From Nocardia wallacei (GTDB taxonomy: Bacteria; Actinomycetota; Actinomycetes; Mycobacteriales; Mycobacteriaceae): DNA of 64,000 nt. Each line of letters starts with the position of its first letter. Position 1 is the first letter of the stretch. A program made the position numbers and the translations under genes. This document shows, piece by piece, positions 1 to 64,000 of this stretch. A model generated the notes under the pieces. It searched no databases, was not told where the DNA came from, and saw only the letters and a list, made by a program, of their open reading frames with translations. Location: positions 3,162,001 through 3,226,000 of the forward strand of contig NZ_AP023396.1 of assembly GCF_014466955.1 (NCBI RefSeq), given 5' to 3'.

Positions 1-1
1 G

Positions 2-373
2 GCGTGGGTGCCCGGCGCGGCGGTGCCGTCGGAGTGGGCCGACTACTACCGGCACCTGTCCGAATTCAGCGGGATCACGGTGGAATCCGGCGGGCGGCCG
101 GAGCCGATCGAGGACATCCTGGATCGCGTGGCCGCCTCCGATACGCTGGTCAGCTTCACCGGGGTGGGGTTCCGGACGCCCTGGCATCCGCATATTCGCC
201 GGGTTCCGGTGGTCGACCCCATCCCGGCGTATCCGCACGCGCTGCTGTGGTCGACCGCCAATCCGCATCCCGGCCTGCCGGATCTGGTCGCGTACTTCCG
301 CGACAACTACAACGGCGATATCGCCGCCGAATGCTGGATCCCGGAGCCGGACCGGGCGCTGTTCCGGCCGTGA
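2..373 (+). CDS. LysR-family regulator, C-terminal part (cut by window edge)
   Basis: The reading frame is open from the window edge and ends with a TGA after 124 codons, so only the C-terminal part is visible. Segments such as VPSEWADYYRHL, LVSFTGVGFRTPW and LLWSTANPHPGLPDLVAYF resemble the effector-binding half of LysR-type transcription factors, whose last helix typically packs before a short charged tail. The DNA-binding helix-turn-helix would lie outside the window, so the regulator class is inferred from weak similarity only. It is followed by an 86-nt gap and then the promoter of the leader-controlled ABC-F gene. Confidence 0.55.
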   Translation, partial: AWVPGAAVPSEWADYYRHLSEFSGITVESGGRPEPIEDILDRVAASDTLVSFTGVGFRTPWHPHIRRVPVVDPIPAYPHALLWSTANPHPGLPDLVAYFRDNYNGDIAAECWIPEPDRALFRP

Positions 374-422
374 GCTGACGAGCGCTCGATTCCCCGGTTC
401 GGTGCGTCGCGGCGGAAAAGCC

Positions 423-459
423 TTCGACGCCGCTGCGCGATCTTGTTACCCTCGACCTC
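423..459 (+). promoter_or_regulatory. Promoter for leaderless leader peptide and ABC-F gene
   Basis: TTCGAC (423-428), an 18-nt spacer and TACCCT (447-452) form a good actinobacterial sigma-70-type promoter. The predicted transcript start, seven nt after the -10 box, coincides with the GTG at 460, so the mRNA would be leaderless. Spacing and hexamers are seen; activity is inferred. Confidence 0.55.
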
Positions 460-480
460 GTGCATTTGTACTTCCTCTAG
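460..480 (+). CDS. Putative drug-sensing leader peptide (MHLYFL)
   Basis: GTG CAT TTG TAC TTC CTC TAG encodes the six-residue peptide MHLYFL. It sits at the predicted transcript start and 137 nt upstream of the ABC-F gene. Its length and aromatic/aliphatic composition closely resemble MYLIFM, the leader peptide that controls the macrolide-resistance ABC-F gene msrD by ribosome stalling. No Shine-Dalgarno sequence precedes it, which fits leaderless translation. The stalling function is inferred by analogy. It could also be a chance short frame, but promoter position, length and downstream gene type all agree. Confidence 0.55.
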
Positions 481-487
481 AAACTCC

Positions 488-604
488 GGGCCGCGTCCGC
501 GTCGGCGGATCGCCGCAGGCCCCGTTCCGATGTCCCGTCGCGCCCTCGGCGCGCATTCATCGATCACGGCACACTTCCCTTTCCGCAGTGCGGTGGCGTG
601 TGCC
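488..604 (+). promoter_or_regulatory. Attenuator-like leader RNA with nested stem-loops
   Basis: Between the leader peptide and the ABC-F start several inverted repeats occur. GGGCC/GGCCC (488-492/518-522) encloses CGGCG-GAT-CGCCG (503-515); CGCGCC-CTC-GGCGCG lies at 539-553; and GGCACAC/GTGTGCC (568-574/598-604) ends one nucleotide before the ggagg ribosome-binding site (606-610). This arrangement would suit a switch in which a stalled ribosome on the leader changes access to the start of the resistance gene. The repeats are seen; the switching mechanism is inferred. Confidence 0.45.
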
Positions 605-616
605 CGGAGGAAGACA

Positions 617-2260
617 ATGACCATCCGGATTCGACCTGCCCGGGCGCGGGCGCAATTGACCTGTTCCGACCTCCGTGTACAGCGCGGTGAACGCACCGTG
701 CTCGACGGTGTCGACCTGACCGTCGGGCCCGGCTCGCGGTGGGGTGTCGTCGGCGAGAACGGGCGCGGCAAGTCCACATTGCTGCACGTGCTCGCCGGAC
801 TGCTGACACCCGACGCGGGCCGCGTGCAGCGGATCGGCACACTGGCACTGGCCACCCAGGAGATGCCCGACCACGACGAACGCACGATCGGCGACGTCGT
901 CGACGAACACCTGGCGGCCGCCCGCGACGCCGTGCGGCGGCTCGACGCGGCCGCCGCGGCGCTGACCGAGGGCCGTCCCGGCGCCGACGAAGAGTACAGC
1001 GCGGCATTGGATCTCGCGCAACTGCTGGACGCCTGGGACGCCGATCGCCGCGTCGATGTGGCCCTGGCGGGACTCGGGGCGGTGACCGATCGCGAGCGCC
1101 CACTGCGGACGCTGTCGGTGGGGCAGCGGTACCGGGTGCGGCTGGCGGTGCTGCTGGCCGCGGGCGACGACTTCCTGCTGCTGGACGAGCCGACCAATCA
1201 CCTCGACCGGGCCGCGCTGGAGTTCCTGACCGCCCGGTTGCGTGCCTTCGCCGGTGGCATCGTGGTGGTGAGCCACGATCGGGCCCTGCTGTCGGATGTC
1301 GCGGAGACGATCCTGGATCTGGATCCGACCCGCGACGGCAGGCCGCGCGTCTACGGCGGCGGCTACTCCGGCTACCGGGCCGGGCGGCACGCCGAACTCG
1401 AGCGCTGGGCGGAGGAATATCAACAGCAGCAGACCGACCGCGCGCGGCTGGCGCAGGATCTGTCGGCGGCGCAGAACCGACTGGTGACGGGATGGCGGCC
1501 CGACAAGGGCACCGGCAAACACCAGCGCGCCACCCGGGCCGGGTCGCTGGCCCGCGCCGTGCACCGGCGGCAGGACGAGCTGGAACGGCATCGGATCACC
1601 GCGCCGACGCCGCCGCAACGGTTCGCGATGCCGGAACTACCTGCCCGCCAAGGGGTTACGCTCGTGCGCGTCGAAGAGGTGACCGTGGCGGGCCGTGTGG
1701 TGCGGCCGGTCGATCTGGCGCTGGACTCCGGTGACCGCCTGGTGATCGCGGGCCCCAACGGTGCGGGCAAATCGACGCTGCTGGCGGTGCTCGCCGGAAC
1801 GCTCGAACCCGATGCGGGGCAGGTGCATCGGGCTCGTCGCGCGCGAATCCATCTGCTACGCCAGGAATCTCGTCATCCGCTGCGGCGCCGCGCGCGTGAG
1901 CTGTACCGCGCGCACGTCGAGGCGGCGGTGAGCGCGGGGGTGCTGGCCGAGTCCGAGGTGGTCGGCCTGTCATCGCTGGGGCTGCTGAGCTCCCACGAGG
2001 CGAACAAGCCGATCGGCGAACTCTCCATGGGCCAGCAGCGCCGCCTGGACCTCGCCTGCGCCCTGGCCTCCCGGCCGCACCTGCTGCTCCTCGACGAGCC
2101 GACCAACCATCTCTCGATCACCCTGGTCGACGAGCTCACCGAGGCCCTGCGTGCCACCCCGGCCGCGGTCGTGGTGGCCACCCACGACCGCCAACTTCAG
2201 CGCGACCTGCGGGATTGGCCGCGGCTGTCCCTGCACCCGCCGGTCCCCGCCCGCCCCTGA
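617..2260 (+). CDS. ABC-F ribosome-protection ATPase (antibiotic-resistance type)
   Basis: The 547-residue protein has two ABC ATPase domains and no membrane segments, the layout of ABC-F proteins that act on the ribosome E site and displace drugs. The first domain has Walker [10 protein letters not shown] (about residue 46), signature LSVGQ (about 165) and [11 protein letters not shown] (about 188). A charged linker follows, then GPNGAGKST (about 379), LSMGQQ (about 468) and [12 protein letters not shown]. The segment [26 protein letters not shown] is typical of the actinomycete CarA/SrmB/TlrC resistance branch. The ATG at 617 is chosen for the ggagg at 606-610. Expression is probably controlled by the upstream MHLYFL leader. 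The exact drug class cannot be read from sequence. Confidence 0.85.
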
Positions 2261-2263
2261 TCC

Positions 2264-2434
2264 GTGGCAGGCGGGCCAGCGTAGCGGCGGTGGGGGCTGT
2301 CATGGTGGTCGGTGGTGTCCGTGGCAGGCGGGCCAGCGTAGCGGCGGTGGGGGCTGTCATGGTGGTCGGTGGTGTCCGTGGCAGGCGGGCCAGCGTAGCG
2401 GCGGTGGGGGCTGGCATGGCGTTCGGTGGCATCT
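2264..2434. repeat. 57-bp tandem repeat, three copies (minisatellite)
   Basis: Three copies begin at 2264, 2321 and 2378 with GTGGCAGGCGGGCCAGCGTA. The first two are essentially identical over 57 bp and the third diverges in its second half. The array fills most of the gap between the convergent ABC-F and TetR genes. Because 57 is divisible by three it stays open in frame (a 19-residue period), but I see no ribosome-binding site and no reason to call a gene. It resembles the intergenic MIRU/VNTR loci of mycobacteria in size and position. Confidence 0.85.
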
Positions 2435-2463
2435 ATGGCGGGGCGGCGTTCGGTGCGGCGGGG

Positions 2464-3030
2464 TCAGGGCGGCGGGGTGAGGTGGCGGTCCACCAGGGCG
2501 GCCGCCAGGTGGACCGGGTCGGTGCCCGGGGCGACCAGCTCGAGGCTGCGGTTGGCCACCAGCACCGCGGTGCCGTGCACGCTCGCCCACAGCTGGAGTG
2601 CGCGCTGTCCACTGTCGTCGGCGGTGCACTCGGCGACGAGGTCGGCGAAGCGGCGATACATCGGGAGGGTCCGGCGGCGGAGTTGTTCGCCGGATCCTTC
2701 CAGCAGGTCGTGGCGGAACATGAGGGCGAACATCTCCGGCCGGTCGGCGGCGAAGCGCACATAGTCGGCGGTCATCCGCTCGATCCGGGTCCGTGCGGGC
2801 TGTTGCGCGTGCGCCTCGAAACGTGTTTGCAGATCGGTGAATCCGCGCGCGGCGATCGCCGACAGCAGCGCCGCGTGGGTCGGGAAGTACCGCCGGGGCG
2901 CCCCGTGCGAGACCCCCGACTGCCGTGCGATCGTCCGCAGCCCGAGCCGTGCCACCCCCTGCTCCTCCAGCAGCTCGACCCCGACCGCCACCAGGCGATC
3001 GCGCAGCGACTCCTCTGTCATGGACGCCAT
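2464..3030 (-). CDS. TetR-family transcriptional regulator
   Basis: The 188-residue protein begins with a TetR-type helix-turn-helix: LLEEQGVARLGLRTIARQSG followed by SHGAPRRYFPTHAALLSAIA (residues about 18-57), then an all-helical ligand domain (DYVRFAADRPEMFALMFR). It is divergent from the acyltransferase gene at 3120, and the 89-nt gap carries two copies of a palindrome, so it very probably represses itself and that neighbour. An alternative ATG lies three codons downstream (3021). The ligand is unknown; an acyl or lipid ligand would fit the neighbour but is inference. Confidence 0.85.
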   Translation of the reverse strand: MASMTEESLRDRLVAVGVELLEEQGVARLGLRTIARQSGVSHGAPRRYFPTHAALLSAIAARGFTDLQTRFEAHAQQPARTRIERMTADYVRFAADRPEMFALMFRHDLLEGSGEQLRRRTLPMYRRFADLVAECTADDSGQRALQLWASVHGTAVLVANRSLELVAPGTDPVHLAAALVDRHLTPPP

Positions 3031-3059
3031 TGTGCCCGCACCCGCCGCACGCCCAGTGC

Positions 3060-3097
3060 GTAGACACTGTCTGCCGACTCTGGTAGACAGTGTCTAC
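3060..3097. promoter_or_regulatory. Double palindromic TetR operator
   Basis: Two 15-bp palindromes share TAGACA...TGTCT. One lies at 3060-3074 (GTAGACA-C-TGTCTGC, one mismatch) and one at 3083-3097 (GTAGACA-G-TGTCTAC, perfect). Their centres are 23 bp apart, about two helical turns, and lie midway between the divergent TetR and plsC-like genes. This is the expected binding site of the adjacent TetR protein as two dimers. Confidence 0.75.
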
Positions 3098-3119
3098 GCA
3101 TTCTCGGGAAAGGTGATCG

Positions 3120-3788
3120 ATGGCGTATCGGTTGTTGAAGTACGTGCTGATCGGACCGCTGCTGTGGCTGCTCGGGCGGCCGGAGGTGGAAGGGCTGCAC
3201 CATGTTCCGCGATCGGGCCCGGTGATCGTGGCGGCCAATCATCTGGCGGCCATCGATTCGCTGTATCTCGCTCTGGTGCTGCCGCGGCGGATCACGTTCC
3301 TCGCCAAGCGGGAGTACTTCACCGAGCGTGGGCTGCGCGGCCGGATCAACCGATGGGTGATGACGGCGACCGGCCAGGTGGCGGTGGACCGCTCCGGCGG
3401 TTCCGCCTCGACCGCCGCCCTGGACGCGGCCGCGCGCATTCTCGAATCCGGCGGCGTGTGGGGCATCCACCCCGAAGGCACCCGCTCACCCGACGGCCGG
3501 GTCTACCGCGGCCGCACCGGCGCCATCCGAGTCGCCATGCGCACCGGCGCACCTCTGGTCCCGGTAGCCCTGTCCGGCACCGACCTGGTGAACCGCCGCG
3601 GCCGCCGTCTACTCCGCCCCGCCCGCGTCCACATCGTCTTCGGCCGCCCCCGCACCTTCCCGCCCCTCGACCGCCCCACCGTCCGCACCGAAACCGACGC
3701 CCTGATGACCGAACTGGCCCACCGCTGCGGCCGCCACTACGTGGACCACTACGCCACCCACTTCACCCCCACCCCGGCGAACCACTAG
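3120..3788 (+). CDS. 1-acyl-sn-glycerol-3-phosphate acyltransferase (PlsC family)
   Basis: This 222-residue protein carries the acyltransferase block NHLAAIDS (the catalytic HX4D motif, about residues 40-47) and the phosphate-binding block HPEGTRSPDG (about 118-127), followed by GAPLVPVAL. It would transfer an acyl chain to lysophosphatidate or a related acceptor at the inner face of the membrane. AAAGG precedes the ATG. It is divergent from a TetR gene and almost certainly under its control through the double operator. Its last four bases overlap the convergent phosphotransferase gene. Substrate choice among lysophospholipids is not determined. Confidence 0.85.
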   Translation: MAYRLLKYVLIGPLLWLLGRPEVEGLHHVPRSGPVIVAANHLAAIDSLYLALVLPRRITFLAKREYFTERGLRGRINRWVMTATGQVAVDRSGGSASTAALDAAARILESGGVWGIHPEGTRSPDGRVYRGRTGAIRVAMRTGAPLVPVALSGTDLVNRRGRRLLRPARVHIVFGRPRTFPPLDRPTVRTETDALMTELAHRCGRHYVDHYATHFTPTPANH

Positions 3789-4723
3789 TCCCATCCCACC
3801 CGCCGCCGCAACCACTCCCGTGTCACCGCGCCCGAACGAGCCTGGTGGGCACGGAGTCTCGGCGAGCGCGGTGGCACGGGCAGGCGGCTGTTGTACGTCC
3901 AGAATCCGGTCAGCGCGCACACGAGCGCATCGATGGCCGCCGGGTCGACCGCGCGGGTGAGAGGGTGTGCGGTGAGGATCGGATCGGGGTCGACGCCGTC
4001 GAGGGCGATCGACGGCGCCAAGATGACCAGGTCGGCCCAGGCCGCGCCGCGGCAGGGCGCGGCCCAGTCGACCACGCAGACGATGCCGTCGGAGCCGAGG
4101 AGCATATTGTCCGGCCGAAGATCGCTGTGCAGCAACGTCTCTCCGGCACAGTGTGTCGGCCAGGTGGACTCCAGGTCGGCCAGTAGGTCCAGATTGCGCC
4201 GTGACCAGTCGTCGAGATCCGGCGGCGGGCCGTGCTCGGCGAACTGCTGCCAGCGGCTCAGCGCGCGCCCGTAGGCATCGGTGACGGCGCGCATCCCCGG
4301 CAGCGGGCTGGGCGTCAGCGCATCGGCCAGGCGCTCGACCGTGGCCAGTACGGCGGCCAGATCCGCGGGTTCGCGCAGCCGCGGATGGCGGCCCGCGACA
4401 TCGTCGAACACCATCGCGAACCAGCCATCGATCTCGGCGGTGAACCGCAGCGGCGGCGCGGGTACCGACCGCGGCAACCCCGCCGCGACCCCGGCCTCGG
4501 CCCGGTACATCCCGGCCAGGGCGTCGTCGACGGGAATCGCCTTCGCGAACGCCCTGCGTCCGTCGGCCAGGACCAGCCGGGCGGCCAGGCCGTGGGTGAA
4601 CCCGCCCGCCTGCCCGGCCGCCGCCCGGACCTCGCCGCCGAGTCCGCGCTCGAGTTCGGCCCGGACCGAGCGCGGCAACTCGGCCCATTCGGTCCGGAAC
4701 GAGGTACTGTCCTCAACCACCAT
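3785..4723 (-). CDS. Aminoglycoside-phosphotransferase-like (APH) kinase
   Basis: The 312-residue protein has the protein-kinase-like APH fold. LLHSDLRPDNMLL supplies the catalytic HxDxxxxN loop and VCVVDWAAPCRG the metal-binding aspartate (DW in place of DFG). The N-lobe carries a nucleotide-binding lysine in AFAKAIP. Family members phosphorylate aminoglycosides, choline, fructosamine or other small molecules, and the substrate here cannot be assigned. The ATG at 4723 is preferred; in-frame GTG codons at 4741 and 4759 would add 6 or 12 residues. The 3' end overlaps the convergent acyltransferase by 4 nt. Confidence 0.75.
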   Translation of the reverse strand: MVVEDSTSFRTEWAELPRSVRAELERGLGGEVRAAAGQAGGFTHGLAARLVLADGRRAFAKAIPVDDALAGMYRAEAGVAAGLPRSVPAPPLRFTAEIDGWFAMVFDDVAGRHPRLREPADLAAVLATVERLADALTPSPLPGMRAVTDAYGRALSRWQQFAEHGPPPDLDDWSRRNLDLLADLESTWPTHCAGETLLHSDLRPDNMLLGSDGIVCVVDWAAPCRGAAWADLVILAPSIALDGVDPDPILTAHPLTRAVDPAAIDALVCALTGFWTYNSRLPVPPRSPRLRAHQARSGAVTREWLRRRVGWD

Positions 4724-4775
4724 CGCACCATGGTGAGCCACACCGGGTGCGCGCTCCACCTATTTGCCGCGGCTG

Positions 4776-5114
4776 CTACAGCCCGAAACTTCCGCCGCCG
4801 GAGGGCCTCTTGAAGTCGACGGTCGTGCCGTAGGCGGTGGCCGTGGTGCCCGGTGCGATGGCGGCCTCGGCGGGGCCGGAACAATTGTCGGAGCGGTAGA
4901 TGTACGCCGTGCGGTCGCTGGTGTGGTTCTCCACGGTGATGTCCATGGGGCCGATATCGATGCAGCCCGCCAAATCGTTGTAGCGGTCCTGATACACGAT
5001 CCCGTTGATGATCGCGATCTCATCCCCGGCGGCCGGTGCGGCGGGCGCGGCGAACAATGTCGCGACAACTCCGGCCGCCATGGCGAATACCTTCACGACA
5101 ACCGAGCATCCCAA
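4776..5114 (-). CDS. Small secreted protein of unknown function
   Basis: The 112-residue product starts with a classical signal peptide (VVKVFAMAAGVVATLFAAPAA, ending near APAAG around residue 29). The mature part of about 80 residues has two cysteines (AGCIDIG and DNCSG) that could form one disulphide, and a pattern rich in beta-type residues (MDITVENHTSDRTAYIYRSD). It ends in a glycine/serine tail. No family is recognised. It is transcribed alone on the minus strand, divergent from the PPOX gene. Confidence 0.6.
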   Translation of the reverse strand: MGCSVVVKVFAMAAGVVATLFAAPAAPAAGDEIAIINGIVYQDRYNDLAGCIDIGPMDITVENHTSDRTAYIYRSDNCSGPAEAAIAPGTTATAYGTTVDFKRPSGGGSFGL

Positions 5115-5283
5115 CGGTCATGGATAGGGACAAGCCCCCGAAACCTCCGGCGGGACGAAATCGGGCGCGGCTGTCGCCGGCGCGGACTCGCTGCGATGAA
5201 TTCGCCGGGCAGGCGCCGTCATAACGGGTATCAGGGTCGGTCGGTGTGCTGACCGGCGCGGAATACGAAACCGAGGAAGACGC

Positions 5284-5691
5284 ATGGCGCGACTGACAGG
5301 CAAGGTGCGAGAGTTGTTCGACGGCAAGAATTTTGCCGTATTGTCCACGCTCGAACCGGACGGCGGACCACAGGCGACAGTGGTATGGGTCGAGCGTGAC
5401 GGGGACGACCTCGTCTTCGCGTTGCCCGGTCGCCGCCGCAAGGTCGCCAACCTCCGAAGGGATCCCAGGGCGGCTGTCACGGTTTTCGACGCGGCCAGTC
5501 CGTACGACAGTGTCCAGGTGCAGGGCACGGCGACGATCCTGGACGATCCGGACGGCGTCCTGATCCAGCAGGTTTCGCACAAGTACACCGGTGGGCCCTA
5601 CCCCGGCTTCGCCGGGCCGGACCCGCAATGGGTGACCGTGCGAGTCACCGTCGACAAGGTCACCACCACGTGGTCGGAGGGATCGGCGTAG
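5284..5691 (+). CDS. PPOX-class F420/FMN-binding oxidoreductase
   Basis: The 135-residue protein has the split-barrel flavin-binding fold of pyridoxamine-phosphate-oxidase-like proteins: FAVLSTLEPDGGPQATVVWV near the N-terminus, then GRRRKVANLRRDPRAAVTVFD (the cofactor phosphate-binding strand, about residues 50-70) and QVQGTATIL. Actinobacterial members of this size use F420 or FMN, and physiological substrates are mostly unknown. GAGGA precedes the ATG. Single gene, divergent from the small secreted protein and convergent with the next gene. Confidence 0.8.
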   Translation: MARLTGKVRELFDGKNFAVLSTLEPDGGPQATVVWVERDGDDLVFALPGRRRKVANLRRDPRAAVTVFDAASPYDSVQVQGTATILDDPDGVLIQQVSHKYTGGPYPGFAGPDPQWVTVRVTVDKVTTTWSEGSA

Positions 5692-5717
5692 CCGGATGCT
5701 TCCACGATCGCGACGGC

Positions 5718-6326
5718 TTATGCGTTCCGGACGGCGGGGCGGTCCCGGTGGTCCCAATTGACCAGGACGTCGGGCTCTTCGGGGGTGCTGCGGCGGTGGT
5801 GGAGCAGGGCGTCGACGGTGAAGGCGTCGGCGGGGGCGGTGGTGCGGCGCAGGGCGGGCTCCGACAGGCGCAGTTCGATGGTGAGGTCGAAGTCGAGGCC
5901 GCGGCCCAGCAGCATCGGGCCCGCGACGAACAGGACGGTGGCGGGGGTGGCGGGAAGGACTGTGGCGCGGGCGGACCGGTCGCTGGACTCGTCCCAGAGG
6001 GCGGGGAGCCAGCGGTGCCGGCGGCGTAGTGCCTGCAGCACTTCACGATCCAGGCCGGGATAGTCGAACCAGGCTGTGCGATAGGTTGTTTCGTCGCGGC
6101 CGTACTCCAGGCGCAGCGACGCGGGACGGACGTAGTCGTGCAGGGCGACGACCCCGGACGGGCGGCCCAGAGCGGGCAGGCGGGCGGCGACGGTGCGGGC
6201 GAAACCCACGGGGTCGGCCGCGTCGGCGCCGTCGACCGCGACCACGGCCGGTCGGGGCAGGGCGAGCGCGCGCTCGGTGACGAGGTCCGCCAGGGCGTCG
6301 GTGGTGATCGGGGCGAACGGGGGCAC
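5718..6326 (-). CDS. Uridine-kinase-like protein with degenerate P-loop
   Basis: The 202-residue protein matches actinobacterial uridine-kinase-like proteins: PAVVAVDGADAADPVGFA (residues about 25-43), then ALHDYVRPASLRLEYGRD, TYRTAWFDYPGLDREVL, and a C-terminal FVAGPMLLGRGLDFDLTIEL. In active relatives the first segment reads roughly VDGxDGAGKTT. Here the GKT/S is missing (ADAADPVGF), so ATP binding through a normal Walker A is doubtful. The GTG at 6326 is the only reasonable start. It may be a pseudo-kinase or use another binding mode. Confidence 0.6.
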   Translation of the reverse strand: MPPFAPITTDALADLVTERALALPRPAVVAVDGADAADPVGFARTVAARLPALGRPSGVVALHDYVRPASLRLEYGRDETTYRTAWFDYPGLDREVLQALRRRHRWLPALWDESSDRSARATVLPATPATVLFVAGPMLLGRGLDFDLTIELRLSEPALRRTTAPADAFTVDALLHHRRSTPEEPDVLVNWDHRDRPAVRNA

Positions 6327-6445
6327 CCGACCATGATGCCCGCGCCGCGCCGCGCGAGACCCGGGTCACGGACCCGGTGAGCCGGGCGCCGGAAGATGTT
6401 CGCCATTGTTTAACCTGAGCAGGTTCATTCCCGGAAGGACGGTTG

Positions 6446-7267
6446 ATGGCGACGATCGAAGAGGCCCTCGAGATCGAACGGCTCGAGCGGGACATCTTCC
6501 GTGGCGCGTCCACGAAGACCCAGCTGCCACGAACCTTCGGCGGGCAGGTCGCCGGACAGGCGCTGGTGTCGGCCGTGCGAACGGTGGACCCGTCGTACCA
6601 GGTGCACTCGCTGCACGGTTACTTCCTGCGGCCGGGCAACCCGCAGGAGCGCACGGTCTACCTCGTCGAGCGCATCCGCGACGGGCGGTCCTTCTGCACC
6701 CGCCGGGTGACCGGCGTGCAGAACGGCGAGGCCATCTTCACCATGTCGGCGTCGTTCCACATCGGCGACCAGGGGCCCGAGCATCAGGACGAGATGCCGG
6801 AAGTCCCACTGCCGCACGATCTTCCGGACGCCCGCACCTCGATGAGCCCGGAGGCGCTGTGGGCCATGCGGGAATGGGAGCACTGGGACATCCGCACCAT
6901 CCCGCAGGAACAGGTGACCCGCAAGAACGGCCTGGTCGCGCAGCAGCAGGTGTGGTTCCGCTACCGGCACTCGCTGCCCGACGACCCGCTGTTCCACGTG
7001 TGCACGCTCGCCTACATGAGCGATATGACGCTGCTGGGATCGTCGAAGGTGATCCACCCCGACGAGCCGACCCAGAACGCGTCACTGGACCACGCCATGT
7101 GGTTCCTGCGCCCGTTCCGCGCCGACGACTGGCTGCTCTACGACCAGGCCTCGCCGTCGGCCGGCTTCGGCCGCGCGCTGACCGGCGGGCGGATCTTCAA
7201 CCAGGAGGGTCAGCTCGTCGCGGCCGTCGTCCAGGAGGGCCTCATCCGCCACCTGCGCGAGGGCTGA
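6446..7267 (+). CDS. tesB: Acyl-CoA thioesterase II
   Basis: The 273-residue protein is a double hot-dog acyl-CoA thioesterase of the TesB family. It hydrolyses acyl-CoA to free fatty acid and CoA in the cytoplasm. Visible features are FGGQVAGQALVSAVRTV in the first hot-dog domain, SLHGYFLRPGN, the catalytic aspartate in SLDHAMWF (about residue 215) and SPSAGFGR plus QEG near the C-terminus. GGAAGG at 6432-6437 selects the ATG at 6446. It corresponds to M. tuberculosis tesB2 (Rv2605c), which lies beside pdxT; here about 6.4 kb of extra genes separate the two. Confidence 0.9.
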   Translation: MATIEEALEIERLERDIFRGASTKTQLPRTFGGQVAGQALVSAVRTVDPSYQVHSLHGYFLRPGNPQERTVYLVERIRDGRSFCTRRVTGVQNGEAIFTMSASFHIGDQGPEHQDEMPEVPLPHDLPDARTSMSPEALWAMREWEHWDIRTIPQEQVTRKNGLVAQQQVWFRYRHSLPDDPLFHVCTLAYMSDMTLLGSSKVIHPDEPTQNASLDHAMWFLRPFRADDWLLYDQASPSAGFGRALTGGRIFNQEGQLVAAVVQEGLIRHLREG

Positions 7268-7366
7268 CCTCCGTTTGAGGCCCCCCGCCGTCGGGTAGCC
7301 GTTCGATAGCTGACGGGCTGGTCACTGCCCGCTGCGCGGTGCCACCGTCGAGGCGAGGAGGCTGCG

Positions 7367-8014
7367 ATGGTCGATGTGTTCGTCGTCGACGACCACGAGG
7401 TCGTCCGGCGCGGACTGCGTGACCTCCTCGACGAGACCCCCGATCTGACGTTCGTCGGCGAGGCCGACACCTGCGCCGCGGCGCGCGCCCGCGTCCCGGC
7501 CGTCCATCCGGATGTCGTCGTCCTCGACTTCCGGCTGCCCGACGGCAACGGCGACGAGCTGTGCCGGGACCTGCTGACCGCGGTGCCCGGACTGCGCTGC
7601 CTGATGCTCACCGCGTTCGCCGACGAACCCTCGATGCTCGGCGCGATAGTCGCGGGCGCCGACGGCTATCTGGTCAAGGACGCGCGCGGCCCCGAACTCG
7701 TCGAAGCCATCCGGGAGATCGCCGCCGGACGGTCACTGCTGGATTCGCGCGCCACGGCCGCCGTGGTCGCGGCGCTGCGGACCCAGGCCGAGTGGCAGGA
7801 CGGGCCCCTCGCCGAGCTGACCGAGCGCGAGCGGGCGGTGCTCGGGCTCCTGGGCCGCGGGCTCACCAACCGGCAGATCGCGCAGCGAATGTTCTTGTCG
7901 GAGAAGACGATCAAGAATTACGTGTCGCGGGTGCTGCGCAAGCTCGACGTGCGGGGCCGGACCGAGGCGGCGGTGCTGGCCGCCCGGATGGGGCTGATCC
8001 ACACCCGGCAGTGA
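7367..8014 (+). CDS. NarL/LuxR-type response regulator, DevR (DosR)-like
   Basis: The 215-residue regulator has a receiver domain ([13 protein letters not shown], phospho-acceptor Asp54 in [15 protein letters not shown] lysine) and a LuxR helix-turn-helix ([36 protein letters not shown]). Segments such as [32 protein letters not shown] and IKNYVSR follow mycobacterial DevR/DosR closely. No partner kinase is adjacent. It converges with an Acg-type nitroreductase gene whose relatives belong to the DosR regulon. A role in hypoxia or redox response is an inference. GGAGG precedes the ATG. Confidence 0.8.
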
Positions 8015-8983
8015 TCAGCCGTCGAGCACGTCGCCGACGGTCCGGCGCGGCGTGGTCGGCAGCGGCGGGCTGTTGGCCGGCACCCAGCCGATCCGCACCA
8101 TCGTCTGCGGGAACGCGCAATCGTGCAGGACGGCCTCGCGGATGTCGCGGCGCAGATCCGGCATGCCGAGCGGCTCGGTCTGGATGCAGGTGGACAACCC
8201 GAGGTCGGTCGCGGTGAGGAGCAGTTCGCTGGTCGCCTCCCCGGCGGACAGCTGGAAGCGCCGGTCGTCGCCCGCTGTGCAGACCACCAGCCACTCCGCC
8301 GCGTCGGTGCTCGCCGCGGCGTCGGCCAGGGCCGGATCGGCGAACGCCCGGCCCGGGAGTTCGTCGCCCGGGCGCGCCGGAGGCGTGTTGCGGGCCGGGA
8401 CCCCGTCCGGGCTGCCGTGCCGTCCGCTCCAGGCCACGAGTTCGCGCAGGTATGCCGGATCCTCGGCGTGCCGATCGGCCGCGCACCGCATCGAACCCGC
8501 CAGCCGGGCGCGCAGCACGGGCGGCACATGGCGGACGGCGGCGCCGAATCGGTTGGCCCGGCTCGACACCGTCCGGATGTAGCCGTGCGGGACGTCGATC
8601 GAGGCGAAGCGCCGCCGGTCGCTCTGGCGCAGCAGGATCGCGGCGGTGAGTTCGATGTCGGCGTCGGTGGGCTGCCGGGGCGTCGTGGTGATCGTCGCGA
8701 GCAGGTCGGGGCGGTCCGGATCGGGGGTTCTGGTCACCGTCGCGGCCCAGCCCAGCCCGGCGAGCGCGACCCGCATGTGGTGCAGCGCCGCACCGCAGCT
8801 CACCACCAGCGCGCGCTGCACGGGATCGGTACAGGGCAGGTGCCGATCGGTATCGGCGTAGAGCTCCAGGCGATCGGCGGCGACCCGCCAGCGCCAGGGT
8901 TGGGTGTTGTGCACCGACGGCGCGCGCACCGCCATGCCGAGGGCGACTTCGAGGGTTTCGTCGTCCGGCAGCGCACTGGCCAT
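8015..8983 (-). CDS. Acg-family FMN nitroreductase-like protein
   Basis: The 322-residue protein begins with APSVHNTQPWRWRV, the N-terminal signature of Acg-family nitroreductase-like proteins (relatives of M. tuberculosis Rv2032, Rv3127 and Rv3131). It continues with RALVVSCGAALHHMRVAL, a second half carrying GEATSELLLTATDLGLSTC, and the conserved RIGW near the C-terminus. Members have an internally duplicated nitroreductase fold, bind FMN and are often induced by the DosR system in mycobacteria. The stop codons of this gene and the DevR-like gene abut (8014/8015). Confidence 0.8.
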   Translation of the reverse strand: MASALPDDETLEVALGMAVRAPSVHNTQPWRWRVAADRLELYADTDRHLPCTDPVQRALVVSCGAALHHMRVALAGLGWAATVTRTPDPDRPDLLATITTTPRQPTDADIELTAAILLRQSDRRRFASIDVPHGYIRTVSSRANRFGAAVRHVPPVLRARLAGSMRCAADRHAEDPAYLRELVAWSGRHGSPDGVPARNTPPARPGDELPGRAFADPALADAAASTDAAEWLVVCTAGDDRRFQLSAGEATSELLLTATDLGLSTCIQTEPLGMPDLRRDIREAVLHDCAFPQTMVRIGWVPANSPPLPTTPRRTVGDVLDG

Positions 8984-9073
8984 GCTGGGCCGTCCTTCCA
9001 GATCGGATTGCCGACGTCACCGACCAGGTTGCCCGGATCCGCGGTGACAGGCAGTGGTAGGAAGGTCCCCGAA

Positions 9074-9088
9074 ACCCGGGCCCCGGGT
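9074..9088. terminator. Short GC-rich palindrome, possible terminator
   Basis: ACCCGGG-C-CCCGGGT is a perfect 15-bp palindrome lying 10 nt after the stop of the minus-strand membrane gene (9098) and about 90 nt upstream of the nitroreductase start. It may act as a terminator without a U-tract or as a regulator site for the nitroreductase; sequence alone does not decide. Confidence 0.35.
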
Positions 9089-9097
9089 CCTTACCCG

Positions 9098-9856
9098 CTA
9101 GCCCCCGGTGAGGCCGCCGAGCGCGCCGCGGGCCAGCACGATACCCGCGATGGCCAGGGCCCAGCCGGTCGCGCTGTCGGCGTACCGGGACAGGAATCGG
9201 TCCAGCGTGGCGAGCATCGGCTCGATCGTGGTGTGCAGCAGGGTGCGCCCCGCGGTGAGCAGCAGCGCGGGGACGATCATGATCGCGCAGTACCCCGCCA
9301 GCAGCGCGACCGCGGAACCGGTTGGGACATCGCTGGATACGAGCAGCCCGATCGCGGCCAGGTACGGGACCATCGACACCGCCTCGAGCGCGCCCGCGGC
9401 GACCGCCAGCCCGGCCAGCCCGGCGGCCGAGGACTGGCGGCGCAGCGCGCGCGCCCGCCAGACCGCGGTGCGATCGGGTTCGCCGCGCGCCCTGCGTTTC
9501 TTGGAATCGAACCGCCACGAGACGGCGAACAGCGCGATGCCCAGCAGCAGTTGCGGCACCAGCAGTACCGGGCTGCGGGTCAGCGTGCCGAGCCGGTCGA
9601 GTCCCGCGCCCGCGACCGTCAGCAGGAGCAGGCCCAGCGCGAAGTAGAAGACCGCGATGGCGGCGAGGTAGCACAGCAGCCGCCGCGCGGGTGGGCGGTC
9701 GGGCGCCAGCAGCAGCCACACCGGGACGATCAGTGTGCCGATGCTGGTGCTGTCGACCAGAGCCAGGCCGACGAGAGCCGCGATCAGTGTCACGCCGGTC
9801 AGCCTCGCCCGGTGCCGATGGTTCCGGCGTCGGCTGTCGGACCGACCGGCCGTCAT
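9098..9856 (-). CDS. GAP/Sap-type polytopic membrane protein
   Basis: The 252-residue protein has about six hydrophobic segments (TLIAALVGLALVDS, LIVPVWLLL, CYLAAIAVFYFALGLLLLTV, LLLGIALFAVSW, VSMVPYLAAIGLL, YCAIMIVPALLL) in the layout of the GAP/Sap family. That family includes the mycobacterial Sap protein linked to sulpholipid or glycolipid export and is distantly LysE-like. The ATG at 9856 gives a short basic N-terminus. It is divergent from the histidine kinase gene, 47 nt apart. The cargo is unknown. Confidence 0.65.
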   Translation of the reverse strand: MTAGRSDSRRRNHRHRARLTGVTLIAALVGLALVDSTSIGTLIVPVWLLLAPDRPPARRLLCYLAAIAVFYFALGLLLLTVAGAGLDRLGTLTRSPVLLVPQLLLGIALFAVSWRFDSKKRRARGEPDRTAVWRARALRRQSSAAGLAGLAVAAGALEAVSMVPYLAAIGLLVSSDVPTGSAVALLAGYCAIMIVPALLLTAGRTLLHTTIEPMLATLDRFLSRYADSATGWALAIAGIVLARGALGGLTGG

Positions 9857-9903
9857 CACTTCGGCGGACCCGGCCCCGGCCGCGGCTGTGCTGTGATGGT
9901 GCG

Positions 9904-11094
9904 GTGAAGCAGTGGGGAGCCCTGTCGGCGAATACGCAGGACGCGCTGGTGGCGCTGTTCGCGTTCGCCGTCGGCGCCGTGCTGTACCTGTCGGGTCTGT
10001 ACCCGCTCGGGGGTGCGAGCTCGACCCCGCTGTCCGCGCGGTTCGCGGTGCTGGCACTGCTGTGCGCGGCGACGCTACTGCGTCGGCGGGCGCCGGTGGT
10101 GGCGCTGCTGGCGGGACTGGTGCCGGTGGGTATCGATCTGGCGCTGGGCCCCACGGTGCCGGTGTGGATCGTGTACTCGGATCTGATCTACGCGGCGTGC
10201 CTGTATGCGAGCCACCGGGTTTCGCGGATCGTCACGGCGAGTTGCGTGGTGCTGACGGTCGTCTTCGCGCTCGTGGTCTTCGTGCTCACGGGGGACTGGC
10301 GGGCACCGGCGATCGTCGTCGCCGCGGCCTCGGTGTTCGTCGGCATGTCGATCTGGTGGGCGCTGGCGGTGCGCCACCACAAGGAGCTGGCCGCGGTCGA
10401 ACGCACCCGGGCTCAGGCGCTGACGCTGGTCGCCGACCTGGACCGGCGGGCGGCCGTCGCCGACGAACGCCGCACCATGGCCCGCGACCTGCACGACGTG
10501 ATCGCCGGGCATCTGTCGGCCATCGCGCTGCAATCCGAGGCCGCGCTCGGCGTGCTCGCCCGCGACGATCCCGATTCCGCCGTCGCGGGGATCCTCGGCT
10601 CGATCCGCGCCAACAGCGTCAGCGCGCTGCAGGAGATGCGGACCATGATCGGCCTGCTGCGCCGCGACGACGGCGGCGCGGACGGGGCGGCCGCACCGCG
10701 CGGACTGGCCCAGCTGGCCATCCTGGTCGACGCCGCCCGCGCCGCCGGAACCATTGTGCGCCTGCGGGATTCGGGTCTGCGGGCCGAGATTCCCAGCGCG
10801 GTGGACCAGGCCGCGTACCGCATCGTCCAGGAGGCGCTGACGAACGCCATGAAGCACGCACCCGGCCGGGAGGTCGATATCGCGGTGCGCGCCGACACGG
10901 ACGCCGTGGCGCTGTCGGTGCGCAACCGGCTCCCCGCCGCGCCGTCACCGGACGTCGACCGCCCCCGCCGTGGTCTGTTCAACATGCGCGAACGCGCGGC
11001 GGCGCTCGGCGGAAGTTTCTCCGCCACCGCCGATTCCGACGACTGGGTGGTGACGGCCCGGCTGCCGATTCGCGAAAGACCGGAGGTGGCATGA
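9904..11094 (+). CDS. DesK/LiaS-type sensor histidine kinase
   Basis: The 396-residue kinase has four to five N-terminal transmembrane helices (residues about 10-140) with almost no extracytoplasmic loop. A HisKA_3 dimerisation domain follows, with the phospho-accepting histidine in ARDLHDVIAGHLSAIALQ, then an HATPase domain with AYRIVQEALTNAMKHA (N box) and RGLFNMRERAAALGG (G box). A signal from within the membrane or lipid phase is likely, as for DesK. The GTG at 9904 is the probable start. Its stop overlaps the next ATG by 4 nt, so it is translated together with its cognate regulator. Confidence 0.85.
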   Translation: MKQWGALSANTQDALVALFAFAVGAVLYLSGLYPLGGASSTPLSARFAVLALLCAATLLRRRAPVVALLAGLVPVGIDLALGPTVPVWIVYSDLIYAACLYASHRVSRIVTASCVVLTVVFALVVFVLTGDWRAPAIVVAAASVFVGMSIWWALAVRHHKELAAVERTRAQALTLVADLDRRAAVADERRTMARDLHDVIAGHLSAIALQSEAALGVLARDDPDSAVAGILGSIRANSVSALQEMRTMIGLLRRDDGGADGAAAPRGLAQLAILVDAARAAGTIVRLRDSGLRAEIPSAVDQAAYRIVQEALTNAMKHAPGREVDIAVRADTDAVALSVRNRLPAAPSPDVDRPRRGLFNMRERAAALGGSFSATADSDDWVVTARLPIRERPEVA

Positions 11095-11735
11095 CGATTC
11101 GGGTGCTGATCGCCGACGACCACGGCGCGATCCGGGCCGGGCTGCGGATGATCCTGGACACCGCCGAGGACATCGAGGTGGTCGGCGAGGCCGCCGACGG
11201 CGACATCGCGGTCGCGCAGGCCAAAGCGCTGCGGCCCGACGTGGTGCTGATGGACGTGCGGATGCCCGGCGTGGACGGCATCACCGCCACCGCCCAGATC
11301 ACCGCCGAGGGCCTGGCCGGGGTACTCATCCTCACCACCTTCGACCTGGACGAATACGTCTTCCGCGCGCTGCGCGCCGGGGCGTGCGGGTTCATCCTGA
11401 AATCGGTGTCGAGCCAGGCGCTGCTCGCGGCGGTGCGTTCCGTGGCGGCCGGCGACGGAGTCCTCGCGCCCGAGGTGACCCGCGCGGTCATCACCGCCTT
11501 CGCCACCACCGGCCCGCCCGCCGAGCCGAAACCGGACCTGCTCGCCGGCCTCACCGAGCGCGAACGCGAGGTGCTGGCCTGCCTGGGTGAGGGCCTGTCC
11601 AACGCCCAGATCGCCGCACGCCTCTACATCGGCGAGACCACCGTGAAGACCCACGTCTCCCGCGTGCTCACCAAACTCGGTGTGCAGTCCCGCGTGCAGG
11701 CGGCCATCCTCGCCCGCGAGGCCGCGCCGGGCTAG
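11091..11735 (+). CDS. NarL/LuxR-type response regulator, partner of the upstream kinase
   Basis: The 214-residue protein has a receiver domain (VLIADDHGAIRAGLRMIL, phospho-acceptor Asp55 in LMDVRMPGVDG, LTTFDLDEYVFRALRAGACG) and a C-terminal LuxR helix-turn-helix (LTEREREVLACLGEGLSNAQ, GETTVKTHVSRVLTKLG). The start ATGA overlaps the kinase stop codon, the usual coupling of a cognate pair. Its target genes cannot be read directly; the divergent GAP/Sap membrane gene is the obvious candidate. The last four bases overlap the convergent transporter gene. Confidence 0.9.
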   Translation: MTIRVLIADDHGAIRAGLRMILDTAEDIEVVGEAADGDIAVAQAKALRPDVVLMDVRMPGVDGITATAQITAEGLAGVLILTTFDLDEYVFRALRAGACGFILKSVSSQALLAAVRSVAAGDGVLAPEVTRAVITAFATTGPPAEPKPDLLAGLTEREREVLACLGEGLSNAQIAARLYIGETTVKTHVSRVLTKLGVQSRVQAAILAREAAPG

Positions 11736-13519
11736 GTCGTCTGCACGCGCAGGTGGCAGACCACCGTGTCGGGCAGTCGGCGCAGGCGTCGTTCCAGTTC
11801 GTCGCTGCGATGGCTGGGGAGCACGCGGTCCCAGCCGGTGGGCGGGTCGACCTCGGCGATGAGCACCACCTTGCGGCGGCCGTCGAAGTTGTCGCGCACG
11901 AACCGGGCCACCGGATCGCCGACCGAGCAGGCGCCCGCATCGATGATCTCCAGCCGCACCTGCGGATGCCAGGCTGCCCACGCCTCGGTGAATGCCACGG
12001 TGTTCTCCCCGGGCAGGCACACGTGCACCGCCACCACCTCCCGGCCCAGCGACAGTGCCGCCGACAGCGCCTCGCGGCTGAGCTCGGACACCTCCGACAC
12101 CGGCACCACGATCACCGCGCCGGTGGGCCGCGGCGCGGCGGGCGTGCCGCCCGCGCCGCGGCGATCGTCGATCCGGCGGTAGGTGCGGCGCACCCGCTCC
12201 ATGCCGTACACCAGCAGCGGCAGCACCAGCACGATCAGCCAGGCCCCGGCCGTGAACTTCATCGCGGTGGTGACCAGCGCGGCGACGAAGGTCAGCAACG
12301 CGCCGAAACCGTTGAGCGCCATCCGCCATCCGCCGCCGCCGCGCCGCCGCCAGTGCACCACCATGCCCGCCTGAGCGATGGTGAACCCGACGAACACACC
12401 GATCGCGAACAGCGGAACCAGCGCGTTCATCTCGCCCGCGGCCGCGAGCAGCAGCACGCCCGCCGAAACGCCCAGGCCCAGCACGCCGTAACGGTACACC
12501 AGCCGCGGCGTGGCGACGGCGAAGCGGTGCGGCAGGCAGTTGTCGTCGGCGAGGATCTTGGTCAGCGTCGGCAGGCCGCCGAAGGAGGTGTTGGCGGCCA
12601 GCGCCAGCAGCGTCACCGTCGCGAATTGCACGATGTAGTAACCGATTCCGTGGCCGAGTGCGGCCTCGGTGAGCTGCGACAGCACCGTGCTGCCGTCGAC
12701 CGGCCGCACATCGAACCGGCCGATCAGCGTCGCCAGGCCGAGCAGCATCACGCCCAGCAGCACGCCCAGGGCCACCTCCGCGCGCTGGGCCCGGCGCACC
12801 CGCGGCTCCTCGAAGCTCGGCACCGCGTTCGCGATCGCCTCCACTCCGGTCAGTGCCGCGCAGCCGCTGGAGAATGCCTTGAGCAGCAACAGGATTCCGA
12901 TGGTACGGGTGTCGGCGGCGACCGCGGGGCCGGTCTCGGTGACCACGGGCGCCGAGCGCAGCAGCCCGGTCACGATCACCACCAGAATGCCCGCCACGAA
13001 CATCACCGTCGGCGCCATGAACACCCGCGCGCTCTCGCGGATCCCGGCGAGATTCAACGCGGTGACCCCGGTCAGCACCGCCAGGCAGATCCACACCGTG
13101 TAGGGCAGCAGTGCGGGGAAGGCGGAGGTGAGTGCGGCGGTCCCGGCCGCGATCGACACCGCGACATTGAGCACGTAGTCCACGATCAGCGCCGCCGCGG
13201 CGACGAGTGCGGCCCGGCGACCGAGATGGCGACCGGCCACGGCGTAGGCGCCACCGCCGCCCGGGAAGGCGGCGATCACCTGCCGGTAGGACGCGATCAG
13301 CACGGCGAGCAATGCCACGATCGCCAGGGTCACCGGCAGTGTCAGGCCCAGACCGGCGCTGCCGGCCGCGGCCAGTACCAGCACGACGGCCTCCGGGCCG
13401 TAGGACACCGAGGCCATCGCGTCGAGGGAGAGCCCGGCGAGGCCGGTGGAGACGGTGAGCCCGCGCCGGGCCGCGGGGCGGCCGGTCGCGGGCGCGGGTG
13501 TCGGCAGAACTTCGATCAC
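11732..13519 (-). CDS. APC-superfamily permease, KimA-like (probable K+ importer)
   Basis: The 595-residue protein has about 12 transmembrane helices followed by a cytosolic domain of about 170 residues. Membrane-domain segments LSLDAMASVSYGPEAVVLVL, FPGGGGAYAVA, GCAALTGVEAIANAVPSFEE and NTSFGGLPTL match the KimA/YdaO branch of the APC superfamily, whose Bacillus member is a proton-coupled potassium importer with a USP-like cytosolic domain. The C-terminal part (VIVVPVSEVSELSREALSAA, VVAVHVCLPG) fits such a domain. The GTG at 13519 gives a short N-terminus. It could instead carry an amino acid. It is divergent from pdxT. Confidence 0.7.
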   Translation of the reverse strand: MIEVLPTPAPATGRPAARRGLTVSTGLAGLSLDAMASVSYGPEAVVLVLAAAGSAGLGLTLPVTLAIVALLAVLIASYRQVIAAFPGGGGAYAVAGRHLGRRAALVAAAALIVDYVLNVAVSIAAGTAALTSAFPALLPYTVWICLAVLTGVTALNLAGIRESARVFMAPTVMFVAGILVVIVTGLLRSAPVVTETGPAVAADTRTIGILLLLKAFSSGCAALTGVEAIANAVPSFEEPRVRRAQRAEVALGVLLGVMLLGLATLIGRFDVRPVDGSTVLSQLTEAALGHGIGYYIVQFATVTLLALAANTSFGGLPTLTKILADDNCLPHRFAVATPRLVYRYGVLGLGVSAGVLLLAAAGEMNALVPLFAIGVFVGFTIAQAGMVVHWRRRGGGGWRMALNGFGALLTFVAALVTTAMKFTAGAWLIVLVLPLLVYGMERVRRTYRRIDDRRGAGGTPAAPRPTGAVIVVPVSEVSELSREALSAALSLGREVVAVHVCLPGENTVAFTEAWAAWHPQVRLEIIDAGACSVGDPVARFVRDNFDGRRKVVLIAEVDPPTGWDRVLPSHRSDELERRLRRLPDTVVCHLRVQTT

Positions 13520-13637
13520 CCGGCGAGTGTTCCCTCGTACTGGTCGAGCGAACAGATCCACTTGCGGAACCTTGACGGCCGGGTGAGCGGGACCACACGG
13601 CGTTTCGGTCGCGAGCGGGCCCGCAGGGGTCGGCTCG

Positions 13638-13649
13638 TATGCTCGACTC
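13638..13649 (+). promoter_or_regulatory. -10 element for leaderless pdxT
   Basis: TATGCT at 13638-13643 ends six nt before the GTG start of pdxT, the spacing expected for a leaderless actinobacterial transcript. No Shine-Dalgarno sequence is present in front of the GTG, which supports this reading. Confidence 0.5.
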
Positions 13650-14264
13650 GTGAGACCGACGATTGGTGTGCTGGCGTTGCAGGGCGATGTGCGGGAGCAC
13701 TTCCATGCGCTGACGGCCTGTGGCGCCGAGCCGGTGAGCGTGCGGCGGGAGGCGGAGCTGGCCGCGGTGGACGGGCTCGTGCTGCCCGGCGGCGAATCGA
13801 CCGCCATCAGCAAGTTGCTCGAGGTGTTCGGGCTGCTGGAACCGCTGCGGCAGCGGCTGCGCGACGGTATGCCCGCGTTCGGCTCCTGCGCCGGGATGAT
13901 CCTGCTGGCTCGCGACGTGCTCGACACCCGGCCCGACGCACAGTCGCTGTCCGGCATCGATATGACGGTGCGGCGCAACGCTTTCGGCCGCCAGGTCGAT
14001 TCGTTCGAAACCGACCTGGAATTCACCGGCCTCGACGGGGCGGTCCGTGCGGTGTTCATCCGGGCGCCGTGGGTCGAGCGGATAGGCGAGGGAGTGGAGG
14101 TGCTCGCGCGGGTACCGTCCGGTCCGGCGGAGGGGCGGATCGTCGCGGTGCGCCAGGGCGGCGTGCTGGCGACCTCATTTCACCCCGAGGTGACCGGGGA
14201 TCTGCGGGTGCATCGGTTGTTCGTCGACTCCGTGCGGGAACGGGCGGCCGTGCGGCCCTCGTGA
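13650..14264 (+). CDS. pdxT: Pyridoxal 5'-phosphate synthase glutaminase subunit
   Basis: The 204-residue class I glutamine amidotransferase has [12 protein letters not shown] at the N-terminus, the oxyanion motif [13 protein letters not shown], the nucleophile cysteine in [11 protein letters not shown] (about residue 80) and the FHPE histidine/glutamate near residue 175. It releases ammonia from glutamine for the PdxS synthase that makes vitamin B6 (PLP). pdxS is not in this window, unlike in M. tuberculosis, where Rv2606c is close by. It is followed by yebC as in mycobacteria. The GTG start directly follows a -10 box, so the mRNA is probably leaderless. Confidence 0.93.
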
Positions 14265-14376
14265 CGGCCCGGCGCCGATCCCGCGCATCCGCCCGGCGGC
14301 GACCGCGGGGCCGACCAGTAGACTGCTCGAATTGTCCACCGGATCCCGAGCACACCGACCTTGAAGGAAGTAGGGA

Positions 14377-15129
14377 ATGAGCGGCCACTCCAAATGGGCC
14401 ACCACCAAGCACAAGAAAGCCGCCCTCGACGCCAAGCGGGGCAAGCTGTTCGCGAAGCTGATCAAGAACATCGAGGTGGCGGCCCGGACCGGCGGTGGCG
14501 ACCCGGACGGCAATCCGACGCTGTACGACGCCATCCAGAAGGCGCGCAAGAACTCGGTCCCGCTGGACAACATCGAGCGGGCCCGCAAGCGCGGCGGCGG
14601 TGAGGAAGCCGGCGGCGCCGAGTGGCAGACCATCATGTACGAGGGGTACGGCCCCAACGGCGTCGCGGTGCTCATCGAGTGCCTCACCGACAACCGCAAC
14701 CGCGCGGCCGGCGAGGTGCGGGTCGCGATGACCCGCAACGGCGGCAACATGGCCGACCCGGGTTCGGTGTCGTACCTGTTCAGCCGCAAGGGAATCGTCA
14801 CGCTGGACAAGAACGGCCTGTCCGAGGACGACCTGCTGATGGCGGTGCTCGACGCCGGCGCCGAGGAGGTCAACGACCTCGGCGAGTCCTTCGAGATCAT
14901 CAGTGAGCCGGGCGATCTGGTGGCGGTGCGCACCGCGCTGCAGCAGGCGGGGATCGACTACGACTCGGCGGAGTCCGGCTTCCAGCCCTCCACCACCGTC
15001 CCCGTCGACGCCGACGGCGCCCGCAAGGTCTTCAAGCTCGTCGACGCCCTCGAGGACAGCGACGACGTCCAGAACGTCTTCACCAACGTCGACGTCTCCG
15101 ACGAGGTTCTCGCCCAACTCGACGACTGA
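14377..15129 (+). CDS. YebC/PmpR-family protein
   Basis: The 250-residue protein is a full-length YebC family member. It starts with [20 protein letters not shown] and continues with [54 protein letters not shown] and the acidic C-terminal [18 protein letters not shown]. Members have been described as DNA-binding regulators; recent work on one YebC branch shows relief of ribosome stalling at proline stretches. GGAAGTAGGG precedes the ATG. It equals M. tuberculosis Rv2603c in position (after pdxT). Confidence 0.93.
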
Positions 15130-15141
15130 GCACCGTGCCCG

Positions 15142-15171
15142 AGGCCGCCTTCCACTCCGGGAGGGCGGCCT
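15142..15171. terminator. Bidirectional stem-loop between yebC and yggT-like gene
   Basis: AGGCCGCC (15142-15149) and GGCGGCCT (15164-15171) form a perfect 8-bp stem with a 14-nt loop that can itself pair partly. It lies between two convergent genes, 12 nt from each stop, and so can serve both strands. There is no strong U-tract, as is common in GC-rich actinobacteria. Confidence 0.65.
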
Positions 15172-15184
15172 TCGGTATCTCCGC

Positions 15185-15460
15185 CTACAGGCTGAAGGCG
15201 ACCGAACGAAGGACGAGCACGGCGACGAACACCACCGTGAACGCCAGATCGAGCCCCACGCCGCCCAGCCGCACCGGCTTCAGCACCTTGCGCACCGGCG
15301 CGATCACCGGCTCGGTGGCGGCATGAGTGAATCGCCGAACCTTCCACACCCACTGCGGCCGGTTCCCGAGCAGCTCCGCCCAATCCACGATCAACCGCGC
15401 GATGAGCAGCAGCAGGAACACCGTCAGCACATACCCCAGTACAGTCCCGACCACGCTCAT
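15185..15460 (-). CDS. YggT-family integral membrane protein
   Basis: The 91-residue protein has an N-terminal hydrophobic helix (VVGTVLGYVLTVFLLLLIARL), a conserved middle with WVWKVRRFTHAATEPVIAPVRKVL, and a C-terminal helix (LDLAFTVVFVAVLVLRSV). TEPxxxPxRxxxP is the YggT signature. In actinobacteria this family normally sits beside sepF/divIVA; here it is alone. The function is unknown, with membrane or osmotic roles proposed for relatives. The ATG at 15460 gives the family length. Confidence 0.8.
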   Translation of the reverse strand: MSVVGTVLGYVLTVFLLLLIARLIVDWAELLGNRPQWVWKVRRFTHAATEPVIAPVRKVLKPVRLGGVGLDLAFTVVFVAVLVLRSVAFSL

Positions 15461-15621
15461 CCCGGACTCCTTCACGCCGACGTCGGCTCTCCACCAGTAC
15501 CAACGCACCGGCCCGACGGAAAGTGCCGACACCGCGCAACGGATCGGACGATCGGGGGCGAGTTGGGTCGCCACGCCGCTGGGGTGATTGCAAAACGGTC
15601 GGTCGTTACGCAGGGTTGGGT

Positions 15622-15825
15622 ATGTCCGTCGCTTGCCCGTCCTGCTCGTGGCCCGCACCGATGCTCGTGTCCTCGCATCGGACGGTGCGATATCTGCGGT
15701 GCGTGTGCGGTAAGTGGCTGGTGGCGCACGGGGGTGGGGTGAGCATGGTGACCGGGCGGGGGACCTGCACGTCGGCGCCCGCACTGCCCGAGCATCTGGA
15801 GCTGATTCCGTTACCCGAGGTCTGA
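15622..15825 (+). CDS. Small zinc-ribbon-like protein
   Basis: The 67-residue frame from the ATG at 15622 carries two cysteine pairs, ACPSCSW near the start and LRCVCGKW around residue 30, with tryptophans after each pair. This is a plausible compact zinc ribbon. The C-terminus is short and acidic/proline-rich (ALPEHLELIPLPEV). No good Shine-Dalgarno sequence is seen. The paired cysteines and open frame support a real small gene, but the family is not recognised. Confidence 0.45.
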   Translation: MSVACPSCSWPAPMLVSSHRTVRYLRCVCGKWLVAHGGGVSMVTGRGTCTSAPALPEHLELIPLPEV

Positions 15826-15846
15826 GGCCGTGTGAGGTGGATCGCC

Positions 15847-16161
15847 TCAGTGGAACAGCTTCAGCCCCACCACACCCGCGATGATCAGCAGCAGGCACAG
15901 GATGCGGGTGAGCGAGGTCGACTCACCCAGCCAGATCATGCCGACCAGCGCGGTGCCGACCGCCCCGATCCCCACCCAGACCGCGTATCCGGTGCCGACC
16001 GGAATGTCGTGCAGCGCCACCCCCAGCCCGGCCATGCTCAGCGCCAGCGCCGTCGCGAAGATCACGGTGGGCAGCGGCTTGCTGAACCCGTCGGACCGTT
16101 CCAGCGCGACGGCCCAGGCGGTCTCCATGAACCCTGACAGGACGAGCAGAATCCAGGCCAT
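15847..16161 (-). CDS. SMR-family exporter, Gdx/SugE-type (guanidinium)
   Basis: The 104-residue protein has four transmembrane helices and belongs to the small multidrug resistance family. The N-terminus reads LLVLSGFMETAWAVALERSDG: Gly10, the proton-coupling Glu13 and Trp16 match the Gdx (SugE) guanidinium exporters rather than EmrE-type drug pumps. GTGYAVWVGIGAVGTALVG is the GAVW-like block of helix 3. It probably works as an antiparallel dimer exchanging guanidinium for protons. Only one subunit gene is present, so a homodimer is expected. Confidence 0.8.
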   Translation of the reverse strand: MAWILLVLSGFMETAWAVALERSDGFSKPLPTVIFATALALSMAGLGVALHDIPVGTGYAVWVGIGAVGTALVGMIWLGESTSLTRILCLLLIIAGVVGLKLFH

Positions 16162-16254
16162 ATCCGATCACCGTAGGTGACCGGCGGGTCGGCGCCGCGG
16201 AGGCGGCCCGTGTCGCGGCGGCGCGGTCGAGCGCGGCGCGGCACACTCGACACC

Positions 16255-16764
16255 ATGACCGAACTCGTGCTGGTCCGCGGCGACATCACCGAACAGGACG
16301 TGGACGCCGTGGTGAACGCCGCCAATTCGTCGCTGCTCGGCGGCGGCGGTGTCGACGGGGCGATCCACCGCAAGGGCGGCCCGGAGATCCTGGCCGAATG
16401 CCGGGACCTGCGCGCGTCGCGCTACGGCAAGGGTCTCCCGACGGGGCAGGCCGTCGCGACCACGGCCGGAGCGCTGCCCGCGCGCTGGGTGATCCACACG
16501 GTCGGGCCGAGATGGTCGGCCACCGAGGACCGGTCCGGGCTGCTGGCGTCCTGCTATCGCGAATCGCTGCGCGTGGCGGACGAACTGGGCGCGCGGACGG
16601 TCGCGTTCCCGGCGATCTCCACCGGCGTCTACGGCTGGCCGATCGACGACGGCGCCCGGATCGCGGTACAGACCGTCCGGGACACCGGCACGGCCGTCAC
16701 GCAGATCCGGTTCGTGCTGTTCTCCGCGGATGCCTACACCGCCTTCGCCGAACGGCTGCCCTGA
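16255..16764 (+). CDS. Macrodomain protein, O-acetyl-ADP-ribose deacetylase type
   Basis: The 169-residue protein is a single macrodomain of the MacroD type. [36 protein letters not shown] and [13 protein letters not shown] form the ADP-ribose pocket, with the asparagines and the GGGVDGAIH loop needed for hydrolysis present. It would remove the acyl or ADP-ribosyl group from O-acetyl-ADP-ribose or ADP-ribosylated protein in the cytoplasm. It is divergent from the SMR exporter and lies directly upstream of the ruvCAB promoter. Confidence 0.88.
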
Positions 16765-16833
16765 CGAAATCGCGGTGAGACCTGAACGGACCCCGTGTCG
16801 GTGGGGCGGCGGCCGGGCGCGCTCCGTTAGACT

Positions 16834-16849
16834 TCGAACAACTGTTCGC
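16834..16849. promoter_or_regulatory. LexA (SOS) box in the ruvC promoter
   Basis: TCGAAC-AACT-GTTCGC differs by one base from the actinobacterial SOS box TCGAAC(N4)GTTCGA. It overlaps a candidate -10 element TAGACT (16828-16833) and lies 21 nt upstream of ruvC, so LexA would block the promoter until DNA damage. Regulation of ruvCAB by LexA is known in mycobacteria. Confidence 0.85.
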
Positions 16850-16870
16850 GGATGTGGAGGGGTGCTTTTC

Positions 16871-17440
16871 GTGCGGGTGATGGGCGTCGACCCCGGGCTC
16901 ACCCGGTGCGGTGTGAGCATCGTCGAGGGCGGACTCGGGCGGCAGGTGACGGCACTCGCCGTCGACGTCGTGCGCACCCCGCCCGAGATGGACCTCGCCC
17001 AGCGCCTGCTGCGGGTCGCCGACGCGGCCGAGCGGTGGATGGACACCCATCACCCGGGCGCGGTCGCGATCGAGCGGGTGTTCTCCCAGCACAACGTGCG
17101 CACCGCCATGGGCACCGCCCAGGCGGGCGGGGTGATCGCGCTCGCCGCGGCCCGCCGCGACATCCCGGTCCACTTCCACACCCCCAGCCAGGTGAAGGCC
17201 GCCGTCACCGGGAACGGGTCGGCGGACAAGGCTCAGGTGACGGCCATGGTCACGCGCATCCTAGGCTTGCGGACGGCGCCGAAACCGGCCGATGCCGCCG
17301 ACGCGCTGGCGCTGGCGATCTGTCACTGCTGGCGGGCCCCGATGCTGGACCGGATGGCGAAGGCGCAGGCCCAGGCGGCGCAGGCGCAGCGCAAATACGC
17401 GGAAAAGCTTGCCCAGCAACGGAAGGCGGTAACGGGGTGA
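16871..17440 (+). CDS. ruvC: Crossover junction endodeoxyribonuclease
   Basis: The 189-residue Holliday-junction resolvase has the RNase-H-like core: VDPGLTRCG with catalytic Asp7, [10 protein letters not shown] with the glutamate, [16 protein letters not shown], and [15 protein letters not shown] with the two C-terminal aspartates. It cuts four-way junctions bound by RuvAB. The GTG at 16871 is chosen for the TGGAGG upstream. The C-terminal tail is alanine/glutamine-rich. The stop overlaps the ruvA start by 4 nt (GTGA). Confidence 0.95.
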
Positions 17441-18042
17441 TCGCGTCGGTGCGCGGTGAGGTGCTCGAGATCGGACTCGACCACGCGGTGCTGGAGGCCG
17501 CGGGCGTCGGCTACCGGCTCAACGCCACCCCCTCCACGCTGGCCGGACTCATCCGCGGGGAGGAGGCCCGGCTCTACACGGCGATGATCGTGCGCGAGGA
17601 CTCCATGACGCTGTACGGCTTCGCCGACACCGAGGCCCGCGAGCTGTTCGGCCTGCTGCAGACCGTCACCGGCGTCGGCCCGCGGCTGGCCATGGCGGTG
17701 CTCGCCGTGCTCGAACCCGAGGCGCTGCGCAAGGCGCTGGCCGAGAGCAATGTCGCGGCGCTCACCCGCGTGCCCGGCATCGGCAAGCGCGGCGCCGAGC
17801 GCATGGTGGTCGAGTTGCGCGACAAGGTGAATCTCGTTCCGGTGCAATCGGGTCCGCCCGGCGCCGGGCCCGTGCCGGTGGTCACGCCGGTGCGCGAGCA
17901 GGTGGTGGAGGCCCTCACCGGCCTCGGCTTCCCGGCGAAGCAGGCCGAGCCCGCCGTCGACACCGTGCTCACCGACCAGCCCGGCCTGGACACCGCCAAG
18001 GCGTTGCGCGCCGCGCTCGGCCTGCTCGGTAAGAACAGGTAG
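17437..18042 (+). CDS. ruvA: Holliday junction branch migration protein RuvA
   Basis: The 201-residue protein has the three RuvA domains: an N-terminal OB fold ([36 protein letters not shown]), tandem helix-hairpin-helix motifs ([17 protein letters not shown] and [20 protein letters not shown]), and a C-terminal three-helix domain ([19 protein letters not shown]) that contacts RuvB. It binds the junction as a tetramer. Translationally coupled to ruvC and 8 nt from ruvB. Confidence 0.95.
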
Positions 18043-18050
18043 GGCAGCCG

Positions 18051-19136
18051 ATGACCGACCCGCACGACGAGTCCGAATCCCAGGTCACCCCCAGCTACCT
18101 GCGGTCCGACGGCGAGATCGAGGCGAGCCTGCGCCCGAAGTCGTTGGACGACTTCATCGGCCAGCCCCGGGTGCGCGAGCAGTTGGCTCTGGTGCTGCGC
18201 GGCGCCAAACAGCGCGGCGGCACACCCGATCACGTGCTGCTGTCCGGCCCGCCCGGTCTCGGCAAGACCAGCATGGCGATGATCATCGCCGCCGAACTGG
18301 GCTCCGCCCTGCGCATTACGTCCGGACCGGCGCTGGAACGCGCGGGCGACCTGGCCGCCATGCTGAGCAACCTGGTCGAGGGCGACGTGCTGTTCATCGA
18401 CGAGATCCATCGTATGGCCCGGCCCGCCGAGGAGATGCTGTACCTGGCGATGGAGGACTTCCGGGTCGACGTGGTGGTCGGCAAGGGCCCCGGCGCGACC
18501 TCGATCCCGCTGGATATCGCGCCGTTCACGCTGGTCGGCGCCACCACGCGGTCCGGCGCGCTGACCGGCCCGCTGCGCGACCGTTTCGGTTTCACCGGTC
18601 ACATGGACTTCTACGAGGCCGACGAGCTGCGCCTGATCCTGCTGCGTTCGGCCCGCATCCTGGACGTGCGGATCGACCCCGACGCGGCCGCCGAGATCGC
18701 GGGCCGCTCCCGGGGCACGCCACGCATCGCCAACCGGCTGCTGCGGCGCGTCCGCGACTACGCCGAGGTGCGCGAGGACGGCGTGATCACCCGCGCCGTC
18801 GCCCACGCCGCACTCGCCGTCTACGACGTCGACGACCTGGGCCTGGACCGCCTCGACCGGGCCGTGCTGGGCGCGCTGGTCCGCAGCTTCGGCGGTGGGC
18901 CCGTGGGTGTTTCGACCCTGGCCGTCGCGGTGGGCGAGGAGTCGGCCACCGTCGAGGAGGTCTGCGAACCGTTCCTGGTCCGCGCCGGCATGATCGCCCG
19001 CACCCCCCGCGGCCGCGTCGCCACCGCGGCCGCCTGGGAACACCTCGGCCTCGTCCCACCACCCGACCTTGTCTTCGGCTCCATCGAAGTCCGCGGCCGC
19101 GAACCCCACCCCACCCTCGACCTGTTCGACTCCTGA
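18051..19136 (+). CDS. ruvB: Holliday junction branch migration ATPase RuvB
   Basis: The 361-residue AAA+ motor has the family start [19 protein letters not shown], Walker [10 protein letters not shown] (about residue 66), Walker B FIDEIHRM, sensor 1 LVGATTRSG, the arginine finger region GPLRDRFGF, and the C-terminal winged helix ending in [13 protein letters not shown]. It drives branch migration with RuvA. It has a normal length plus a C-terminal extension of about 15 residues. Last gene of the LexA-controlled operon. Confidence 0.96.
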
Positions 19137-19142
19137 CCCTGC

Positions 19143-20105
19143 TCAGAGTTTGCGGATGCTGGTGAAGATCTGCCGGGCCACGTCGGGGGTGATCTCGCCG
19201 GGGACGCCGCGGTCGGCGGCGATGGTCAGTACCAGCGTCGGGTTCTGGGGTCCGGGGAAAGCGAAGGTGTACACCGAGAATCGGGTGGTGGTGCAGGCGG
19301 GGTTGTCGGGATGCCAGCTGCCGGAGGTCTCGACCATCTGCCCGGCGACGCCGCTGCTCGTGGTGAGCGGGACGGGCGGGGTGGGCGTGGCGTCCGACGG
19401 CGCGTTGAAGCCGTAGTCGGCGGCCTTCCTGCCGACGTCGGTGGCGGCGGTCGCGGGATTCGGCTGATCGGAGCGGCTGACGAAGGTGATCGTCCGGTTC
19501 GACGACGGGCAATAGTCCTCACCGTCGACGGCGGTTCCGGTGCCGGATATCCGGTTGCCCCGGCCGTCCTCGAAACCGCGGATCATGCTCTCCTTGTCGA
19601 TCTTCCATCCGGCGGGGACGTCGTAGGCGATGCCGCGGGCGGGCACCGCGACGCCCTGGAAGCCCGGGACGACGGCCGCCGTGGTCGCACCCGGCTGCGC
19701 CGCGGTGGGTGGCGCGGTGGTGAACGCCGTCGTGGGCGCGCTGCTCGCCGCGCTGGTCCGCACGGCGGAGGCGGTCGTGGTCCCGGCGGCGGAGTTCTCG
19801 CCGGAGCCCGACTTGTTCACGGCGACAACAACACCCACGGCCACCAGCACCAGCACCAGGCCGCCGAGCACGAGTCCGACGATGAGCCCGGTGTTGGAGC
19901 CCCGCGGCGGCGGGGTGCCGTACGGGTTGGGCGGCGGATACTGCCCGGGAAACGGCTGCTGCGCCTCCAGCGGCGGATACTCGTACGGCTGCGCCGCGGG
20001 CGGATACCCGTGCGGCTGCGGCGGCGCGTACGGCGGATGCCCGATCGGTGGTTGCTGCCCGGAGCCCTGTGCCGGTTGATTCCACCATTGCGGGTCTTCT
20101 GTCAC
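19143..20105 (-). CDS. Membrane-anchored extracytoplasmic protein with proline/tyrosine-rich N-terminus
   Basis: The 320-residue protein starts with a cytoplasmic tail of about 70 residues rich in P, Y, Q and G (PPYAPPQPHGYPP, PYEYPPLEA), followed by one transmembrane helix (GLIVGLVLGGLVLVLVAVGV), a threonine/serine/alanine linker and an extracytoplasmic domain of about 170 residues. That domain begins YDVPAGWKIDKESMIRGFED and has single cysteines in EDYCPSS and NPACTTT. This layout is common for actinobacterial envelope proteins of unknown function. The GTG at 20105 follows AGGAAA. It lies on the opposite strand to ruvB, 6 nt apart. Confidence 0.65.
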   Translation of the reverse strand: MTEDPQWWNQPAQGSGQQPPIGHPPYAPPQPHGYPPAAQPYEYPPLEAQQPFPGQYPPPNPYGTPPPRGSNTGLIVGLVLGGLVLVLVAVGVVVAVNKSGSGENSAAGTTTASAVRTSAASSAPTTAFTTAPPTAAQPGATTAAVVPGFQGVAVPARGIAYDVPAGWKIDKESMIRGFEDGRGNRISGTGTAVDGEDYCPSSNRTITFVSRSDQPNPATAATDVGRKAADYGFNAPSDATPTPPVPLTTSSGVAGQMVETSGSWHPDNPACTTTRFSVYTFAFPGPQNPTLVLTIAADRGVPGEITPDVARQIFTSIRKL

Positions 20106-20228
20106 GGTGTATTTCCTTCTGTCCCAAGCACGGCCACCACCACGAAGGCGCCCTGGTCTCGACCGCGGCACGCACACGCGTGGTTATCGTAGGCACCCGC
20201 GGGCGACCTCCCCGGGCGGGAGAACCCG

Positions 20229-20852
20229 TCAGTCCTTGCGGACGCCATCGATCAGCAGGCGGCGAATGGCCTGGGTCAGATCGGCGGCCGCGGCCGGGTC
20301 GGGATCGCGCAGGCCGTGCACCACGCCGGCGAGCATCATGCCCGTGACCGCCTTGGCCGTGTTCGCGGTGTCCAGATCGGCGCGCAGATAGCCCAGTTCG
20401 ACGCCGTGCTCGAGGTAGCCGGCGGTGAGGGCGTCGGCGGTGTCCAGCAGTCCGTACAGGCGCTGGGTCAGCTCGCTGTCGATGCCGGTCGCCTGGAACA
20501 GCAGCAGCTGCGACACCCGGCGGTCCTCCAGGAAGATGCGGTTCAGGGCGGCGCCGATGCGCTCCACCTGTGCGCGGTACTCGTCCAGCGTGGTCGCCGC
20601 GTCGGGCGCGTTGTCGGTGCCCAGCGAGTCGATGATGCGGGCGGCCAGGTCGTCGATGACGTGGTCGATGATGTCGCGCTTGTTGGCGAAATAACGGTAG
20701 AAGGTGCCGTGCCCGATCCCCAGCTCCGTCGCGATGTCGGCGATACCCGTTGCGTGGTAACCCTTTTCGGCGAAACAGGCGAACGCGGTGTCGATGATCT
20801 CCTGCCGGAGCTCGGCCTTGCGACGCTCGAGATGTGTGGATGGCTTCGGCAC
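20229..20852 (-). CDS. TetR/AcrR-family regulator of the adjacent monooxygenase
   Basis: The 207-residue regulator has a canonical N-terminal helix-turn-helix (AFACFAEKGYHATGIADIAT followed by GIGHGTFYRYFANKRDIIDH) and a helical ligand domain. It is divergent from a Baeyer-Villiger monooxygenase gene, an arrangement like ethR/ethA. Small palindromes lie in the 80-nt gap. The GTG at 20852 is preferred because an upstream in-frame ATG (20894) would run the gene through these palindromes. The ligand is probably a ketone or aldehyde substrate of the enzyme (inference). Confidence 0.8.
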   Translation of the reverse strand: MPKPSTHLERRKAELRQEIIDTAFACFAEKGYHATGIADIATELGIGHGTFYRYFANKRDIIDHVIDDLAARIIDSLGTDNAPDAATTLDEYRAQVERIGAALNRIFLEDRRVSQLLLFQATGIDSELTQRLYGLLDTADALTAGYLEHGVELGYLRADLDTANTAKAVTGMMLAGVVHGLRDPDPAAAADLTQAIRRLLIDGVRKD

Positions 20853-20870
20853 GAACCCGATGATACGGTG

Positions 20871-20895
20871 TTCCGCAACGGAATGATGTGTCATT
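20871..20895. promoter_or_regulatory. Candidate operator between tetR and BVMO gene
   Basis: Two adjacent palindromes, TTCCG-CAA-CGGAA (20871-20883) and AATGA-TGTG-TCATT (20882-20895), lie between the divergent TetR and monooxygenase genes, 40-60 nt upstream of the latter. They are the best candidates for TetR binding; which one is used is not known. Confidence 0.5.
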
Positions 20896-20932
20896 CTGTA
20901 ATAGATACTTCTGGTAACAGGGGAGGTTCGAC

Positions 20933-22426
20933 GTGGCACCTCGGTACGACGCAGTGGTCGTAGGGGCCGGATTCGGCGGGATGGGCGCGGGTATCGAGCT
21001 GGACCGGCTCGGCCTGGGCAATTTCGTGATTCTCGAGCGCGAGGACGATCTGGGCGGCACCTGGCATGTGAACCGGTATCCGGGCCTGGCCGTGGACATC
21101 GCCTCGGTCACGTACTCGTACTCGTTCGAGCCGAACCCGTTCTGGTCGCGGCTGTTCGCGCCGGGCGCCGAGCTGAAGAAGTACGCCGAGCACGTCGCCG
21201 ACAAATACGACCTGCGCCGCCGGATGCGGTTCGGCCGGGCCGTCGGCGGCGCCCGCTGGGACGAGGAGCAGCAGCACTGGGTCGTGTCGGTCGACGGCGG
21301 CGAGACGTTGACCGCGCGCTATCTGCTGGCCGCCACCGGGTTCCTCTCCCAGCCCTACACGCCGCCGTTCCCCGGCATCGATACCTTCGCGGGCAAGATC
21401 CTGCACACCACCGCGTGGGAGGAGGACGTCGACCTCACCGGCCGCAGGGCCGCGATCATCGGCACCGGCGCGACCGCGGTGCAGCTGGTGCCGGAGGCGG
21501 CGAAGCGGGTCGCGGAGCTGACGGTCTTCCAGCGCACCCCGATCTGGGTGGTGCCCAAGGTCGACACGCCCATCCCGAAGCCGGTGCAGCAGCTGTTCGC
21601 CAAGGCGCCGCTCACGCAGAAGGCCGCGCGCCTGGTGAACACCAGCGCGCTGGAACTGCTCATGGTGGCCGGAGTGCTGCACTACCGGCAGGCCAAACTC
21701 GGCAACAAGGCCGCGGCGCTACTGGCCAAGGCGCATCTGCGGGCGCAGGTCCGCGATCCGCAGACCCGCCGCAAGCTCACGCCGGACTACGACTTCGGCT
21801 GTAAGCGGCCCACCTTCTCCAACACCTACTTCAAGACCTTCAACGAACCGCACGTGCGGCTGGAGACCAACTCCATCGATCACGTCGAGCCCGACGGCAT
21901 CGTCACCGCCGACGGGCACAAGACCGAGATCGACACCCTGATCCTGGCCACCGGATTCAACCTGTGGGACGTCAACTTCCCGGCCATCGAGATCATCGGC
22001 CGCGACGGGGTGAACCTCGGAAAGTTCTGGCGCGACAACAGGTTCCAGGCGTACGAGGGCATCACCGTGCCCAAGTTCCCGAACTTCCTCAGCCTCAACA
22101 GCCCGTACTCCTACAGCGGCCTGTCCTACTTCACCACCATCGAGGCGCAGATGAAGCACATGGGCCGGTTGTTCGGTGAGCTGTTCCGGCGCGGTGAGCA
22201 GGTGTTCGAGGTGACCGAGCAGGCCAACGCGCGTTTCCTGGACTACGTCACGAACAAGCTGGGCTCGTCGGTGTTCTACGGCGGGCAGTGCGCGACCGCC
22301 CGCAGCTACTACTTCAATCAGCACGGCGAGGCTGCGCTGCTGCGGCCCAACAGCACCCTGACCACCCACCGGGAAGCCGTCAGCTTCCCACTGGACGACT
22401 ACACCTACGGGGAGCGGGCGGCATAG
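20933..22426 (+). CDS. Flavin-binding Baeyer-Villiger-type monooxygenase
   Basis: The 497-residue enzyme has an FAD Rossmann motif VVGAGFGGMGAG near the N-terminus, LGGTWHVNRYPG, the Baeyer-Villiger fingerprint FAGKILHTTAWEE (about residue 152), and a second dinucleotide motif IGTGATAVQL for NADPH. It would insert oxygen into a ketone or oxidise a heteroatom in the cytoplasm. A basic helical insert follows the NADPH domain. The GTG at 20933 is preceded by GGGGAGG. It is divergent from its probable TetR repressor. The substrate is unknown; EthA-like prodrug activation is possible but not shown. Confidence 0.88.
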   Translation: MAPRYDAVVVGAGFGGMGAGIELDRLGLGNFVILEREDDLGGTWHVNRYPGLAVDIASVTYSYSFEPNPFWSRLFAPGAELKKYAEHVADKYDLRRRMRFGRAVGGARWDEEQQHWVVSVDGGETLTARYLLAATGFLSQPYTPPFPGIDTFAGKILHTTAWEEDVDLTGRRAAIIGTGATAVQLVPEAAKRVAELTVFQRTPIWVVPKVDTPIPKPVQQLFAKAPLTQKAARLVNTSALELLMVAGVLHYRQAKLGNKAAALLAKAHLRAQVRDPQTRRKLTPDYDFGCKRPTFSNTYFKTFNEPHVRLETNSIDHVEPDGIVTADGHKTEIDTLILATGFNLWDVNFPAIEIIGRDGVNLGKFWRDNRFQAYEGITVPKFPNFLSLNSPYSYSGLSYFTTIEAQMKHMGRLFGELFRRGEQVFEVTEQANARFLDYVTNKLGSSVFYGGQCATARSYYFNQHGEAALLRPNSTLTTHREAVSFPLDDYTYGERAA

Positions 22427-22522
22427 TCCGCGGCGGTGCGGGTGTGGCGGTATCGCGGCGGACTGGCAGACTGTGTGGGTAAATACCCATCCCAACCCAC
22501 AGACTAGGGACCGACTACGACG

Positions 22523-22978
22523 ATGGAACTGCTGTTTCCGCTGCTGCTGGTAGCCCTGCTCGTGCCGATGTTCCTCGGTGTCCGCCGCCAGAAGCGGGAG
22601 GCGGAGAAGGTCGCTTCCATGCAGGAGGCGCTGAAGATCGGCGACCGCGTCACCACCACGTCGGGTTTGTACGGCACCGTGGTCGACGCCGACGAGACGA
22701 CCGTCGACCTGGAGATCGCCGAGGACGTCGTCACCACCTGGCTGCGCGCCGCGATTCGCGACGTGCGCACCGACGAAGCCGACCCCGCCGATGCCACCAC
22801 GGAGGCGGCCGAGACCTCCGCCGCGTCGGACGACGTCGTGGCCGAGGCGGCCTCCGACCGGCCCGCTACCGAGAAGCCCGCTGCCGAGAACCCCGCCGCC
22901 GACAAGCCGGCCGAGAACACCCGGCCCGCGGCGGAGGAATCGGCGGAGGACACCGCCACCCGGCTCGGCAAGGACTGA
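22523..22978 (+). CDS. yajC: Preprotein translocase accessory subunit YajC
   Basis: The 151-residue protein has one N-terminal transmembrane helix (LLFPLLLVALLVPMFLGVRR) followed by the YajC core: QKREAEKVASMQEALKIGDR, VTTTSGLYGTVV and a short beta-rich domain. A long acidic alanine/glutamate/proline tail follows, as in other actinobacteria. It associates with SecDF and the SecYEG channel. The TGGGTA-AA-TACCCA inverted repeat at 22476-22489 lies in its upstream region. First gene of yajC-secD-secF. Confidence 0.92.
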   Translation: MELLFPLLLVALLVPMFLGVRRQKREAEKVASMQEALKIGDRVTTTSGLYGTVVDADETTVDLEIAEDVVTTWLRAAIRDVRTDEADPADATTEAAETSAASDDVVAEAASDRPATEKPAAENPAADKPAENTRPAAEESAEDTATRLGKD

Positions 22979-23082
22979 ACGCAGCCCGCCCATCGCACCG
23001 CGCCCGATTCGCGGTGCGATGGCGTCGGCGCGTGCCCGTGCGTTCCGCTCGCCCACTCGACACCGCCTAGGAGAAAAGTACT

Positions 23083-24876
23083 GTGCCACCTTCCAAGGGA
23101 ACGGGGCATCCGCTGCGCTTGCTCGGCGTCTATGCCGCGCTCTTGGCCGTGATCTACGCGCTGGTGTTCTTCACCGGTGACAAGTCACCGGAGCCCAAGC
23201 TGGGCATCGACCTGCAGGGCGGCACTCGGGTGACGCTCTCCGCGCGCACGCCCGACGGTAAGAAGCCGAGCCAGGACAGCCTCGAACAGGCCCAGCAGAT
23301 CATCGAGTCCCGGGTCAACGGGCTCGGCGTGGCAGGTTCGGAGGTCGTCATCGACGGTGACACCCTGGTGATCACCGTGCCGGGTGAGAACGGTGATCAG
23401 GCCAAGTCGCTGGCCACCACCGCGAAGCTGTATGTCCGGCCGATGCTCAACGAGGTTCCGGTACAGGCCGCCGCGCCGGGTCAGCCCGATCAGCCCGGTC
23501 AGCCCGGACCGACGCCGTCGGGTGCCGCCGTCCCGCCGGGAGAATCCGCGTCCCCGGAGACGCCCACCTCGCCCGCCGAACCCGCGCCGACCTCACCGAG
23601 CGAACCCGCGCCCGGCGCGGGGGAATCCGCGCCGACTCCGCAGAACCGGGTCTTCCCCGCGCAGGCGCCGACTCCGGAGCCCAGCCCGACCCCGGCTCCG
23701 TCGACGACTCCCGCTGCGCCGCAGGGTAATCCGAACGATCCGGCGGCGCCGCAGCAGGTGCAGCAGCAGATCGCGCAGGCGCGCGAGCTGCGGCAGAGTG
23801 ACGATCAGCAGACCCAGCAGCTGGCCGTGGCGACCCTCGCCGCCGGCGGCTGCGGCGCGGCCGACCCGCTGGCCGGTAACGACGACCCGGCCAAACCGCT
23901 GGTCACCTGCTCCACCGATGGCAAGTTCGTCTACCTGCTCGGCCCGAGCGCCCTCGACGGTCAGCAGATCTCCGACGCGACCTCCGGCTACAACCAGCAG
24001 CAGTCGCAGTGGGAGGTGAACGTGAAGTTCACCTCCGCCGGTGGCAAGACCTGGGGCCAACTCACCGACCAGTACTACCAGCAACGGCTGGCGTTCACCC
24101 TGGACTCGAAGGTGATCAGCGCCCCCGTGGTCCAGGCCGCGGGCCAGTACAGCGGCGATACCCGGATCTCCGGCAACTTCAACTCGCAGACCAGCAAGGA
24201 CCTGGCCAATCAGCTGAAGTACGGTTCGCTGCCGCTGTCGTTCGCCACCTCCGAGGCCCAGACGGTCTCGGCGACGCTGGGCCTGTCCTCGCTGAAGGCG
24301 GGTCTGATCGCGGGCGCGGTCGGTCTGGTGGCGGTGCTGCTGTACTGCCTGCTCTACTACCGGATGCTCGGCTTCCTGGCCGGATTCTCGCTGATCGCTT
24401 CCGGTGTCGCGGTGTACGGCATCATCGTGCTGCTGGGCCGGTGGATCAATTTCACGCTGGATCTCGCCGGTATCGCCGGTCTGATCATCGGTATCGGTAT
24501 GACCGCGGACTCGTTCGTGGTGTTCTTCGAACGAATAAAGGACGAGATGCGCGAGGGCCGCAGTTTCCGCTCGGCCGTGCCGCGCGGCTGGGCGCGCGCC
24601 CAGCGCACCAACCTGTCCGGTAAGACGGTCAGCCTGATCGCCTCGGCCGTGCTGTACATCCTGGCCGCCGGGCAGGTGAAGGGCTTCGCGTTCACCCTCG
24701 GCCTGACCACCGTGCTCGACGTCATCGTCCTGTATCTGGTCACCGCGCCGCTGATGATGATGGCCTCGCACTCGCCGTTCTGGGCGAAACCCGCGGTCAA
24801 CGGCCTGGGCGCCGTGCAGCAACTCGCTCGTGAACGCAAGGCCGCCGCGGGCGTGCTTGCCGGAAAGGAGGCGTGA
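23083..24876 (+). CDS. secD: Protein translocase subunit SecD
   Basis: The 597-residue protein has an N-terminal helix, a large extracytoplasmic P1 region and five C-terminal helices. Diagnostic motifs are LGIDLQGGTRVTLSA, QQIIESRVNGLGVAGSEVV, and TAD-like GIGMTADSFVVFFERIKDE in the RND-type membrane part. A low-complexity insert rich in proline, serine and glutamate (about residues 130-220) expands P1, as in mycobacterial SecD. With SecF it uses the proton gradient to pull translocated proteins outward. The GTG at 23083 follows AGGAGAAA. Confidence 0.95.
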   Translation: MPPSKGTGHPLRLLGVYAALLAVIYALVFFTGDKSPEPKLGIDLQGGTRVTLSARTPDGKKPSQDSLEQAQQIIESRVNGLGVAGSEVVIDGDTLVITVPGENGDQAKSLATTAKLYVRPMLNEVPVQAAAPGQPDQPGQPGPTPSGAAVPPGESASPETPTSPAEPAPTSPSEPAPGAGESAPTPQNRVFPAQAPTPEPSPTPAPSTTPAAPQGNPNDPAAPQQVQQQIAQARELRQSDDQQTQQLAVATLAAGGCGAADPLAGNDDPAKPLVTCSTDGKFVYLLGPSALDGQQISDATSGYNQQQSQWEVNVKFTSAGGKTWGQLTDQYYQQRLAFTLDSKVISAPVVQAAGQYSGDTRISGNFNSQTSKDLANQLKYGSLPLSFATSEAQTVSATLGLSSLKAGLIAGAVGLVAVLLYCLLYYRMLGFLAGFSLIASGVAVYGIIVLLGRWINFTLDLAGIAGLIIGIGMTADSFVVFFERIKDEMREGRSFRSAVPRGWARAQRTNLSGKTVSLIASAVLYILAAGQVKGFAFTLGLTTVLDVIVLYLVTAPLMMMASHSPFWAKPAVNGLGAVQQLARERKAAAGVLAGKEA

Positions 24877-24878
24877 GC

Positions 24879-26069
24879 ATGAGCAACCATTCCGTTCTCG
24901 ACGCGGAACCCGTCGGCGAGCCTGCCGCCGGTACGCCGAAACACGGCTTCTTCGAACGCCTCTACACCGGCACCGGCGGGTTCCGGATCGTCGGCCGCCG
25001 CCGGTTCTACTACGCGCTGAGCCTGGCGCTCGTGCTGATCGCGCTGCTCAGCATCGCCGTGCGCGGCTTCACCCTGGGCATCGATTTCGCCGGCGGCACC
25101 CGCATCCAGATGCCCGCGGGTGCCGACGTCAGCACCACACAGGTCGAGGATGCCTACAACCGGGCGCTCGGCCACGACCCGGTGACCGTGCAGAAGGTCG
25201 GCTCCGGCGCGGCAGCCTCGTTCGAGATCCGTTCGGACACACTGGAACCCGTCCAGCAGGAGCAGGTGCAGGACGCGCTGTTCAACACCTTCCACCCGAA
25301 GGACTCCAGCGGCGCGGTCAGCCGCAACGCGATCAGCATCGCCGAGATCAGCGAGACGTGGGGCGGGCAGATCACCCGCAAGGCGCTGATCGCGCTGGTG
25401 GTGTTCGTCGTGCTGACGATGATCTACATCGCGATTCGATTCGAGCGCGACATGTCGATCGCGGCGATCGCCTCGCTGTTCTTCAACCTGATCGTCACGG
25501 CGGGCATCTATTCGATCGTCGGCTTCGAGGTCACACCGGCCGCGGTGATCGGCCTGCTCACCATCCTCGGCTACGTGCTCTACGACAATGTCGTGGTGTT
25601 CGACAAGGTGGAGGAAAATACCCGCGGTGTCCTGCATCTGACCCGGCGGACCTACGGCGAGCAGGCCAACCTGGCCGCCAACCAGACCCTGATGCGTTCC
25701 ATCAACACCACCGTGATCGGCATCCTGCCGATCGTCGGCATGCTGGTGATCGCCGTGTGGCTGCTGGGTGTCGGCACCTTGAAGGACTTGGCGCTGGTGC
25801 AGCTGGTCGGCATGATCGTCGGGGCCTACTCGTCCATCTTCTTCGCGGTGCCGCTGCTGGTGTCGATCAAGGAGCGGTTCGGCCCGGTGGCCGCGCACAC
25901 CAGGAAGGTGCTCGCCAAGCGTTCGGCCGTCGGCCGTGAGCGCATCGGCGAGGCTGCGGCGCAGCGCGCCGGCGCGGCCAGCGGTGTGACCCGGCCGCGC
26001 CAGACCGGTTCCGGCGCACCGAGACCCGGCGCCCGGCCGAGCGGGAAGCGGCACAAGAGAAGGCACTGA
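24879..26069 (+). CDS. secF: Protein translocase subunit SecF
   Basis: The 396-residue protein has six transmembrane helices and the SecF motif LGIDFAGGTRIQMPAG, the charged GYVLYDNVVVFDKVEEN segment of helix 4, and MRSINTTVIGILPIVGML. The C-terminal tail is basic and arginine-rich. An AAGGAGG at 24865-24871 supports the ATG at 24879; an in-frame GTG at 24873 sits too close to it and would overlap the secD stop. It forms SecDF with the preceding gene. Confidence 0.95.
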   Translation: MSNHSVLDAEPVGEPAAGTPKHGFFERLYTGTGGFRIVGRRRFYYALSLALVLIALLSIAVRGFTLGIDFAGGTRIQMPAGADVSTTQVEDAYNRALGHDPVTVQKVGSGAAASFEIRSDTLEPVQQEQVQDALFNTFHPKDSSGAVSRNAISIAEISETWGGQITRKALIALVVFVVLTMIYIAIRFERDMSIAAIASLFFNLIVTAGIYSIVGFEVTPAAVIGLLTILGYVLYDNVVVFDKVEENTRGVLHLTRRTYGEQANLAANQTLMRSINTTVIGILPIVGMLVIAVWLLGVGTLKDLALVQLVGMIVGAYSSIFFAVPLLVSIKERFGPVAAHTRKVLAKRSAVGRERIGEAAAQRAGAASGVTRPRQTGSGAPRPGARPSGKRHKRRH

Positions 26070-26179
26070 GCGTGCGGCGGGGGTGGCCGGGCCGCCTCCG
26101 CGACAGCTCGAGCAACGACGAAGGTCCGGCGCAGTCCGTGGTCGACTACTGCCGGAATCATGGGTCCGGAGGAGGCAGT

Positions 26180-27928
26180 TTGCGTAACCACGAAGCGTCC
26201 GGTGGGCGTCGCGCGTCGCGGCGGATCGGGCTGCGCGCGGCCGGAGTGCTGGTGGTGGGCGCGCTGGCCGGCGGCATGCTCGCGGGCTGCGGCAGCAAGA
26301 ACCAGGTGCCCTCCATCGGGTACGCGGTCGACGCGGTCCCGGTCAGCTACAACGGCGGCAGCACGCTCGGGGCGAGTAGCGGCGCGGCGGGCGTGTTCTC
26401 GCGCGTGCTCACCGGTTTCTTCTACACCGGTCCGGACGGGCAGCCGGTCGCCGACACCGATTTCGGCACCGCCAAGGAGGTGCCGGGGGAGACCCAGACG
26501 ATCCAGTACCGGCTCAACCCGGACGGGACCTACTCCGACGGCGTGGCCACCTCGTGCGACGACCTGGTGCTGGAATGGGCGGCACGCAGCGGCCGGTTCA
26601 CCAAACCCGGTCCGGGCGGGGTGGTTCCGATGTTCGACGCGGCCACCACGGCCGGCTACTCCGACATCGAGCGGGTGGAATGCCAGCCGGGGTCGAAGGA
26701 CGCGACCGTCGTGTTCCGCCCGAACCGGCACTTCCTGGCCTGGCGGACGCTGTTCAACGCCGGGGATCTGATGCCCGCGCACGTGGCCGCCAAGGCCGCC
26801 GGGGTCTCGAACGTGGTCGCGGCGGTGCAGGCCGGGGACCCGGCGGCACTGGACCGGCTGGCCCAGTTCTGGAACACCGGCTGGCAGCTCACGCCGGGCA
26901 AGCTCGACACCGACCTGCTGCCCTCCTCGGGGCCCTACCGCGTCGACTCCTACAGCGACAGCGACGGTCTGGTGCTGGTGAAGAACGAGAAGTGGTGGGG
27001 CAATCAGGCCCGCACGCCGCGCATCGTGGTGTGGCCGAAGAACACCGATCTGGCGACGAAGGTGTCCGATCGGGAGGTCGGTGTCGTCGATATCGGCGCC
27101 GGGTCGGTGAAAGACCTGAATCTGGACGGTTTCTCGGTCGAGCAGGTGCCCGGCCGCGGCGCCGAGCAGCTGGTGCTGTCGACGGCGGGGATGTTCGGCA
27201 GCGCCGCGGCGCGGCGGGCGTTCGCGCTGTGCGTGCCGCGTCAGGCCCTGTTCGACAAGTTCGGCCACCCCGGGTTCGACAACGAGTCCGGCCTGGGTTC
27301 CGGTCCGCTCGATTCCCGTACGGTGCAGGCGGATTCGGTGTACTACCCGGCGATCACCCGGCCCGCGGAGAAGTACCGCACCGGGGATCCGGCGGCGGCG
27401 CAGCAGGCGCTGGCGGCGGCCGGAGTGCCCAATCCGACCGTTCGCGTGGGCTATCGTGCGCCGGACGACCGCCGCGCGCAGACCGTCGCGGCGATCGCCG
27501 AGGCGTGCCGCGCTGCCGGTGTCACCGTCATCGACGCGGGCACACCGGATTTCGTGCCGTCGCAGCTCGCCGAGGGCAAGGTGGACGCCGTGCTGGGCAG
27601 CACCGCCGCGGCGCCGGGCCCGGCCGGTTCGCTGCCGGGTATCGAGGCGACCGCCGCGCTGCGCACCGGCGAGGGCCTGAATTTCGGGCGTTTCCGCAAC
27701 GGGCGATACGATGCGATCACCGATCAGCTTGCGGCCGATGACAATTCGGCCACGGTGCTGGGTCTCGACAGCGAGGCGGAGAGCCTGCTGTGGAACGAGA
27801 TGCCGTCGATCCCGCTGTTCAACACGCCGCGCACCATCGCGTTCGGTGACGGCATGGAGGACGGGATCGTCAATCCCGCCAAGGCGGGTGCGGGTTGGAA
27901 TATGGATCGCTGGGTGTTGTCGCGCTGA
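26180..27928 (+). CDS. Family 5 solute-binding lipoprotein (peptide-type)
   Basis: The 582-residue protein begins with a basic N-terminus, a hydrophobic stretch and the lipobox LAGC (Cys37), so it is a lipoprotein anchored outside the membrane. The rest matches SBP family 5 (DppA/OppA-like): TIQYRLNPDGTYSDG, a central DLLPSSGPYRVDSYS and a C-terminal half with IPLFNTPRTIAFG. No permease is adjacent. It equals M. tuberculosis Rv2585c by position between secF and apt. The TTG at 26180 is chosen because GGAGGAGG ends 4 nt upstream; an in-frame GTG at 26072 would add 36 residues before the signal. Confidence 0.85.
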   Translation: MRNHEASGGRRASRRIGLRAAGVLVVGALAGGMLAGCGSKNQVPSIGYAVDAVPVSYNGGSTLGASSGAAGVFSRVLTGFFYTGPDGQPVADTDFGTAKEVPGETQTIQYRLNPDGTYSDGVATSCDDLVLEWAARSGRFTKPGPGGVVPMFDAATTAGYSDIERVECQPGSKDATVVFRPNRHFLAWRTLFNAGDLMPAHVAAKAAGVSNVVAAVQAGDPAALDRLAQFWNTGWQLTPGKLDTDLLPSSGPYRVDSYSDSDGLVLVKNEKWWGNQARTPRIVVWPKNTDLATKVSDREVGVVDIGAGSVKDLNLDGFSVEQVPGRGAEQLVLSTAGMFGSAAARRAFALCVPRQALFDKFGHPGFDNESGLGSGPLDSRTVQADSVYYPAITRPAEKYRTGDPAAAQQALAAAGVPNPTVRVGYRAPDDRRAQTVAAIAEACRAAGVTVIDAGTPDFVPSQLAEGKVDAVLGSTAAAPGPAGSLPGIEATAALRTGEGLNFGRFRNGRYDAITDQLAADDNSATVLGLDSEAESLLWNEMPSIPLFNTPRTIAFGDGMEDGIVNPAKAGAGWNMDRWVLSR

Positions 27929-27962
27929 GCGCCGCGGGCGCGAGATGAGGGAGTGGGTGCAG

Positions 27963-28535
27963 ATGAGTAAACATGGAATGGTGGAGACGGAGGAGACCGC
28001 GGGTGAGCGGCTGGCGCGGGCGGCGGAGGCGGTGCAGCGGCTGACCCGCTGGCACGACGACTTCCCCACGCCGGGTGTGCGGTTCGCCGATCTGACGCCG
28101 GTGTTCGCCGACGCCGACGGATTCCACGCGGTCATCGACTGCCTGGGTTCGTGCGCCACCGACGTCGATCTGGTGGCCGGTGTGGATGCCCGGGGTTTCC
28201 TGCTCGGCGCGGGCGTCGCGGCCGCGCTGGGGACCGGCGTGGTGGCGGTGCGCAAGGCGGGCAAGCTGCCGCCGCCGGTGCTGTCGCGGGAGTACACCCT
28301 CGAATACGGTTCGGCCGCACTGGAAATCCCCGCGGACGGGATCGATCTGACCGGTCGCCGGGTGCTGCTGCTCGACGACGTGCTCGCCACCGGTGGCACC
28401 CTGGCCGCGAGCGCGGAACTGTTCGCCTCGGCGGGCGCCGAGGTGGTGGCCGCGGCCGTGGTGCTGGAGTTGAGCTTCCTCGGCGGACGGGAACGCCAGG
28501 GTGACTATCCCCTGACCAGCATCGTGCGGCTGTAG
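27963..28535 (+). CDS. apt: Adenine phosphoribosyltransferase
   Basis: The 190-residue protein has the type I PRTase fold: DFPTPGVRFADLTPVFAD, VAGVDARGFLLGAGVA, KAGKLPPPVLSREYTLEYG and the PRPP-binding loop VLLLDDVLATGGT. It makes AMP from adenine and PRPP. Three start codons are possible (27945, 27963, 27978). The ATG at 27963 has GAGGGAG about 9 nt upstream. It follows the lipoprotein and precedes relA in mycobacteria; here about 5.7 kb of other genes intervene. Confidence 0.93.
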   Translation: MSKHGMVETEETAGERLARAAEAVQRLTRWHDDFPTPGVRFADLTPVFADADGFHAVIDCLGSCATDVDLVAGVDARGFLLGAGVAAALGTGVVAVRKAGKLPPPVLSREYTLEYGSAALEIPADGIDLTGRRVLLLDDVLATGGTLAASAELFASAGAEVVAAAVVLELSFLGGRERQGDYPLTSIVRL

Positions 28536-28547
28536 TCCGACGGTGAT

Positions 28548-28853
28548 CTAGAACCGCGCGAGCAGCCGGGCGATGATGCCCGTGACCACCAGCCAGAACA
28601 CGGCCGCCAAGCCGTAGTTGATGATGACGTCCAGCTTGAAGGTGCCGGTGTTGAACAGGCCCGGGAAGAACAGTGCCAGCGGTTCGGCCAGCCCCTTGAC
28701 GAAGCTGAAGAACTTGTTGGTCTGGTTGGCCTCGAAGACCAGCAGCAGGATGTAGACGGCCTCGATGAGTGCGAAGAGGCCGCCGATCGCGCTGACGATC
28801 GCCGCAGCGGTACCGGAGCCGTGAGCAGTGCGATAAGTTCTGTATCTGTACAT
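28548..28853 (-). CDS. Small integral membrane protein of unknown function
   Basis: The 101-residue protein has three hydrophobic segments: AAAIVSAIGGLFALIEAVYILLLVF (about residues 14-38), FVKGLAEPLALFFPGLF (about 50-66) and YGLAAVFWLVVTGIIARLL (about 80-98). The pattern recalls YggT-like proteins but the signature is missing. The ATG at 28853 begins right before MYRYRTYRTAHG; an in-frame ATG at 28907 would add 18 residues. No clear Shine-Dalgarno sequence is seen. Convergent with apt, 12 nt apart. Confidence 0.55.
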   Translation of the reverse strand: MYRYRTYRTAHGSGTAAAIVSAIGGLFALIEAVYILLLVFEANQTNKFFSFVKGLAEPLALFFPGLFNTGTFKLDVIINYGLAAVFWLVVTGIIARLLARF

Positions 28854-28899
28854 GTTCTGGGCATAACCGGTCTCGCGAAGGTCGAAACAGACAGGCCCC

Positions 28900-29151
28900 T
28901 TGACCATTTCGGATGCGCGGACATTCAGCGCCCTGCCCGGGCTCGGCATCGGCATCGCCGGGTCGCGGTTGCCGGCCGTGCGCGGAGCACACGTCGGGGG
29001 AGTGGCGGACGACCCTGGTCGACCTGCTCGTGGACGAGTCGGGTGCGCGCTGTCCGGTGGCCCCGCCCGGCCCCACCCGGTGGGTGCGCACATCCGCGTG
29101 GCGGGCGGCGGCGAGTTGCGGCCGGGCTTTCCGGTGTTCCGGATCCGCTGA
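28900..29151 (+). CDS. Possible small gene, low confidence
   Basis: An 83-codon frame from a TTG at 28900 ends RVAGGGELRPGFPVFRIR followed by a TGA, and has strongly GC-biased third positions. The +1 frame over its middle (GEWRTTLVDLLVDESG) also looks coding, so a frameshifted remnant is equally possible. No family is recognised and no clear ribosome-binding site is present. The 28854-29349 stretch otherwise holds only the promoter and leader region of the next gene. Confidence 0.25.
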   Translation: MTISDARTFSALPGLGIGIAGSRLPAVRGAHVGGVADDPGRPARGRVGCALSGGPARPHPVGAHIRVAGGGELRPGFPVFRIR

Positions 29152-29211
29152 GTCGCAACGTGTTCCGGGCAGCAGCGCGGCGCGGTGTGACGGGAGTCGC
29201 GGAAAAGTTCC

Positions 29212-29241
29212 TTGCGCGCGTTCGGCCCGCCCGGCTACCGT
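29212..29241 (+). promoter_or_regulatory. Promoter of second ABC-F gene
   Basis: TTGCGC (29212-29217), an 18-nt spacer and TACCGT (29236-29241) form a plausible promoter. The transcript would start near 29248 and carry a leader of about 100 nt before the ATG at 29350. Confidence 0.45.
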
Positions 29242-29268
29242 GTAGTGGTCTTGTTCCCGACGATCGGA

Positions 29269-29292
29269 GTGTGCATTGCTCTGCTGAGGTAG
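29269..29292 (+). CDS. Possible leader peptide MCIALLR upstream of second ABC-F gene
   Basis: GTG TGC ATT GCT CTG CTG AGG TAG encodes MCIALLR inside the predicted leader RNA, preceded by ATCGGA, a weak ribosome-binding site. GAGGTAGC (29286-29293), overlapping its end, can pair with GCCACCTC (29327-29334), just upstream of the AGGAG of the ABC-F gene. This could be an attenuator like that proposed for the first ABC-F gene, but the support is weaker. Confidence 0.3.
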   Translation: MCIALLR

Positions 29293-29349
29293 CCCCGAGC
29301 GGCCCGCGTTTCGCGTGCCGTATCCCATGCCACCTCCCAGGAGCCGCAC

Positions 29350-30942
29350 ATGTCTCTGACCGTTTCTGTTTCCGATCTCACTTTCGCCTGGCCGGACGGC
29401 ACCCCCGTTTTCGACGGTCTCGATGCCGTGCTCGGTCCCGGGCACATCGGCCTGGTGGGCGCGAACGGCGCCGGGAAGTCCACGCTGCTGCGCCTGATCG
29501 CCGGTGAGTTGCGCCCGGCGCGGGGTTCGATCACCGTGCCGGGTCGGCTGGGGTACCTCCGGCAGGATCTCGGCCTCGCCGCCGGCCAACGGGTGGACGC
29601 CGTGCTCGGCATCGCCGAAGTGCGAGAAGCCTTGCACCGCATCGAATCCGGTGCGGGCGCGGAGGCCGACTTCGATATCGTCGGTACCCGGTGGGACGTC
29701 GAGGAGCACGCGATCGCGCTGCTGGGGCGGCTCGGCCTGCACTATCTGGCCGATGCGGTGACACAACTCGACCGGCGGCTGGACACCCTGTCCGGGGGTG
29801 AGACCGTGCTGCTGGGCCTGGTGTCGGAACTACTGCGCGAGCCCGACGTGCTGATCCTCGACGAGCCCACCAACAACCTGGATTCGGCGGCGCGGCAACG
29901 ACTCTACGAGGTGGTGAGCCAGTTCTCCGGCACGGTGCTCACCGTCAGCCACGATCGCGGCCTGCTCGAGCGTGTCGGCACCGTCGCCGAGCTGCGACAG
30001 GGCGGAATCCGGTTGTTCGGCGGCAATTTCGACGCCTACGCCGAGATCATCGAGGCCGAGCAGCAGGCCGCGCGCGCGGCCGTCCGTGACGCCCGCAGCG
30101 ATGTGCGCAAGCAGTCGCGCGAACTGGTGGAGGCGCGCATCAAACTGGACCGCCGCAAGCGGTACGGGCAGAAGATGTGGGACTCCAAGCGCGAGCCGAA
30201 GATCATCATGGCCGAACGCAAACGGCAGGCCCAGGTCTCGGCGGGCAAATTGCGCAACACCCATCTGGCGAAGGTGGAGGAGGCGAAGGAACAGCTCGAG
30301 CAGGCGCAGGAACTGCTGCGCGACGACCGGGAGATCCGGATCGATCTGCCCGGCACCCGGCTGTATCCCGGTCAGGACGTCATCGAGCTCGACGCGGTCA
30401 CCCTCGCGAACGGCCCGGTGGTGTCGCTGAAAGTGTCCGGGCCCGAACGCATCGCGCTCACCGGGCGCAACGGCGCGGGCAAGACCACGCTGCTGCGCCG
30501 CATCGTCGCCGAGCCGCCGAAGGTGCCCTGGCGGCTGCTGCCGCAGCGCCTCGACGTCTTCGACGAGCGGCGGTCGCTGGTCGACAATGTCGCGACCGCG
30601 GCGCCGCACGCCACCGCCGAACAGATCCGCGCCCAGCTGGCGCGCTTCCTGTTCCGCGGCACGGACGCCGATGTGCTCGCCGGAGCGCTGTCCGGAGGTG
30701 AGCGGCTGCGCGCGGCCCTGGCCATGCTGCTGCTGAGCGACCCGGCGCCGAAGCTGCTGCTGCTCGACGAGCCCACCAACAACCTCGACCTCCCCAGCCT
30801 GCGCCACCTCACCGAGGCCCTCGCCGGATTCGAGGGCGCCCTCGTCGTCGTCAGCCACGATCCCCGTTTCCTCGACGAGATCGGGGTGACCCGCCGGCTC
30901 GAACTCACCGACGCGGGGTTGGCGGACGCCGAGCCGGGGTAG
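29350..30942 (+). CDS. ABC-F ribosome-associated ATPase
   Basis: The 530-residue protein has two ABC domains without membrane segments: [11 protein letters not shown] (about residue 38), LSGGET and [11 protein letters not shown] in the first, then [11 protein letters not shown] (about 375), LSGGERLR and [12 protein letters not shown] in the second. A long charged helical linker (about residues 230-340, with [14 protein letters not shown] and [19 protein letters not shown]) matches the interdomain hairpin that reaches the ribosomal peptidyl-transferase region. The family includes translation factors and drug-resistance proteins. The linker length suits the resistance type, but the substrate is undetermined. 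Confidence 0.82.
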
Positions 30943-31001
30943 CGAGCGGGATTTTCCGCGTGCGGCCGGGTGTTGCACGGTAGGCGATACGAGGAGGTCA
31001 T

Positions 31002-31457
31002 GTGGCACAGGAGTACAACCGGAATCCCGCGGCCGTCGCCGCGCTCTCGCCCGAGCAGTACCACGTCACCCAGGAGGACGGCACCGAGCGGCCGTTCACC
31101 GGCGCGTACTGGGACAACCACGAGGCGGGGATCTACGTCGACGTGGTGTCGGGCGAGCCGTTGTTCGCCTCGGTCGACAAGTTCGACAGCGGTTCGGGGT
31201 GGCCGAGCTTTACCAAGCCGATAGATGGTGGGAGTGTGGTCGAGAAGCGGGACCTCAGCCATCTGATGATCCGCACCGAGGTGCGGTCCGCGCACGGCGA
31301 CAGCCACCTGGGGCATGTGTTCACCGACGGGCCCCGCGAGGCCGGCGGGCTGCGGTACTGCATCAATTCGGCGGCACTGCGGTTCATCCGCCTCGAGGAT
31401 CTCGAGGCGGAAGGGTACGGGCAGTACAAAGCCCTGTTCACGAAGGAGGACGCGTGA
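31002..31457 (+). CDS. msrB: Peptide-methionine (R)-S-oxide reductase
   Basis: The 151-residue protein reduces the R epimer of methionine sulphoxide. [12 protein letters not shown] and [14 protein letters not shown] are core motifs and [13 protein letters not shown] holds the catalytic cysteine. The two CxxC pairs that bind structural zinc in many MsrB proteins are absent (DVVSG in place of CxxCG), so this is the zinc-free form. GAGGAGG precedes the GTG at 31002. The stop overlaps the msrA start by 4 nt. Confidence 0.92.
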
Positions 31458-31969
31458 CCGATACGCAGCGGGCGATTCTGGCCGGTGGCTGTTTCTGGGG
31501 CATGCAGGAGCTGATCCGCAAGCAGCCGGGCGTGCTGTCGACGCGCGTCGGGTACACCGGCGGGCGCAACGAACGCCCCACCTATCGCAATCATCCGGGG
31601 CACGCCGAGGCCGTGGAGATCGTCTACGATCCGGCGCGCACCGACTATCGGGCGCTGCTGGAGTTCTTCTTCCAGATCCACGACCCGACCACGAAGGACC
31701 GCCAGGGCAACGACATCGGCAGCAGCTACCGGTCGGCGATCTTCTATCTCGACGACGAGCAGAAGCGGGTCGCGCTGGAAACCATCGTCGATGTCGAGGA
31801 CTCGGGCCTGTGGCCGGGCAAGGTCGTCACCGAGGTGACCCCGGCGAGCGAGTTCTGGGAGGCCGAACCCGAGCACCAGGATTATCTGCAGCGGTATCCG
31901 GACGGCTACACCTGCCATTTCCCGCGGCCGGGCTGGAAGCTGCCGAAGCGGCAGGCCACCGCACAGTAA
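31454..31969 (+). CDS. msrA: Peptide-methionine (S)-S-oxide reductase
   Basis: The 171-residue protein has the MsrA signature GGCFWGMQ with the catalytic cysteine, [19 protein letters not shown], and [26 protein letters not shown]. It reduces the S epimer of methionine sulphoxide and complements the MsrB made from the overlapping upstream gene. It starts at a GTG within the msrB stop region. No recycling cysteines are evident near the C-terminus. Confidence 0.94.
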
Positions 31970-32044
31970 TCGCGAGGTAGCCTCGATGCGGTCGGCCCGG
32001 ATCGTCGCGGGTCGCACCGCTCGCCGACTGGTCCGGAGGTGTCC

Positions 32045-32857
32045 GTGCGTCTCGTCGCTCGCGTAGTGCTCGTCGTCTGTGCGCTGGTCGGTGGCGTCGT
32101 GGCGACGGTCCCGGTGGCGGCCGCCGCCCCCGCCGGACCGGTGAGCATGGATGATTTCACCGCGCGCCGGATCGATGAACTGCTGGCATCGAAGGCCGCC
32201 GCCGGAGCGCTCGGCAAGGGTGATCTGGTCGAGGTGCTGTCGCGGCAGTTCCTCGGCACGCCCTACGCGGCCGGCACGCTGATCGGCTCGGCCGCCGAGC
32301 CCGAACAGCTGGTCGCCGACTTCCGGCGGGTCGACTGCTTCACCTATCTCGACTACGTCGAGGCGCTGAGCCGTTCGGCGGACCGGGACCAGTTCCTGTC
32401 GAATCTGGCCGACACCCGATATGCCGGGGGCACAGTCGATTTCGCGCACCGCAAGCACTTCTTCAGCGACTGGTCGCACACACCGCGCATCGCCGCCGAC
32501 GACATCACCGCGACGCTGAGCCCGGCGGCGGTAACCGTCACCAAGAGCCTGAACGCGAAAGCCGATGGCGGCACGTATCTGCCGGGTCTGCCGGTGGTCG
32601 ATCGCGACATCACCTATCTGCCCGCGGGGACCGTGGACGACGGTGTCGTGGGCGGGCTGCGCACCGGCGACTACGTCGGCGCCTACGCCGATCAGCCGGG
32701 ACTCGACGTGACCCACGTCGGCATCTTCGTCCTGACCCCCGAGGGGCCGGTCTTCCGCAACGCCTCCTCGCTGGCCGCGAACGAGAAGGTCGTCGACACG
32801 CCCTTCGCCGACTACGTGCGGACCACGCCCGGCGTCGTCGTGCTGCGGCCGCGCTAA
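32045..32857 (+). CDS. Secreted DUF1460 (NlpC/P60-like amidase) protein
   Basis: The 270-residue protein has a signal peptide (LVARVVLVVCALVGGVVATV, cut near AAAAPA) and a DUF1460 domain, a papain-like fold seen in N-acetylmuramoyl-L-alanine-amidase-like proteins. RVDCFTYLDYVEALSRS supplies the probable nucleophile cysteine and VTHVGIFV the histidine. FLGTPYAAGTLIGS is also typical. It likely cleaves peptidoglycan peptides or related amides in the envelope. The GTG at 32045 is chosen for GGAGG at 32035-32039. Confidence 0.75.
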   Translation: MRLVARVVLVVCALVGGVVATVPVAAAAPAGPVSMDDFTARRIDELLASKAAAGALGKGDLVEVLSRQFLGTPYAAGTLIGSAAEPEQLVADFRRVDCFTYLDYVEALSRSADRDQFLSNLADTRYAGGTVDFAHRKHFFSDWSHTPRIAADDITATLSPAAVTVTKSLNAKADGGTYLPGLPVVDRDITYLPAGTVDDGVVGGLRTGDYVGAYADQPGLDVTHVGIFVLTPEGPVFRNASSLAANEKVVDTPFADYVRTTPGVVVLRPR

Positions 32858-32861
32858 CCGC

Positions 32862-33215
32862 TCAATCCAACTGGGCGAGCAGCTTTTTCGGGGCGACCAT
32901 GCGGTACGCGTCGCGCACGATGCCGTCGATCTCCGACCAGTCGAGATCCACGTCCAGCCGGACACCGAGCCAGCCGCGATGGCCGACATAGGGCGGGACG
33001 AAGAAGCGGTCGGGCTCGGCATCGACCAGGTCGGCCTGCGCCCCGAGCGGCGCGGGGCACCAGATCGCCGGGCCCGGCTCGTCGTAGGCCGCGACGGTGT
33101 ACATGGCGAACTGCTTCTTCTCGCGCACGAAGAATGCCGGGCACCCGTGGCTGAGCCGTTCGCTGCTCTCCGGCAGCGCCAGGCAGATCCGCCGAAGCCG
33201 CGGTAACGGGTCCAT
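32862..33215 (-). CDS. MmcQ/YjbR-family protein
   Basis: The 117-residue protein matches the MmcQ/YjbR (CyaY-like fold) family: LRRICLALPESSERLSHGCP at the start, FFVREKKQFAMYTV, FFVPPYVGHRGWLGVRLD and WSEIDGIVRDAYRMVAPKKL at the end. Members are thought to bind DNA but no defined function is established. The ATG at 33215 gives the family length. It lies downstream of the metallophosphoesterase on the same strand, 41 nt apart. Confidence 0.82.
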   Translation of the reverse strand: MDPLPRLRRICLALPESSERLSHGCPAFFVREKKQFAMYTVAAYDEPGPAIWCPAPLGAQADLVDAEPDRFFVPPYVGHRGWLGVRLDVDLDWSEIDGIVRDAYRMVAPKKLLAQLD

Positions 33216-33256
33216 GGCGGCAGTGTAGGCCGGTGCACCGACAAATCCGGCCCCCG

Positions 33257-34027
33257 TCAACCCACCTCGTACACCCGGTAGGGCGCCCGGATCACCGGGT
33301 AGGACACATTGCGGACCGGAACGCCGCCGGGCGTCTCACCGTATTCGACGCCACCGTGCGCGTGCCCGTGCAGCACCAGGTCCGCGCGACCGGCATCGGC
33401 CGCGGCGCCGAGTTCGGCACACCCGAGCCCCGGCAGGATGCGCACCGGTTCACCGGCCAGCGTGGCGCGGACGGGGGAGAAGTGCATGAGCGCGATCCGC
33501 ACATCGGTGTCCAGGCAGTCCAGGGCCGCACGCAGCCGCAGCGCGTCGGCGGGCCCGCGACGGTAGCGCTCCCGATGCTCGGCGCTGCCCGAATCCGGGT
33601 CGCCGGTGTGACCGGGGAATCCGCCGCTGCCGCCCATCACACCGGCGACGCCCACCCGCACCTCGCCGAACTCGAAGACCGTGGCCGTCCCGTCGAGCAC
33701 GCGCACCCCGGTGGCGGCGAGCGCGGCCGCGATCCGGTAGCCCTGGCGGCGATCGTGATCGTGATTGCCCAGGACGGCGGCCATCGGCACGGGCACCCCG
33801 GCGAGTTCGGCGCACAGCAGTTCGGCCTCCTCCGGCGTGCCGCCGTCGGTGAGATCGCCCGCGAGCAGCAGCAGATCGGCGTGCTCGCCCGATTCGCGCA
33901 GCGCCGGACCGAACCGCCCGCGCGCCGACTCGCGCATGTGCAGGTCGGCGACCGCAGCGATGCGGATCCGTTTCCGGCCGTGCCCCCTCCCGCCTGCGGC
34001 GGTATCCCCTCCGTGCATGCCGCCCAT
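33257..34027 (-). CDS. Calcineurin-like metallophosphoesterase
   Basis: The 256-residue protein has the dinuclear-metal phosphoesterase motifs in order: VADLHMRE (DxH), LLLAGDLTDGG (GD), AVLGNHDHDR (GNHD), LMHFSP and LHGHAHGG (GHxH). It would hydrolyse a phosphodiester or phosphomonoester; the substrate is unknown. ATG codons at 34027 and 34018 are both possible, and the choice does not affect the domain. It is divergent from relA across a 262-nt intergenic region. Confidence 0.82.
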   Translation of the reverse strand: MGGMHGGDTAAGGRGHGRKRIRIAAVADLHMRESARGRFGPALRESGEHADLLLLAGDLTDGGTPEEAELLCAELAGVPVPMAAVLGNHDHDRRQGYRIAAALAATGVRVLDGTATVFEFGEVRVGVAGVMGGSGGFPGHTGDPDSGSAEHRERYRRGPADALRLRAALDCLDTDVRIALMHFSPVRATLAGEPVRILPGLGCAELGAAADAGRADLVLHGHAHGGVEYGETPGGVPVRNVSYPVIRAPYRVYEVG

Positions 34028-34289
34028 CCGGCCACAGGTGGGAACGGCTGTCAATTGCTTATAGGGTGGCGGCTGTTCGTGCGGTGGCCGCGGTCGCGGG
34101 TATCAGCCATGATCCAGCGAACCCGGTGGCCGGGCGCGGGGCGGGGGTGGGTCGCGGTCCGCTTCGTCCGGACCGGACCGCGCATCTTCGGCGGAACCGG
34201 CACGTGTCGGACGAGCGGATTAAAGTTGGTGGTCTGAGCGGTTGGACGGTCGGATAGTGTGATCCGATCGAGCCAGGAGAGGTGGTGGC

Positions 34290-35939
34290 ATGACTCAGCA
34301 TCTGGAGAAGGCGAATGCCGAGCAATCGAGCGCGGGCGCCGATGCCACCCCGGTCCCGGCCGTGCCCCAGCCGAATCCGGCTCAGGTCCCCACGCCGCGC
34401 AATATGCCGATGCGCCAGCCCGGTACGCCCGCCGCCGTACCCACCTCCGCCTCGCGCCGGGTGCGCGCCCGCCTCGCCCGGCGGATGACCGGTCAGCGCG
34501 GCATCGCCGCGGTCAAGCCGGTGCTCGAGCCGCTCGCCACGGTGCACCGCGAGCTGTATCCGAAGGCCAATCTGCAACTGCTGCAACGCGCCTTCGACGT
34601 CGCCGACGACAAGCACTCCCACCAGTTCCGCAAATCCGGCGACCCGTACATCACCCATCCGCTCGCGGTCGCCAACATCCTCGCCGAGCTGGGCATGGAC
34701 ACCACCACGCTGGTCGCCGCCCTGCTGCACGACACGGTCGAGGACACGGGCTACTCGCTGGAGGAGCTGACCCGCGATTTCGGGTCCGAGGTCGCCCACC
34801 TGGTCGACGGCGTCACCAAACTGGACAAGGTCAACCTGGGCGCCGCCGCCGAGGCCGAGACCATCCGCAAGATGATCATCGCGATGGCCCGCGACCCGCG
34901 CGTGCTGGTGATCAAGGTCGCCGACCGGCTGCACAACATGCGCACCATGCGCTTCCTGCCGCCGGAGAAGCAGGCCAAGAAGGCCCGCGAGACGCTGGAA
35001 GTCATTGCGCCGCTTGCCCATCGGCTCGGCATGGCGACGGTGAAGTGGGAGCTGGAGGATCTGGCCTTCGCGATCCTGCACCCGAAGAAGTACGACGAGA
35101 TCGTGCGCCTGGTCGCCGACCGCGCGCCCTCGCGCGACACCTACCTGGCCAAGGTGCGGGCGGAGATCGTCAACACCCTCGCCGCCAGCCGCATCAACGC
35201 CATCGTGGAGGGCCGCCCCAAGCACTACTGGTCGATCTACCAGAAGATGATCGTCAAGGGTAAGGACTTCGACGACATCCACGACCTGGTCGGCATCCGC
35301 ATCCTGTGCGACGAGGTCCGCGACTGCTACGCCGCCGTCGGCGTCGTGCACTCGCTGTGGCAGCCGATGGCCGGGCGGTTCAAGGATTACATCGCCCAGC
35401 CCCGCTACGGCGTCTACCAGTCGCTGCACACCACGGTGGTCGGCCCGGACGGCAAGCCGCTGGAGGTGCAGATCCGCACCCAGGACATGCACCGCACGGC
35501 CGAGTTCGGCATCGCCGCGCACTGGCGCTACAAGGAGACCAGGGGCAAGCACTCCGGTGACTCGACCGAGGTCGACGATATGGCGTGGATGCGGCAACTG
35601 CTGGACTGGCAGCGGGAGGCCGCCGACCCCGCGGAGTTCCTGGAGTCGCTGCGCTTCGACCTGAAATCACCGGAGATCTTCGTGTTCACCCCGAAGGGCG
35701 ATGTGATCACGTTGCCGCAGAAGTCGACCCCGGTCGATTTCGCCTACGCCGTGCACACCGAGGTGGGCCACCGCTGCATCGGCGCCCGGGTCAACGGGCG
35801 GCTGGTCGCGCTGGAACGGCAGCTGGAGAACGGCGAGGTCGTCGAGATCTTCACCTCCAAGGCGCAGAACGCCGGACCCAGCCGCGACTGGCAGAACTTC
35901 GTGGTGTCCCCGCGCGCCAAGGCCAAGATCCGGCAGTAG
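34290..35939 (+). CDS. relA: RelA/Rsh (p)ppGpp synthetase-hydrolase, truncated by amber codon
   Basis: 549 codons encode the catalytic half of a bifunctional Rsh protein. They comprise the hydrolase HD domain ([27 protein letters not shown] near residue 147), the synthetase domain ([59 protein letters not shown]) and the TGS domain ([27 protein letters not shown]). Translation then meets TAG at 35937-35939, where M. tuberculosis RelA reads [13 protein letters not shown]; tryptophan TGG has become TAG. The regulatory half continues in the same frame. AGGAGAGG precedes the ATG. If the change is real the protein lacks its helical, zinc-finger and ACT domains and its ribosome control. Confidence 0.93.
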
Positions 35940-36695
35940 TTCGCCAAGGAGCGCCGCGAGGAGGCCCTCGAGGCCGGTAAGGAACAGATCTCCAAGGAGG
36001 TCCGCCGGTCCGGGCTGCCGCTGCAGCGGCTGATGAGCGCCGACGCCATGAGCGCGCTCGCGCACGAACTGCACTACACCGATATCTCGGCGCTGTACGC
36101 GGCGGTCGGGGAGAACCAGGTCTCCGCCCACACCGTGGTGCAGCGGCTGATGGCCCAGCTCGGCGGCGTCGGCGATGTCGAGAACGAACTCGCCGAACGG
36201 TCGACGCCGTCCACCCTGCCCGCGCGCCAGCGCGTGAGCGGCGACGCCGGTGTGGAGATTCCGGGCGCCCCGGGCACGGTCGCCAAGCTCGCCAAGTGCT
36301 GCACCCCCGTGCCGGGCGACGAGATCATGGGCTTCGTGACCCGCGGCGGTTCGGTGAGCGTGCACCGCACCGACTGCACCAACGCCGATTCGCTGCAGGC
36401 CCAGGCCGAGCGCATCATCGAGGTGAAGTGGGCGCCGTCGCCGTCGTCGGTATTCCTGGTCGCCATCCAGATCGAGGCCCTCGACCGCACCCGGCTGCTC
36501 TCCGACGTCACCAAGGTGCTGGCCGACGAGAAGGTCAACATCCTGTCCGCCTCGGTGATGACCTCCGGTGACCGCGTCGCCATCAGCAAGTTCACCTTCG
36601 AGATGGGCGACCCGAAACACCTGGGCCACCTGCTCAACGTGGTCCGCAACGTGGAGGGCGTGTACGACGTCTACCGGGTGACCTCGGCGGCCTGA
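35940..36695 (+). pseudogene. relA: Orphaned C-terminal regulatory half of RelA
   Basis: Directly after the TAG the frame continues [20 protein letters not shown] through the helical domain, the zinc-finger/conserved-cysteine segment ([25 protein letters not shown]) and the ACT domain ([37 protein letters not shown]) to the family end [11 protein letters not shown]. There is no frameshift and no other damage over 252 codons. An internal ATG at 36033 ([11 protein letters not shown]) could allow re-initiation, but no strong ribosome-binding site precedes it. Fresh or artefactual nonsense change is the simplest reading. Confidence 0.9.
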
Positions 36696-36729
36696 ACCGC
36701 TTCGCGCCCAGCGGCTTTCGCCACCGAGC

Positions 36730-36760
36730 TTGACCTGGAGTGTGCTCCGTTACCTACGGT
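36730..36760 (+). promoter_or_regulatory. Promoter of leaderless SDR gene
   Basis: TTGACC (36730-36735), a 19-nt spacer and TACGGT (36755-36760) are followed after six nt by the ATG at 36767. Transcription should start at or next to the start codon. Confidence 0.5.
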
Positions 36761-36766
36761 GGCCGC

Positions 36767-37510
36767 ATGACTGGACAAGCTGCACTGATCGGCCGGACCG
36801 CCCTGGTGACGGGTGCGTCGCGGGGGATCGGACGGGGAATCGCGGTGGCGCTGGCCGGAGCCGGGGCGGCGGTCGCCGTCAACTATCGCAGCCGCGCGGA
36901 CGAGGCGGCGGCCACGGTGGCCGAGATCGAACGCGCCGGCGGCACGGCCGTCGCGGTGCGGGCGGACGTGGCGAAACGGGCCGAGGTCGAGGCGCTGACC
37001 GAGCGGGTGGAGTCGGCACTCGGCCCGATCGATGTGCTGATCAACAATGCCGGTATCGCCACCATCCGCGGACTCGACGACCTCACCGAGGACGACTTCG
37101 ACGCGACCCTCGCGACGAATCTGAAATCGGCGTTCCTGTGCATCCAGGCCGTGATTGCGGGGATGCGGCGGCGCGGCTGGGGACGGATCGTCAACATCTC
37201 CTCCGTCGCGGCGCGCGGCGCGGGCGGCGTCGGCGTGCACTACAACGCGTCGAAGGCGGGCCTGGAGGGGCTGACTCGCGGGTACGCCGCCCGGCTGGCA
37301 TCCGAGGGCATCACCGTGAACGCGGTCGCGCCGGGCCTGATCGACACCGAGATGGCCGCGCCGCTGAAGGCGTCCGGCGTCGCGGACCGCCTGCCCGTCG
37401 GCCGCATCGGCACTCCGGAGGAGATCGGTCAGGCGGTGCTTCTGGTGACCGGCAACGCCTTTCTCACCGGCCAGACCATCGCCGTGAACGGCGGTGGCAG
37501 CTTCCTGTAA
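36767..37510 (+). CDS. Short-chain dehydrogenase/reductase (FabG-like)
   Basis: The 247-residue enzyme has the classical SDR layout: cofactor loop TGASRGIGRGIA near residue 16, arginine in NYRSRADEAAATV suggesting NADP(H), VLINNAGIATIRG, the catalytic serine in VNISSVAARG, YNASK with the catalytic tyrosine and lysine, and the C-terminal GQTIAVNGGGSFL typical of the FabG group. It is probably a 3-oxoacyl-carrier or small alcohol/ketone reductase. It lies alone between relA and a convergent transporter gene. Confidence 0.88.
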   Translation: MTGQAALIGRTALVTGASRGIGRGIAVALAGAGAAVAVNYRSRADEAAATVAEIERAGGTAVAVRADVAKRAEVEALTERVESALGPIDVLINNAGIATIRGLDDLTEDDFDATLATNLKSAFLCIQAVIAGMRRRGWGRIVNISSVAARGAGGVGVHYNASKAGLEGLTRGYAARLASEGITVNAVAPGLIDTEMAAPLKASGVADRLPVGRIGTPEEIGQAVLLVTGNAFLTGQTIAVNGGGSFL

Positions 37511-37568
37511 GGCATCGGGCGGTGCCGTGCCCGCACCGTGCCCGCCCGCGGCTGGGCGGGGTGGGGTC

Positions 37569-38453
37569 CTAATGTCCGCGTTCGGTGCCGGCGGGCGGAA
37601 TCGGCAGCGCCGGAAGCGCTTGGGCACGGGACAATCGGACCGCCTCCACGGCCATCACGACGACCGACAGCAGCACGAACGCCGATCCGACCGGTCCGCT
37701 GCGCAGCCGCTCGTCCAGCACCGTCATCCCGATGAACGCGGCCCCCAGCGGTTCGGCGACGGTGAACGCCGGTAGCGATGCCGACAGCGGACCGGCCTGG
37801 TAACCGCGCTGCTGCAGGTACAGGCCGACCAACCCGCTCGCGACCAGGGCATAGGGCTGCCAGGAGGTGAGCACCGCCCCGACGCCGTGTGCGAACAATT
37901 CGGTGACGTGTCCGGTGAGCGCGGCGGCGAGACCGAACAGCAACCCGGCGGCGGCGCCCAGCAACAGCGCCCGCACCGCCGGGACGCGTGCGATGAGCCC
38001 CAGCCCGACCGCGACGGCGATCACCGCCAGCAGCGTCCCCAGCGGAACCGCCCACCGATGCCAGGGCGCGTCCGTGACGCCCTCGGTGGGATTGCCGACG
38101 ATCAGGAACACCGCGAGCGCCACCGACAGCGCGAGCGCCTGCGCCCACATCAGCGCGCTCACCCGGCGGCCGCTGTAGTGCGCGGCCAGCGGCAGCGCGA
38201 AGACCAGCGCGCTCACCAGGATCGGCTGCACCACCAGCACCGAACCCAGCGCCAGCGCCGCGACCTGGAAGGCGAAACCGCCCGCGTCCCCGACGATGCC
38301 CGCCCACCACCGCGGGCTGCGGACCAGCCGCGCCAGCAGCGCCTCTCCCTCGGGCACCGCGGCCGCGGCCCGCTGCTGCGCCACCGCCGACACCGCGAAC
38401 AACACCGCGCCGACGAACGCGCACACCACCGCCGCCACCGGAAGATCCGCCAC
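37569..38453 (-). CDS. DMT-superfamily transporter (about 9-10 TM)
   Basis: The 294-residue protein consists of nine or ten hydrophobic helices (AAVVCAFVGAVLFAVSAVAQ, VAALALGSVLVVQPILVSAL, YALVASGLVGLYL, SLPAFTVAEPLGAAFIGMTVL). The internal repeat and the AxPLxAxxxG-like block near the C-terminus resemble DMT (EamA/NIPA-like) transporters. The GTG at 38453 gives a short N-terminus. The substrate is unknown. It is convergent with the SDR gene and divergent from the secretion operon. Confidence 0.72.
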   Translation of the reverse strand: MADLPVAAVVCAFVGAVLFAVSAVAQQRAAAAVPEGEALLARLVRSPRWWAGIVGDAGGFAFQVAALALGSVLVVQPILVSALVFALPLAAHYSGRRVSALMWAQALALSVALAVFLIVGNPTEGVTDAPWHRWAVPLGTLLAVIAVAVGLGLIARVPAVRALLLGAAAGLLFGLAAALTGHVTELFAHGVGAVLTSWQPYALVASGLVGLYLQQRGYQAGPLSASLPAFTVAEPLGAAFIGMTVLDERLRSGPVGSAFVLLSVVVMAVEAVRLSRAQALPALPIPPAGTERGH

Positions 38454-38928
38454 CGTCCCAAGTCTGCCCGCTCGTCCTCGCCGTACCGTTGCGTGCGGGG
38501 GCGTGTCGCTCGACGCGTTCGGCCGAAGCCGGGACCACTCCCGTGGCAAACTCTCGGCATCGTCCGTCCGATCGCCGAGCCGAACGTCGCACCCCCGCGG
38601 AGGGCGCCGAGATCGCTTCGCCGCCTGCGGGATTCCCATTGCTGGTGACCGTCGTATTGCTACAGATCACGAAACATGGTGGCGGCTACTAGAATTCTTC
38701 CGGTCGGTTTGCGGTCCGGCCGTGAATTCTTCCATAAGCCTCTTCGCAATGTGCAGGATGCACTGCGCTGTTCGCTGGATTCTGTTACGGTCTATTGGGT
38801 TTCGGGGCTCGCGCGGCAAGGGCGGCAACTCGAACGCGTGACGATCGTCCGGTGGCGGTCGGTCACCACGGGTCGCTGCGCACTCGGCCCTCCGAACTGA
38901 TGCATACAGCTGGTAAAGGGGTCAGGTC
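38454..38928. promoter_or_regulatory. 475-nt divergent intergenic region upstream of the secretion operon
   Basis: No convincing gene is present. The central part (about 38690-38800) is clearly less GC-rich than the flanks, with stretches such as TAGAATTCTTCCGG and TGTTACGGTCTATTGGG, and is the likely promoter zone for the large plus-strand operon. TACGGT at 38786-38791 is a possible -10 box but no good -35 lies at the right distance. No terminator or att-like direct repeat was seen. Confidence 0.4.
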
Positions 38929-40542
38929 TTGCTGGCCACGCGCACAACCTGGAGCATGCCGGCCGCGGTCGCGCTCGCCGTCGCCGTGGTGACGTCGATC
39001 GGGGCAGCGCCCGCGCCCGCGCAGCCGCCCGGCCCCACCACCGACATCGCGATCGAAACCTGTCCCACCTTGTACGCGTTGGGAATTCAGGGCACCGGCG
39101 AGTCCTCTCCCGACGCGGCCCCCACCACCGACACGGGCATGCTGTCCACGGTATTCCTGCCCATGATGGCCCGCGCGGCCGACCGCGGCCTGGTCGAACG
39201 CGCCTACGTCCCCTACGAATCCGGCTTCGGCGGCGCGGTTCCCGGTGGCGTGGCGCCGTACTCGGAATCGCTGGCCGGAGGGTTGTCCCGGCTGCGGGAG
39301 ATGGCCCGCCGGATCGCCCAGCGCTGCGCGCAGACCAGGTTCGCCGTCGTGGGCTATTCCCAAGGCGCGCATGTGGCTTCGCTGTTCGCCCAGGAGGTGG
39401 GCGCGGGCCGCGGCGTGCTGTCGCCCGCACAGGTCGCGGCCGTGGCGCTGTTCGCCGACCCGACCCGCAGCCCGGGCGCCCCGCTGTTCCCGGGCGCGCC
39501 CGGCAAGGACACCCCCGATGCCGCGCCCGGCACCACGGGTGCGCAGGTGACCGCGTTGCGGGTGCTGCCCCAGGAGCCGGCCACCGGCGGCGGCATCGGC
39601 CCGGAGCGCGACCGGGCCGCCGACTTCGGGGCGCTCACCGGCCGCGTCGCGAGCTTCTGCGCCGCGGGCGACCTGGCCTGCGACGCGCCCGCCGGGGCGC
39701 CCATCCTGCGGGCGGTCACGAATATCGCGGGCCAGTCGAGGCTGTCCGGCGGCGACCCGATCGCGGCCCTGGTATCGATCTCGCAGGCGCTGGCGTTCAC
39801 CTCGATCAAGACCGCCGGCACGGTGGTGACCTCCGACCTGCGGGGCGGCGCGCCCGCCTCGCTGTCCTACGAGCCGCGGCAATCCATCTCGCAGCGCATC
39901 GCCGAGGCCTCCGATCCGCGCAGCCGCATCGCGCTCGCCGACCCGATGCGCGCGATGTTCCGGATGGGCGCGATCGGACTGAACGCGGTCGGCACGGTGG
40001 TCCGGTCGGTGCTCGACCCCGCCGCCATCGGCGAATTGGCGCGGGCCGCGTTGAGCAATCCGCCGGTCGCGCTGGTCCTGCTCGCCACGAAACTGACCGG
40101 CGCCGTCACCCAGCTGGTGCCGCCGACCACGGTGTCCCGGCTGGTCACCGAGGCATACGACGCGGTCGTGCAGAACATCACCGACAACAGGGAACTGCTG
40201 GACGCCGCGACCTGGGTCAGATACTGGGACACCGTCCAGCGGCACGGCGCCTACGCCACCGCGGCGGTCGACGCGAGCGGTGACGCCCCCGTCCGGTTCG
40301 TCGCCGACTGGTTCGCCGCCGCGGCACGGGATCTGGCCGGGTCGAACGGTGTTCCGCAACCCCCGAAAGGTACTTCGAACAGCGCGATTACCGGAATCTT
40401 GCGGCCGCCGCCCGGCGCGTCGAGTACGCCGAATTCGTCGGGTACGGGACAATTTCCGTTTGGGACAGGCCCTGGCGGCGTGCCGACGGCCTCGACCACC
40501 GCTGGTACCGCTGACAACAACTACCCGTTCTCCACGAACTGA
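38929..40542 (+). CDS. Secreted cutinase-family hydrolase with long C-terminal extension
   Basis: The 537-residue protein has a signal peptide (MPAAVALAVAVVTSIGAAPAP) followed by a cutinase domain of about 210 residues: ETCPTLYALGIQGTGESS, GYSQGAHVASLF with the nucleophile serine near 144, and ALFADPTRSPGAPLFPG, which includes the region of the catalytic aspartate. Such esterases act on lipids in the mycolate envelope. The remaining 290 residues are not cutinase-like, with hydrophobic and amphipathic helices and a serine/glycine/proline tail. The TTG at 38929 follows AAAGGGG; an ATG at 38956 is the alternative. It is the first gene of the type IV secretion-like operon. Confidence 0.8.
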   Translation: MLATRTTWSMPAAVALAVAVVTSIGAAPAPAQPPGPTTDIAIETCPTLYALGIQGTGESSPDAAPTTDTGMLSTVFLPMMARAADRGLVERAYVPYESGFGGAVPGGVAPYSESLAGGLSRLREMARRIAQRCAQTRFAVVGYSQGAHVASLFAQEVGAGRGVLSPAQVAAVALFADPTRSPGAPLFPGAPGKDTPDAAPGTTGAQVTALRVLPQEPATGGGIGPERDRAADFGALTGRVASFCAAGDLACDAPAGAPILRAVTNIAGQSRLSGGDPIAALVSISQALAFTSIKTAGTVVTSDLRGGAPASLSYEPRQSISQRIAEASDPRSRIALADPMRAMFRMGAIGLNAVGTVVRSVLDPAAIGELARAALSNPPVALVLLATKLTGAVTQLVPPTTVSRLVTEAYDAVVQNITDNRELLDAATWVRYWDTVQRHGAYATAAVDASGDAPVRFVADWFAAAARDLAGSNGVPQPPKGTSNSAITGILRPPPGASSTPNSSGTGQFPFGTGPGGVPTASTTAGTADNNYPFSTN

Positions 40543-40599
40543 TCGCCGAGAGGGTCCGACGATGCTGCACGACGTGCCTGGCTCCGCGGGGATGGGGGA

Positions 40600-41580
40600 A
40601 TGTTGAAGTCGTACAAAGATCTGGCGCGCTGGTACCCGGCGCTCGACCCGCCCGCCGCGGCGGCCCGCCCGCCGGTGCGGGAACGGCCGTCGTTCACCGA
40701 CGAGAGCGCGGGCGGCGGCGCGGCCCGCTACCCGCACTACATTCGCGAGACCGAACCCGAACCGTTCGCCATCGCCTTCGGCGACGAACCGGCCACCAGT
40801 CCCAGCGAATTCACCGGCGGCTGGACCGACTGGGTGGGCGATCACGCCCCCGGCCCCGACGACGACTACCCGGAGCGCCCCGGCGCGGTGGTGCGGTTCC
40901 CCTGGGACGACGAGGCCGACGATGCGGCCGCCGACGAGCCGCGACGAGCGCCGGCGGACGCCGAGCCGCTCGGCCGGATCGGCCGCGACGGCCCGGGAGC
41001 GGCGGCCTCACCGTACCGGCCGGGCACGCTGCGCGCCCGGCCGAGCCCCTGGCGGGTCGCGATCGTCCTGACGGTAGCCGTGCTTTTGCTGGCAGTCGCC
41101 GGAGCCTGCGCGCTGTACCTGCTGCACTTCCGCGGCGGCGCAACGCATTCCAACGGCCCGGCCGCGCCCGCGGTGCGCCTCACCTCGGTCACCGCCGACG
41201 GCGCGGCCACCGGATTCTGCCCCACCGAACGTGCCGCACAGGTGATCCGCGGCGCCGAACCGGGCGGGACCGCCTCCGGTCCGGACGCGATCATGTGGTT
41301 CCAGCACTCGTACTACGTCGAGCGCTCCGCCGAGCGCGCCCGCGAGGTGGTGGCCCCCGGCGCCGCGATCTCGCCCGCGTCGGTGATCCAGCGCGGCATC
41401 GACTCGGTGCCGGCCGGGACCCTGCACTGCGTGCGCGTGCTGACCGTCGCCGAAGACAGGTACACCGTGGAGGTCACCGAACGCCGGCCCGGCCGCGTGC
41501 CGAAGACCTATGACAAACAGACGGTCACCACCGCGGTGATCGGCGGCCGCACCCTGATCACGAGCATCGCGGCCGGGTAA
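40600..41580 (+). CDS. Secretion-operon bitopic membrane protein
   Basis: The 326-residue protein has a cytoplasmic region of about 150 residues that is acidic and proline-rich (YIRETEPEPFAIAFGDEP, DDDYPERPGAVVRFPWDDE), one transmembrane helix (VAIVLTVAVLLLAVAGACAL) and an extracytoplasmic domain of about 130 residues. That domain has WFQHSYYVERSAERAREVV and two cysteines (GFCPT, LHCVR) that could form a disulphide. The name is by position: it follows the cutinase by 57 nt and precedes the P-loop-like gene by 15 nt. The ATG is followed by TTGAAGTCG, and GGGGGA lies upstream. Function unknown. Confidence 0.7.
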   Translation: MLKSYKDLARWYPALDPPAAAARPPVRERPSFTDESAGGGAARYPHYIRETEPEPFAIAFGDEPATSPSEFTGGWTDWVGDHAPGPDDDYPERPGAVVRFPWDDEADDAAADEPRRAPADAEPLGRIGRDGPGAAASPYRPGTLRARPSPWRVAIVLTVAVLLLAVAGACALYLLHFRGGATHSNGPAAPAVRLTSVTADGAATGFCPTERAAQVIRGAEPGGTASGPDAIMWFQHSYYVERSAERAREVVAPGAAISPASVIQRGIDSVPAGTLHCVRVLTVAEDRYTVEVTERRPGRVPKTYDKQTVTTAVIGGRTLITSIAAG

Positions 41581-41595
41581 GAGGAGAGCTGACGG

Positions 41596-42474
41596 ATGGG
41601 ACAGGACTGGAGCCGGTGGCTCGACGAGGCGCCCGAGGCGGGCGACCCGGCGAGCCGTCAACCGCGTGCCAAGGCTCCGGTGGTGCGGTTGCGAAAAGGG
41701 CGACGCGAGGACGGCGGCGACGGGGCCACCCCGCCGCGTTCGGTGCTCGTGGTGGGCGGCTGCGGTGGCGCCGGAACCACCACGACCGCACTCGGAATCG
41801 CGGGCGAACTCGCCGTGGCGGGTGCGCCGACCGTCGCCGTGGATGCCACGGCGGCCGGTAGTGATCTGGCGTTGCGCGGCGCCGACGAGCACCTCAGCCC
41901 GATCAGCCTGCAGCAATGGCTCTACGGCCGCGGCGACGACGAACCGGCGCCGCTGAAGGAATGCCTGTCCCACGCCAGCTCCGGAATCGGCCTGCTGTGG
42001 CGCGATTCGGCCCCGCTGCGCCGCCGTGCCACCTACCTGACCGTCGCCCGCGCGATCGCGGACGCCGGATACACCTCGGTCTACGACGGCGGCAGCCCGA
42101 TCGCCGCCCGCCAGCTGCGCCCGCTGCTCGAGGACGCGGATGTGGCTCTGGTACTGGCCATTCCGGCCCGCGTGGACGCCGCCAACCGGCTGCGCGTCAC
42201 CCTGGAATGGCTCGACGACGAGTTCGGCGGCCCGGCCGAGGGACAGGGCGGCGGCATCGTCGGCGACACCACGATCGTGGTCTCGCATCAGCTGCCCGGC
42301 AACGAACCCACGATCGCCGAACATTTGCGGGAGCATCTGACCGGGTGGGTCCGCGACATCCGCGAGATCCCGTACGACCCACAGCTGGCGCGCGGGGAAC
42401 TGGTGCGGCACAACGTCCTCGGCACGGACACACGCAGGGCTTATCGCACGCTCGTGGCGGGGGTGGCATCATGA
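41596..42474 (+). CDS. MinD/ParA-like protein lacking the P-loop lysine
   Basis: The 292-residue protein has the MinD/ParA fold pattern: VLVVGGCGGAGTTTTALGIA (about residues 50-70), AGAPTVAVDATAAGSDLA, a DGGS segment where the Walker B lies, and VALVLAIPARVDAANRL. In active ATPases the loop reads KGGxGKTT. Here GKT is replaced by AGT and the leading lysine by a glycine, so neither P-loop lysine is present. It may be a regulator or an assembly factor rather than an ATPase. GAGGAGAG precedes the ATG. Its end overlaps the next gene by 4 nt. Confidence 0.75.
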   Translation: MGQDWSRWLDEAPEAGDPASRQPRAKAPVVRLRKGRREDGGDGATPPRSVLVVGGCGGAGTTTTALGIAGELAVAGAPTVAVDATAAGSDLALRGADEHLSPISLQQWLYGRGDDEPAPLKECLSHASSGIGLLWRDSAPLRRRATYLTVARAIADAGYTSVYDGGSPIAARQLRPLLEDADVALVLAIPARVDAANRLRVTLEWLDDEFGGPAEGQGGGIVGDTTIVVSHQLPGNEPTIAEHLREHLTGWVRDIREIPYDPQLARGELVRHNVLGTDTRRAYRTLVAGVAS

Positions 42475-43157
42475 CCGCGGCCATGAAGGAACATCGCAAC
42501 TCCCCCGAACCCGGCGCGCTCGCGGCCGGGGCGGACAGCCCGGCGGGTACGGCGGGCGTCGTCGCCCCGCCGGAGTCCCGTCGCGCCCCCGTGTGGGAGC
42601 GCCCCGTGCCCGGCGCCGGGCGTGCCCCGCTGGTGTGGTTGCTCGGCGTGCACGGCGGCGCGGGCGCCAGCACCCTCGCGCACGTGCTCGCCCCCGCGGC
42701 GGATTCGCACCGGCGCTGGCCGGGTGTGCTCGAACGCGAGTCACCGTTCGTGGTGCTGGTCGCCCGCGAGACGATCGCCGGGCTGGCTCGCGCCCACGAC
42801 CTGCTGCGCCAGCACCGCGCCGGGCTGGCCGGGCCGAGCGAGGTGCTCGGCCTGATCACCGTGGCCGCCCGTCCGGGCCGCATGCCCGCGGAGATCCGGC
42901 GTTATCGCGATGTGGTCGGCTCCCTGGCCGGCCGGGTGTGGCAGGTGCCGTGGCACGAGGAGTGGACGCTCGTCGAGCCCGATCAGCTGCCGGTGTGGTC
43001 ACCGTCGGATCCGCCTCCGCAGCAGAAGAAGCGCAAGCTCGACCCGTTGCAGGAAGTCCCCCACGACGTCGACGAGCTCGGCGCGAGCATCGTCGATCTG
43101 ATACGCGAAAAAGTAACCAGCAGTTCGCACTTGGAAGAAGAAGAGGACGCTCGATGA
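42471..43157 (+). CDS. Second P-loop-like protein without the lysine
   Basis: The 228-residue protein has a disordered N-terminus (about 50 residues), then LVWLLGVHGGAGASTLAHVL, a second ParA-like loop in which the GK is again replaced (GAGAS). VVLVARETIAGLARAHDLLR and LGLITVAARPGRMP resemble the switch strands of such folds. The C-terminus is charged and ends in EEEEDAR. It overlaps the preceding and following genes by 4 nt each. Related small proteins accompany actinobacterial secretion and conjugation clusters; no activity is known to me. Confidence 0.65.
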   Translation: MTAAMKEHRNSPEPGALAAGADSPAGTAGVVAPPESRRAPVWERPVPGAGRAPLVWLLGVHGGAGASTLAHVLAPAADSHRRWPGVLERESPFVVLVARETIAGLARAHDLLRQHRAGLAGPSEVLGLITVAARPGRMPAEIRRYRDVVGSLAGRVWQVPWHEEWTLVEPDQLPVWSPSDPPPQQKKRKLDPLQEVPHDVDELGASIVDLIREKVTSSSHLEEEEDAR

Positions 43158-43450
43158 GTACCATCCTGGCGGCCGTGCACGAGACGTACGGCGTTGTGCT
43201 CGCACAGGTCGGAAATCCGACGCCCGAGGCGCCCCCGGCCTCGGAGAAATTGCTCAAATTGGTGCGGTACTTCACGTGGTTCGTACTGCTGTCCGGAATC
43301 CTCGGAATCACCTACGCGGGAGGCAAATTCGCATGGGAGAAGTGGACGGGTGGCGGCCTGGAGTCGCCGAAGATGGTGGCGGGCGCCATGATCGGAGGCA
43401 TCATCGCGACGAGCGCCGGAACCATCATGAACGCGGTCATCGGTAGCTGA
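43154..43450 (+). CDS. Two-helix small membrane protein, VirB2/TrbC-like
   Basis: The 98-residue protein has an N-terminal extracytoplasmic stretch, then FTWFVLLSGILGITYAGGKF and, after the short polar loop EKWTGGGLESPK, MVAGAMIGGIIATSAGTIMN. Two helices joined by a short basic loop, with glycine/alanine-rich packing faces, are the hallmark of VirB2/TrbC pilin subunits. It has no obvious signal peptidase site. Assignment is by topology and context, not sequence identity. Overlaps the next gene by 1 nt. Confidence 0.6.
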   Translation: MSTILAAVHETYGVVLAQVGNPTPEAPPASEKLLKLVRYFTWFVLLSGILGITYAGGKFAWEKWTGGGLESPKMVAGAMIGGIIATSAGTIMNAVIGS

Positions 43451-43710
43451 TGTCGCCCGCGACCGTGCTTGCCTACAAACAGATGCCGGCCGATGTGGTC
43501 GAGCCCGTCATGCAGTTGATCAACTGGCTGCTGTGGGTCGTGCTGCTGTTCTGCCTGGCCTGGATGATCGTCTCGGCCGGGCGGCTGTGGTCGGCGATGC
43601 GCGACGACATGGCCGTGAACGACGCCTCCCACGGCATCGTGATGAGCCTCATCGGCGCGGTCGTGGCGAGTTCGGCGAGCGCGATCGCGCTGACGCTACT
43701 ACCGACGTGA
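43450..43710 (+). CDS. Second two-helix small membrane protein, VirB2/TrbC-like or VirB3-like
   Basis: The 86-residue protein again has two hydrophobic helices (INWLLWVVLLFCLAWMIVSA and IVMSLIGAVVASSASAIALT) separated by a charged loop of about 20 residues (GRLWSAMRDDMAVNDASHG). It overlaps the previous small gene by one base (TGATG), so the two are made in fixed ratio. It may be a paralogous pilin-like subunit or a VirB3-type partner of the VirB4 ATPase. Confidence 0.55.
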   Translation: MSPATVLAYKQMPADVVEPVMQLINWLLWVVLLFCLAWMIVSAGRLWSAMRDDMAVNDASHGIVMSLIGAVVASSASAIALTLLPT

Positions 43711-43723
43711 ACGGTGGGGTCCC

Positions 43724-44368
43724 ATGACATCGGCCGAGATCGACGCACCCGTGCACCCCGTGCGCATCCGCCGGGCCGCCGCGGGCGTGCTCGGCGCCGC
43801 CGTGCTGGCGGCCGCCGGATGCGGCGGCAGCGGCGGCGCGTCGCATCCGGATCCGCAGCGCCCGCCCAGCGGCGTGCGCTGGCAGCCGTACCAGGGCGTC
43901 GCCCTGCCGGTGACCGATCAGGGCCCCCGAGACGACCGTGACGGCGCCGCAACGGGTTTCGACCGTTCCCCGGCGGGCGCGGTCGTCGCGGCCATCACGC
44001 ATTCCGTGCGGCTGGCGGTCGCGACCGACAGCCAGTGGCCGACGGTGGTCGCGCGGGAAGTCGTGCCCGGCCCCGCCCGCGACGAGTGGGCGGTGAACCG
44101 CGTCCGGTTGTCGATCACCGGGCCCGCGGCGGCACAGTACGCGCCTCGGGTGCTCGGCTATCGCATCACCGCTTACACCGAGGACAGCTCGAACGTGGAT
44201 GTATACACCGAATACTCCGACGGCTCGCGCGCGGTGAACCACACCACCGTCGAATGGTTCGGAGCGGACTGGAGGTTACGACTGCCCGATCCGGACGCCG
44301 ACACGCGCCCGGTCGACGACATCGACCGCGTACCCACCGACATCGTCACCCTGGAGGCCCCGACATGA
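43724..44368 (+). CDS. Lipoprotein of the secretion operon
   Basis: The 214-residue protein ends its signal sequence at the lipobox LAAAGC (Cys33). The mature part contains VRWQPYQGVALPVTDQGPRD and AATGFDRSPAGAVVAAITHS, a module also present in the next two genes, and then NRVRLSITGPAAAQYAPRV and TTVEWFGADWRLRLP. The module and its position resemble the NTF2-like extracytoplasmic parts of VirB8/TcpC proteins. GGTGGGG precedes the ATG. Confidence 0.68.
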   Translation: MTSAEIDAPVHPVRIRRAAAGVLGAAVLAAAGCGGSGGASHPDPQRPPSGVRWQPYQGVALPVTDQGPRDDRDGAATGFDRSPAGAVVAAITHSVRLAVATDSQWPTVVAREVVPGPARDEWAVNRVRLSITGPAAAQYAPRVLGYRITAYTEDSSNVDVYTEYSDGSRAVNHTTVEWFGADWRLRLPDPDADTRPVDDIDRVPTDIVTLEAPT

Positions 44369-44421
44369 GAGTGCGCAACGAGCGCGGGCGGCTCCCAGAC
44401 GACGGCCGGGGGGAGCCATGA
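44365..44421 (+). CDS. Eighteen-residue micro-frame linking two operon genes
   Basis: An ATG at 44365 overlaps the stop of the lipoprotein gene (ATGA) and the frame MRVRNERGRLPDDGRGEP ends in a TGA that overlaps the ATG of the next gene (ATGA). The peptide itself is probably unimportant; the frame could carry ribosomes across the 49-nt gap. It also contains GGGGGGAGCC, which may be the ribosome-binding site of the next gene, so chance is not excluded. Confidence 0.25.
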   Translation: MRVRNERGRLPDDGRGEP

Positions 44422-45260
44422 GCGAGAAGAGCGCCACCCGGGCCTATGCCGGGGAGGACCGCGGCATGTCCTTCGGCGTCATCGCCTCCGCCGCGGTGCT
44501 CGCCCTGATCGTGGTCGTCGGCGTGTTCATGTATGTCGGGCGGGACGATTCGGGCGGCGACAAGCCCGCCGACTCGCTGCCGTCGCCCGCCGCGGGCACC
44601 GGGGCGACCGGTTTCGCCGCGCCCGAGGTCGATCTGTTCGGCCGCCGGGTCGATATCCCGAACAACCCCGCGGGCCAACCGCTCGCGCAGGACCCGTCGC
44701 AGGAGAAGAGCCCCACCGACGACGACTGGCTGACCGCCGCGCCCACCGGCACCACCGACCCGCGCGGCTGGCAGCGCGTCTACGGCGCGTCGGTCCCGTT
44801 CTCCACGAGCGACGGTCCCGCTCGCATCGATGAGAACGGCCTGGCCGTCGGTTACTCGCACACCCCGCAGGGCGCGGCGCTGGCGGCGGCGCAGATCACC
44901 TACCGCCTCAACGCCCGTCCCGCCGACCGCGCCCTCTACACCACGCAGGTGCGGGCGAGCGATCAGCAACTGGCCGCCTACGACAAGGCGCTCGATGCCG
45001 GGAAGCTGCCGAAACAGCAGCCCAAGCGGATCACCCAGTACCTGGTGGCGCCGGACGCGTTCCGGGTCGAGAACTACGCCGACGATATGGCCATCGTGCG
45101 GCTGGCCGCGCGCGGCCCGGTGAACGACGGCAAGCAGCTGTGGGCCGCGGTGCGGCTGGTGCTGGTCTGGGACGCGGGGGACTGGCGGCTCAAGCCGACC
45201 GAGTCCAAGGGCTCGCCGACCGAGTACATCGACTCGATCGCGGGGTGGACGACATGGTGA
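44418..45260 (+). CDS. Bitopic membrane protein, VirB8/TcpC-like candidate (copy 1)
   Basis: The 280-residue protein has a short cytoplasmic N-terminus, one transmembrane helix (FGVIASAAVLALIVVVGVFM) and an extracytoplasmic domain. PEVDLFGRRVDIPNNPAGQP is shared almost exactly with the next protein. GWQRVYGASVPFSTSDGPAR and LAVGYSHTPQGAALAAAQIT match the lipoprotein module upstream, followed by VRLVLVWDAGDWRL. It ends IAGWTTW. This topology and duplication fit a VirB8/TcpC-type bridge of the secretion channel. Overlaps the next start by 7 nt. Confidence 0.68.
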   Translation: MSEKSATRAYAGEDRGMSFGVIASAAVLALIVVVGVFMYVGRDDSGGDKPADSLPSPAAGTGATGFAAPEVDLFGRRVDIPNNPAGQPLAQDPSQEKSPTDDDWLTAAPTGTTDPRGWQRVYGASVPFSTSDGPARIDENGLAVGYSHTPQGAALAAAQITYRLNARPADRALYTTQVRASDQQLAAYDKALDAGKLPKQQPKRITQYLVAPDAFRVENYADDMAIVRLAARGPVNDGKQLWAAVRLVLVWDAGDWRLKPTESKGSPTEYIDSIAGWTTW

Positions 45261-46093
45261 GCGGTCCGAACGGCGGAATCTCGTTGCGTCTGCTGGGTTT
45301 CGCGGCGGTGCTGACCGTCACGCTGGCGGTGGCGGCGACCGTGGTGACGATGCGGCGCGACGGCGCGGCCACGGCGTCTGGCAGCGGCCCGAGTCCGGTG
45401 GTGAGCGCGAGCACGGTCGCCGCGCCCGCCCCGGCGGGGTTCGGCGCGCCGGATGCCGACATGTTCGGCCGCCGCGTCGATATCCCCGACGACCCCGCGG
45501 GACAAGCGCTTCCACAGGATCCGGCCGCGCAGGTGCGGCCCGACGATCCGCGGTGGCAGACGGTAGCGCCGAATCCGGTTCAGGGCGAAGGGATCTGGCA
45601 GCGCGTGTTCGGCGGTCCGGTGGTGCGGTTCTCCGGCTCCGACGGCCCGAGCCGGGTCGAGGGCCGGGCGGCGCTGGGATACGCCCGCACGCCACAGGGC
45701 GCGGCACTGGCCGCCGAACAGCACTTCTGGCGCACCAACGCCAATCCCGCCGACCGCGACCTGCTGCTGCGGCTGGTGGCGGTGTCACCGGACTACCTGG
45801 CCGAATACGATCGGCTGGTCGCCGCGGGCAAGGTCTCCGACCGCCTGCCCGAGAAACTGACGCCGTTGTTATACGCCTCTGACGCGTTCCGCATCGATAG
45901 TTGGGATCCCGACCACGCGGTGGTCGACATCGCGAGAAAGGCAAGAGAAGTCATCGATGGCCAACCGACATGGGTGGGCATGCGTCTTGCGGTCGTCTGG
46001 CGCGACGGCGATTGGAAGTTGACGGCTGTGGACGGGCAACAACTGGTCCGGATCGATTCACTGCGAAGCATCGAGGGGTGGACCACATGGTGA
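45254..46093 (+). CDS. Bitopic membrane protein, VirB8/TcpC-like candidate (copy 2)
   Basis: The 279-residue protein is a paralogue of the preceding one: one N-terminal transmembrane helix (LLGFAAVLTVTLAVAATVVT), DADMFGRRVDIPDDPAGQ, WQRVFGGPVVRFSGSDGPSR, LGYARTPQGAALAAEQ, MRLAVVWRDGDWKL, and the same C-terminal GWTTW. The two genes end with nearly identical DNA that also forms the overlapping ATGGTGA start of the next gene. A tandem duplication is evident. The partners probably form a hetero-oligomer. Confidence 0.68.
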   Translation: MVSGPNGGISLRLLGFAAVLTVTLAVAATVVTMRRDGAATASGSGPSPVVSASTVAAPAPAGFGAPDADMFGRRVDIPDDPAGQALPQDPAAQVRPDDPRWQTVAPNPVQGEGIWQRVFGGPVVRFSGSDGPSRVEGRAALGYARTPQGAALAAEQHFWRTNANPADRDLLLRLVAVSPDYLAEYDRLVAAGKVSDRLPEKLTPLLYASDAFRIDSWDPDHAVVDIARKAREVIDGQPTWVGMRLAVVWRDGDWKLTAVDGQQLVRIDSLRSIEGWTTW

Positions 46094-47556
46094 GGCGACT
46101 CGTCACGATCCTCGCGGTCGTGTTCACCGTCATGATCGCGACACCGACGGTGGCGTACGGACAGACCTACGGGTTCGACCAGACCTGCAACGAGATCCAC
46201 GACGATCTCGACGGTCTCGGCCTGCCCGGGGTATCTCTCGGCGACGCCGCGTCGGCCGCGTGCAAGGCCGGCAACGCCGCGACGCATCCGGCCGACGCGG
46301 CCGGGGCGGTGCGCGACAAGGCGTGGGACTCCACCTTCGGCAAGGTGGTCGACTCGCTGATGAACGGGCTCGGGCAGGCGCTGATCCTGGCGCTGACCTT
46401 CTGGATGAAGGTGCCCAACGAGCGGATCAGCGACGGCGGTCAGCTGTTCCAGAAAATCAACGACTACACCTATCAGGCGCAGATACTGCTGCTCATAGTG
46501 TCGGTGATCCTGTCGGGCGCCAGATTGGCGGAAGCGCGCAGAGGCGCCGCGCTGAACGAGGCGGGCGAGTCGTTCAGAATGTTCGCCCGGGTGGTGTTCA
46601 GTTCCTGGATGCTGGGCGCGGTGATCGTGGCCGGCACGCAGGCTTCGGATCGCTTCGCCGCCTGGGTGATTCAGGACGCCACCGACGGCAACGCCAAGAA
46701 CATCGCCGAGTTCATGGTGAAAACCGCCAAGCTGCAAGCGTTCTCGCCGGGTCTGGTGCTGATCATCGCGGTGGTCGGGCTGCTGGGCGCGCTCGCGCAG
46801 ATCGTGCTGGCCATCGTGCGGCAGGGTCTGCTGGTGGTGGCCGCGGGCATGCTGCCGCTGGCGGCCGCGGCCTCGGGCACCGGCATGGGCAAGCAGTCCT
46901 ATCCGAAGCTGCTGAGCTGGATCATCGCGTTCATGCTGTGGAAACCGGTGGCCGCGATCGTCTACATGATCGCGTTCATCGCCGTGGGCAACACCGACGA
47001 ACTGACCTCGACCGCCGGGCTGCCCGACGCCGAACAGGCGCAGCGCATGCTGGTCGCCATCGTGCTGCTGTGCAGCGTGGCGTTCGTGCTGCCCGCGCTG
47101 ATGCGCCTGGTCGCCCCGACCGTGGCGATGATCGGCACCGGCGGTTCGGGTCTGGGCGCGACCGGCGGCGTGCTGCTGGGCGCGGCGGCCCTCGGCGCGG
47201 TGGGCACCAAGGCGGTCGGGGTGCGCACCACCGCCTCGGCGGGCGCACCCGGCTACGTCGGCCGCGGCGGACGGCCGCCCGGCGGGACCGGCCCGCGTGG
47301 TGGTGGTCCCGGCGGTGGCCCGCGCCCCGCGCCGCCGCGCCGCGGCGGTGGCGGCGGAGGCGGTGCGGTCGCGGCGGGTCCGCGCGGCTCGGGTGCGGCG
47401 CAGCCGGGTGGCGCCGCGCGGGTGATGAACCGGATCTCAACCGCACGTGCCGCGACCGGCGGCCTGAACCGGGCCGAGGCGGCCATGGGCGACGTCGCCG
47501 GTGACCGCTGGGCCAACCGCTCACCCGACCTCGGCAGGAGCACCATCCCGCGATGA
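46087..47556 (+). CDS. VirB6/TrbL-like polytopic membrane protein
   Basis: The 489-residue protein has a cleavable-type signal (LVTILAVVFTVMIATPTVAYG), an extracytoplasmic stretch with two cysteines (QTCNE, SAACKA), and then six or more transmembrane helices (ALILALTFWMKV, YQAQILLLIVSVIL, FARVVFSSWMLGAVIVAG, LVLIIAVVGLLGALAQIVLAI, LLVVAAGMLPLAAAA, FMLWKPVAAIVYMIAF, LVAIVLLCSVAFVLPALM). A C-terminal cytoplasmic tail rich in glycine, proline and arginine follows. This is the layout of VirB6/TrbL channel proteins. It overlaps both neighbours. Confidence 0.72.
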   Translation: MVRRLVTILAVVFTVMIATPTVAYGQTYGFDQTCNEIHDDLDGLGLPGVSLGDAASAACKAGNAATHPADAAGAVRDKAWDSTFGKVVDSLMNGLGQALILALTFWMKVPNERISDGGQLFQKINDYTYQAQILLLIVSVILSGARLAEARRGAALNEAGESFRMFARVVFSSWMLGAVIVAGTQASDRFAAWVIQDATDGNAKNIAEFMVKTAKLQAFSPGLVLIIAVVGLLGALAQIVLAIVRQGLLVVAAGMLPLAAAASGTGMGKQSYPKLLSWIIAFMLWKPVAAIVYMIAFIAVGNTDELTSTAGLPDAEQAQRMLVAIVLLCSVAFVLPALMRLVAPTVAMIGTGGSGLGATGGVLLGAAALGAVGTKAVGVRTTASAGAPGYVGRGGRPPGGTGPRGGGPGGGPRPAPPRRGGGGGGGAVAAGPRGSGAAQPGGAARVMNRISTARAATGGLNRAEAAMGDVAGDRWANRSPDLGRSTIPR

Positions 47557-49046
47557 CGACGACCGAGACCTCCTACGAGCGGCGCTCGTACGGTTTGTGG
47601 CAGAAGCCCCGCAGCGCAGGTCTTTTCGGACTGCGCTGGGGGGAGACGGTGCTCGGCTTCGCGGTCGTCATCACGGCGCTGCTCACGGCGCTGGTGGCGG
47701 GACCGAAGCCGGCGTTCTTCGTGGCCGGCATCGGCGCGGTCGTGATGGTTCCACTGGTCTGGCGGACGGGCGGCCGCTCCGGATACGAGACGGGATTGAT
47801 GATGTTCCATTGGTTGCGCGGTCGCGGCAGGGGCGAGCACGTCTACCGCGGCGGCCGGTTCTCCCGCGTCCCCGGCGGGGTGGCGCGGCTGCCCGGGCTG
47901 ATGGCGCCGTCGAAGTTGTACGAGGGCATCGACGCGGGCGGCTACAGCTTCGGCATGATCCACCTGCCCCAGTTCGCCCAGTACACGGTCGTGCTGCGGG
48001 CCTGGCCGCAGGGCCACGAGGCGGTGGACCAGCCGGTGATCGACCGCTGGGTGGCGGCGTGGGGCACATTCCTGGCGTCGCTGGGGCAGACCTCGGACAT
48101 CATCGCCGTCGTGCCGGTCATCGACACCGTGCCGGAGACCGGAAACCGTTTGCTGACAGAGGTTTCCACCATCACCCGCCCGGAGGCGCCGGAGCTGGCC
48201 CAGCAGGTGATGTTCGAGCTGGCGACCGAACTGCCGCAGGAGCGAGTGCAATTGCTGCCGCGGGTGGCGATCACGTTCAAGGCCACCACCGCCGAGCGCC
48301 GCAAGAATCCGGCGGAGGAGGCGGTCGAGATCGGCCGTCGGCTGCCCGGCATCTGCGCGGCGCTGGCCGAGGCGGGCGTGCGGGCGCAGCCGATGTCGGC
48401 CGACGAGGTGATCGCGTTCATCCGGCGCAGTTACGATCCGGCCTCGCAGGCGGATCTGGAGGTGTCGGTCGGCGAGCCGGGCGGCCACGGCCTGGATTGG
48501 GCCGACGCGGGCCCGATCTCGCACGAGGAGCGCTGGGACCACTTCCTGCACGACGGCGGCCGCTCGGTCACGTGGGAGATGGACACCGCTCCCGAGGGCG
48601 CGGTGGACGAGCGGGTGCTGCAACGCCTGCTCGCGCCGAATCCGGAGGTGCCGCGCAAGCGCATCGCGATCGTGTACCGGCCGCACTCGGCGGCCGACGC
48701 CGCGGAGATCGTCGACGACGACTACAAGAACGCCCTGGTGGCGCAGCAGAGTGAGCGCGGCGTGGTGTCGGCCTCGGCGACCTTGCGCGTGGGCGCCACC
48801 CAGCAGGCCCGGGAGGAGCAGGCCCGGGGTCACGGTGTGACCCGCTTCGGGGCGTTGGTGACCATCACCGAGCCCTTGCGCGGCGATCTGCCGCGTATCG
48901 AAGCCATCACCCGCGACCTGTCCACGCAGGCGCGGTTGAAGATCCGGCGGTGTTACCGCTATCAGGCGGCGGCCTTCGCGGCCTCCCTCGGCTGCGGTGT
49001 CATCCTGCCGGAGCACGCGACCATTCCGAAAGCATTGGCGGGCTGA
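47553..49046 (+). CDS. SCO6880-type secretion protein (PrgI/VirB4-N-like)
   Basis: The 497-residue protein has two or three N-terminal transmembrane helices (TVLGFAVVITALLTALVAG, AFFVAGIGAVVMVPLVW) in the PrgI-like position, then a soluble region including YSFGMIHLPQFAQYTVVLRA and RVQLLPRVAITFKATTAERR, with RRKNPAEEAVEIGRRLPGIC. It matches the SCO6880 family of actinobacterial conjugation/secretion clusters, in which a PrgI-like membrane part is fused to a domain resembling the N-terminal half of VirB4. The motor half is then supplied by the next gene. No Walker motif is present. Confidence 0.75.
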   Translation: MTTTETSYERRSYGLWQKPRSAGLFGLRWGETVLGFAVVITALLTALVAGPKPAFFVAGIGAVVMVPLVWRTGGRSGYETGLMMFHWLRGRGRGEHVYRGGRFSRVPGGVARLPGLMAPSKLYEGIDAGGYSFGMIHLPQFAQYTVVLRAWPQGHEAVDQPVIDRWVAAWGTFLASLGQTSDIIAVVPVIDTVPETGNRLLTEVSTITRPEAPELAQQVMFELATELPQERVQLLPRVAITFKATTAERRKNPAEEAVEIGRRLPGICAALAEAGVRAQPMSADEVIAFIRRSYDPASQADLEVSVGEPGGHGLDWADAGPISHEERWDHFLHDGGRSVTWEMDTAPEGAVDERVLQRLLAPNPEVPRKRIAIVYRPHSAADAAEIVDDDYKNALVAQQSERGVVSASATLRVGATQQAREEQARGHGVTRFGALVTITEPLRGDLPRIEAITRDLSTQARLKIRRCYRYQAAAFAASLGCGVILPEHATIPKALAG

Positions 49047-49097
49047 GTGCGCGCGGCGAGCGAACCGAGCACACCGGGCGCGGAGGAGTGAGCGTTC

Positions 49098-52000
49098 ATG
49101 GCAGGTGAGCACGAGCCACCGGTCCGGTCCCGCGGCGAGCCGCCGCGGTACCGCGAGCGGGTGGTGGACCCGGAGAATCCGGTACCCGTGCGTCGCGGCA
49201 CCCGCCGCGGCCGCGACGGCGAGTGGGAGCTCGAGGCGTACACGCCCGGCGATCCCGGCTCGGCCGACTGGCCTGCCGACTGGGACGAGGTTCCGCTGCG
49301 TCCCATCCGCAGGCGCGCGCCCGGGGAACCCGGCGCATCGCACGCCGGGCGCGAGACGCCCGAATCCCGCACCGCCCGTGCGGAAATCCGCGATCCGGGC
49401 GCCTCCGGCGACCGCTCGGCCGCGACCCGGCGGCACAGAGACGACCCGGACACGTCCTCCCGCCGCCCCCGCACGGCGCCGCGCGAGGTGGAGCGATCCG
49501 GCGCGGACGAGATCGAATCCCGTACCGCCCGAGGCAAATCCCGCACCGCCATCGAGCGTGACCGTCCGGTCGAAGACCAGGAGGCCAGGCGCGCGGAAGC
49601 CCGCGGTTCCCAGCGCGGCCGCGAGCCCCGCTCCACCCGTGCGCAAACCCACGGCCCCGCCACCGAATCCGCTTCCGCGCGTGCGGTTTCGAACGGCACC
49701 CGCCGCCACGACGCCGTGCCCGCCACCGGCCGAGTACCCGCCCCCGAGAGAGAGGTTCCCGGCACCGAGTCGGCAACCCGCGCGAGCGAACCCCACCCAC
49801 CCGTCGAGGAAGCTCGCCACCCCGGCCACGGTGGCGCCGACTCATCGAAAACCACTCCCGGCCAACGCGACAACGCGCACGGGAGCGACCCCACGAACTC
49901 CGACCCGAACCACCCCGCCAGCAGCAACGGCACCGAACCCACGCGGCCGCATCCCGGTCACGGCGCGGCTGACAGTGCCATCGAGCACGAAGGTGCGCAC
50001 CCGGACCATGGTGCGACCGCCCCCGACACCGGATCCGCGGAGCCGGAACTCGATCGTGGTGTGGACGGTCGCGGTACCGAGTCCGAAGAGTCTCGCCCGG
50101 AGCGTGGTGGGGCCGGTCGCGGCGCCGGGTCCGGGAGGTCCGGAGCCGAGCGTGGTGTGGACGGTCGAGGTACCGAGTCCGCGGGGTCTCGCCCGGAGCG
50201 TGGTGGGGCCGGTCGCAGTGCCAAGTCCGGGAGGTCCGGAGCCGAGCGTGGTGTGGACGGTGGCGGTGTCGGGTCCGTGCGGTCCGAGGTTCGGGGCAGT
50301 AGGTCGGCGGAAAGTGCCGACGGGTCCCGGGCCGGGCGGGCAGAATCACAGCGACTGAATATGGCGTCCGGTGCATCCGGTTCGGAGCGTGCGGGTGCGC
50401 GCGGCGCGGACGGCACCGGCGCGGAAGCGGGGCGCGCGGGGCGGCGCGCCGCGGACTACGACGGTACGGATGGATTCGTAGCGGCTCCCGAGGAGGTTCC
50501 GGCGGGTGACGCACCCGGAACCGCGCGCCCGCGCGGTGAACTTCGTTCGGGTGCCGGTGAATTACCGGGGAGTGCGGTTATGGACAACGACGAAACCGGA
50601 TACCAGCTCGATGTCGGCCCGCCGCCGTTCACGGACGTACCGGCCGACGTACCTTCCGGCAACGGCGGCCCGCGGCGCAAGCCGAACGGCGCACCCGGCG
50701 CCGATCCTCGTTCCGGCAGCGGGCCTTCGCGGCGCGACGAGCGCCCGCGCGGCGAATCCGCGAATCGCGCGCCGTCCAGCGACCGGCGCGGCGGCCGCCG
50801 CGAGCCGCTGTCCGGCGAGACCGCCGCCCGCCCGGCACAGCGCCGCGCACCGGACGAGCCGACCGTGCGCCACCGCGTCCGCGGCGGCGAGCGCGGCGAC
50901 ACTGGACGCACCGACCGCTCGCGCGCCTCGGACCGACCGCTGCGCGAACCCGTCGCGCCACACCCCATGCGCGCCCCCGTCCCGCCGCGCTTCGCCGGAC
51001 CCCGGCCCGCCCCCACCGGCGCCGACCCGCGTCCTCCCCGCGGATCGTCCCGGAAAGGCAAGAACGCCAGGGCGAAGAAGCAGGGCCCGCCCCTGCTCGA
51101 CGACTCCACCAGGGCCAGATACGAGGCCATCGCCCGCGAGCGCGGCGGCCTGCGCGCGGCCTGGGCAGCCTTCCGCATCCGCACCGACGACCTGCGCCGC
51201 GCCAACGCGATGGCCCGCTACGAGGCCATCGTCGAAGACGGTTTCGAACGCGACGCCCAGCCGCTGACCGATCGCGGTTACCTCGGTCCCGGCGGCGGCC
51301 GCATGAGCGTCGTCGGGCGCCCGGTCGAGTACCGCGCCACCACCGCACAGGTGGCCGGGCTGTGGCCGTGGTCGGTCGGCGCGGGCGCCCCGCTGATCGG
51401 CACCCCGCTCGGCTCCCACCTGCACACCGGCGCGCCGGTCTGCTTCGACCCGATGAACTGGTTCATGCGCGGCAGCTTCATCACCGCGCCGAGCCTGTTC
51501 GTGCTGGGCCTCAACGGTTTCGGTAAGTCCTCGCTGGTGCGCCGCATTGTGCTGGGCGGCGTCGCGCAGGGCATCACGCCGTTGATCCTCGCCGATGTCA
51601 AACCCGACTACCGCAAGATGGTGGAGATGGTCGGCGGCCAGGTCATCGACCTCGGCTACGGCCACGGCGTGCTGAACCCGCTGGCCGCCGGTGTACTCGG
51701 CTCGATCGTGCCCCGGCTCGCGGACGTCCCGGCGCTGCAACTGCAAGTGACACAGGAACTCCGGGCCCGGCAGGTCACACTGGTCGCCGGTCTGGTGGAG
51801 TTGGTCCGCGGCGCGCGGGTGCGCGACTACGAGGAGACTCTGATCTCCACCGCACTGCGGATCCTGTACCGCGAGGGCAGCGGCTACACCCCGGACAACC
51901 CGCCCATCATGGAGAACCTGGCCGACGTGATCACCGCGGGCGGCCAGGAGCTGATGCTCGACGCCGGCGCGGAGAGCAGCGAGGAGTACCACGAGGCGAC

Positions 52001-52769
52001 CAAGGGCCTGCGCCGCTCGCTGCGCGCGCTCACCCAGGGCCCGTTCGGCGCGGTGTTCAACGGCCAGACCACCACGCCGATCGATACCTCCGCGGTGGCC
52101 GTCTGCATCGACGTGTCGCATATCCCGCAGGGGGACAAGAAGCTCAAGGCCGCCGTCATGCTGTCGTGCTGGGCCGACGGCTTCGCCTCCGTCGAGGCGG
52201 CGCACGTGCTCGCCGACGCCAAGCTCGGCCCGCAGCGTTACTTCCAGGTCGTGATGGACGAGTTGTGGCAGGTCCTCGGTCTCGGTGATTTCATGGTCGA
52301 CCGCGTCGACGAGCTGACCCGCCTGCAGCGCGGCCTGGCCACCTCGCTGATCATGATCAGCCACACCATCAAGGACCTGCAGTCGCTCGGGTCGGAGGCG
52401 GCCATCGCCAAGGCGCTCGGCTTCCTGGAACGCGCGCGCGCCAAGATCTTCGGCGCGCTGCCGCCGGAGGAGATCAAGCGCCTGGACTCGACGGTGCCGT
52501 TCACCGCCGCCGAGGAGGAGATGGTGACGGGTTGGTCGGCGCCGCAGGCACTGACGGGTGAGGCTCTCAAACCCGGGCAGGCCCGCCCGCCCGCGCCGGG
52601 CACCGGCAAGTTCCTGCTGAAGATCGGCGAGGATCGCCGCCCGGGCATTCCGTTCCACATGGAATTCACCGCGTCGGAGCGGGAGAGCGGCATCCACGAG
52701 ACCAATCAGCGCTTCAGCGAGTTCACCGAATCCACGGCGCGCACCGGGGACGAGGGGAGCGCCGCGTGA
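49098..52769 (+). CDS. VirB4-like secretion ATPase with long disordered N-terminus
   Basis: The 1223-residue protein consists of about 640 residues of low-complexity arginine/glutamate/glycine/serine-rich sequence followed by an ATPase of VirB4/TraG type. The motor shows the Walker A LGLNGFGKSSLVRRIV (about residue 805), LILADVKPDYRKMVEMVGG, a helical insertion, the Walker B VVMDELWQVLG (about 1051), and LTRLQRGLATSLIMISHT. The disordered half holds a 96-bp (32-residue) tandem repeat. It should power assembly or substrate transport through the channel. GGAGG at 49082 supports the ATG at 49098. There are no transmembrane helices, so docking to the membrane probably goes through the preceding SCO6880-type protein. 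Confidence 0.8.
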   Translation: MAGEHEPPVRSRGEPPRYRERVVDPENPVPVRRGTRRGRDGEWELEAYTPGDPGSADWPADWDEVPLRPIRRRAPGEPGASHAGRETPESRTARAEIRDPGASGDRSAATRRHRDDPDTSSRRPRTAPREVERSGADEIESRTARGKSRTAIERDRPVEDQEARRAEARGSQRGREPRSTRAQTHGPATESASARAVSNGTRRHDAVPATGRVPAPEREVPGTESATRASEPHPPVEEARHPGHGGADSSKTTPGQRDNAHGSDPTNSDPNHPASSNGTEPTRPHPGHGAADSAIEHEGAHPDHGATAPDTGSAEPELDRGVDGRGTESEESRPERGGAGRGAGSGRSGAERGVDGRGTESAGSRPERGGAGRSAKSGRSGAERGVDGGGVGSVRSEVRGSRSAESADGSRAGRAESQRLNMASGASGSERAGARGADGTGAEAGRAGRRAADYDGTDGFVAAPEEVPAGDAPGTARPRGELRSGAGELPGSAVMDNDETGYQLDVGPPPFTDVPADVPSGNGGPRRKPNGAPGADPRSGSGPSRRDERPRGESANRAPSSDRRGGRREPLSGETAARPAQRRAPDEPTVRHRVRGGERGDTGRTDRSRASDRPLREPVAPHPMRAPVPPRFAGPRPAPTGADPRPPRGSSRKGKNARAKKQGPPLLDDSTRARYEAIARERGGLRAAWAAFRIRTDDLRRANAMARYEAIVEDGFERDAQPLTDRGYLGPGGGRMSVVGRPVEYRATTAQVAGLWPWSVGAGAPLIGTPLGSHLHTGAPVCFDPMNWFMRGSFITAPSLFVLGLNGFGKSSLVRRIVLGGVAQGITPLILADVKPDYRKMVEMVGGQVIDLGYGHGVLNPLAAGVLGSIVPRLADVPALQLQVTQELRARQVTLVAGLVELVRGARVRDYEETLISTALRILYREGSGYTPDNPPIMENLADVITAGGQELMLDAGAESSEEYHEATKGLRRSLRALTQGPFGAVFNGQTTTPIDTSAVAVCIDVSHIPQGDKKLKAAVMLSCWADGFASVEAAHVLADAKLGPQRYFQVVMDELWQVLGLGDFMVDRVDELTRLQRGLATSLIMISHTIKDLQSLGSEAAIAKALGFLERARAKIFGALPPEEIKRLDSTVPFTAAEEEMVTGWSAPQALTGEALKPGQARPPAPGTGKFLLKIGEDRRPGIPFHMEFTASERESGIHETNQRFSEFTESTARTGDEGSAA
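50055..50277. repeat. In-frame 96-bp tandem repeat inside the VirB4-like gene
   Basis: CGTGGTGTGGACGG occurs at 50055, 50151 and 50247, a spacing of exactly 96 bp. Each unit contains two related 48-bp halves (encoding ERGVDGRGTESAGSRP and ERGGAGRSAKSGRSGA), giving about two and a half copies. The reading frame is kept, so copy number changes would lengthen or shorten the disordered tail without breaking the ATPase. Confidence 0.8.
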
Positions 52770-52854
52770 GGCCGGGTGCGGTCGCCGTCGCGGCAGGGCC
52801 GCCGCCGCACCACTATTCGCTCAGTCGGCTGCCGAGCATCGGGAGGTTCATCGG

Positions 52855-53163
52855 ATGATGCCGCACAGGTCCTATCGAAGAGTGTCGCCGGAGGTGCGCC
52901 GGGCCGCGGTCGAGCAGGTCAACGCGCTGATAGGGAAGCTACGCAGCGAGTCGGAGGCCTGCCGCGTGGTGGCCGAGCAGATCGGGGTGCACACCAACTC
53001 GGTGCGTAACTGGGTCCGCGCGGCCGAGGGCCCGGGCCTCGAGCGCATGGACGCCTCCGCCCTGCGCCGCAAGGTGGCTCTGCTGCAACAGCAATTGGCC
53101 GCCGCCGCCGAGATGAACCGCACCCTGGTCGAAACCCTCAACGACGCCCGACGCGGCACATGA
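52855..53163 (+). CDS. IS3 OrfA-like helix-turn-helix protein
   Basis: The 102-residue protein resembles the OrfA (InsN/IS911-type) protein of IS3-family elements: RRVSPEVRRAAVEQVNALIG, SEACRVVAEQIGVHTNSVRN, WVRAAE and a C-terminal leucine-rich coiled coil (LRRKVALLQQQLAAAAEMN). No OrfB integrase, no terminal inverted repeats and no target duplication surround it, and its ATG is preceded by GGAGG within the secretion operon. I therefore read it as a captured DNA-binding protein rather than a live IS. Its end overlaps the next frame (ATGA). Confidence 0.7.
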   Translation: MMPHRSYRRVSPEVRRAAVEQVNALIGKLRSESEACRVVAEQIGVHTNSVRNWVRAAEGPGLERMDASALRRKVALLQQQLAAAAEMNRTLVETLNDARRGT

Positions 53164-53702
53164 CCGCTCCCACCCTCCACCCGGCCACACCCACCGCTGC
53201 TTCCCGCCCCCAGTCCGCGCGGCGTGACCGTGCGCGCAATGCGGCCGAGCTGGAATTCGCCGGGCGGCGTGACAGTGCGTTGGGTACGGCCGAGCTGGAA
53301 ATCGTCCGGCGGTGCGACAGTGCGCCGGGTACGGTTGCGCTGGGGATCGCTGGGGGGCGTGCATGCGCGCAGGGCAGGGCACGGCTGGAAATCGCTGGGC
53401 ATGGATGTGCGCTGAGTACGGCGGCAGTGGAAACCGCTGGGCGGTGGGAAAGTGCGCGGGGTGTGGCGGCATCGGAAATAACCGGGCGGCGTAGGCGTGC
53501 GCTGGGCGCGGGGGCACGGGAGCCCGCTGTGTGGCGTCGGTGGGTGGTAGGGCCGGAAACGCCTGGGCGGCTGAATGGTTCGGCGGTGCGATGGGTTGTG
53601 TCTCGGGGGTGTGGTGTACGGGAGACGGGGAGGGTTGCTGTGTGGTCGTTTGAGCGGTTCGTGCCGGGGGGGCGCGGAGGCGATGCCGCGGGGGTGCGGT
53701 GA
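53160..53702 (+). CDS. Repeat-containing open frame between overlapping genes
   Basis: A 180-codon frame starts in the stop of the IS3-OrfA-like gene (ATGA) and stops over the GTG of the hydrolase gene (GTGA), so it fits the operon exactly. Most of it is a degenerate 15-residue repeat (LEIAGRRDSALGTAE-like) encoded by a 45-bp minisatellite. No signal peptide or domain is seen. The minus strand is also open here, so coding is not certain; the overlaps at both ends are the main argument. It may merely carry translation to the next gene. Confidence 0.4.
   Translation: MTAPTLHPATPTAASRPQSARRDRARNAAELEFAGRRDSALGTAELEIVRRCDSAPGTVALGIAGGRACAQGRARLEIAGHGCALSTAAVETAGRWESARGVAASEITGRRRRALGAGAREPAVWRRWVVGPETPGRLNGSAVRWVVSRGCGVRETGRVAVWSFERFVPGGRGGDAAGVR
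53205..53590. repeat. 45-bp degenerate minisatellite, about eight copies
   Basis: Units beginning CTGGAAATCGCTGGGCGG or a close variant start at 53250, 53295, 53340 and 53385 (exactly 45 bp apart), then near 53427, 53472 and 53517. A weaker first unit starts near 53205 and a last one near 53553. One unit is 42 bp and one 36 bp, always losing whole codons, which suggests selection on the plus-strand frame or its opposite. Confidence 0.75.
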
Positions 53703-55381
53703 GCGCGAAGACCCTGGTATGGACGGGCTTCGGGAGTGTGATCGCACTGGTCACGCTGATCCTCGTGGTGCTGGTGCCCGCGTCGGAGAACGCGTGCGAC
53801 ACCACCACCGTCCCGTCGTCGGCGGGCGGCTACCCGCCGGGTGATCCCCGGGCACTGGCTTCCTCCGCCTCGGTCGCCACGACGGGAACGGCATCGCGCC
53901 CGCAGACCCCGGGCGTGACGAACGCGCCTGCGGCCATGACGAAGTCGACCGCGACCGGCACCCCGTCCCTGGCCGCGGGCAATGCCCCGATCCGGCGGAC
54001 CTGGCCGTTGCCCGGCGGCTCGTTCTACGTCTCGGACACCTTCGGCGCCCGCGGCGGCGCCCACCTCGGCGTCGACCTGGCGGCCGCGGACGGCACACCC
54101 ATCTACTCCGTCGCCGACGGCGTGGTGGTGGCGGCGGGCCCGGCCTCCGGCTTCGGCAACTGGATCGTCATCGACTCCATCGACGTCAACGGCCGCCCGT
54201 TCTCGGCGGTGTACGGGCACGAATGGGACAGCGGAGTGAAGGTGCGCGTCGGCCAGACCGTGCGCGCCGGTGACGAGATCGGCGCGGTGGGCTCGGCGGG
54301 CGAATCCTCGGGCCCGCACCTGCATTTCGAGATCGTGCCGGGCGGGCGCTTCGCGGGTGGCCGCCAGATCGACCCGCTGCCCTGGCTGGACGGCGCGCCC
54401 ACCCCGAATGCCGGTGGGGCGTGGCCGTATTCGTCGGATCCGCGGTGCCTGCGCGGCTTCGGCACCGCCGGTGGCGCGCTGGCCGACGGCAAGGTGCCGC
54501 CCGAACTCGAAATCTGGTATCGCCGTGCGGGTTCGCTGTGCCCGGAGATCACGCCGTCGATCCTGGCCGCCCAGGGCCGCCAGGAATCCGGGTTCCGGCG
54601 CGGCCTCACCTCACCGGCCGGTGCGCAGGGCCTGGCGCAGTTCCTGCCCACCACGGCCCGCGCGACCGACCCCGACGACGGTCAGCCGTATCTGCTCGAC
54701 GCCGACGGCAACGGCTCGGCCAGCCTGTGGGACGACGGCGACGCGATCATCGCCCAGGGCCGCTACATGTGCTCGATCGCGCATCAGGTGGAGCGCTGGA
54801 TCGGCGAGGGCAAGGTGCGAGGCGATGTCGTCCCGCTCAGCCTGGCCGCCTACAACGCCGGTGAGGGCGCGGTTCTCGCGTCCGGCGGCATGCCCAACCA
54901 GTACGCCGCGCACTTCTCCGAAACCCAGCCCTACGTGGCCAATATCCTCGCCATGGAGGCGCAGTACCGCGCACCGGGCGCGATGGGCCGGTATCAGCCC
55001 GAGGGCCGCGGCAGCGGCACCGATGTCGTCGAGGCCGCCGAGCAGTGGCTCGGCACCCCGTACGTGTGGGGCGGCGGCGGTCCGGCCGGACCCACCGGCG
55101 GCGGCCTGGACGGTCCCGGCCTCACCGCGGCCGCCGTCTTCGCGGCCTCGTCCGGTCAGGTGTCGCTGCCGCGCACCGCCGAACAGCAGTGGGAGATGGG
55201 CGCGGAAGTGCCTGGGAGCAAAGCGCAACCGGGGGACCTGGTGTTCTCCCGGTTCGGTCCGCGCGGCCCGGCGGAGGTCGGCGTCTACACCGGCAACGGC
55301 ACGATGATCCAGGCCGCCAGCCCTTCCGGCGTGCGCGAGGTACCGGTGCCCGGCGACGGTCGGCTGCGGAGGATGCTGTGA
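53699..55381 (+). CDS. Cell-wall hydrolase: M23 + lytic transglycosylase + inactive NlpC/P60 domain
   Basis: The 560-residue protein has an N-terminal membrane anchor (GFGSVIALVTLILVVLV). An M23 metallopeptidase follows (HLGVDLAA with the His/Asp zinc ligands, SSGPHLHFEI with HxH, about residues 105-225), then an SLT-type transglycosylase (ILAAQGRQESGF with the catalytic glutamate near 295, GAQGLAQFLPTTA, LAAYNAGEGAV) and an NlpC/P60 fold (about 442-560). In the last, the nucleophile motif DCSGL reads DGPGL and the HVGIY histidine reads EVGVY, so it should be inactive. Such fused hydrolases open the peptidoglycan for type IV channels (VirB1/TcpG-like). The GTG at 53699 overlaps the previous stop. 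Confidence 0.85.
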   Translation: MSAKTLVWTGFGSVIALVTLILVVLVPASENACDTTTVPSSAGGYPPGDPRALASSASVATTGTASRPQTPGVTNAPAAMTKSTATGTPSLAAGNAPIRRTWPLPGGSFYVSDTFGARGGAHLGVDLAAADGTPIYSVADGVVVAAGPASGFGNWIVIDSIDVNGRPFSAVYGHEWDSGVKVRVGQTVRAGDEIGAVGSAGESSGPHLHFEIVPGGRFAGGRQIDPLPWLDGAPTPNAGGAWPYSSDPRCLRGFGTAGGALADGKVPPELEIWYRRAGSLCPEITPSILAAQGRQESGFRRGLTSPAGAQGLAQFLPTTARATDPDDGQPYLLDADGNGSASLWDDGDAIIAQGRYMCSIAHQVERWIGEGKVRGDVVPLSLAAYNAGEGAVLASGGMPNQYAAHFSETQPYVANILAMEAQYRAPGAMGRYQPEGRGSGTDVVEAAEQWLGTPYVWGGGGPAGPTGGGLDGPGLTAAAVFAASSGQVSLPRTAEQQWEMGAEVPGSKAQPGDLVFSRFGPRGPAEVGVYTGNGTMIQAASPSGVREVPVPGDGRLRRML

Positions 55382-55473
55382 GAACCGCGCACAGGCGAAA
55401 CGGACACGCCGGGACCGGATCCGCGACGCTGTTGCCGAACCACCGGCCCCGCCGGATAACCTGGAAGAACACG

Positions 55474-56010
55474 GTGAAATACGCGAACTTGGTGGTGGTG
55501 CTGGTGGCAGGTGTCGCGATGCTGACCGCCGCGTGCGGCGGGGAGGGGTCGGAATCGGCCGGGCGCTCACCCACGTCCACCGTCCGGCAGCTCGAAGCGG
55601 TCCCGGCGCCGGATCCCACCACCCCCGACGGCGTGGCGGTGGCCGCGCTGCGGGAGATCTACACCTGGCACCCGGCCGCCGAGGACCAGGGCGCGTCGCT
55701 CGCGCGGGCGCGGAAATGGCTCGGCCCCAGCCTGATCCGGACGTTGGACACCCCACCCGGCGCCGAGACGCCGAAACCGACGCTGCGCTGGGTGGATTGG
55801 GGCCGGGCGGGCGCCACGGTGGAGGCGTTCACCTTCGCCTCGGGCGAGCAGGCCCCCACCACCGGCGATCCCGGCCACCAGCAGTTCAAGATCGGAATCG
55901 AACAGACCGTCGTCTATCCCGACGGCCGGCGGGAGCCCTTGCCGCCGGCGACGGTCATCGCGACGGTCGCGCGCACCCCCGACGGCTGGCGGCTCGACGG
56001 ATTCCGCTGA
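55474..56010 (+). CDS. Lipoprotein with NTF2-like domain, secretion operon
   Basis: The 178-residue protein has a textbook lipoprotein signal of 20 residues (YANLVVVLVAGVAMLTAAC, Cys21), a short serine/threonine linker, and a domain beginning GVAVAALREIYTWHP, with LARARKWLGPSLIRTL and ending VARTPDGWRLDGFR. This resembles the NTF2-like fold of actinobacterial lipoproteins near conjugation genes. The GTG at 55474 with GGAAG upstream gives the ideal signal; a GTG at 55378 overlapping the previous stop (GTGA) would add 32 residues. Confidence 0.68.
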   Translation: MKYANLVVVLVAGVAMLTAACGGEGSESAGRSPTSTVRQLEAVPAPDPTTPDGVAVAALREIYTWHPAAEDQGASLARARKWLGPSLIRTLDTPPGAETPKPTLRWVDWGRAGATVEAFTFASGEQAPTTGDPGHQQFKIGIEQTVVYPDGRREPLPPATVIATVARTPDGWRLDGFR

Positions 56011-56049
56011 GCGTCACCTACGAATACGGTCTCACCCCAGGAGGCGGAG

Positions 56050-57909
56050 ATGGCGAAGAAGGTACGGGACCCGGCCGATCCGGGTCCGGACGTATCCCTG
56101 TATCTGATCTACATCGGTTTCGCGATAGTCGGAATCGTGTGGCTCGCACTGCATCTCGGCAACCACATGTCGGTGACCAAACAGGACATCCCGATCAATC
56201 CGATCGCGATCGTGGCGGGTCTGGCGCGCGGCAAGTTCGAGTGGCCGCGCGCCTCCACGGTGATCCTGCTGTTCGTGGTCCTCGCTATCGTGGCCGCGGT
56301 GGTGGTGCGCCGCCGGCTGAAGAAGAACAAGGGCAAGGGCCGACTGCCGGTCGACGACAAAGCCCAGTACATGGGCAGCGGCGGCGCCATCGCGGCGCTC
56401 ACCGCCGCCGGCGCGCGGGAGAAGGCCGAGCAACTCGGTGTGCGCCTGGGCTACGATGACGCTCCCGGCGTGCCGATCGGCATCTCCGTCGCCGACGGCG
56501 TCCCGCTCTACGGCTCCTACGAGGATCTCCACCTGGACATCTGGGGCCCCCGCCAGGGCAAGACCACCTCGCGGGTGATCCCGGCCATCCTCGACGCGAT
56601 CGGCCCGGTGCTGGCCACCTCGAACAAACGCGACGTGGTGGACGCGACGCGAGATGTGCGGGAGGCCAAGGGATCTCGTACCTTCGTGTTCGACCCGCAG
56701 GGCGTGGCGGGCGAGCCGCCGACCTGGTACTGGGATCCGTTGCGGTGGGTGAACGCGCCGCACGCGGGCTGCGAGATGCGGGCCTCCCGCCTGGCCGGTC
56801 ACTTCGCCGACGGCGACGACGGATCCGACCAGGGGCCGGACAACTACTTCGATCCCGAGGCCGAGGACCTGCTCGCGGGCCTGTTCCTGGCGGCTTCGGT
56901 GTCGCGGCGGTCGATCATCGACGTCTGGGAATGGGTCACCGACCCGAACAACGGTGAGCCCGTGGAGATCCTGCGCAGCGCGGCGAGCCAGTACGGCGCC
57001 GAGGCCTACGGCCTGAACTTCACCGCGTCCGGCCTGGCGCAGCAGTACAACGCCGACCCGCGCACCAAGAGCAGCATCTTCGGTACCGCCAAGAAGATGG
57101 TCCGCTGCCTGAAACTGTCGAATGTGCTGCCGTGGGTCACCCAGGGCGCGGGCGACACCCGTTACGAACTGGACGAATTGGAGTTCCTCGACGGCAACTG
57201 GACCCTCTACTGCCTGTCGCTGGAGGGCCGCGGCTCGGCCGGTCCGCTGGTGAGCGCGCTGACCGAAGCGGTGATCGAGCGCGCGATGGACAAGGCGGCG
57301 CGGTCGCGGGGCGGCCGCTTGCCGATCCCGTTGCTGGCGGTCCTGGACGAGGCCGCGAACATCGTGCGCTGGAAGGATCTGCCCAAGCAGTACAGCCACT
57401 TCGGTTCCCGCGGCATCGTGGTGATGACGGTGCTGCAGTCGTGGGCGCAGGGCGTCCGGTGCTGGGGTCCGTCCGGTATGGAGGCGTTGTGGGCCGCCGC
57501 GAATATCAAGGTGCTGGGTAGCGGTATCGACGACATCGGGTTCCTGACCGCCCGCTCGGAAGCGATCGGCGACTACGACTCGATCTCCGCCTCGGTGTCG
57601 GAATCCAAAGGCGGCAAGAGCTATTCGAAGTCGCTGGGCTCCTCGCGCACCCTGAACGTGAACGCACTGGTGACATTGCCCCGGGGGCGTGCGGTGGTCT
57701 TCTCCTCGGGCGCCCCGGCGACGCTGGTGCGCACGGTTCCGTGGTGGGACGGCGACTACGCCGACGCGGTGCGGCGCTCGATCGACCGCCACGACCCGCA
57801 GCGGCAGCAGACCACATTCACCGATCTGGTGGAGGAGCGCAACACCTACGACGCGCCGCCGACGCCGCCCGAGACCTACGGACAGCCCGAGGAGGTTCGC
57901 CCGCTGTGA
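56050..57909 (+). CDS. VirD4/TraG-type coupling ATPase
   Basis: The 619-residue protein has two N-terminal transmembrane helices (LYLIYIGFAIVGIVWLALHL and STVILLFVVLAIVAAVVV), then a RecA-like motor: Walker A IWGPRQGKTTSRVIP (about residue 167), ATSNKRDVVDATRDV, and Walker B LLAVLDEAANIVRW (about 431), with VVMTVLQSWAQGV and an extended C-terminus. These are hallmarks of type IV coupling proteins that select substrates for secretion. GGAGGCGG precedes the ATG. Its presence without a relaxase suggests non-DNA substrates or a mobile element in trans. Confidence 0.85.
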   Translation: MAKKVRDPADPGPDVSLYLIYIGFAIVGIVWLALHLGNHMSVTKQDIPINPIAIVAGLARGKFEWPRASTVILLFVVLAIVAAVVVRRRLKKNKGKGRLPVDDKAQYMGSGGAIAALTAAGAREKAEQLGVRLGYDDAPGVPIGISVADGVPLYGSYEDLHLDIWGPRQGKTTSRVIPAILDAIGPVLATSNKRDVVDATRDVREAKGSRTFVFDPQGVAGEPPTWYWDPLRWVNAPHAGCEMRASRLAGHFADGDDGSDQGPDNYFDPEAEDLLAGLFLAASVSRRSIIDVWEWVTDPNNGEPVEILRSAASQYGAEAYGLNFTASGLAQQYNADPRTKSSIFGTAKKMVRCLKLSNVLPWVTQGAGDTRYELDELEFLDGNWTLYCLSLEGRGSAGPLVSALTEAVIERAMDKAARSRGGRLPIPLLAVLDEAANIVRWKDLPKQYSHFGSRGIVVMTVLQSWAQGVRCWGPSGMEALWAAANIKVLGSGIDDIGFLTARSEAIGDYDSISASVSESKGGKSYSKSLGSSRTLNVNALVTLPRGRAVVFSSGAPATLVRTVPWWDGDYADAVRRSIDRHDPQRQQTTFTDLVEERNTYDAPPTPPETYGQPEEVRPL

Positions 57910-58301
57910 GCGATCAGCAACACGACCTGATCTACGCCGACGTCGTCGAGTTCGTGGAGAATTACCTGAGCTTGATCTATCGCCGCCAGGTCACCGATCT
58001 CACCGACACCGTGTGGTGCCCGGAGTGGTGGAAGCACGCGGAGGCCGTGGTCCGGCTGCAGGCGCTGTGGCGGGCCTGGGAGCATCTGCGCCAGGATGAG
58101 ACCACCGGAATGAGCGTCTGGTTTCTCGATCACGCGGATCCGCACATGAACAAATTGCTGGATCCGCGGGGGCCGTTCAAATTCTGCAGCGTGCGCCACG
58201 GGCACAAGGAAATGCTCAACCCGCTGCCGCTGAAGTCACCGCAGCACGGCATGTTCGGCGACCCGACCATCGATCCGGCCGCGGACAACTTCCGCTCCTG
58301 A
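57906..58301 (+). CDS. DUF4913-family protein
   Basis: The 131-residue protein matches DUF4913, a family found with actinobacterial mobile elements and conjugation genes: WCPEWWKHAEAVVRLQALWR, GMSVWFLDHADPHM and LLDPRGPFKFC. The motif density of tryptophan and histidine is high and there are no membrane helices. The GTG overlaps the coupling-protein stop (GTGA). Last plus-strand gene of the operon. Function unknown. Confidence 0.8.
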   Translation: MSDQQHDLIYADVVEFVENYLSLIYRRQVTDLTDTVWCPEWWKHAEAVVRLQALWRAWEHLRQDETTGMSVWFLDHADPHMNKLLDPRGPFKFCSVRHGHKEMLNPLPLKSPQHGMFGDPTIDPAADNFRS

Positions 58302-58312
58302 GGCGGAGCGGC

Positions 58313-58867
58313 TCACTCCCGCACGCGCACGCGGCCGCGCTCTTCGATCTCCCGTGCACGGGTGACCTTCGGCGACTCACCCGGCCGGGCGCGGACCGCG
58401 GCCTGCGGCGGGTGGGCCTGGCTGACCTCCATGAGCATGCGGACCGCCGCCAGCTCCGGCGCGACGCCGACGCGCTGCAGGTGGGCGGCCAGCGCCTGCC
58501 TGCGTTCGATCGAGTCGTACCGTTCCAGCTCGCGCACCTTGCTGCGCGCCGCCTGCGCGGAGCTGCGGTTGGTGCTGAGGCGTTCGGCGGCGCGGTCCTT
58601 TTCCAGGGATACACCCCGTTCCAGCCGGGGCCGTTCCAGCATTCGGACCAATTCCAGGTTGCGCGGGTCCTTCGACTTGGCCTCGCGTGCGTCCCGGAGC
58701 ATGCGCTCGCGGGCCTCCTTGACCCGCTCCTGGGTCATCTTCACGCGGGCCTCGGCCTCGCGCTGGCCACGTTCGCGGGTGCGCAGTGCGACCAGGGTCG
58801 CCAGCTGCAACATTTGCCTCATCAAAGCCGCTGTTTCGCGACCGATGTCGTCGAGTTCCTCGGCCAT
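58313..58867 (-). CDS. Charged coiled-coil protein convergent with the secretion operon
   Basis: The 184-residue protein is mostly helical and highly charged. A heptad-rich first half (LMRQMLQLATLVALRTRERG, REAEARVKMTQERVKEARER, LRDAREAKSK) is followed by REL/ERR-rich helices and RQALAAHLQRVGVAPELAAV. It has no signal peptide and no recognised domain. The ATG is preceded by GGGGAG. It ends 11 nt from the end of the DUF4913 gene. Its association with the operon is by position only. Confidence 0.6.
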   Translation of the reverse strand: MAEELDDIGRETAALMRQMLQLATLVALRTRERGQREAEARVKMTQERVKEARERMLRDAREAKSKDPRNLELVRMLERPRLERGVSLEKDRAAERLSTNRSSAQAARSKVRELERYDSIERRQALAAHLQRVGVAPELAAVRMLMEVSQAHPPQAAVRARPGESPKVTRAREIEERGRVRVRE

Positions 58868-59189
58868 GCCTGCTCCCCGATGCTGCAGTGATCACTATGG
58901 ATGATTGTGGTGCTTCGTCAGGGACAACGCCGGCCGAACGGTGGTTCGCGCGACGATGCCCCGCCTGCAAACGCGGACACCGAAAGTACTTCCCGGCACA
59001 AACCGCCCGGTAGGACGGGTACTACACCGCTTCGTACTTCGTTCTTCGAGGTTACCAGCGAAAACGCAGGGCAGCCTTACCAGGAACGAGTATCGAAAGC
59101 ATATATCGCACAATTCCGGCGAGGTAGTCGAAGCGCCGGACGATCTTCGATATGAGGTTTTCCTGACCGGAAGCGGTGCGGCCGCGCGC
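58868..59189. other. Intergenic region beyond the secretion operon
   Basis: About 320 nt without a supported gene. It holds the probable promoter of the minus-strand coiled-coil gene, including the palindrome AGTGATCACT (58887-58896), and a relatively AT-rich patch near 59097-59120 (AAAGCATATATCGCAC). I looked for an origin of transfer, att direct repeats and tRNA-like folds and found none. Confidence 0.4.
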
Positions 59190-59219
59190 CGGGCCCGGCA
59201 TCGACCGATGCCGGGCCCG
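59190..59219 (-). terminator. Strong hairpin after ppiB
   Basis: CGGGCCCGGCATC and GATGCCGGGCCCG form a perfect 13-bp stem with the loop GACC, 34 nt beyond the ppiB stop on the minus strand. This is the most stable hairpin noticed in the window and probably ends ppiB transcription. No U-tract follows. Confidence 0.75.
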
Positions 59220-59252
59220 AAGTCGCAGCGGCCCTGCGCAATCGGACGCGGT

Positions 59253-60125
59253 TCAGGCGACCGTCACCGATTCGAAGGTGACCGGCAGGTTCGGCTTGCC
59301 GCCGCCCGGCCGCGGTTCCATCGAGCCGTCGTCACCGGCCGCGGCGATCTTGTCGAGGGTCTGCAGGCCGGCCTCGTCGATGGTGCCGAAGATGGTGTAC
59401 CCGGGCGCCAGCTGGCTGTCGCCGTAGACGAGGAAGAACTGGCTGCCGTTGGTGCCCGGCCCGCCGTTGGCCATCGCGACCACGCCGCGCTCGTACCGCA
59501 CCGGCGACGGATTGATCGCCAGCTCCTGCTGGTCGAACTGGTCGGTGGGGTACTCGTTGTCGAACACGTACCCCGGGCCGCCCTTGCCCTCGCCGGTCGG
59601 GTCGCCGCACTGCAGCATCTTCAGGCCCTTCGTGCTGAGCCGGTGGCAGGGCGTGCCGTTGTAGTAACCCTGGTTGACCAGGCTCACGAAACTGTTGACG
59701 GTGCACGGCGATTCGCCGGCGTTCAGCGTGATGCCGATCGGGCCCTGATTGGTCTGCACGGCGACGGTGTGCTTCTCGGTCGAGGAGACGTCGGCCTCCT
59801 TGGGCTTCTGCACCGGTTTCGCGGCGGGCGCGCCGCTGTCGCGGTAGGCGCAGCCGACCGTCGCCGGCTTGGCCTGCGGCTCGGGCGGCGGCGGGGCCTG
59901 CGGGGTCTCCGACTGCGAGGTGTCGGGACCAGCCGCGGCGGCCTGCTCGTCGTCGCCGCGGGTCAGGTAGTAGATCCCGATTCCGGCCGCGACCACCACG
60001 ACCACGCCGAGCGCTGATCCGGCGATCGCGAGCCGTTTACGCTTGCGGGCCCGCTCGGCCTGCCGGGCCAGTCGTCGCTCCAGCTTCCGCTTGGCCGCCT
60101 GTCGCCGCTGTTCGTTGCTCGGCAC
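59253..60125 (-). CDS. ppiB: Membrane-anchored cyclophilin-type peptidyl-prolyl isomerase
   Basis: The 290-residue protein has a basic cytoplasmic N-terminus, one transmembrane helix ([20 protein letters not shown]), a glutamine/proline linker, and an extracytoplasmic cyclophilin domain: [55 protein letters not shown] and [12 protein letters not shown]. It speeds cis-trans prolyl isomerisation of secreted proteins. It corresponds to M. tuberculosis Rv2582, opposite in strand to relA and hisS as there. A GTG is the start. Confidence 0.92.
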
Positions 60126-60249
60126 TACCCAGTTCCTCCCGTTGCGGTCTGCTTACGGCCTAAGAGTGTGCCATCAGTACCTGAGAGGCGTGTCGGCCGC
60201 AACGGGTCGGTTGGACTATCCGCCGGGCCGTGGGGGAGACTGGACGATC

Positions 60250-61527
60250 GTGACCAAGACCAGCAGCTTCACCGCCCCGAAGGGTTTCCCGGATTACCTG
60301 CCGCCGGCTTCCGCGCAGTTCATCGCCGTGCGGGACGCGCTGGTGCGCGCCGCGCGGCTGGCCGGGTACGGGCATGTGGAGCTGCCGATCTTCGAGGAGA
60401 CCGGGCTGTTCGTCCGGGGTGTCGGCGAGTCGACCGACGTGGTCAGCAAGGAGATGTGGACCTTCCCGGACCGCAAGAACCGCAGTATGACGCTGCGTCC
60501 CGAGGGCACGGCCTCGGTGATCCGCGCGGTGATCGAGCACGGCCTGGACCGCGGCGCGCTGCCGGTCAAGCTGTGCTACGCGGGCCCGTTCTTCCGGTAC
60601 GAGAACGTGCAGGCGGGGCGGTACCGGCAGTTGCAGCAGGTCGGTGTCGAGGCCATCGGCGTGGACGATCCGGCGCTGGACGCCGAGGTGATCGCCGTCG
60701 CCGACGCCGGGTTCCGGTCGCTGGGGCTGGAGGGGTTCCGGCTCGAGATCACCTCGCTCGGGGACGACACCTGCCGCCCGCAGTACCGGGAACTGTTGCA
60801 GCAGTTCCTGTTCGGGCTGCCGCTGGACGAGGAGACGCGGCGGCGCGCGGAGATCAATCCGCTGCGGGTGCTCGACGACAAGCGGCCGGAGGTGCGGGAG
60901 CTGACCGCCGGCGCGCCGCTGATGATCGATCACCTGTCCGCGTCGGCGAAGGCCCACTTCGAGCAGGTGCTCGGGCACCTGGACGCGCTCGGTGTGTCCT
61001 ACGTCGTGAACCCGCGGATGGTGCGCGGCCTGGACTACTACACCAAGACGACCTTCGAGTTCGTGCACGACGGGCTGGGCGCGCAGTCCGGCATCGGCGG
61101 CGGCGGCCGCTACGACGGGCTGATGGCGGAGCTGGGCGGGCAGCCGTTGTCGGGCATCGGGTTCGGGCTCGGTGTGGACCGGGCCATCCTGGCGCTGGCC
61201 GCGGAGGGCAAGGCCGCGGCCGACCCGGCTCAGGTCGACGTGTTCGGGGTGCCGCTCGGCGAGGCCGCCAAGAGCCGCCTGGTCGAACTGGCCGGCCGGT
61301 TGCGGGCCGCGGGTATCCGGGTGGACCTGGCCTACGGTGGGCGCGGGGTCAAGGGCGCGATGAAGGCCGCCGACCGGTCGGGCGCGAAATACGCTCTGGT
61401 ACTGGGTGATCGAGATCTGGCCGAGGGTGAGATCGGCCTGAAGGATCTGTCCACCGGCGACCAGCAGCAGATCCCGCTCGACGACGCGGTGCCGGCCGTC
61501 GTCGCCGCCCTGGCGGTGGATCGGTAG
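60250..61527 (+). CDS. hisS: Histidine-tRNA ligase
   Basis: The 425-residue class II synthetase shows [11 protein letters not shown], motif 2 ([32 protein letters not shown]), the histidine-specific QVGVEAIG and [14 protein letters not shown] loops, and motif 3 [15 protein letters not shown], followed by the anticodon-binding domain. It charges tRNA-His. The GTG at 60250 has GGGGGAG upstream. It is divergent from ppiB with 124 nt between. M. tuberculosis has a glyoxalase-like gene (Rv2581c) between the two, which is absent here. Confidence 0.96.
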
Positions 61528-61573
61528 TACCGTCACGGGATACGGCCCGCCCGTATTGGACGAATGTGAACCC

Positions 61574-62224
61574 GTGACCGAACCCTCGAAACCCGAACGG
61601 CCGCAACCGGTCGGCCTGGATCTGATCGCCCCGGAGCTGTACGCGCCGATGCTGCGGCGGCTGACGGTGATCGCGACCGTCGTCGGCGTGGTCGTCGCGC
61701 TGCTGCTGGCGCTGCTGGTGAGCTGGCCGGTCGCGGTGCTGGCCGGGGTGATGCTCGGCGCGCCCACCGCGGTCTACGCCGTGTCGGTGCAGCGTCGGCG
61801 AATGTGGCTGGCGGGCACCGTGATCGAGGCGCGGACCCTGTTCGGGCGGCATCGGCTCGACATCGCCGCCGCCGGCGGGGTGGAGATCCTGGTCTATCCG
61901 GGGCGGCTGAGCCGAATCGCGTTGCGTGTCACCGCGGGTCGCGCCCGGCAGGTCGTCCCGCTGGCCATGTACGCCGACGGCGGCAGCGGGCGCGAACTGC
62001 ACATTCTGGGACTGCGCACACTCGCCGACGCCCTGACCGCCAGCACCCTCGCCGCGGCGCTGGCGGTCTCGGATCTGCTGGTGGCTCAGCTGCGAGCCGA
62101 GGCGCGCGACGCCGCGCTGGGGGAGCGGCCGCTGTATCGCGCCGTGCAACTGGTTCGTGCCAAGGACATCGCGCAGCCGGTGGTGCTCAGCGACAGCGAG
62201 ATCGCCGCGCTGGAGCGAGGGTGA
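61574..62224 (+). CDS. Small membrane protein downstream of hisS
   Basis: The 216-residue protein has two transmembrane helices near the N-terminus (VIATVVGVVVALLLALLVSW and VAVLAGVMLGAPTAVYAVS), followed by a cytosolic domain with LAGTVIEARTLFGRHRLDIA, the PH-like VEILVYPGRLSRIALRV and LADALTASTLAAALAVS. It may be a PH-domain-like membrane protein; no function is known. The GTG at 61574 is the likely start; a TTG at 61556 would add six residues. The frame continues for 66 codons beyond its TGA. Confidence 0.65.
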   Translation: MTEPSKPERPQPVGLDLIAPELYAPMLRRLTVIATVVGVVVALLLALLVSWPVAVLAGVMLGAPTAVYAVSVQRRRMWLAGTVIEARTLFGRHRLDIAAAGGVEILVYPGRLSRIALRVTAGRARQVVPLAMYADGGSGRELHILGLRTLADALTASTLAAALAVSDLLVAQLRAEARDAALGERPLYRAVQLVRAKDIAQPVVLSDSEIAALERG

Positions 62225-62425
62225 CTGTCTGGTTGCTACGCACCGATTCACCAGTGGATCAACCGAAGAGAATTCGCCCACGCGAATCTGGCGCCACTGG
62301 GTATCACGATCGATGAGCAGACGGTGCTGCGCTGGTACGGCGTGCTCCTGCAGCGGCTGGACGATTGTGCGGCGTGCGGCAGCGACACCTGTGCCGGTCC
62401 GGAGTCGGTCCTGTTCGCCGGATGA
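62225..62425 (+). pseudogene. Sixty-six-codon extension in frame after the membrane protein stop
   Basis: Directly after the TGA (62222-62224, followed by C) the same frame continues CTG TCT GGT and encodes APIHQWINRREFAHANLAPL, then GITIDEQTVLRWYGVLL and QRLDDCAACGSDTCAGPESV before a TGA at 62423. There is no ATG, GTG or TTG early in it that would start a separate gene. The cysteine cluster CAACGSDTC and GC-biased third positions look protein-coding. It could be a decayed gene, stop-codon read-through of the upstream gene, or a frame using a rare start. Confidence 0.4.
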
Positions 62426-62457
62426 CGCGGCGGAACAGCGCGAGTGTCGTGCCTGGA

Positions 62458-63330
62458 TCAAGCGCACTTGGCGATGACGGATTCCGCGTAGCGCTGCAGG
62501 TTGGAGATCTTGGTTTCCAGGGGCTCGGTGTCCGGGCCGGGGGTGTAGGGGTAGCGGAAGCCGACGATGACGTCGGTGACGCCCTTGTCCTCGAGGCGCT
62601 TGATGCCGTCGGGGGTGTAGGCGTCGAGGGAGGCGACGTGGATTTCGAAGGGGCCATTGCGGTCGCTCTGCGCGCGCAGTTCGGTGAGGCGGGCGAGCAT
62701 GCGGTCGAGGTCGTCGGCGTCGCCGCCGGCGTGCATCCAGCCGTCGCACAGACGCACCGCGCGGCGCAGCGCGGCATCGCTGTGGCCGCCGACCAGGATG
62801 GGCAGCGGCGCGGTCGGGGCGGGGGTGATCTTGATCTTGGCGATGTCGTAGAACTCGCCGTGGTATTCGAAGTACTCGCCGGTGCACAGGCCGCGTACCA
62901 CCTCGATGCACTCGTCCATGCGCTTGCCGCGCCGCTCGAACGGCACGCCCATGATCTCGAAGTCCTCCGGCCACGGGCTGATGCCCACACCGAGCACGAA
63001 CCGGTTGTTGCTCAGATACGCCAGCGAGGCGGCCTGCTTGGCGACCAATACCGGGGGGCGGATCGGCAGTTTGATCACGAACGGGTTGAACCGCAGCGTC
63101 GTGGTCGCGGCCGCGAGCGCCGCGGACAGCACGAAGGTCTCGATGAAGGGTTTGCCGTCGAGGAACTCCCGCGACCCGTCGGGCGTGTACGGATAGGTCG
63201 AATCCGATTCCGCCGGATACGCGATGCTGTCGGCGATCGACATGCCGTGGAACCCGGCGGCCTCCGCGGCCTGCGCCAGCGGGATGTAGTACGCGGGATC
63301 GGTCATCGCCTCCGCATAGGTGAAGCGCAT
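62458..63330 (-). CDS. F420-dependent LLM-class oxidoreductase
   Basis: The 290-residue protein is a luciferase-like monooxygenase-fold enzyme: AQAAEAAGFHGMSIADSIAY at the start, TTTLRFNPFVIKLPIRPPVL, AYLSNNRFVLGVGISPWPED, RGKRMDECIEVVRGL and ILVGGHSDAALRRAVRLCDG. Actinobacterial members of this length use coenzyme F420. The substrate is unknown. The ATG at 63330 follows GAGAGG. A KstR-like palindrome lies 25 nt upstream and a TetR gene is on the same strand further upstream. Confidence 0.85.
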   Translation of the reverse strand: MRFTYAEAMTDPAYYIPLAQAAEAAGFHGMSIADSIAYPAESDSTYPYTPDGSREFLDGKPFIETFVLSAALAAATTTLRFNPFVIKLPIRPPVLVAKQAASLAYLSNNRFVLGVGISPWPEDFEIMGVPFERRGKRMDECIEVVRGLCTGEYFEYHGEFYDIAKIKITPAPTAPLPILVGGHSDAALRRAVRLCDGWMHAGGDADDLDRMLARLTELRAQSDRNGPFEIHVASLDAYTPDGIKRLEDKGVTDVIVGFRYPYTPGPDTEPLETKISNLQRYAESVIAKCA

Positions 63331-63354
63331 CGAGGCATCCTCTCGGCTCAGAAC

Positions 63355-63368
63355 TAGAACAAATTCCA
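63355..63368. promoter_or_regulatory. KstR-like TetR-type operator candidate
   Basis: TAGAACAAATTCCA matches the cholesterol-regulator consensus TnnAACnnGTTnnA at all defined positions except one (G to A). It lies 25 nt upstream of the F420-dependent oxidoreductase ATG. The consensus belongs to KstR, but the nearby TetR protein could use a similar site; the assignment is tentative. Confidence 0.35.
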
Positions 63369-63545
63369 ATTTAGTCGAGATGGTAGCCCGGAGGGAGAAG
63401 GACTGTCCTGAGATCGGCCGATACCCTCCGCTTGCGGGTGTATTCTGCAGGCAGCGGCAGTATATCGAGAGTGGTGCGGACCGATCGGCCCAAGGATGTT
63501 CCGTGCTGTGGTGCGTGCCGGTCGCTCGCAGTTGTGTAACGTGTT

Positions 63546-64000
63546 CTACCGCGTGGGGCCCGCGTCGGGAGCATCGCCGTACACGACCAGCCAGATCGCC
63601 CGGCCCAGCGCCCGGGCCAGCTCCGTATCGCCGATTCCGGTGTCCGCCGAGAACGCCACGGTGATCGAGCGCTCCACCATCGAGGTCAGCACCACTGCGG
63701 TGGCGGCGGGGTCCAGATCCGCGCCGACCCGGCCCGCCGCGCGATCGGATTCCAGTCTGGCGCGGACCATTTCGGTGAATGTCGCGACTCGGGCGCGCCA
63801 GTACGCGCCGACATCCCGGTCGTAGGCGGCGACCTCGCTCAAGGCCAGCAGCAGGTAGCGGTGCCGCCGGAACCCGGCGATCATCGCCCCGATCGCGCGC
63901 GCCACGCCCGCCTGCCGGTCGGTGTGCTCGGTGCTCCACCACAGTTCGGCGGCTTCGAACAGATCTGCGGTGGCCAGGTCGGCCATCCGGATGAGCAGGC
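63546..64000 (-). CDS. TetR-family regulator, C-terminal part (cut by window edge)
   Basis: At least 150 residues of a helical ligand-binding domain are visible: ADLFEAAELWWSTEHTDRQA, IGAMIAGFRRHRYLLLALSE, LDPAATAVVLTSMVERSI and ALGRAIWLVVYGDAP. The pattern, ending in an IWLVVYG-like helix, is that of EthR-type TetR regulators. The helix-turn-helix lies beyond the window end. It is upstream of and on the same strand as the F420-dependent oxidoreductase, and so a candidate regulator of it. Confidence 0.7.
   Translation of the reverse strand, partial: LLIRMADLATADLFEAAELWWSTEHTDRQAGVARAIGAMIAGFRRHRYLLLALSEVAAYDRDVGAYWRARVATFTEMVRARLESDRAAGRVGADLDPAATAVVLTSMVERSITVAFSADTGIGDTELARALGRAIWLVVYGDAPDAGPTR

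Follow-up and report, generated by a model that had tools for sequence, protein, structure and literature searches.

A core chromosomal type IV secretion locus of Nocardia and its possible use in trans by channel-less plasmids

The Rhodococcus/Nocardia conjugative plasmids pCP105, pRECF1, pRErm46 and CP089213 carry a relaxase, the first three together with MobC. The Rhodococcus equi plasmid pRErm46 is described as self-transmissible, with a MOBP relaxase, MobC, a type IV secretion system (T4SS), a cutinase and an endopeptidase (PMC6794481). A survey of 2011 described actinobacteria as rich in relaxases, with few T4SSs or coupling proteins and a surprisingly low number of conjugative systems (PMC3158045). 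In the sections of a further source used here, the helpers of mobilizable elements are treated as co-resident conjugative elements; a coupling protein is absent from almost all known mobilizable plasmids, and IMEs with a coupling protein of their own are known (PMC5704250). Here we analysed a window, i.e. the whole stretch of 64,000 nucleotides from Nocardia wallacei (NZ_AP023396.1, 3,162,001 to 3,226,000), which contains a related locus. A close counterpart is on pCP105, which is near-collinear and shares cutinase, DUF6668, SCO6880, VirB4, HTH, M23 hydrolase, VirD4 and DUF4913 genes. On pRECF1 genes of these kinds are present as well, in a rearranged order. The N. asteroides plasmid CP089213 resembles the locus as a conjugative plasmid T4SS, as judged by annotation only. 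In contrast to these plasmids the locus is chromosomal, relaxase-less and vertically inherited. Its K protein is 34-63% identical to the plasmid copies seen, and it differs further in having gene S and a VirB4 whose long tail is variable.

Gene content of the locus

The locus (38929-58301) consists of 17 plus-strand genes, and seven adjoining pairs overlap by 1-7 bp. Its G+C content is near that of the surroundings and locally reaches 0.75. The ORFs were scanned with Pfam, except for D, F and P, for which only NCBIfam was used, and conservation of components was counted over 49 named loci. Above cut-off were the cutinase domain PF01083, M23, SLT and NlpC/P60, TraG-D_C and T4SS-DNA_transf, and DUF4913. 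With a split VirB4, VirB6-, VirB8- and pilin-like proteins, a wall hydrolase, a cutinase and VirD4, the predicted product set confirms a conjugation-type T4SS. The gene families proposed in a sequence-only reading of this DNA stood up; the names VirB2-, VirB6- and VirB8-like are weaker assignments from topology, position or weak matches. The neighbours relA, ppiB and hisS, named in the same reading, were identified by family matches. At left relA (34290-36695, plus strand) is split by an in-frame TAG at 35937-35939, with TIGR00691 matching both halves in the same frame. At right are ppiB (59253-60125, minus strand) and hisS (60043-61527, plus strand; TIGR00442, 438 bits).

Gene A (38929-40542) encodes a secreted cutinase-like esterase of 537 amino acids (PF01083, 43.9 bits). 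It appears to be accessory; some match, of whatever length, was present in 33/49 loci. B (40600-41580) is a fast evolving protein of 326 amino acids with one TM-like segment, present in 48/49 loci at a mean identity of 0.54. C (41596-42474) resembles MinD/ParA/CpaE ATPases by weak family matches (TIGR03815, E 1.9e-4, below cut-off), and D (42471-43157) is ATPase-like and matches the pCP105 gene annotated as DUF6668; both occur in 49/49 loci. E (43154-43450), a small membrane protein with a mean identity of 0.90, is pilin-like by size and position only. F (43450-43710) is a second small, two-TM, pilin-like protein with a weak match to NF045849 (E 0.0085). G (43724-44368) is a lipoprotein with a lipobox-like AAGC, found in 30/49 loci. 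H (44418-45260) is a single-TM protein of VirB8/TcpC-like appearance. Its structure model had a pLDDT of 52. The best fold matches included NTF2-like proteins, a weak resemblance with none at E ≤ 0.001, and the VirB8-like OrfG (6zgn) was at rank 41. I (45254-46093) is a paralogue of H, with which it shares the DNA repeat D1 at 73%; several loci even have their H gene as the top match for I. J (46087-47556) has seven TM-like segments and is present in 49/49 loci. Because no family model names J, its VirB6 label rests on topology and position.

K (47553-49046) belongs to the SCO6880 family (NF042935, 559.9 bits at a cut-off of 60) and is found in 49/49 loci; we infer that it corresponds to the VirB3/VirB4 N-terminal-like part. 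L (49098-52769) is the VirB4-like ATPase. Its core is conserved from about residue 650, and the preceding N-terminal tail is long and variable, with an uncertain start. The VirB4 naming draws on matches below cut-off, i.e. P-loop_TraG with 21.7 bits (cut-off 25.8) and VirB4_plasma (NF045975) with E 3.5e-15 and 54.8 bits, under the curated equivalog cut-off of 590. A Walker A motif, GLNGFGKS, was present in L of 29/29 loci; the Walker B pattern used here was matched in 0/29. M (52855-53163; 102 amino acids; PF01527, 28.8 bits) is a small HTH DNA-binding protein. Despite its transposase OrfA-type HTH it is a conserved component, present in 49/49 loci and at the same place on pCP105. An ORF at 53160-53702 was rejected as a gene; it was present in 0/49 loci. 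O (53699-55381) is a VirB1-like wall hydrolase with M23, SLT and NlpC/P60 domains (41/49), and P (55474-56010) a lipoprotein with a lipobox-like TAAC (49/49). Q (56050-57909) is the VirD4/TraG-like coupling protein, T4CP (PF12696, 97.3 bits; PF02534, 69.4 bits; 49/49). It has LAVLDE in 29/29 loci; the textbook GxxxxGK[ST] spacing was found in 0/29, and a shorter GPRxGK[ST] form is present which is common to the T4CPs of the plasmids L054-L056. R (57906-58301) is a DUF4913 protein (PF16259, 139.4 bits) that adjoins the T4CP here and on plasmids. S (58313-58867, minus strand) is a constant neighbour in 49/49 loci. Among 120 listed of its 180 relatives, those with names were from Nocardia except for one labelled Streptomyces gardneri; weak part-matches were seen on two plasmid stretches.

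Distribution and descent in Nocardia

T4SS genes were present in 149/150 Nocardia genomes. An orthologue of K (at least 89%) was found in 130/150, and in 19 of the 20 remaining genomes T4SS genes adjoin relA and/or ppiB. In all 123 informative genomes K lies between relA and ppiB or next to them. Trees of 19 loci gave a concordant picture: all nine flank splits with support of at least 0.9 recur in the T4SS tree and 10/13 T4SS splits of such support recur in the flank tree (Mantel r 0.88; 0/2000 permutations). In seven pairs dN/dS was 0.010-0.050 for K, similar to the 0.023-0.035 of a part of relA, and 0.105-0.254 for Q. This indicates purifying selection, which the sequence-only reading had proposed to test on the motor motifs. 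This locus, then, is chromosomal, vertically inherited, under purifying selection and core in Nocardia, and it therefore is not a mobile element, in agreement with the sequence-only reading; its distribution in the genus is not patchy and its site is fixed.

Hallmarks of mobility had been reported absent, and this held. No relaxase or integrase family was seen among the scanned locus ORFs (Pfam; NCBIfam for D, F and P), no tRNA in the window and no bracketing repeat of at least 20 nt around the locus. The genome itself had no match to PF03432 or PF03389; its single PF08751 match, 2.1 Mb from the locus, is a fragment interrupted by a stop codon. The genome searches covered the relaxase families MOBF, MOBP and MOBQ. 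Over the 150 genomes MOBF was found in 103, MOBP in 33 and MOBQ in none, so that none of the three occurs in all. Neither MOBF nor MOBP was present in 41/150 genomes, 37 of which are among the 130 with a K orthologue. The plasmid-type oriT core had no exact and two one-mismatch matches in the window, against 0.90 expected by chance. The locus DNA of relatives (2.06 Mb) contained seven exact 13-base matches to the oriT-like core, a count without control. An unrelated oriT at the locus is possible.

Plasmids with the complementary half

The search for relaxases acting in trans was productive. All 14 examined Nocardia plasmids or plasmid-like contigs of one group carry their own T4CP (VirD4), DUF4913, a MOBP relaxase, MobC, toprim and RRQRL; MOBF is often present as well. 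A homology search matched no class of channel component in any of the 14. In four controls the K, L, J, VirB8-like, hydrolase and cutinase classes were detected in 4/4. Three of these controls contain some of the query proteins; in the independent one (own plasmid) detection was at 24-46%. The pilin-like class was missed in 2/4 controls and the HTH and ParA classes in 1/4, so absence of these three classes from the plasmids says little. Gene content was checked with Pfam for one plasmid. The oriT-like core lies upstream of mobC in 10/10 intergenic regions. The site is present in 12/14 elements, the exact core being absent from G125:C2 and G061:C41, as well as from three of seven further part-read elements and from that part of the N. 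asteroides conjugative plasmid which was read. In most plasmids the 11-base core occurs exactly once more at another position. By predicted gene content the 14 elements fit a mobilizable plasmid, with a relaxase, an accessory protein and an oriT-like site and no mating channel. In a plasmid collection all ten records matching at least 80% of the toprim gene were from Nocardia. On Rhodococcus plasmids VirD4 matches outnumber SCO6880 matches (121 vs 91); channel-less T4CP plasmids may therefore not be confined to Nocardia.

Possible function and comparison with known systems

How may these findings be combined? It is about an even question whether the host-encoded, vertically kept channel is still working and is used in trans by the channel-less plasmids. 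A T4SS related to those of Rhodococcus/Nocardia conjugative plasmids, with no relaxase, recognised oriT or integrase, would have settled between relA and ppiB ahead of the diversification of Nocardia, and it has been inherited vertically under purifying selection. Most likely it still is a cell-to-cell translocation channel, driven by VirB4 and VirD4; hydrolase O and, where retained, cutinase A would help it through the wall and the mycolate layer. DNA substrates would arrive in trans: the plasmid group brings the oriT-like site, MobC, MOBP, often MOBF, and its own VirD4 and DUF4913. We tentatively consider this a split conjugative system. The channel would be permanent, genus-wide host equipment, whereas the DNA-processing half, including a separate coupling protein, would reside on a specialised group of plasmids, found here in Nocardia alone, that rely on the channel of their host. 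Gene content, synteny, vertical descent, the lack of a recognised relaxase at the locus and the matching gene sets of the plasmids are computational results; activity of the machine, docking of the plasmids and a benefit for the host are what we infer from these data.

Because most of the 41 genomes without MOBF or MOBP keep the T4SS, plasmids cannot fully account for its conservation; since Q, M and R are strictly conserved, a substrate from the host itself would be expected. Strong conservation, VirD4 included, also in genomes without MOBF or MOBP argues for a protein exporter. Such a T4SS, co-opted after relaxase loss, would deliver host proteins, whether effectors, antibacterial toxins or envelope enzymes, into the medium or to neighbouring cells, and the plasmids would be irrelevant or merely opportunistic. 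A relaxase family is absent from the locus, and precedents are MOBless T4SSs, described as frequently being protein secretion systems (PMC3158045), and the relaxase-poor T4SS of Patescibacteria (PMC12102498). However, PADLOC returned no match for nine scanned proteins, gene order is near that of a relaxase-bearing plasmid, and plasmids with the complementary half exist. The sequence-only reading had derived a secretion machine for proteins or other effectors from relaxase absence and vertical descent; this was not supported. Since plasmids with the relaxase half were found, a role in DNA transfer remains in play and is judged more likely than protein export, which we consider rather unlikely.

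Exchange of chromosomal DNA or DNA release, by an unrecognised relaxase or none, would be akin to mycobacterial distributive conjugal transfer with ESX systems; in M. smegmatis chromosome transfer depends on ESX-1 and ESX-4 (PMC12857230). The locus would suit such a role, as it is core to the host and includes a coupling protein of the DNA type, the conserved HTH protein M and the ParA-like C and D. Yet the oriT core in the window was not beyond chance and none of the three relaxase families covered is present throughout the 150 genomes, which makes this improbable.

The T4CPs bear on the choice of helper. In a tree those of the plasmid group are the sister clade of the chromosomal T4CPs (UFBoot 100). 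Outside the N-terminus identity of the chromosomal T4CPs to the plasmid group (0.537) is not higher than to T4CPs of Nocardia/Rhodococcus conjugative plasmids (0.539), and over the N-terminal 120 residues, which probably serve in docking, the plasmid group scores below the conjugative plasmids (0.241 vs 0.324). The T4CPs of the plasmid group, in turn, are about equally similar to conjugative-plasmid and to chromosomal T4CPs. Two to five SCO6880 matches in 70/150 genomes indicate that helpers besides the chromosomal system are common. In 11 genomes with a plasmid-type element the chromosomal SCO6880 gene was the sole one found, including G060 and G125 with two contigs each; the element itself was read whole only in G060, G061, G064, G080 and G125. 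For the SCO6880 counts no more than 10 candidates were scored in each genome, and divergent channels could thus escape detection. Alternatively, conjugative plasmids or ICEs in the same cell might lend their T4SSs to the channel-less plasmids, the chromosomal T4SS having an unrelated role. This agrees with the occurrence of conjugative plasmids with this T4SS family in Nocardia, with the SCO6880 counts and with the T4CP identities, but is very improbable given the 11 genomes and the tree.

If the host channel indeed serves these plasmids, the host in effect offers conjugation as a standing service, and no conjugative plasmid may be needed for the movement of Nocardia plasmids now classed as mobilizable or non-mobilizable. 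Core host channels and channel-less plasmids may then help to explain why actinobacteria appear relaxase-rich and T4SS-poor. In a genus with a mycolate layer, a conjugation machine would then have become an organelle of the host that is passed on by vertical descent, and a clear example of such a change. Like the locus, the MOBless protein exporters (PMC3158045) are chromosomal and have no relaxase; in Nocardia, however, plasmids bear the matching relaxase half. The T4SS of Patescibacteria (PMC12102498) is likewise monoderm-type, chromosomal, widespread and mostly without relaxase, whereas in Nocardia the VirD4 gene is within the operon. A relaxase of their own, MobC, an oriT-like site and no channel are features which the Nocardia plasmids share with mobilizable plasmids and IMEs that hijack conjugative systems (PMC5704250). 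The Nocardia plasmids differ from the elements described there by their own VirD4, and their proposed helper would be a fixed chromosomal system.

A type IV secretion locus at a fixed place in Nocardia

The source genome consists of a chromosome of 7,832,428 bp and a second contig of 60,434 bp. Its genus is evident from a comparison in which 80 of 80 retained loci were from Nocardia. A compact array of seventeen genes, all on the plus strand, occupies window positions 38929-58301, with relA on its left and ppiB and hisS on its right. Family and sequence scans identified a cutinase (A), two ParA/MinD-like proteins, two small membrane proteins, lipoproteins, VirB8-like and VirB6-like proteins, a SCO6880-family protein (K), a VirB4-like ATPase (L), a small HTH protein (M), a three-domain wall hydrolase (O), a VirD4 coupling protein (Q) and a DUF4913 protein (R). 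The ORF at 53160-53702 was rejected as a gene as it had a match in none of 49 named loci, and a defence system was dismissed because nine scanned proteins had no PADLOC match. The pilin-like proteins E and F are presumably VirB2-like, and K is taken to be the VirB3/VirB4 N-terminal part. A fold search with the VirB8-like H gave suggestive matches, the best of which include proteins with an NTF2-like fold. The predicted structure of R had a pLDDT of 62; Q and the core of L had no match at E 0.01 among the sequences of solved structures. We assume that the relA-ppiB neighbourhood is also that of mycobacteria.

Two peculiarities of the window were observed. An in-frame TAG at 35937-35939 divides relA into the same-frame ORFs 34290-35939 and 36033-36695. 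The relA frame has 558 amino acids compared with 695-1044 among the other matches listed, and relatives carry intact copies; the TAG may reflect a genuine truncation or an error in sequencing. Further, the N-terminal tail of the VirB4-like L (49098-51000) is repeat-rich and, among Nocardia, highly variable (open frames of 660-1368 amino acids). It is short in a sister genus (572 amino acids) and missing on pCP105 (552 amino acids), a conjugative plasmid with a near-collinear T4SS. Its codon bias is unlike that of the VirB4 core.

From the sequence alone, the locus had been read as chromosomal and vertically kept. This was borne out across the genus. K orthologues of at least 89% identity were present in 130 of 150 Nocardia genomes. 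When relA, K and ppiB shared a contig (90 genomes), K was always located between the flanks; it adjoined relA in 9 genomes with relA alone on the contig and ppiB in 24 with ppiB alone. No genome contradicted the fixed place and 7 of the 130 were uninformative. The count used positions for 130 K, 147 relA and 145 ppiB, each out of 150 genomes, the others having no match or lying beyond the matches listed. In 4 of the 90 genomes relA had the opposite orientation. The remaining 20 genomes are not a T4SS-less group: in 19 of them the operon is cut by contig ends next to relA and/or ppiB, and the exception, G054, is an assembly of 1,340 contigs. The genes C, D, E, F, H, I, J, K, L, M, P, Q, R and the minus-strand gene S which follows R had a match in every one of 49 named loci whose flanks were complete. 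In a sample of 401 genomes of the family, a different genus (G179) has the next best K copy (87%), likewise flanked by relA and ppiB; this locus gave no match to A, C, G or M. The remaining K matches listed in this sample were at 63% or less, and many Nocardia genomes have further K copies at about 63% or less.

Individual loci deviate. One genome, G018, carries a second T4SS copy, 76-77% identical (G018:C1:6776000-6795999); the fetched stretch had no match to B, C, M, P, Q, R or S. The hydrolase was not detected by homology in the loci of G149, G131 and G120, where most of the operon is present. One locus (L033) has no cutinase gene between relA and B, and in five others (L010, L027, L030-L032) the cutinase matches span just 5-9% of the protein. 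In ten genomes (G023, G044, G138, G080, G149, G131, G133, G042, G066, G114) relA and K are 16-35 kb apart instead of about 9 kb, with additional DNA between them.

Vertical descent and the question of relaxases

For 19 loci, a tree built from six T4SS proteins was compared with one from relA plus ppiB. The six T4SS genes and the relA part were present in 26 of the 29 prepared sequences; 19 of these had a usable ppiB and were kept, and those dropped included L028 (short K), L029 and G179. The trees had 11 of 16 splits in common, whereas label permutation gave 0.2 shared splits on average and 3 at most. The T4SS tree recovered all nine flank splits with support of at least 0.9; of its own 13 splits at that level, the flank tree contained 10. 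Mean protein identity was 0.935 for K and 0.934 for the relA part. Selection is purifying: dN/dS ranged from 0.010 to 0.050 in K and from 0.105 to 0.254 in VirD4. A value of 0.83 for the cutinase in one pair derived from a short match and was ignored, and in several loci of this set H and I match one and the same ORF. Motif patterns were matched in 26/28 for C and 22/29 for D. From distribution, synteny, tree congruence, dN/dS and the 49/49 gene matches we conclude that the T4SS is a core host system. A recent ICE or a decayed element is refuted by distribution, synteny and congruence.

As the sequence-only reading had stated, no relaxase was recognised at the locus by family scans. In the source genome PF03432 and PF03389 had no match, and PF08751 matched only a piece of a TrwC-type relaxase gene that contains an internal stop and lies some 2.1 Mb from the locus (G000:C1:1058761-1059360). 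Genus-wide, PF08751 was found in 103 and PF03432 in 33 of 150 genomes. MOBQ relaxases (PF03389) acting in trans were rejected, being found in 0/150. Neither PF08751 nor PF03432 was present in 41 genomes, and 37 of these belong to the 130 with a detected K orthologue. Thus, the T4SS is kept regardless of MOBF or MOBP relaxases.

Plasmids with relaxase genes and no recognised channel

The proposed search for relaxases in trans was productive. The starting case, from a VirD4 search of a plasmid collection, was a 49-kb plasmid of N. salmonicida with its own VirD4 and DUF4913 protein and no other T4SS-gene match. Its 887-amino acid 'hypothetical' protein is a MOBP relaxase, located beside a MobC/NikA protein. 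Fourteen Nocardia elements with MOBP, MobC and their own VirD4 were examined: eight named circular plasmids and six genome-assembly contigs, i.e. G125:C2, G060:C2 (one of two contigs in its assembly) and four draft contigs whose circularity was not shown. Each was read whole or all but less than 2 kb (two elements 50,000 of 51,855 and 50,000 of 50,215 bases). VirD4, DUF4913, MOBP, MobC, toprim and RRQRL matches were present in 14/14. By homology, SCO6880, VirB4, VirB6, pilin-like, VirB8-like, hydrolase, cutinase, HTH and ParA-like matches were found in 0/14. In four channel-bearing controls the SCO6880, VirB4, VirB6, VirB8-like, hydrolase and cutinase classes were detected in 4/4, the HTH and ParA classes in 3/4 and the pilin-like class in 2/4. 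Some of the queries come from three of these controls, which leaves the source genome's own plasmid (matched at 24-46%, and read for 60,000 of its 60,434 bases) as the independent one. No TraB/FtsK product is listed for the eight named plasmids in their gene tables, which are incomplete. Nine of the 14 elements additionally have a MOBF match of more than 1,200 amino acids, so that MOBP and a long MOBF reside on one element (e.g. L222, L223, L225, L227).

Plasmid-type VirD4 (at least 58%) was found on 19 elements in 17 Nocardia genomes, six of which elements were among those read; G125:C2 is extra, at 46-48%. In 11 element-bearing genomes (G006, G028, G038, G060, G061, G064, G070, G080, G106, G125, G134) the sole SCO6880 match, among at most 10 candidates scored per genome, was chromosomal; the G060 and G125 assemblies have two contigs each. 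In the plasmid collection, 10/10 records covering at least 80% of the toprim gene were from Nocardia.

A conserved core, CGCTGCGCTGG, is located upstream of mobC in 10/10 intergenics (eight Nocardia plasmids of this group and two Rhodococcus plasmids); 12 of the 14 elements have it there. Folding with RNA parameters placed two hairpins immediately before the core in 13 of 17 sites, and the arms covary between plasmids; the sites of N. salmonicida, G060:C2 and two Rhodococcus plasmids fold otherwise. Such an arrangement matches that of an oriT, and the site is a putative one. Most plasmids have a second copy of the 11-base core elsewhere. Inside the window the core occurs no more than by chance and was rejected there.

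A possible division of labour and known systems

In a tree of 36 VirD4 proteins, 14 plasmid proteins (support 95) are sister to 14 chromosomal ones (100). The two groups join at support 100, to the exclusion of the VirD4s of conjugative plasmids from Nocardia, Rhodococcus and Micrococcales. This sister placement would fit an ancestral system that was divided, the chromosome keeping the channel and plasmids the relaxosome. The reading is weakened by raw VirD4 identity, which shows no such relation: beyond the N-terminus, identity of the chromosomal proteins is 0.537 with the plasmid group and 0.539 with Nocardia/Rhodococcus conjugative plasmids; the N-terminal 120 residues give 0.241 and 0.324, respectively.

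Beyond gene content, we infer all of the following steps. VirB4 (K and L) and VirD4 would energise a channel of the VirB6-like J, VirB8-like and pilin-like subunits. Hydrolase O would open the peptidoglycan, and the cutinase, where retained, may act on the mycolate layer; such a role is suggested for an R. equi plasmid cutinase (PMC6794481). The plasmid relaxosome may assemble with MobC and MOBP at the oriT-like site, and plasmid VirD4 with DUF4913 would hand it over to the host channel. Two rivals of this transfer scheme remain, that the chromosomal VirD4/T4SS serves protein export and that it serves chromosome exchange.

On the own 60-kb contig (G000:C2) there is a divergent set of channel genes (SCO6880 34%, VirB4 36%, cutinase 33%). 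VirD4, DUF4913 and relaxase were not found on it by homology, nor a relaxase or coupling protein among 10 ORFs scanned; in this respect it is the inverse of the channel-less plasmids. We came across no description, in open-licence literature, of this T4SS as a core system of Nocardia or of its combination with plasmids that lack a channel. Chromosomal T4SSs without relaxase and pirate mobilizable elements are already known kinds (PMC3158045, PMC5704250, PMC12102498). The window T4SS itself is of the same type as the T4SSs of Rhodococcus and Nocardia conjugative plasmids.
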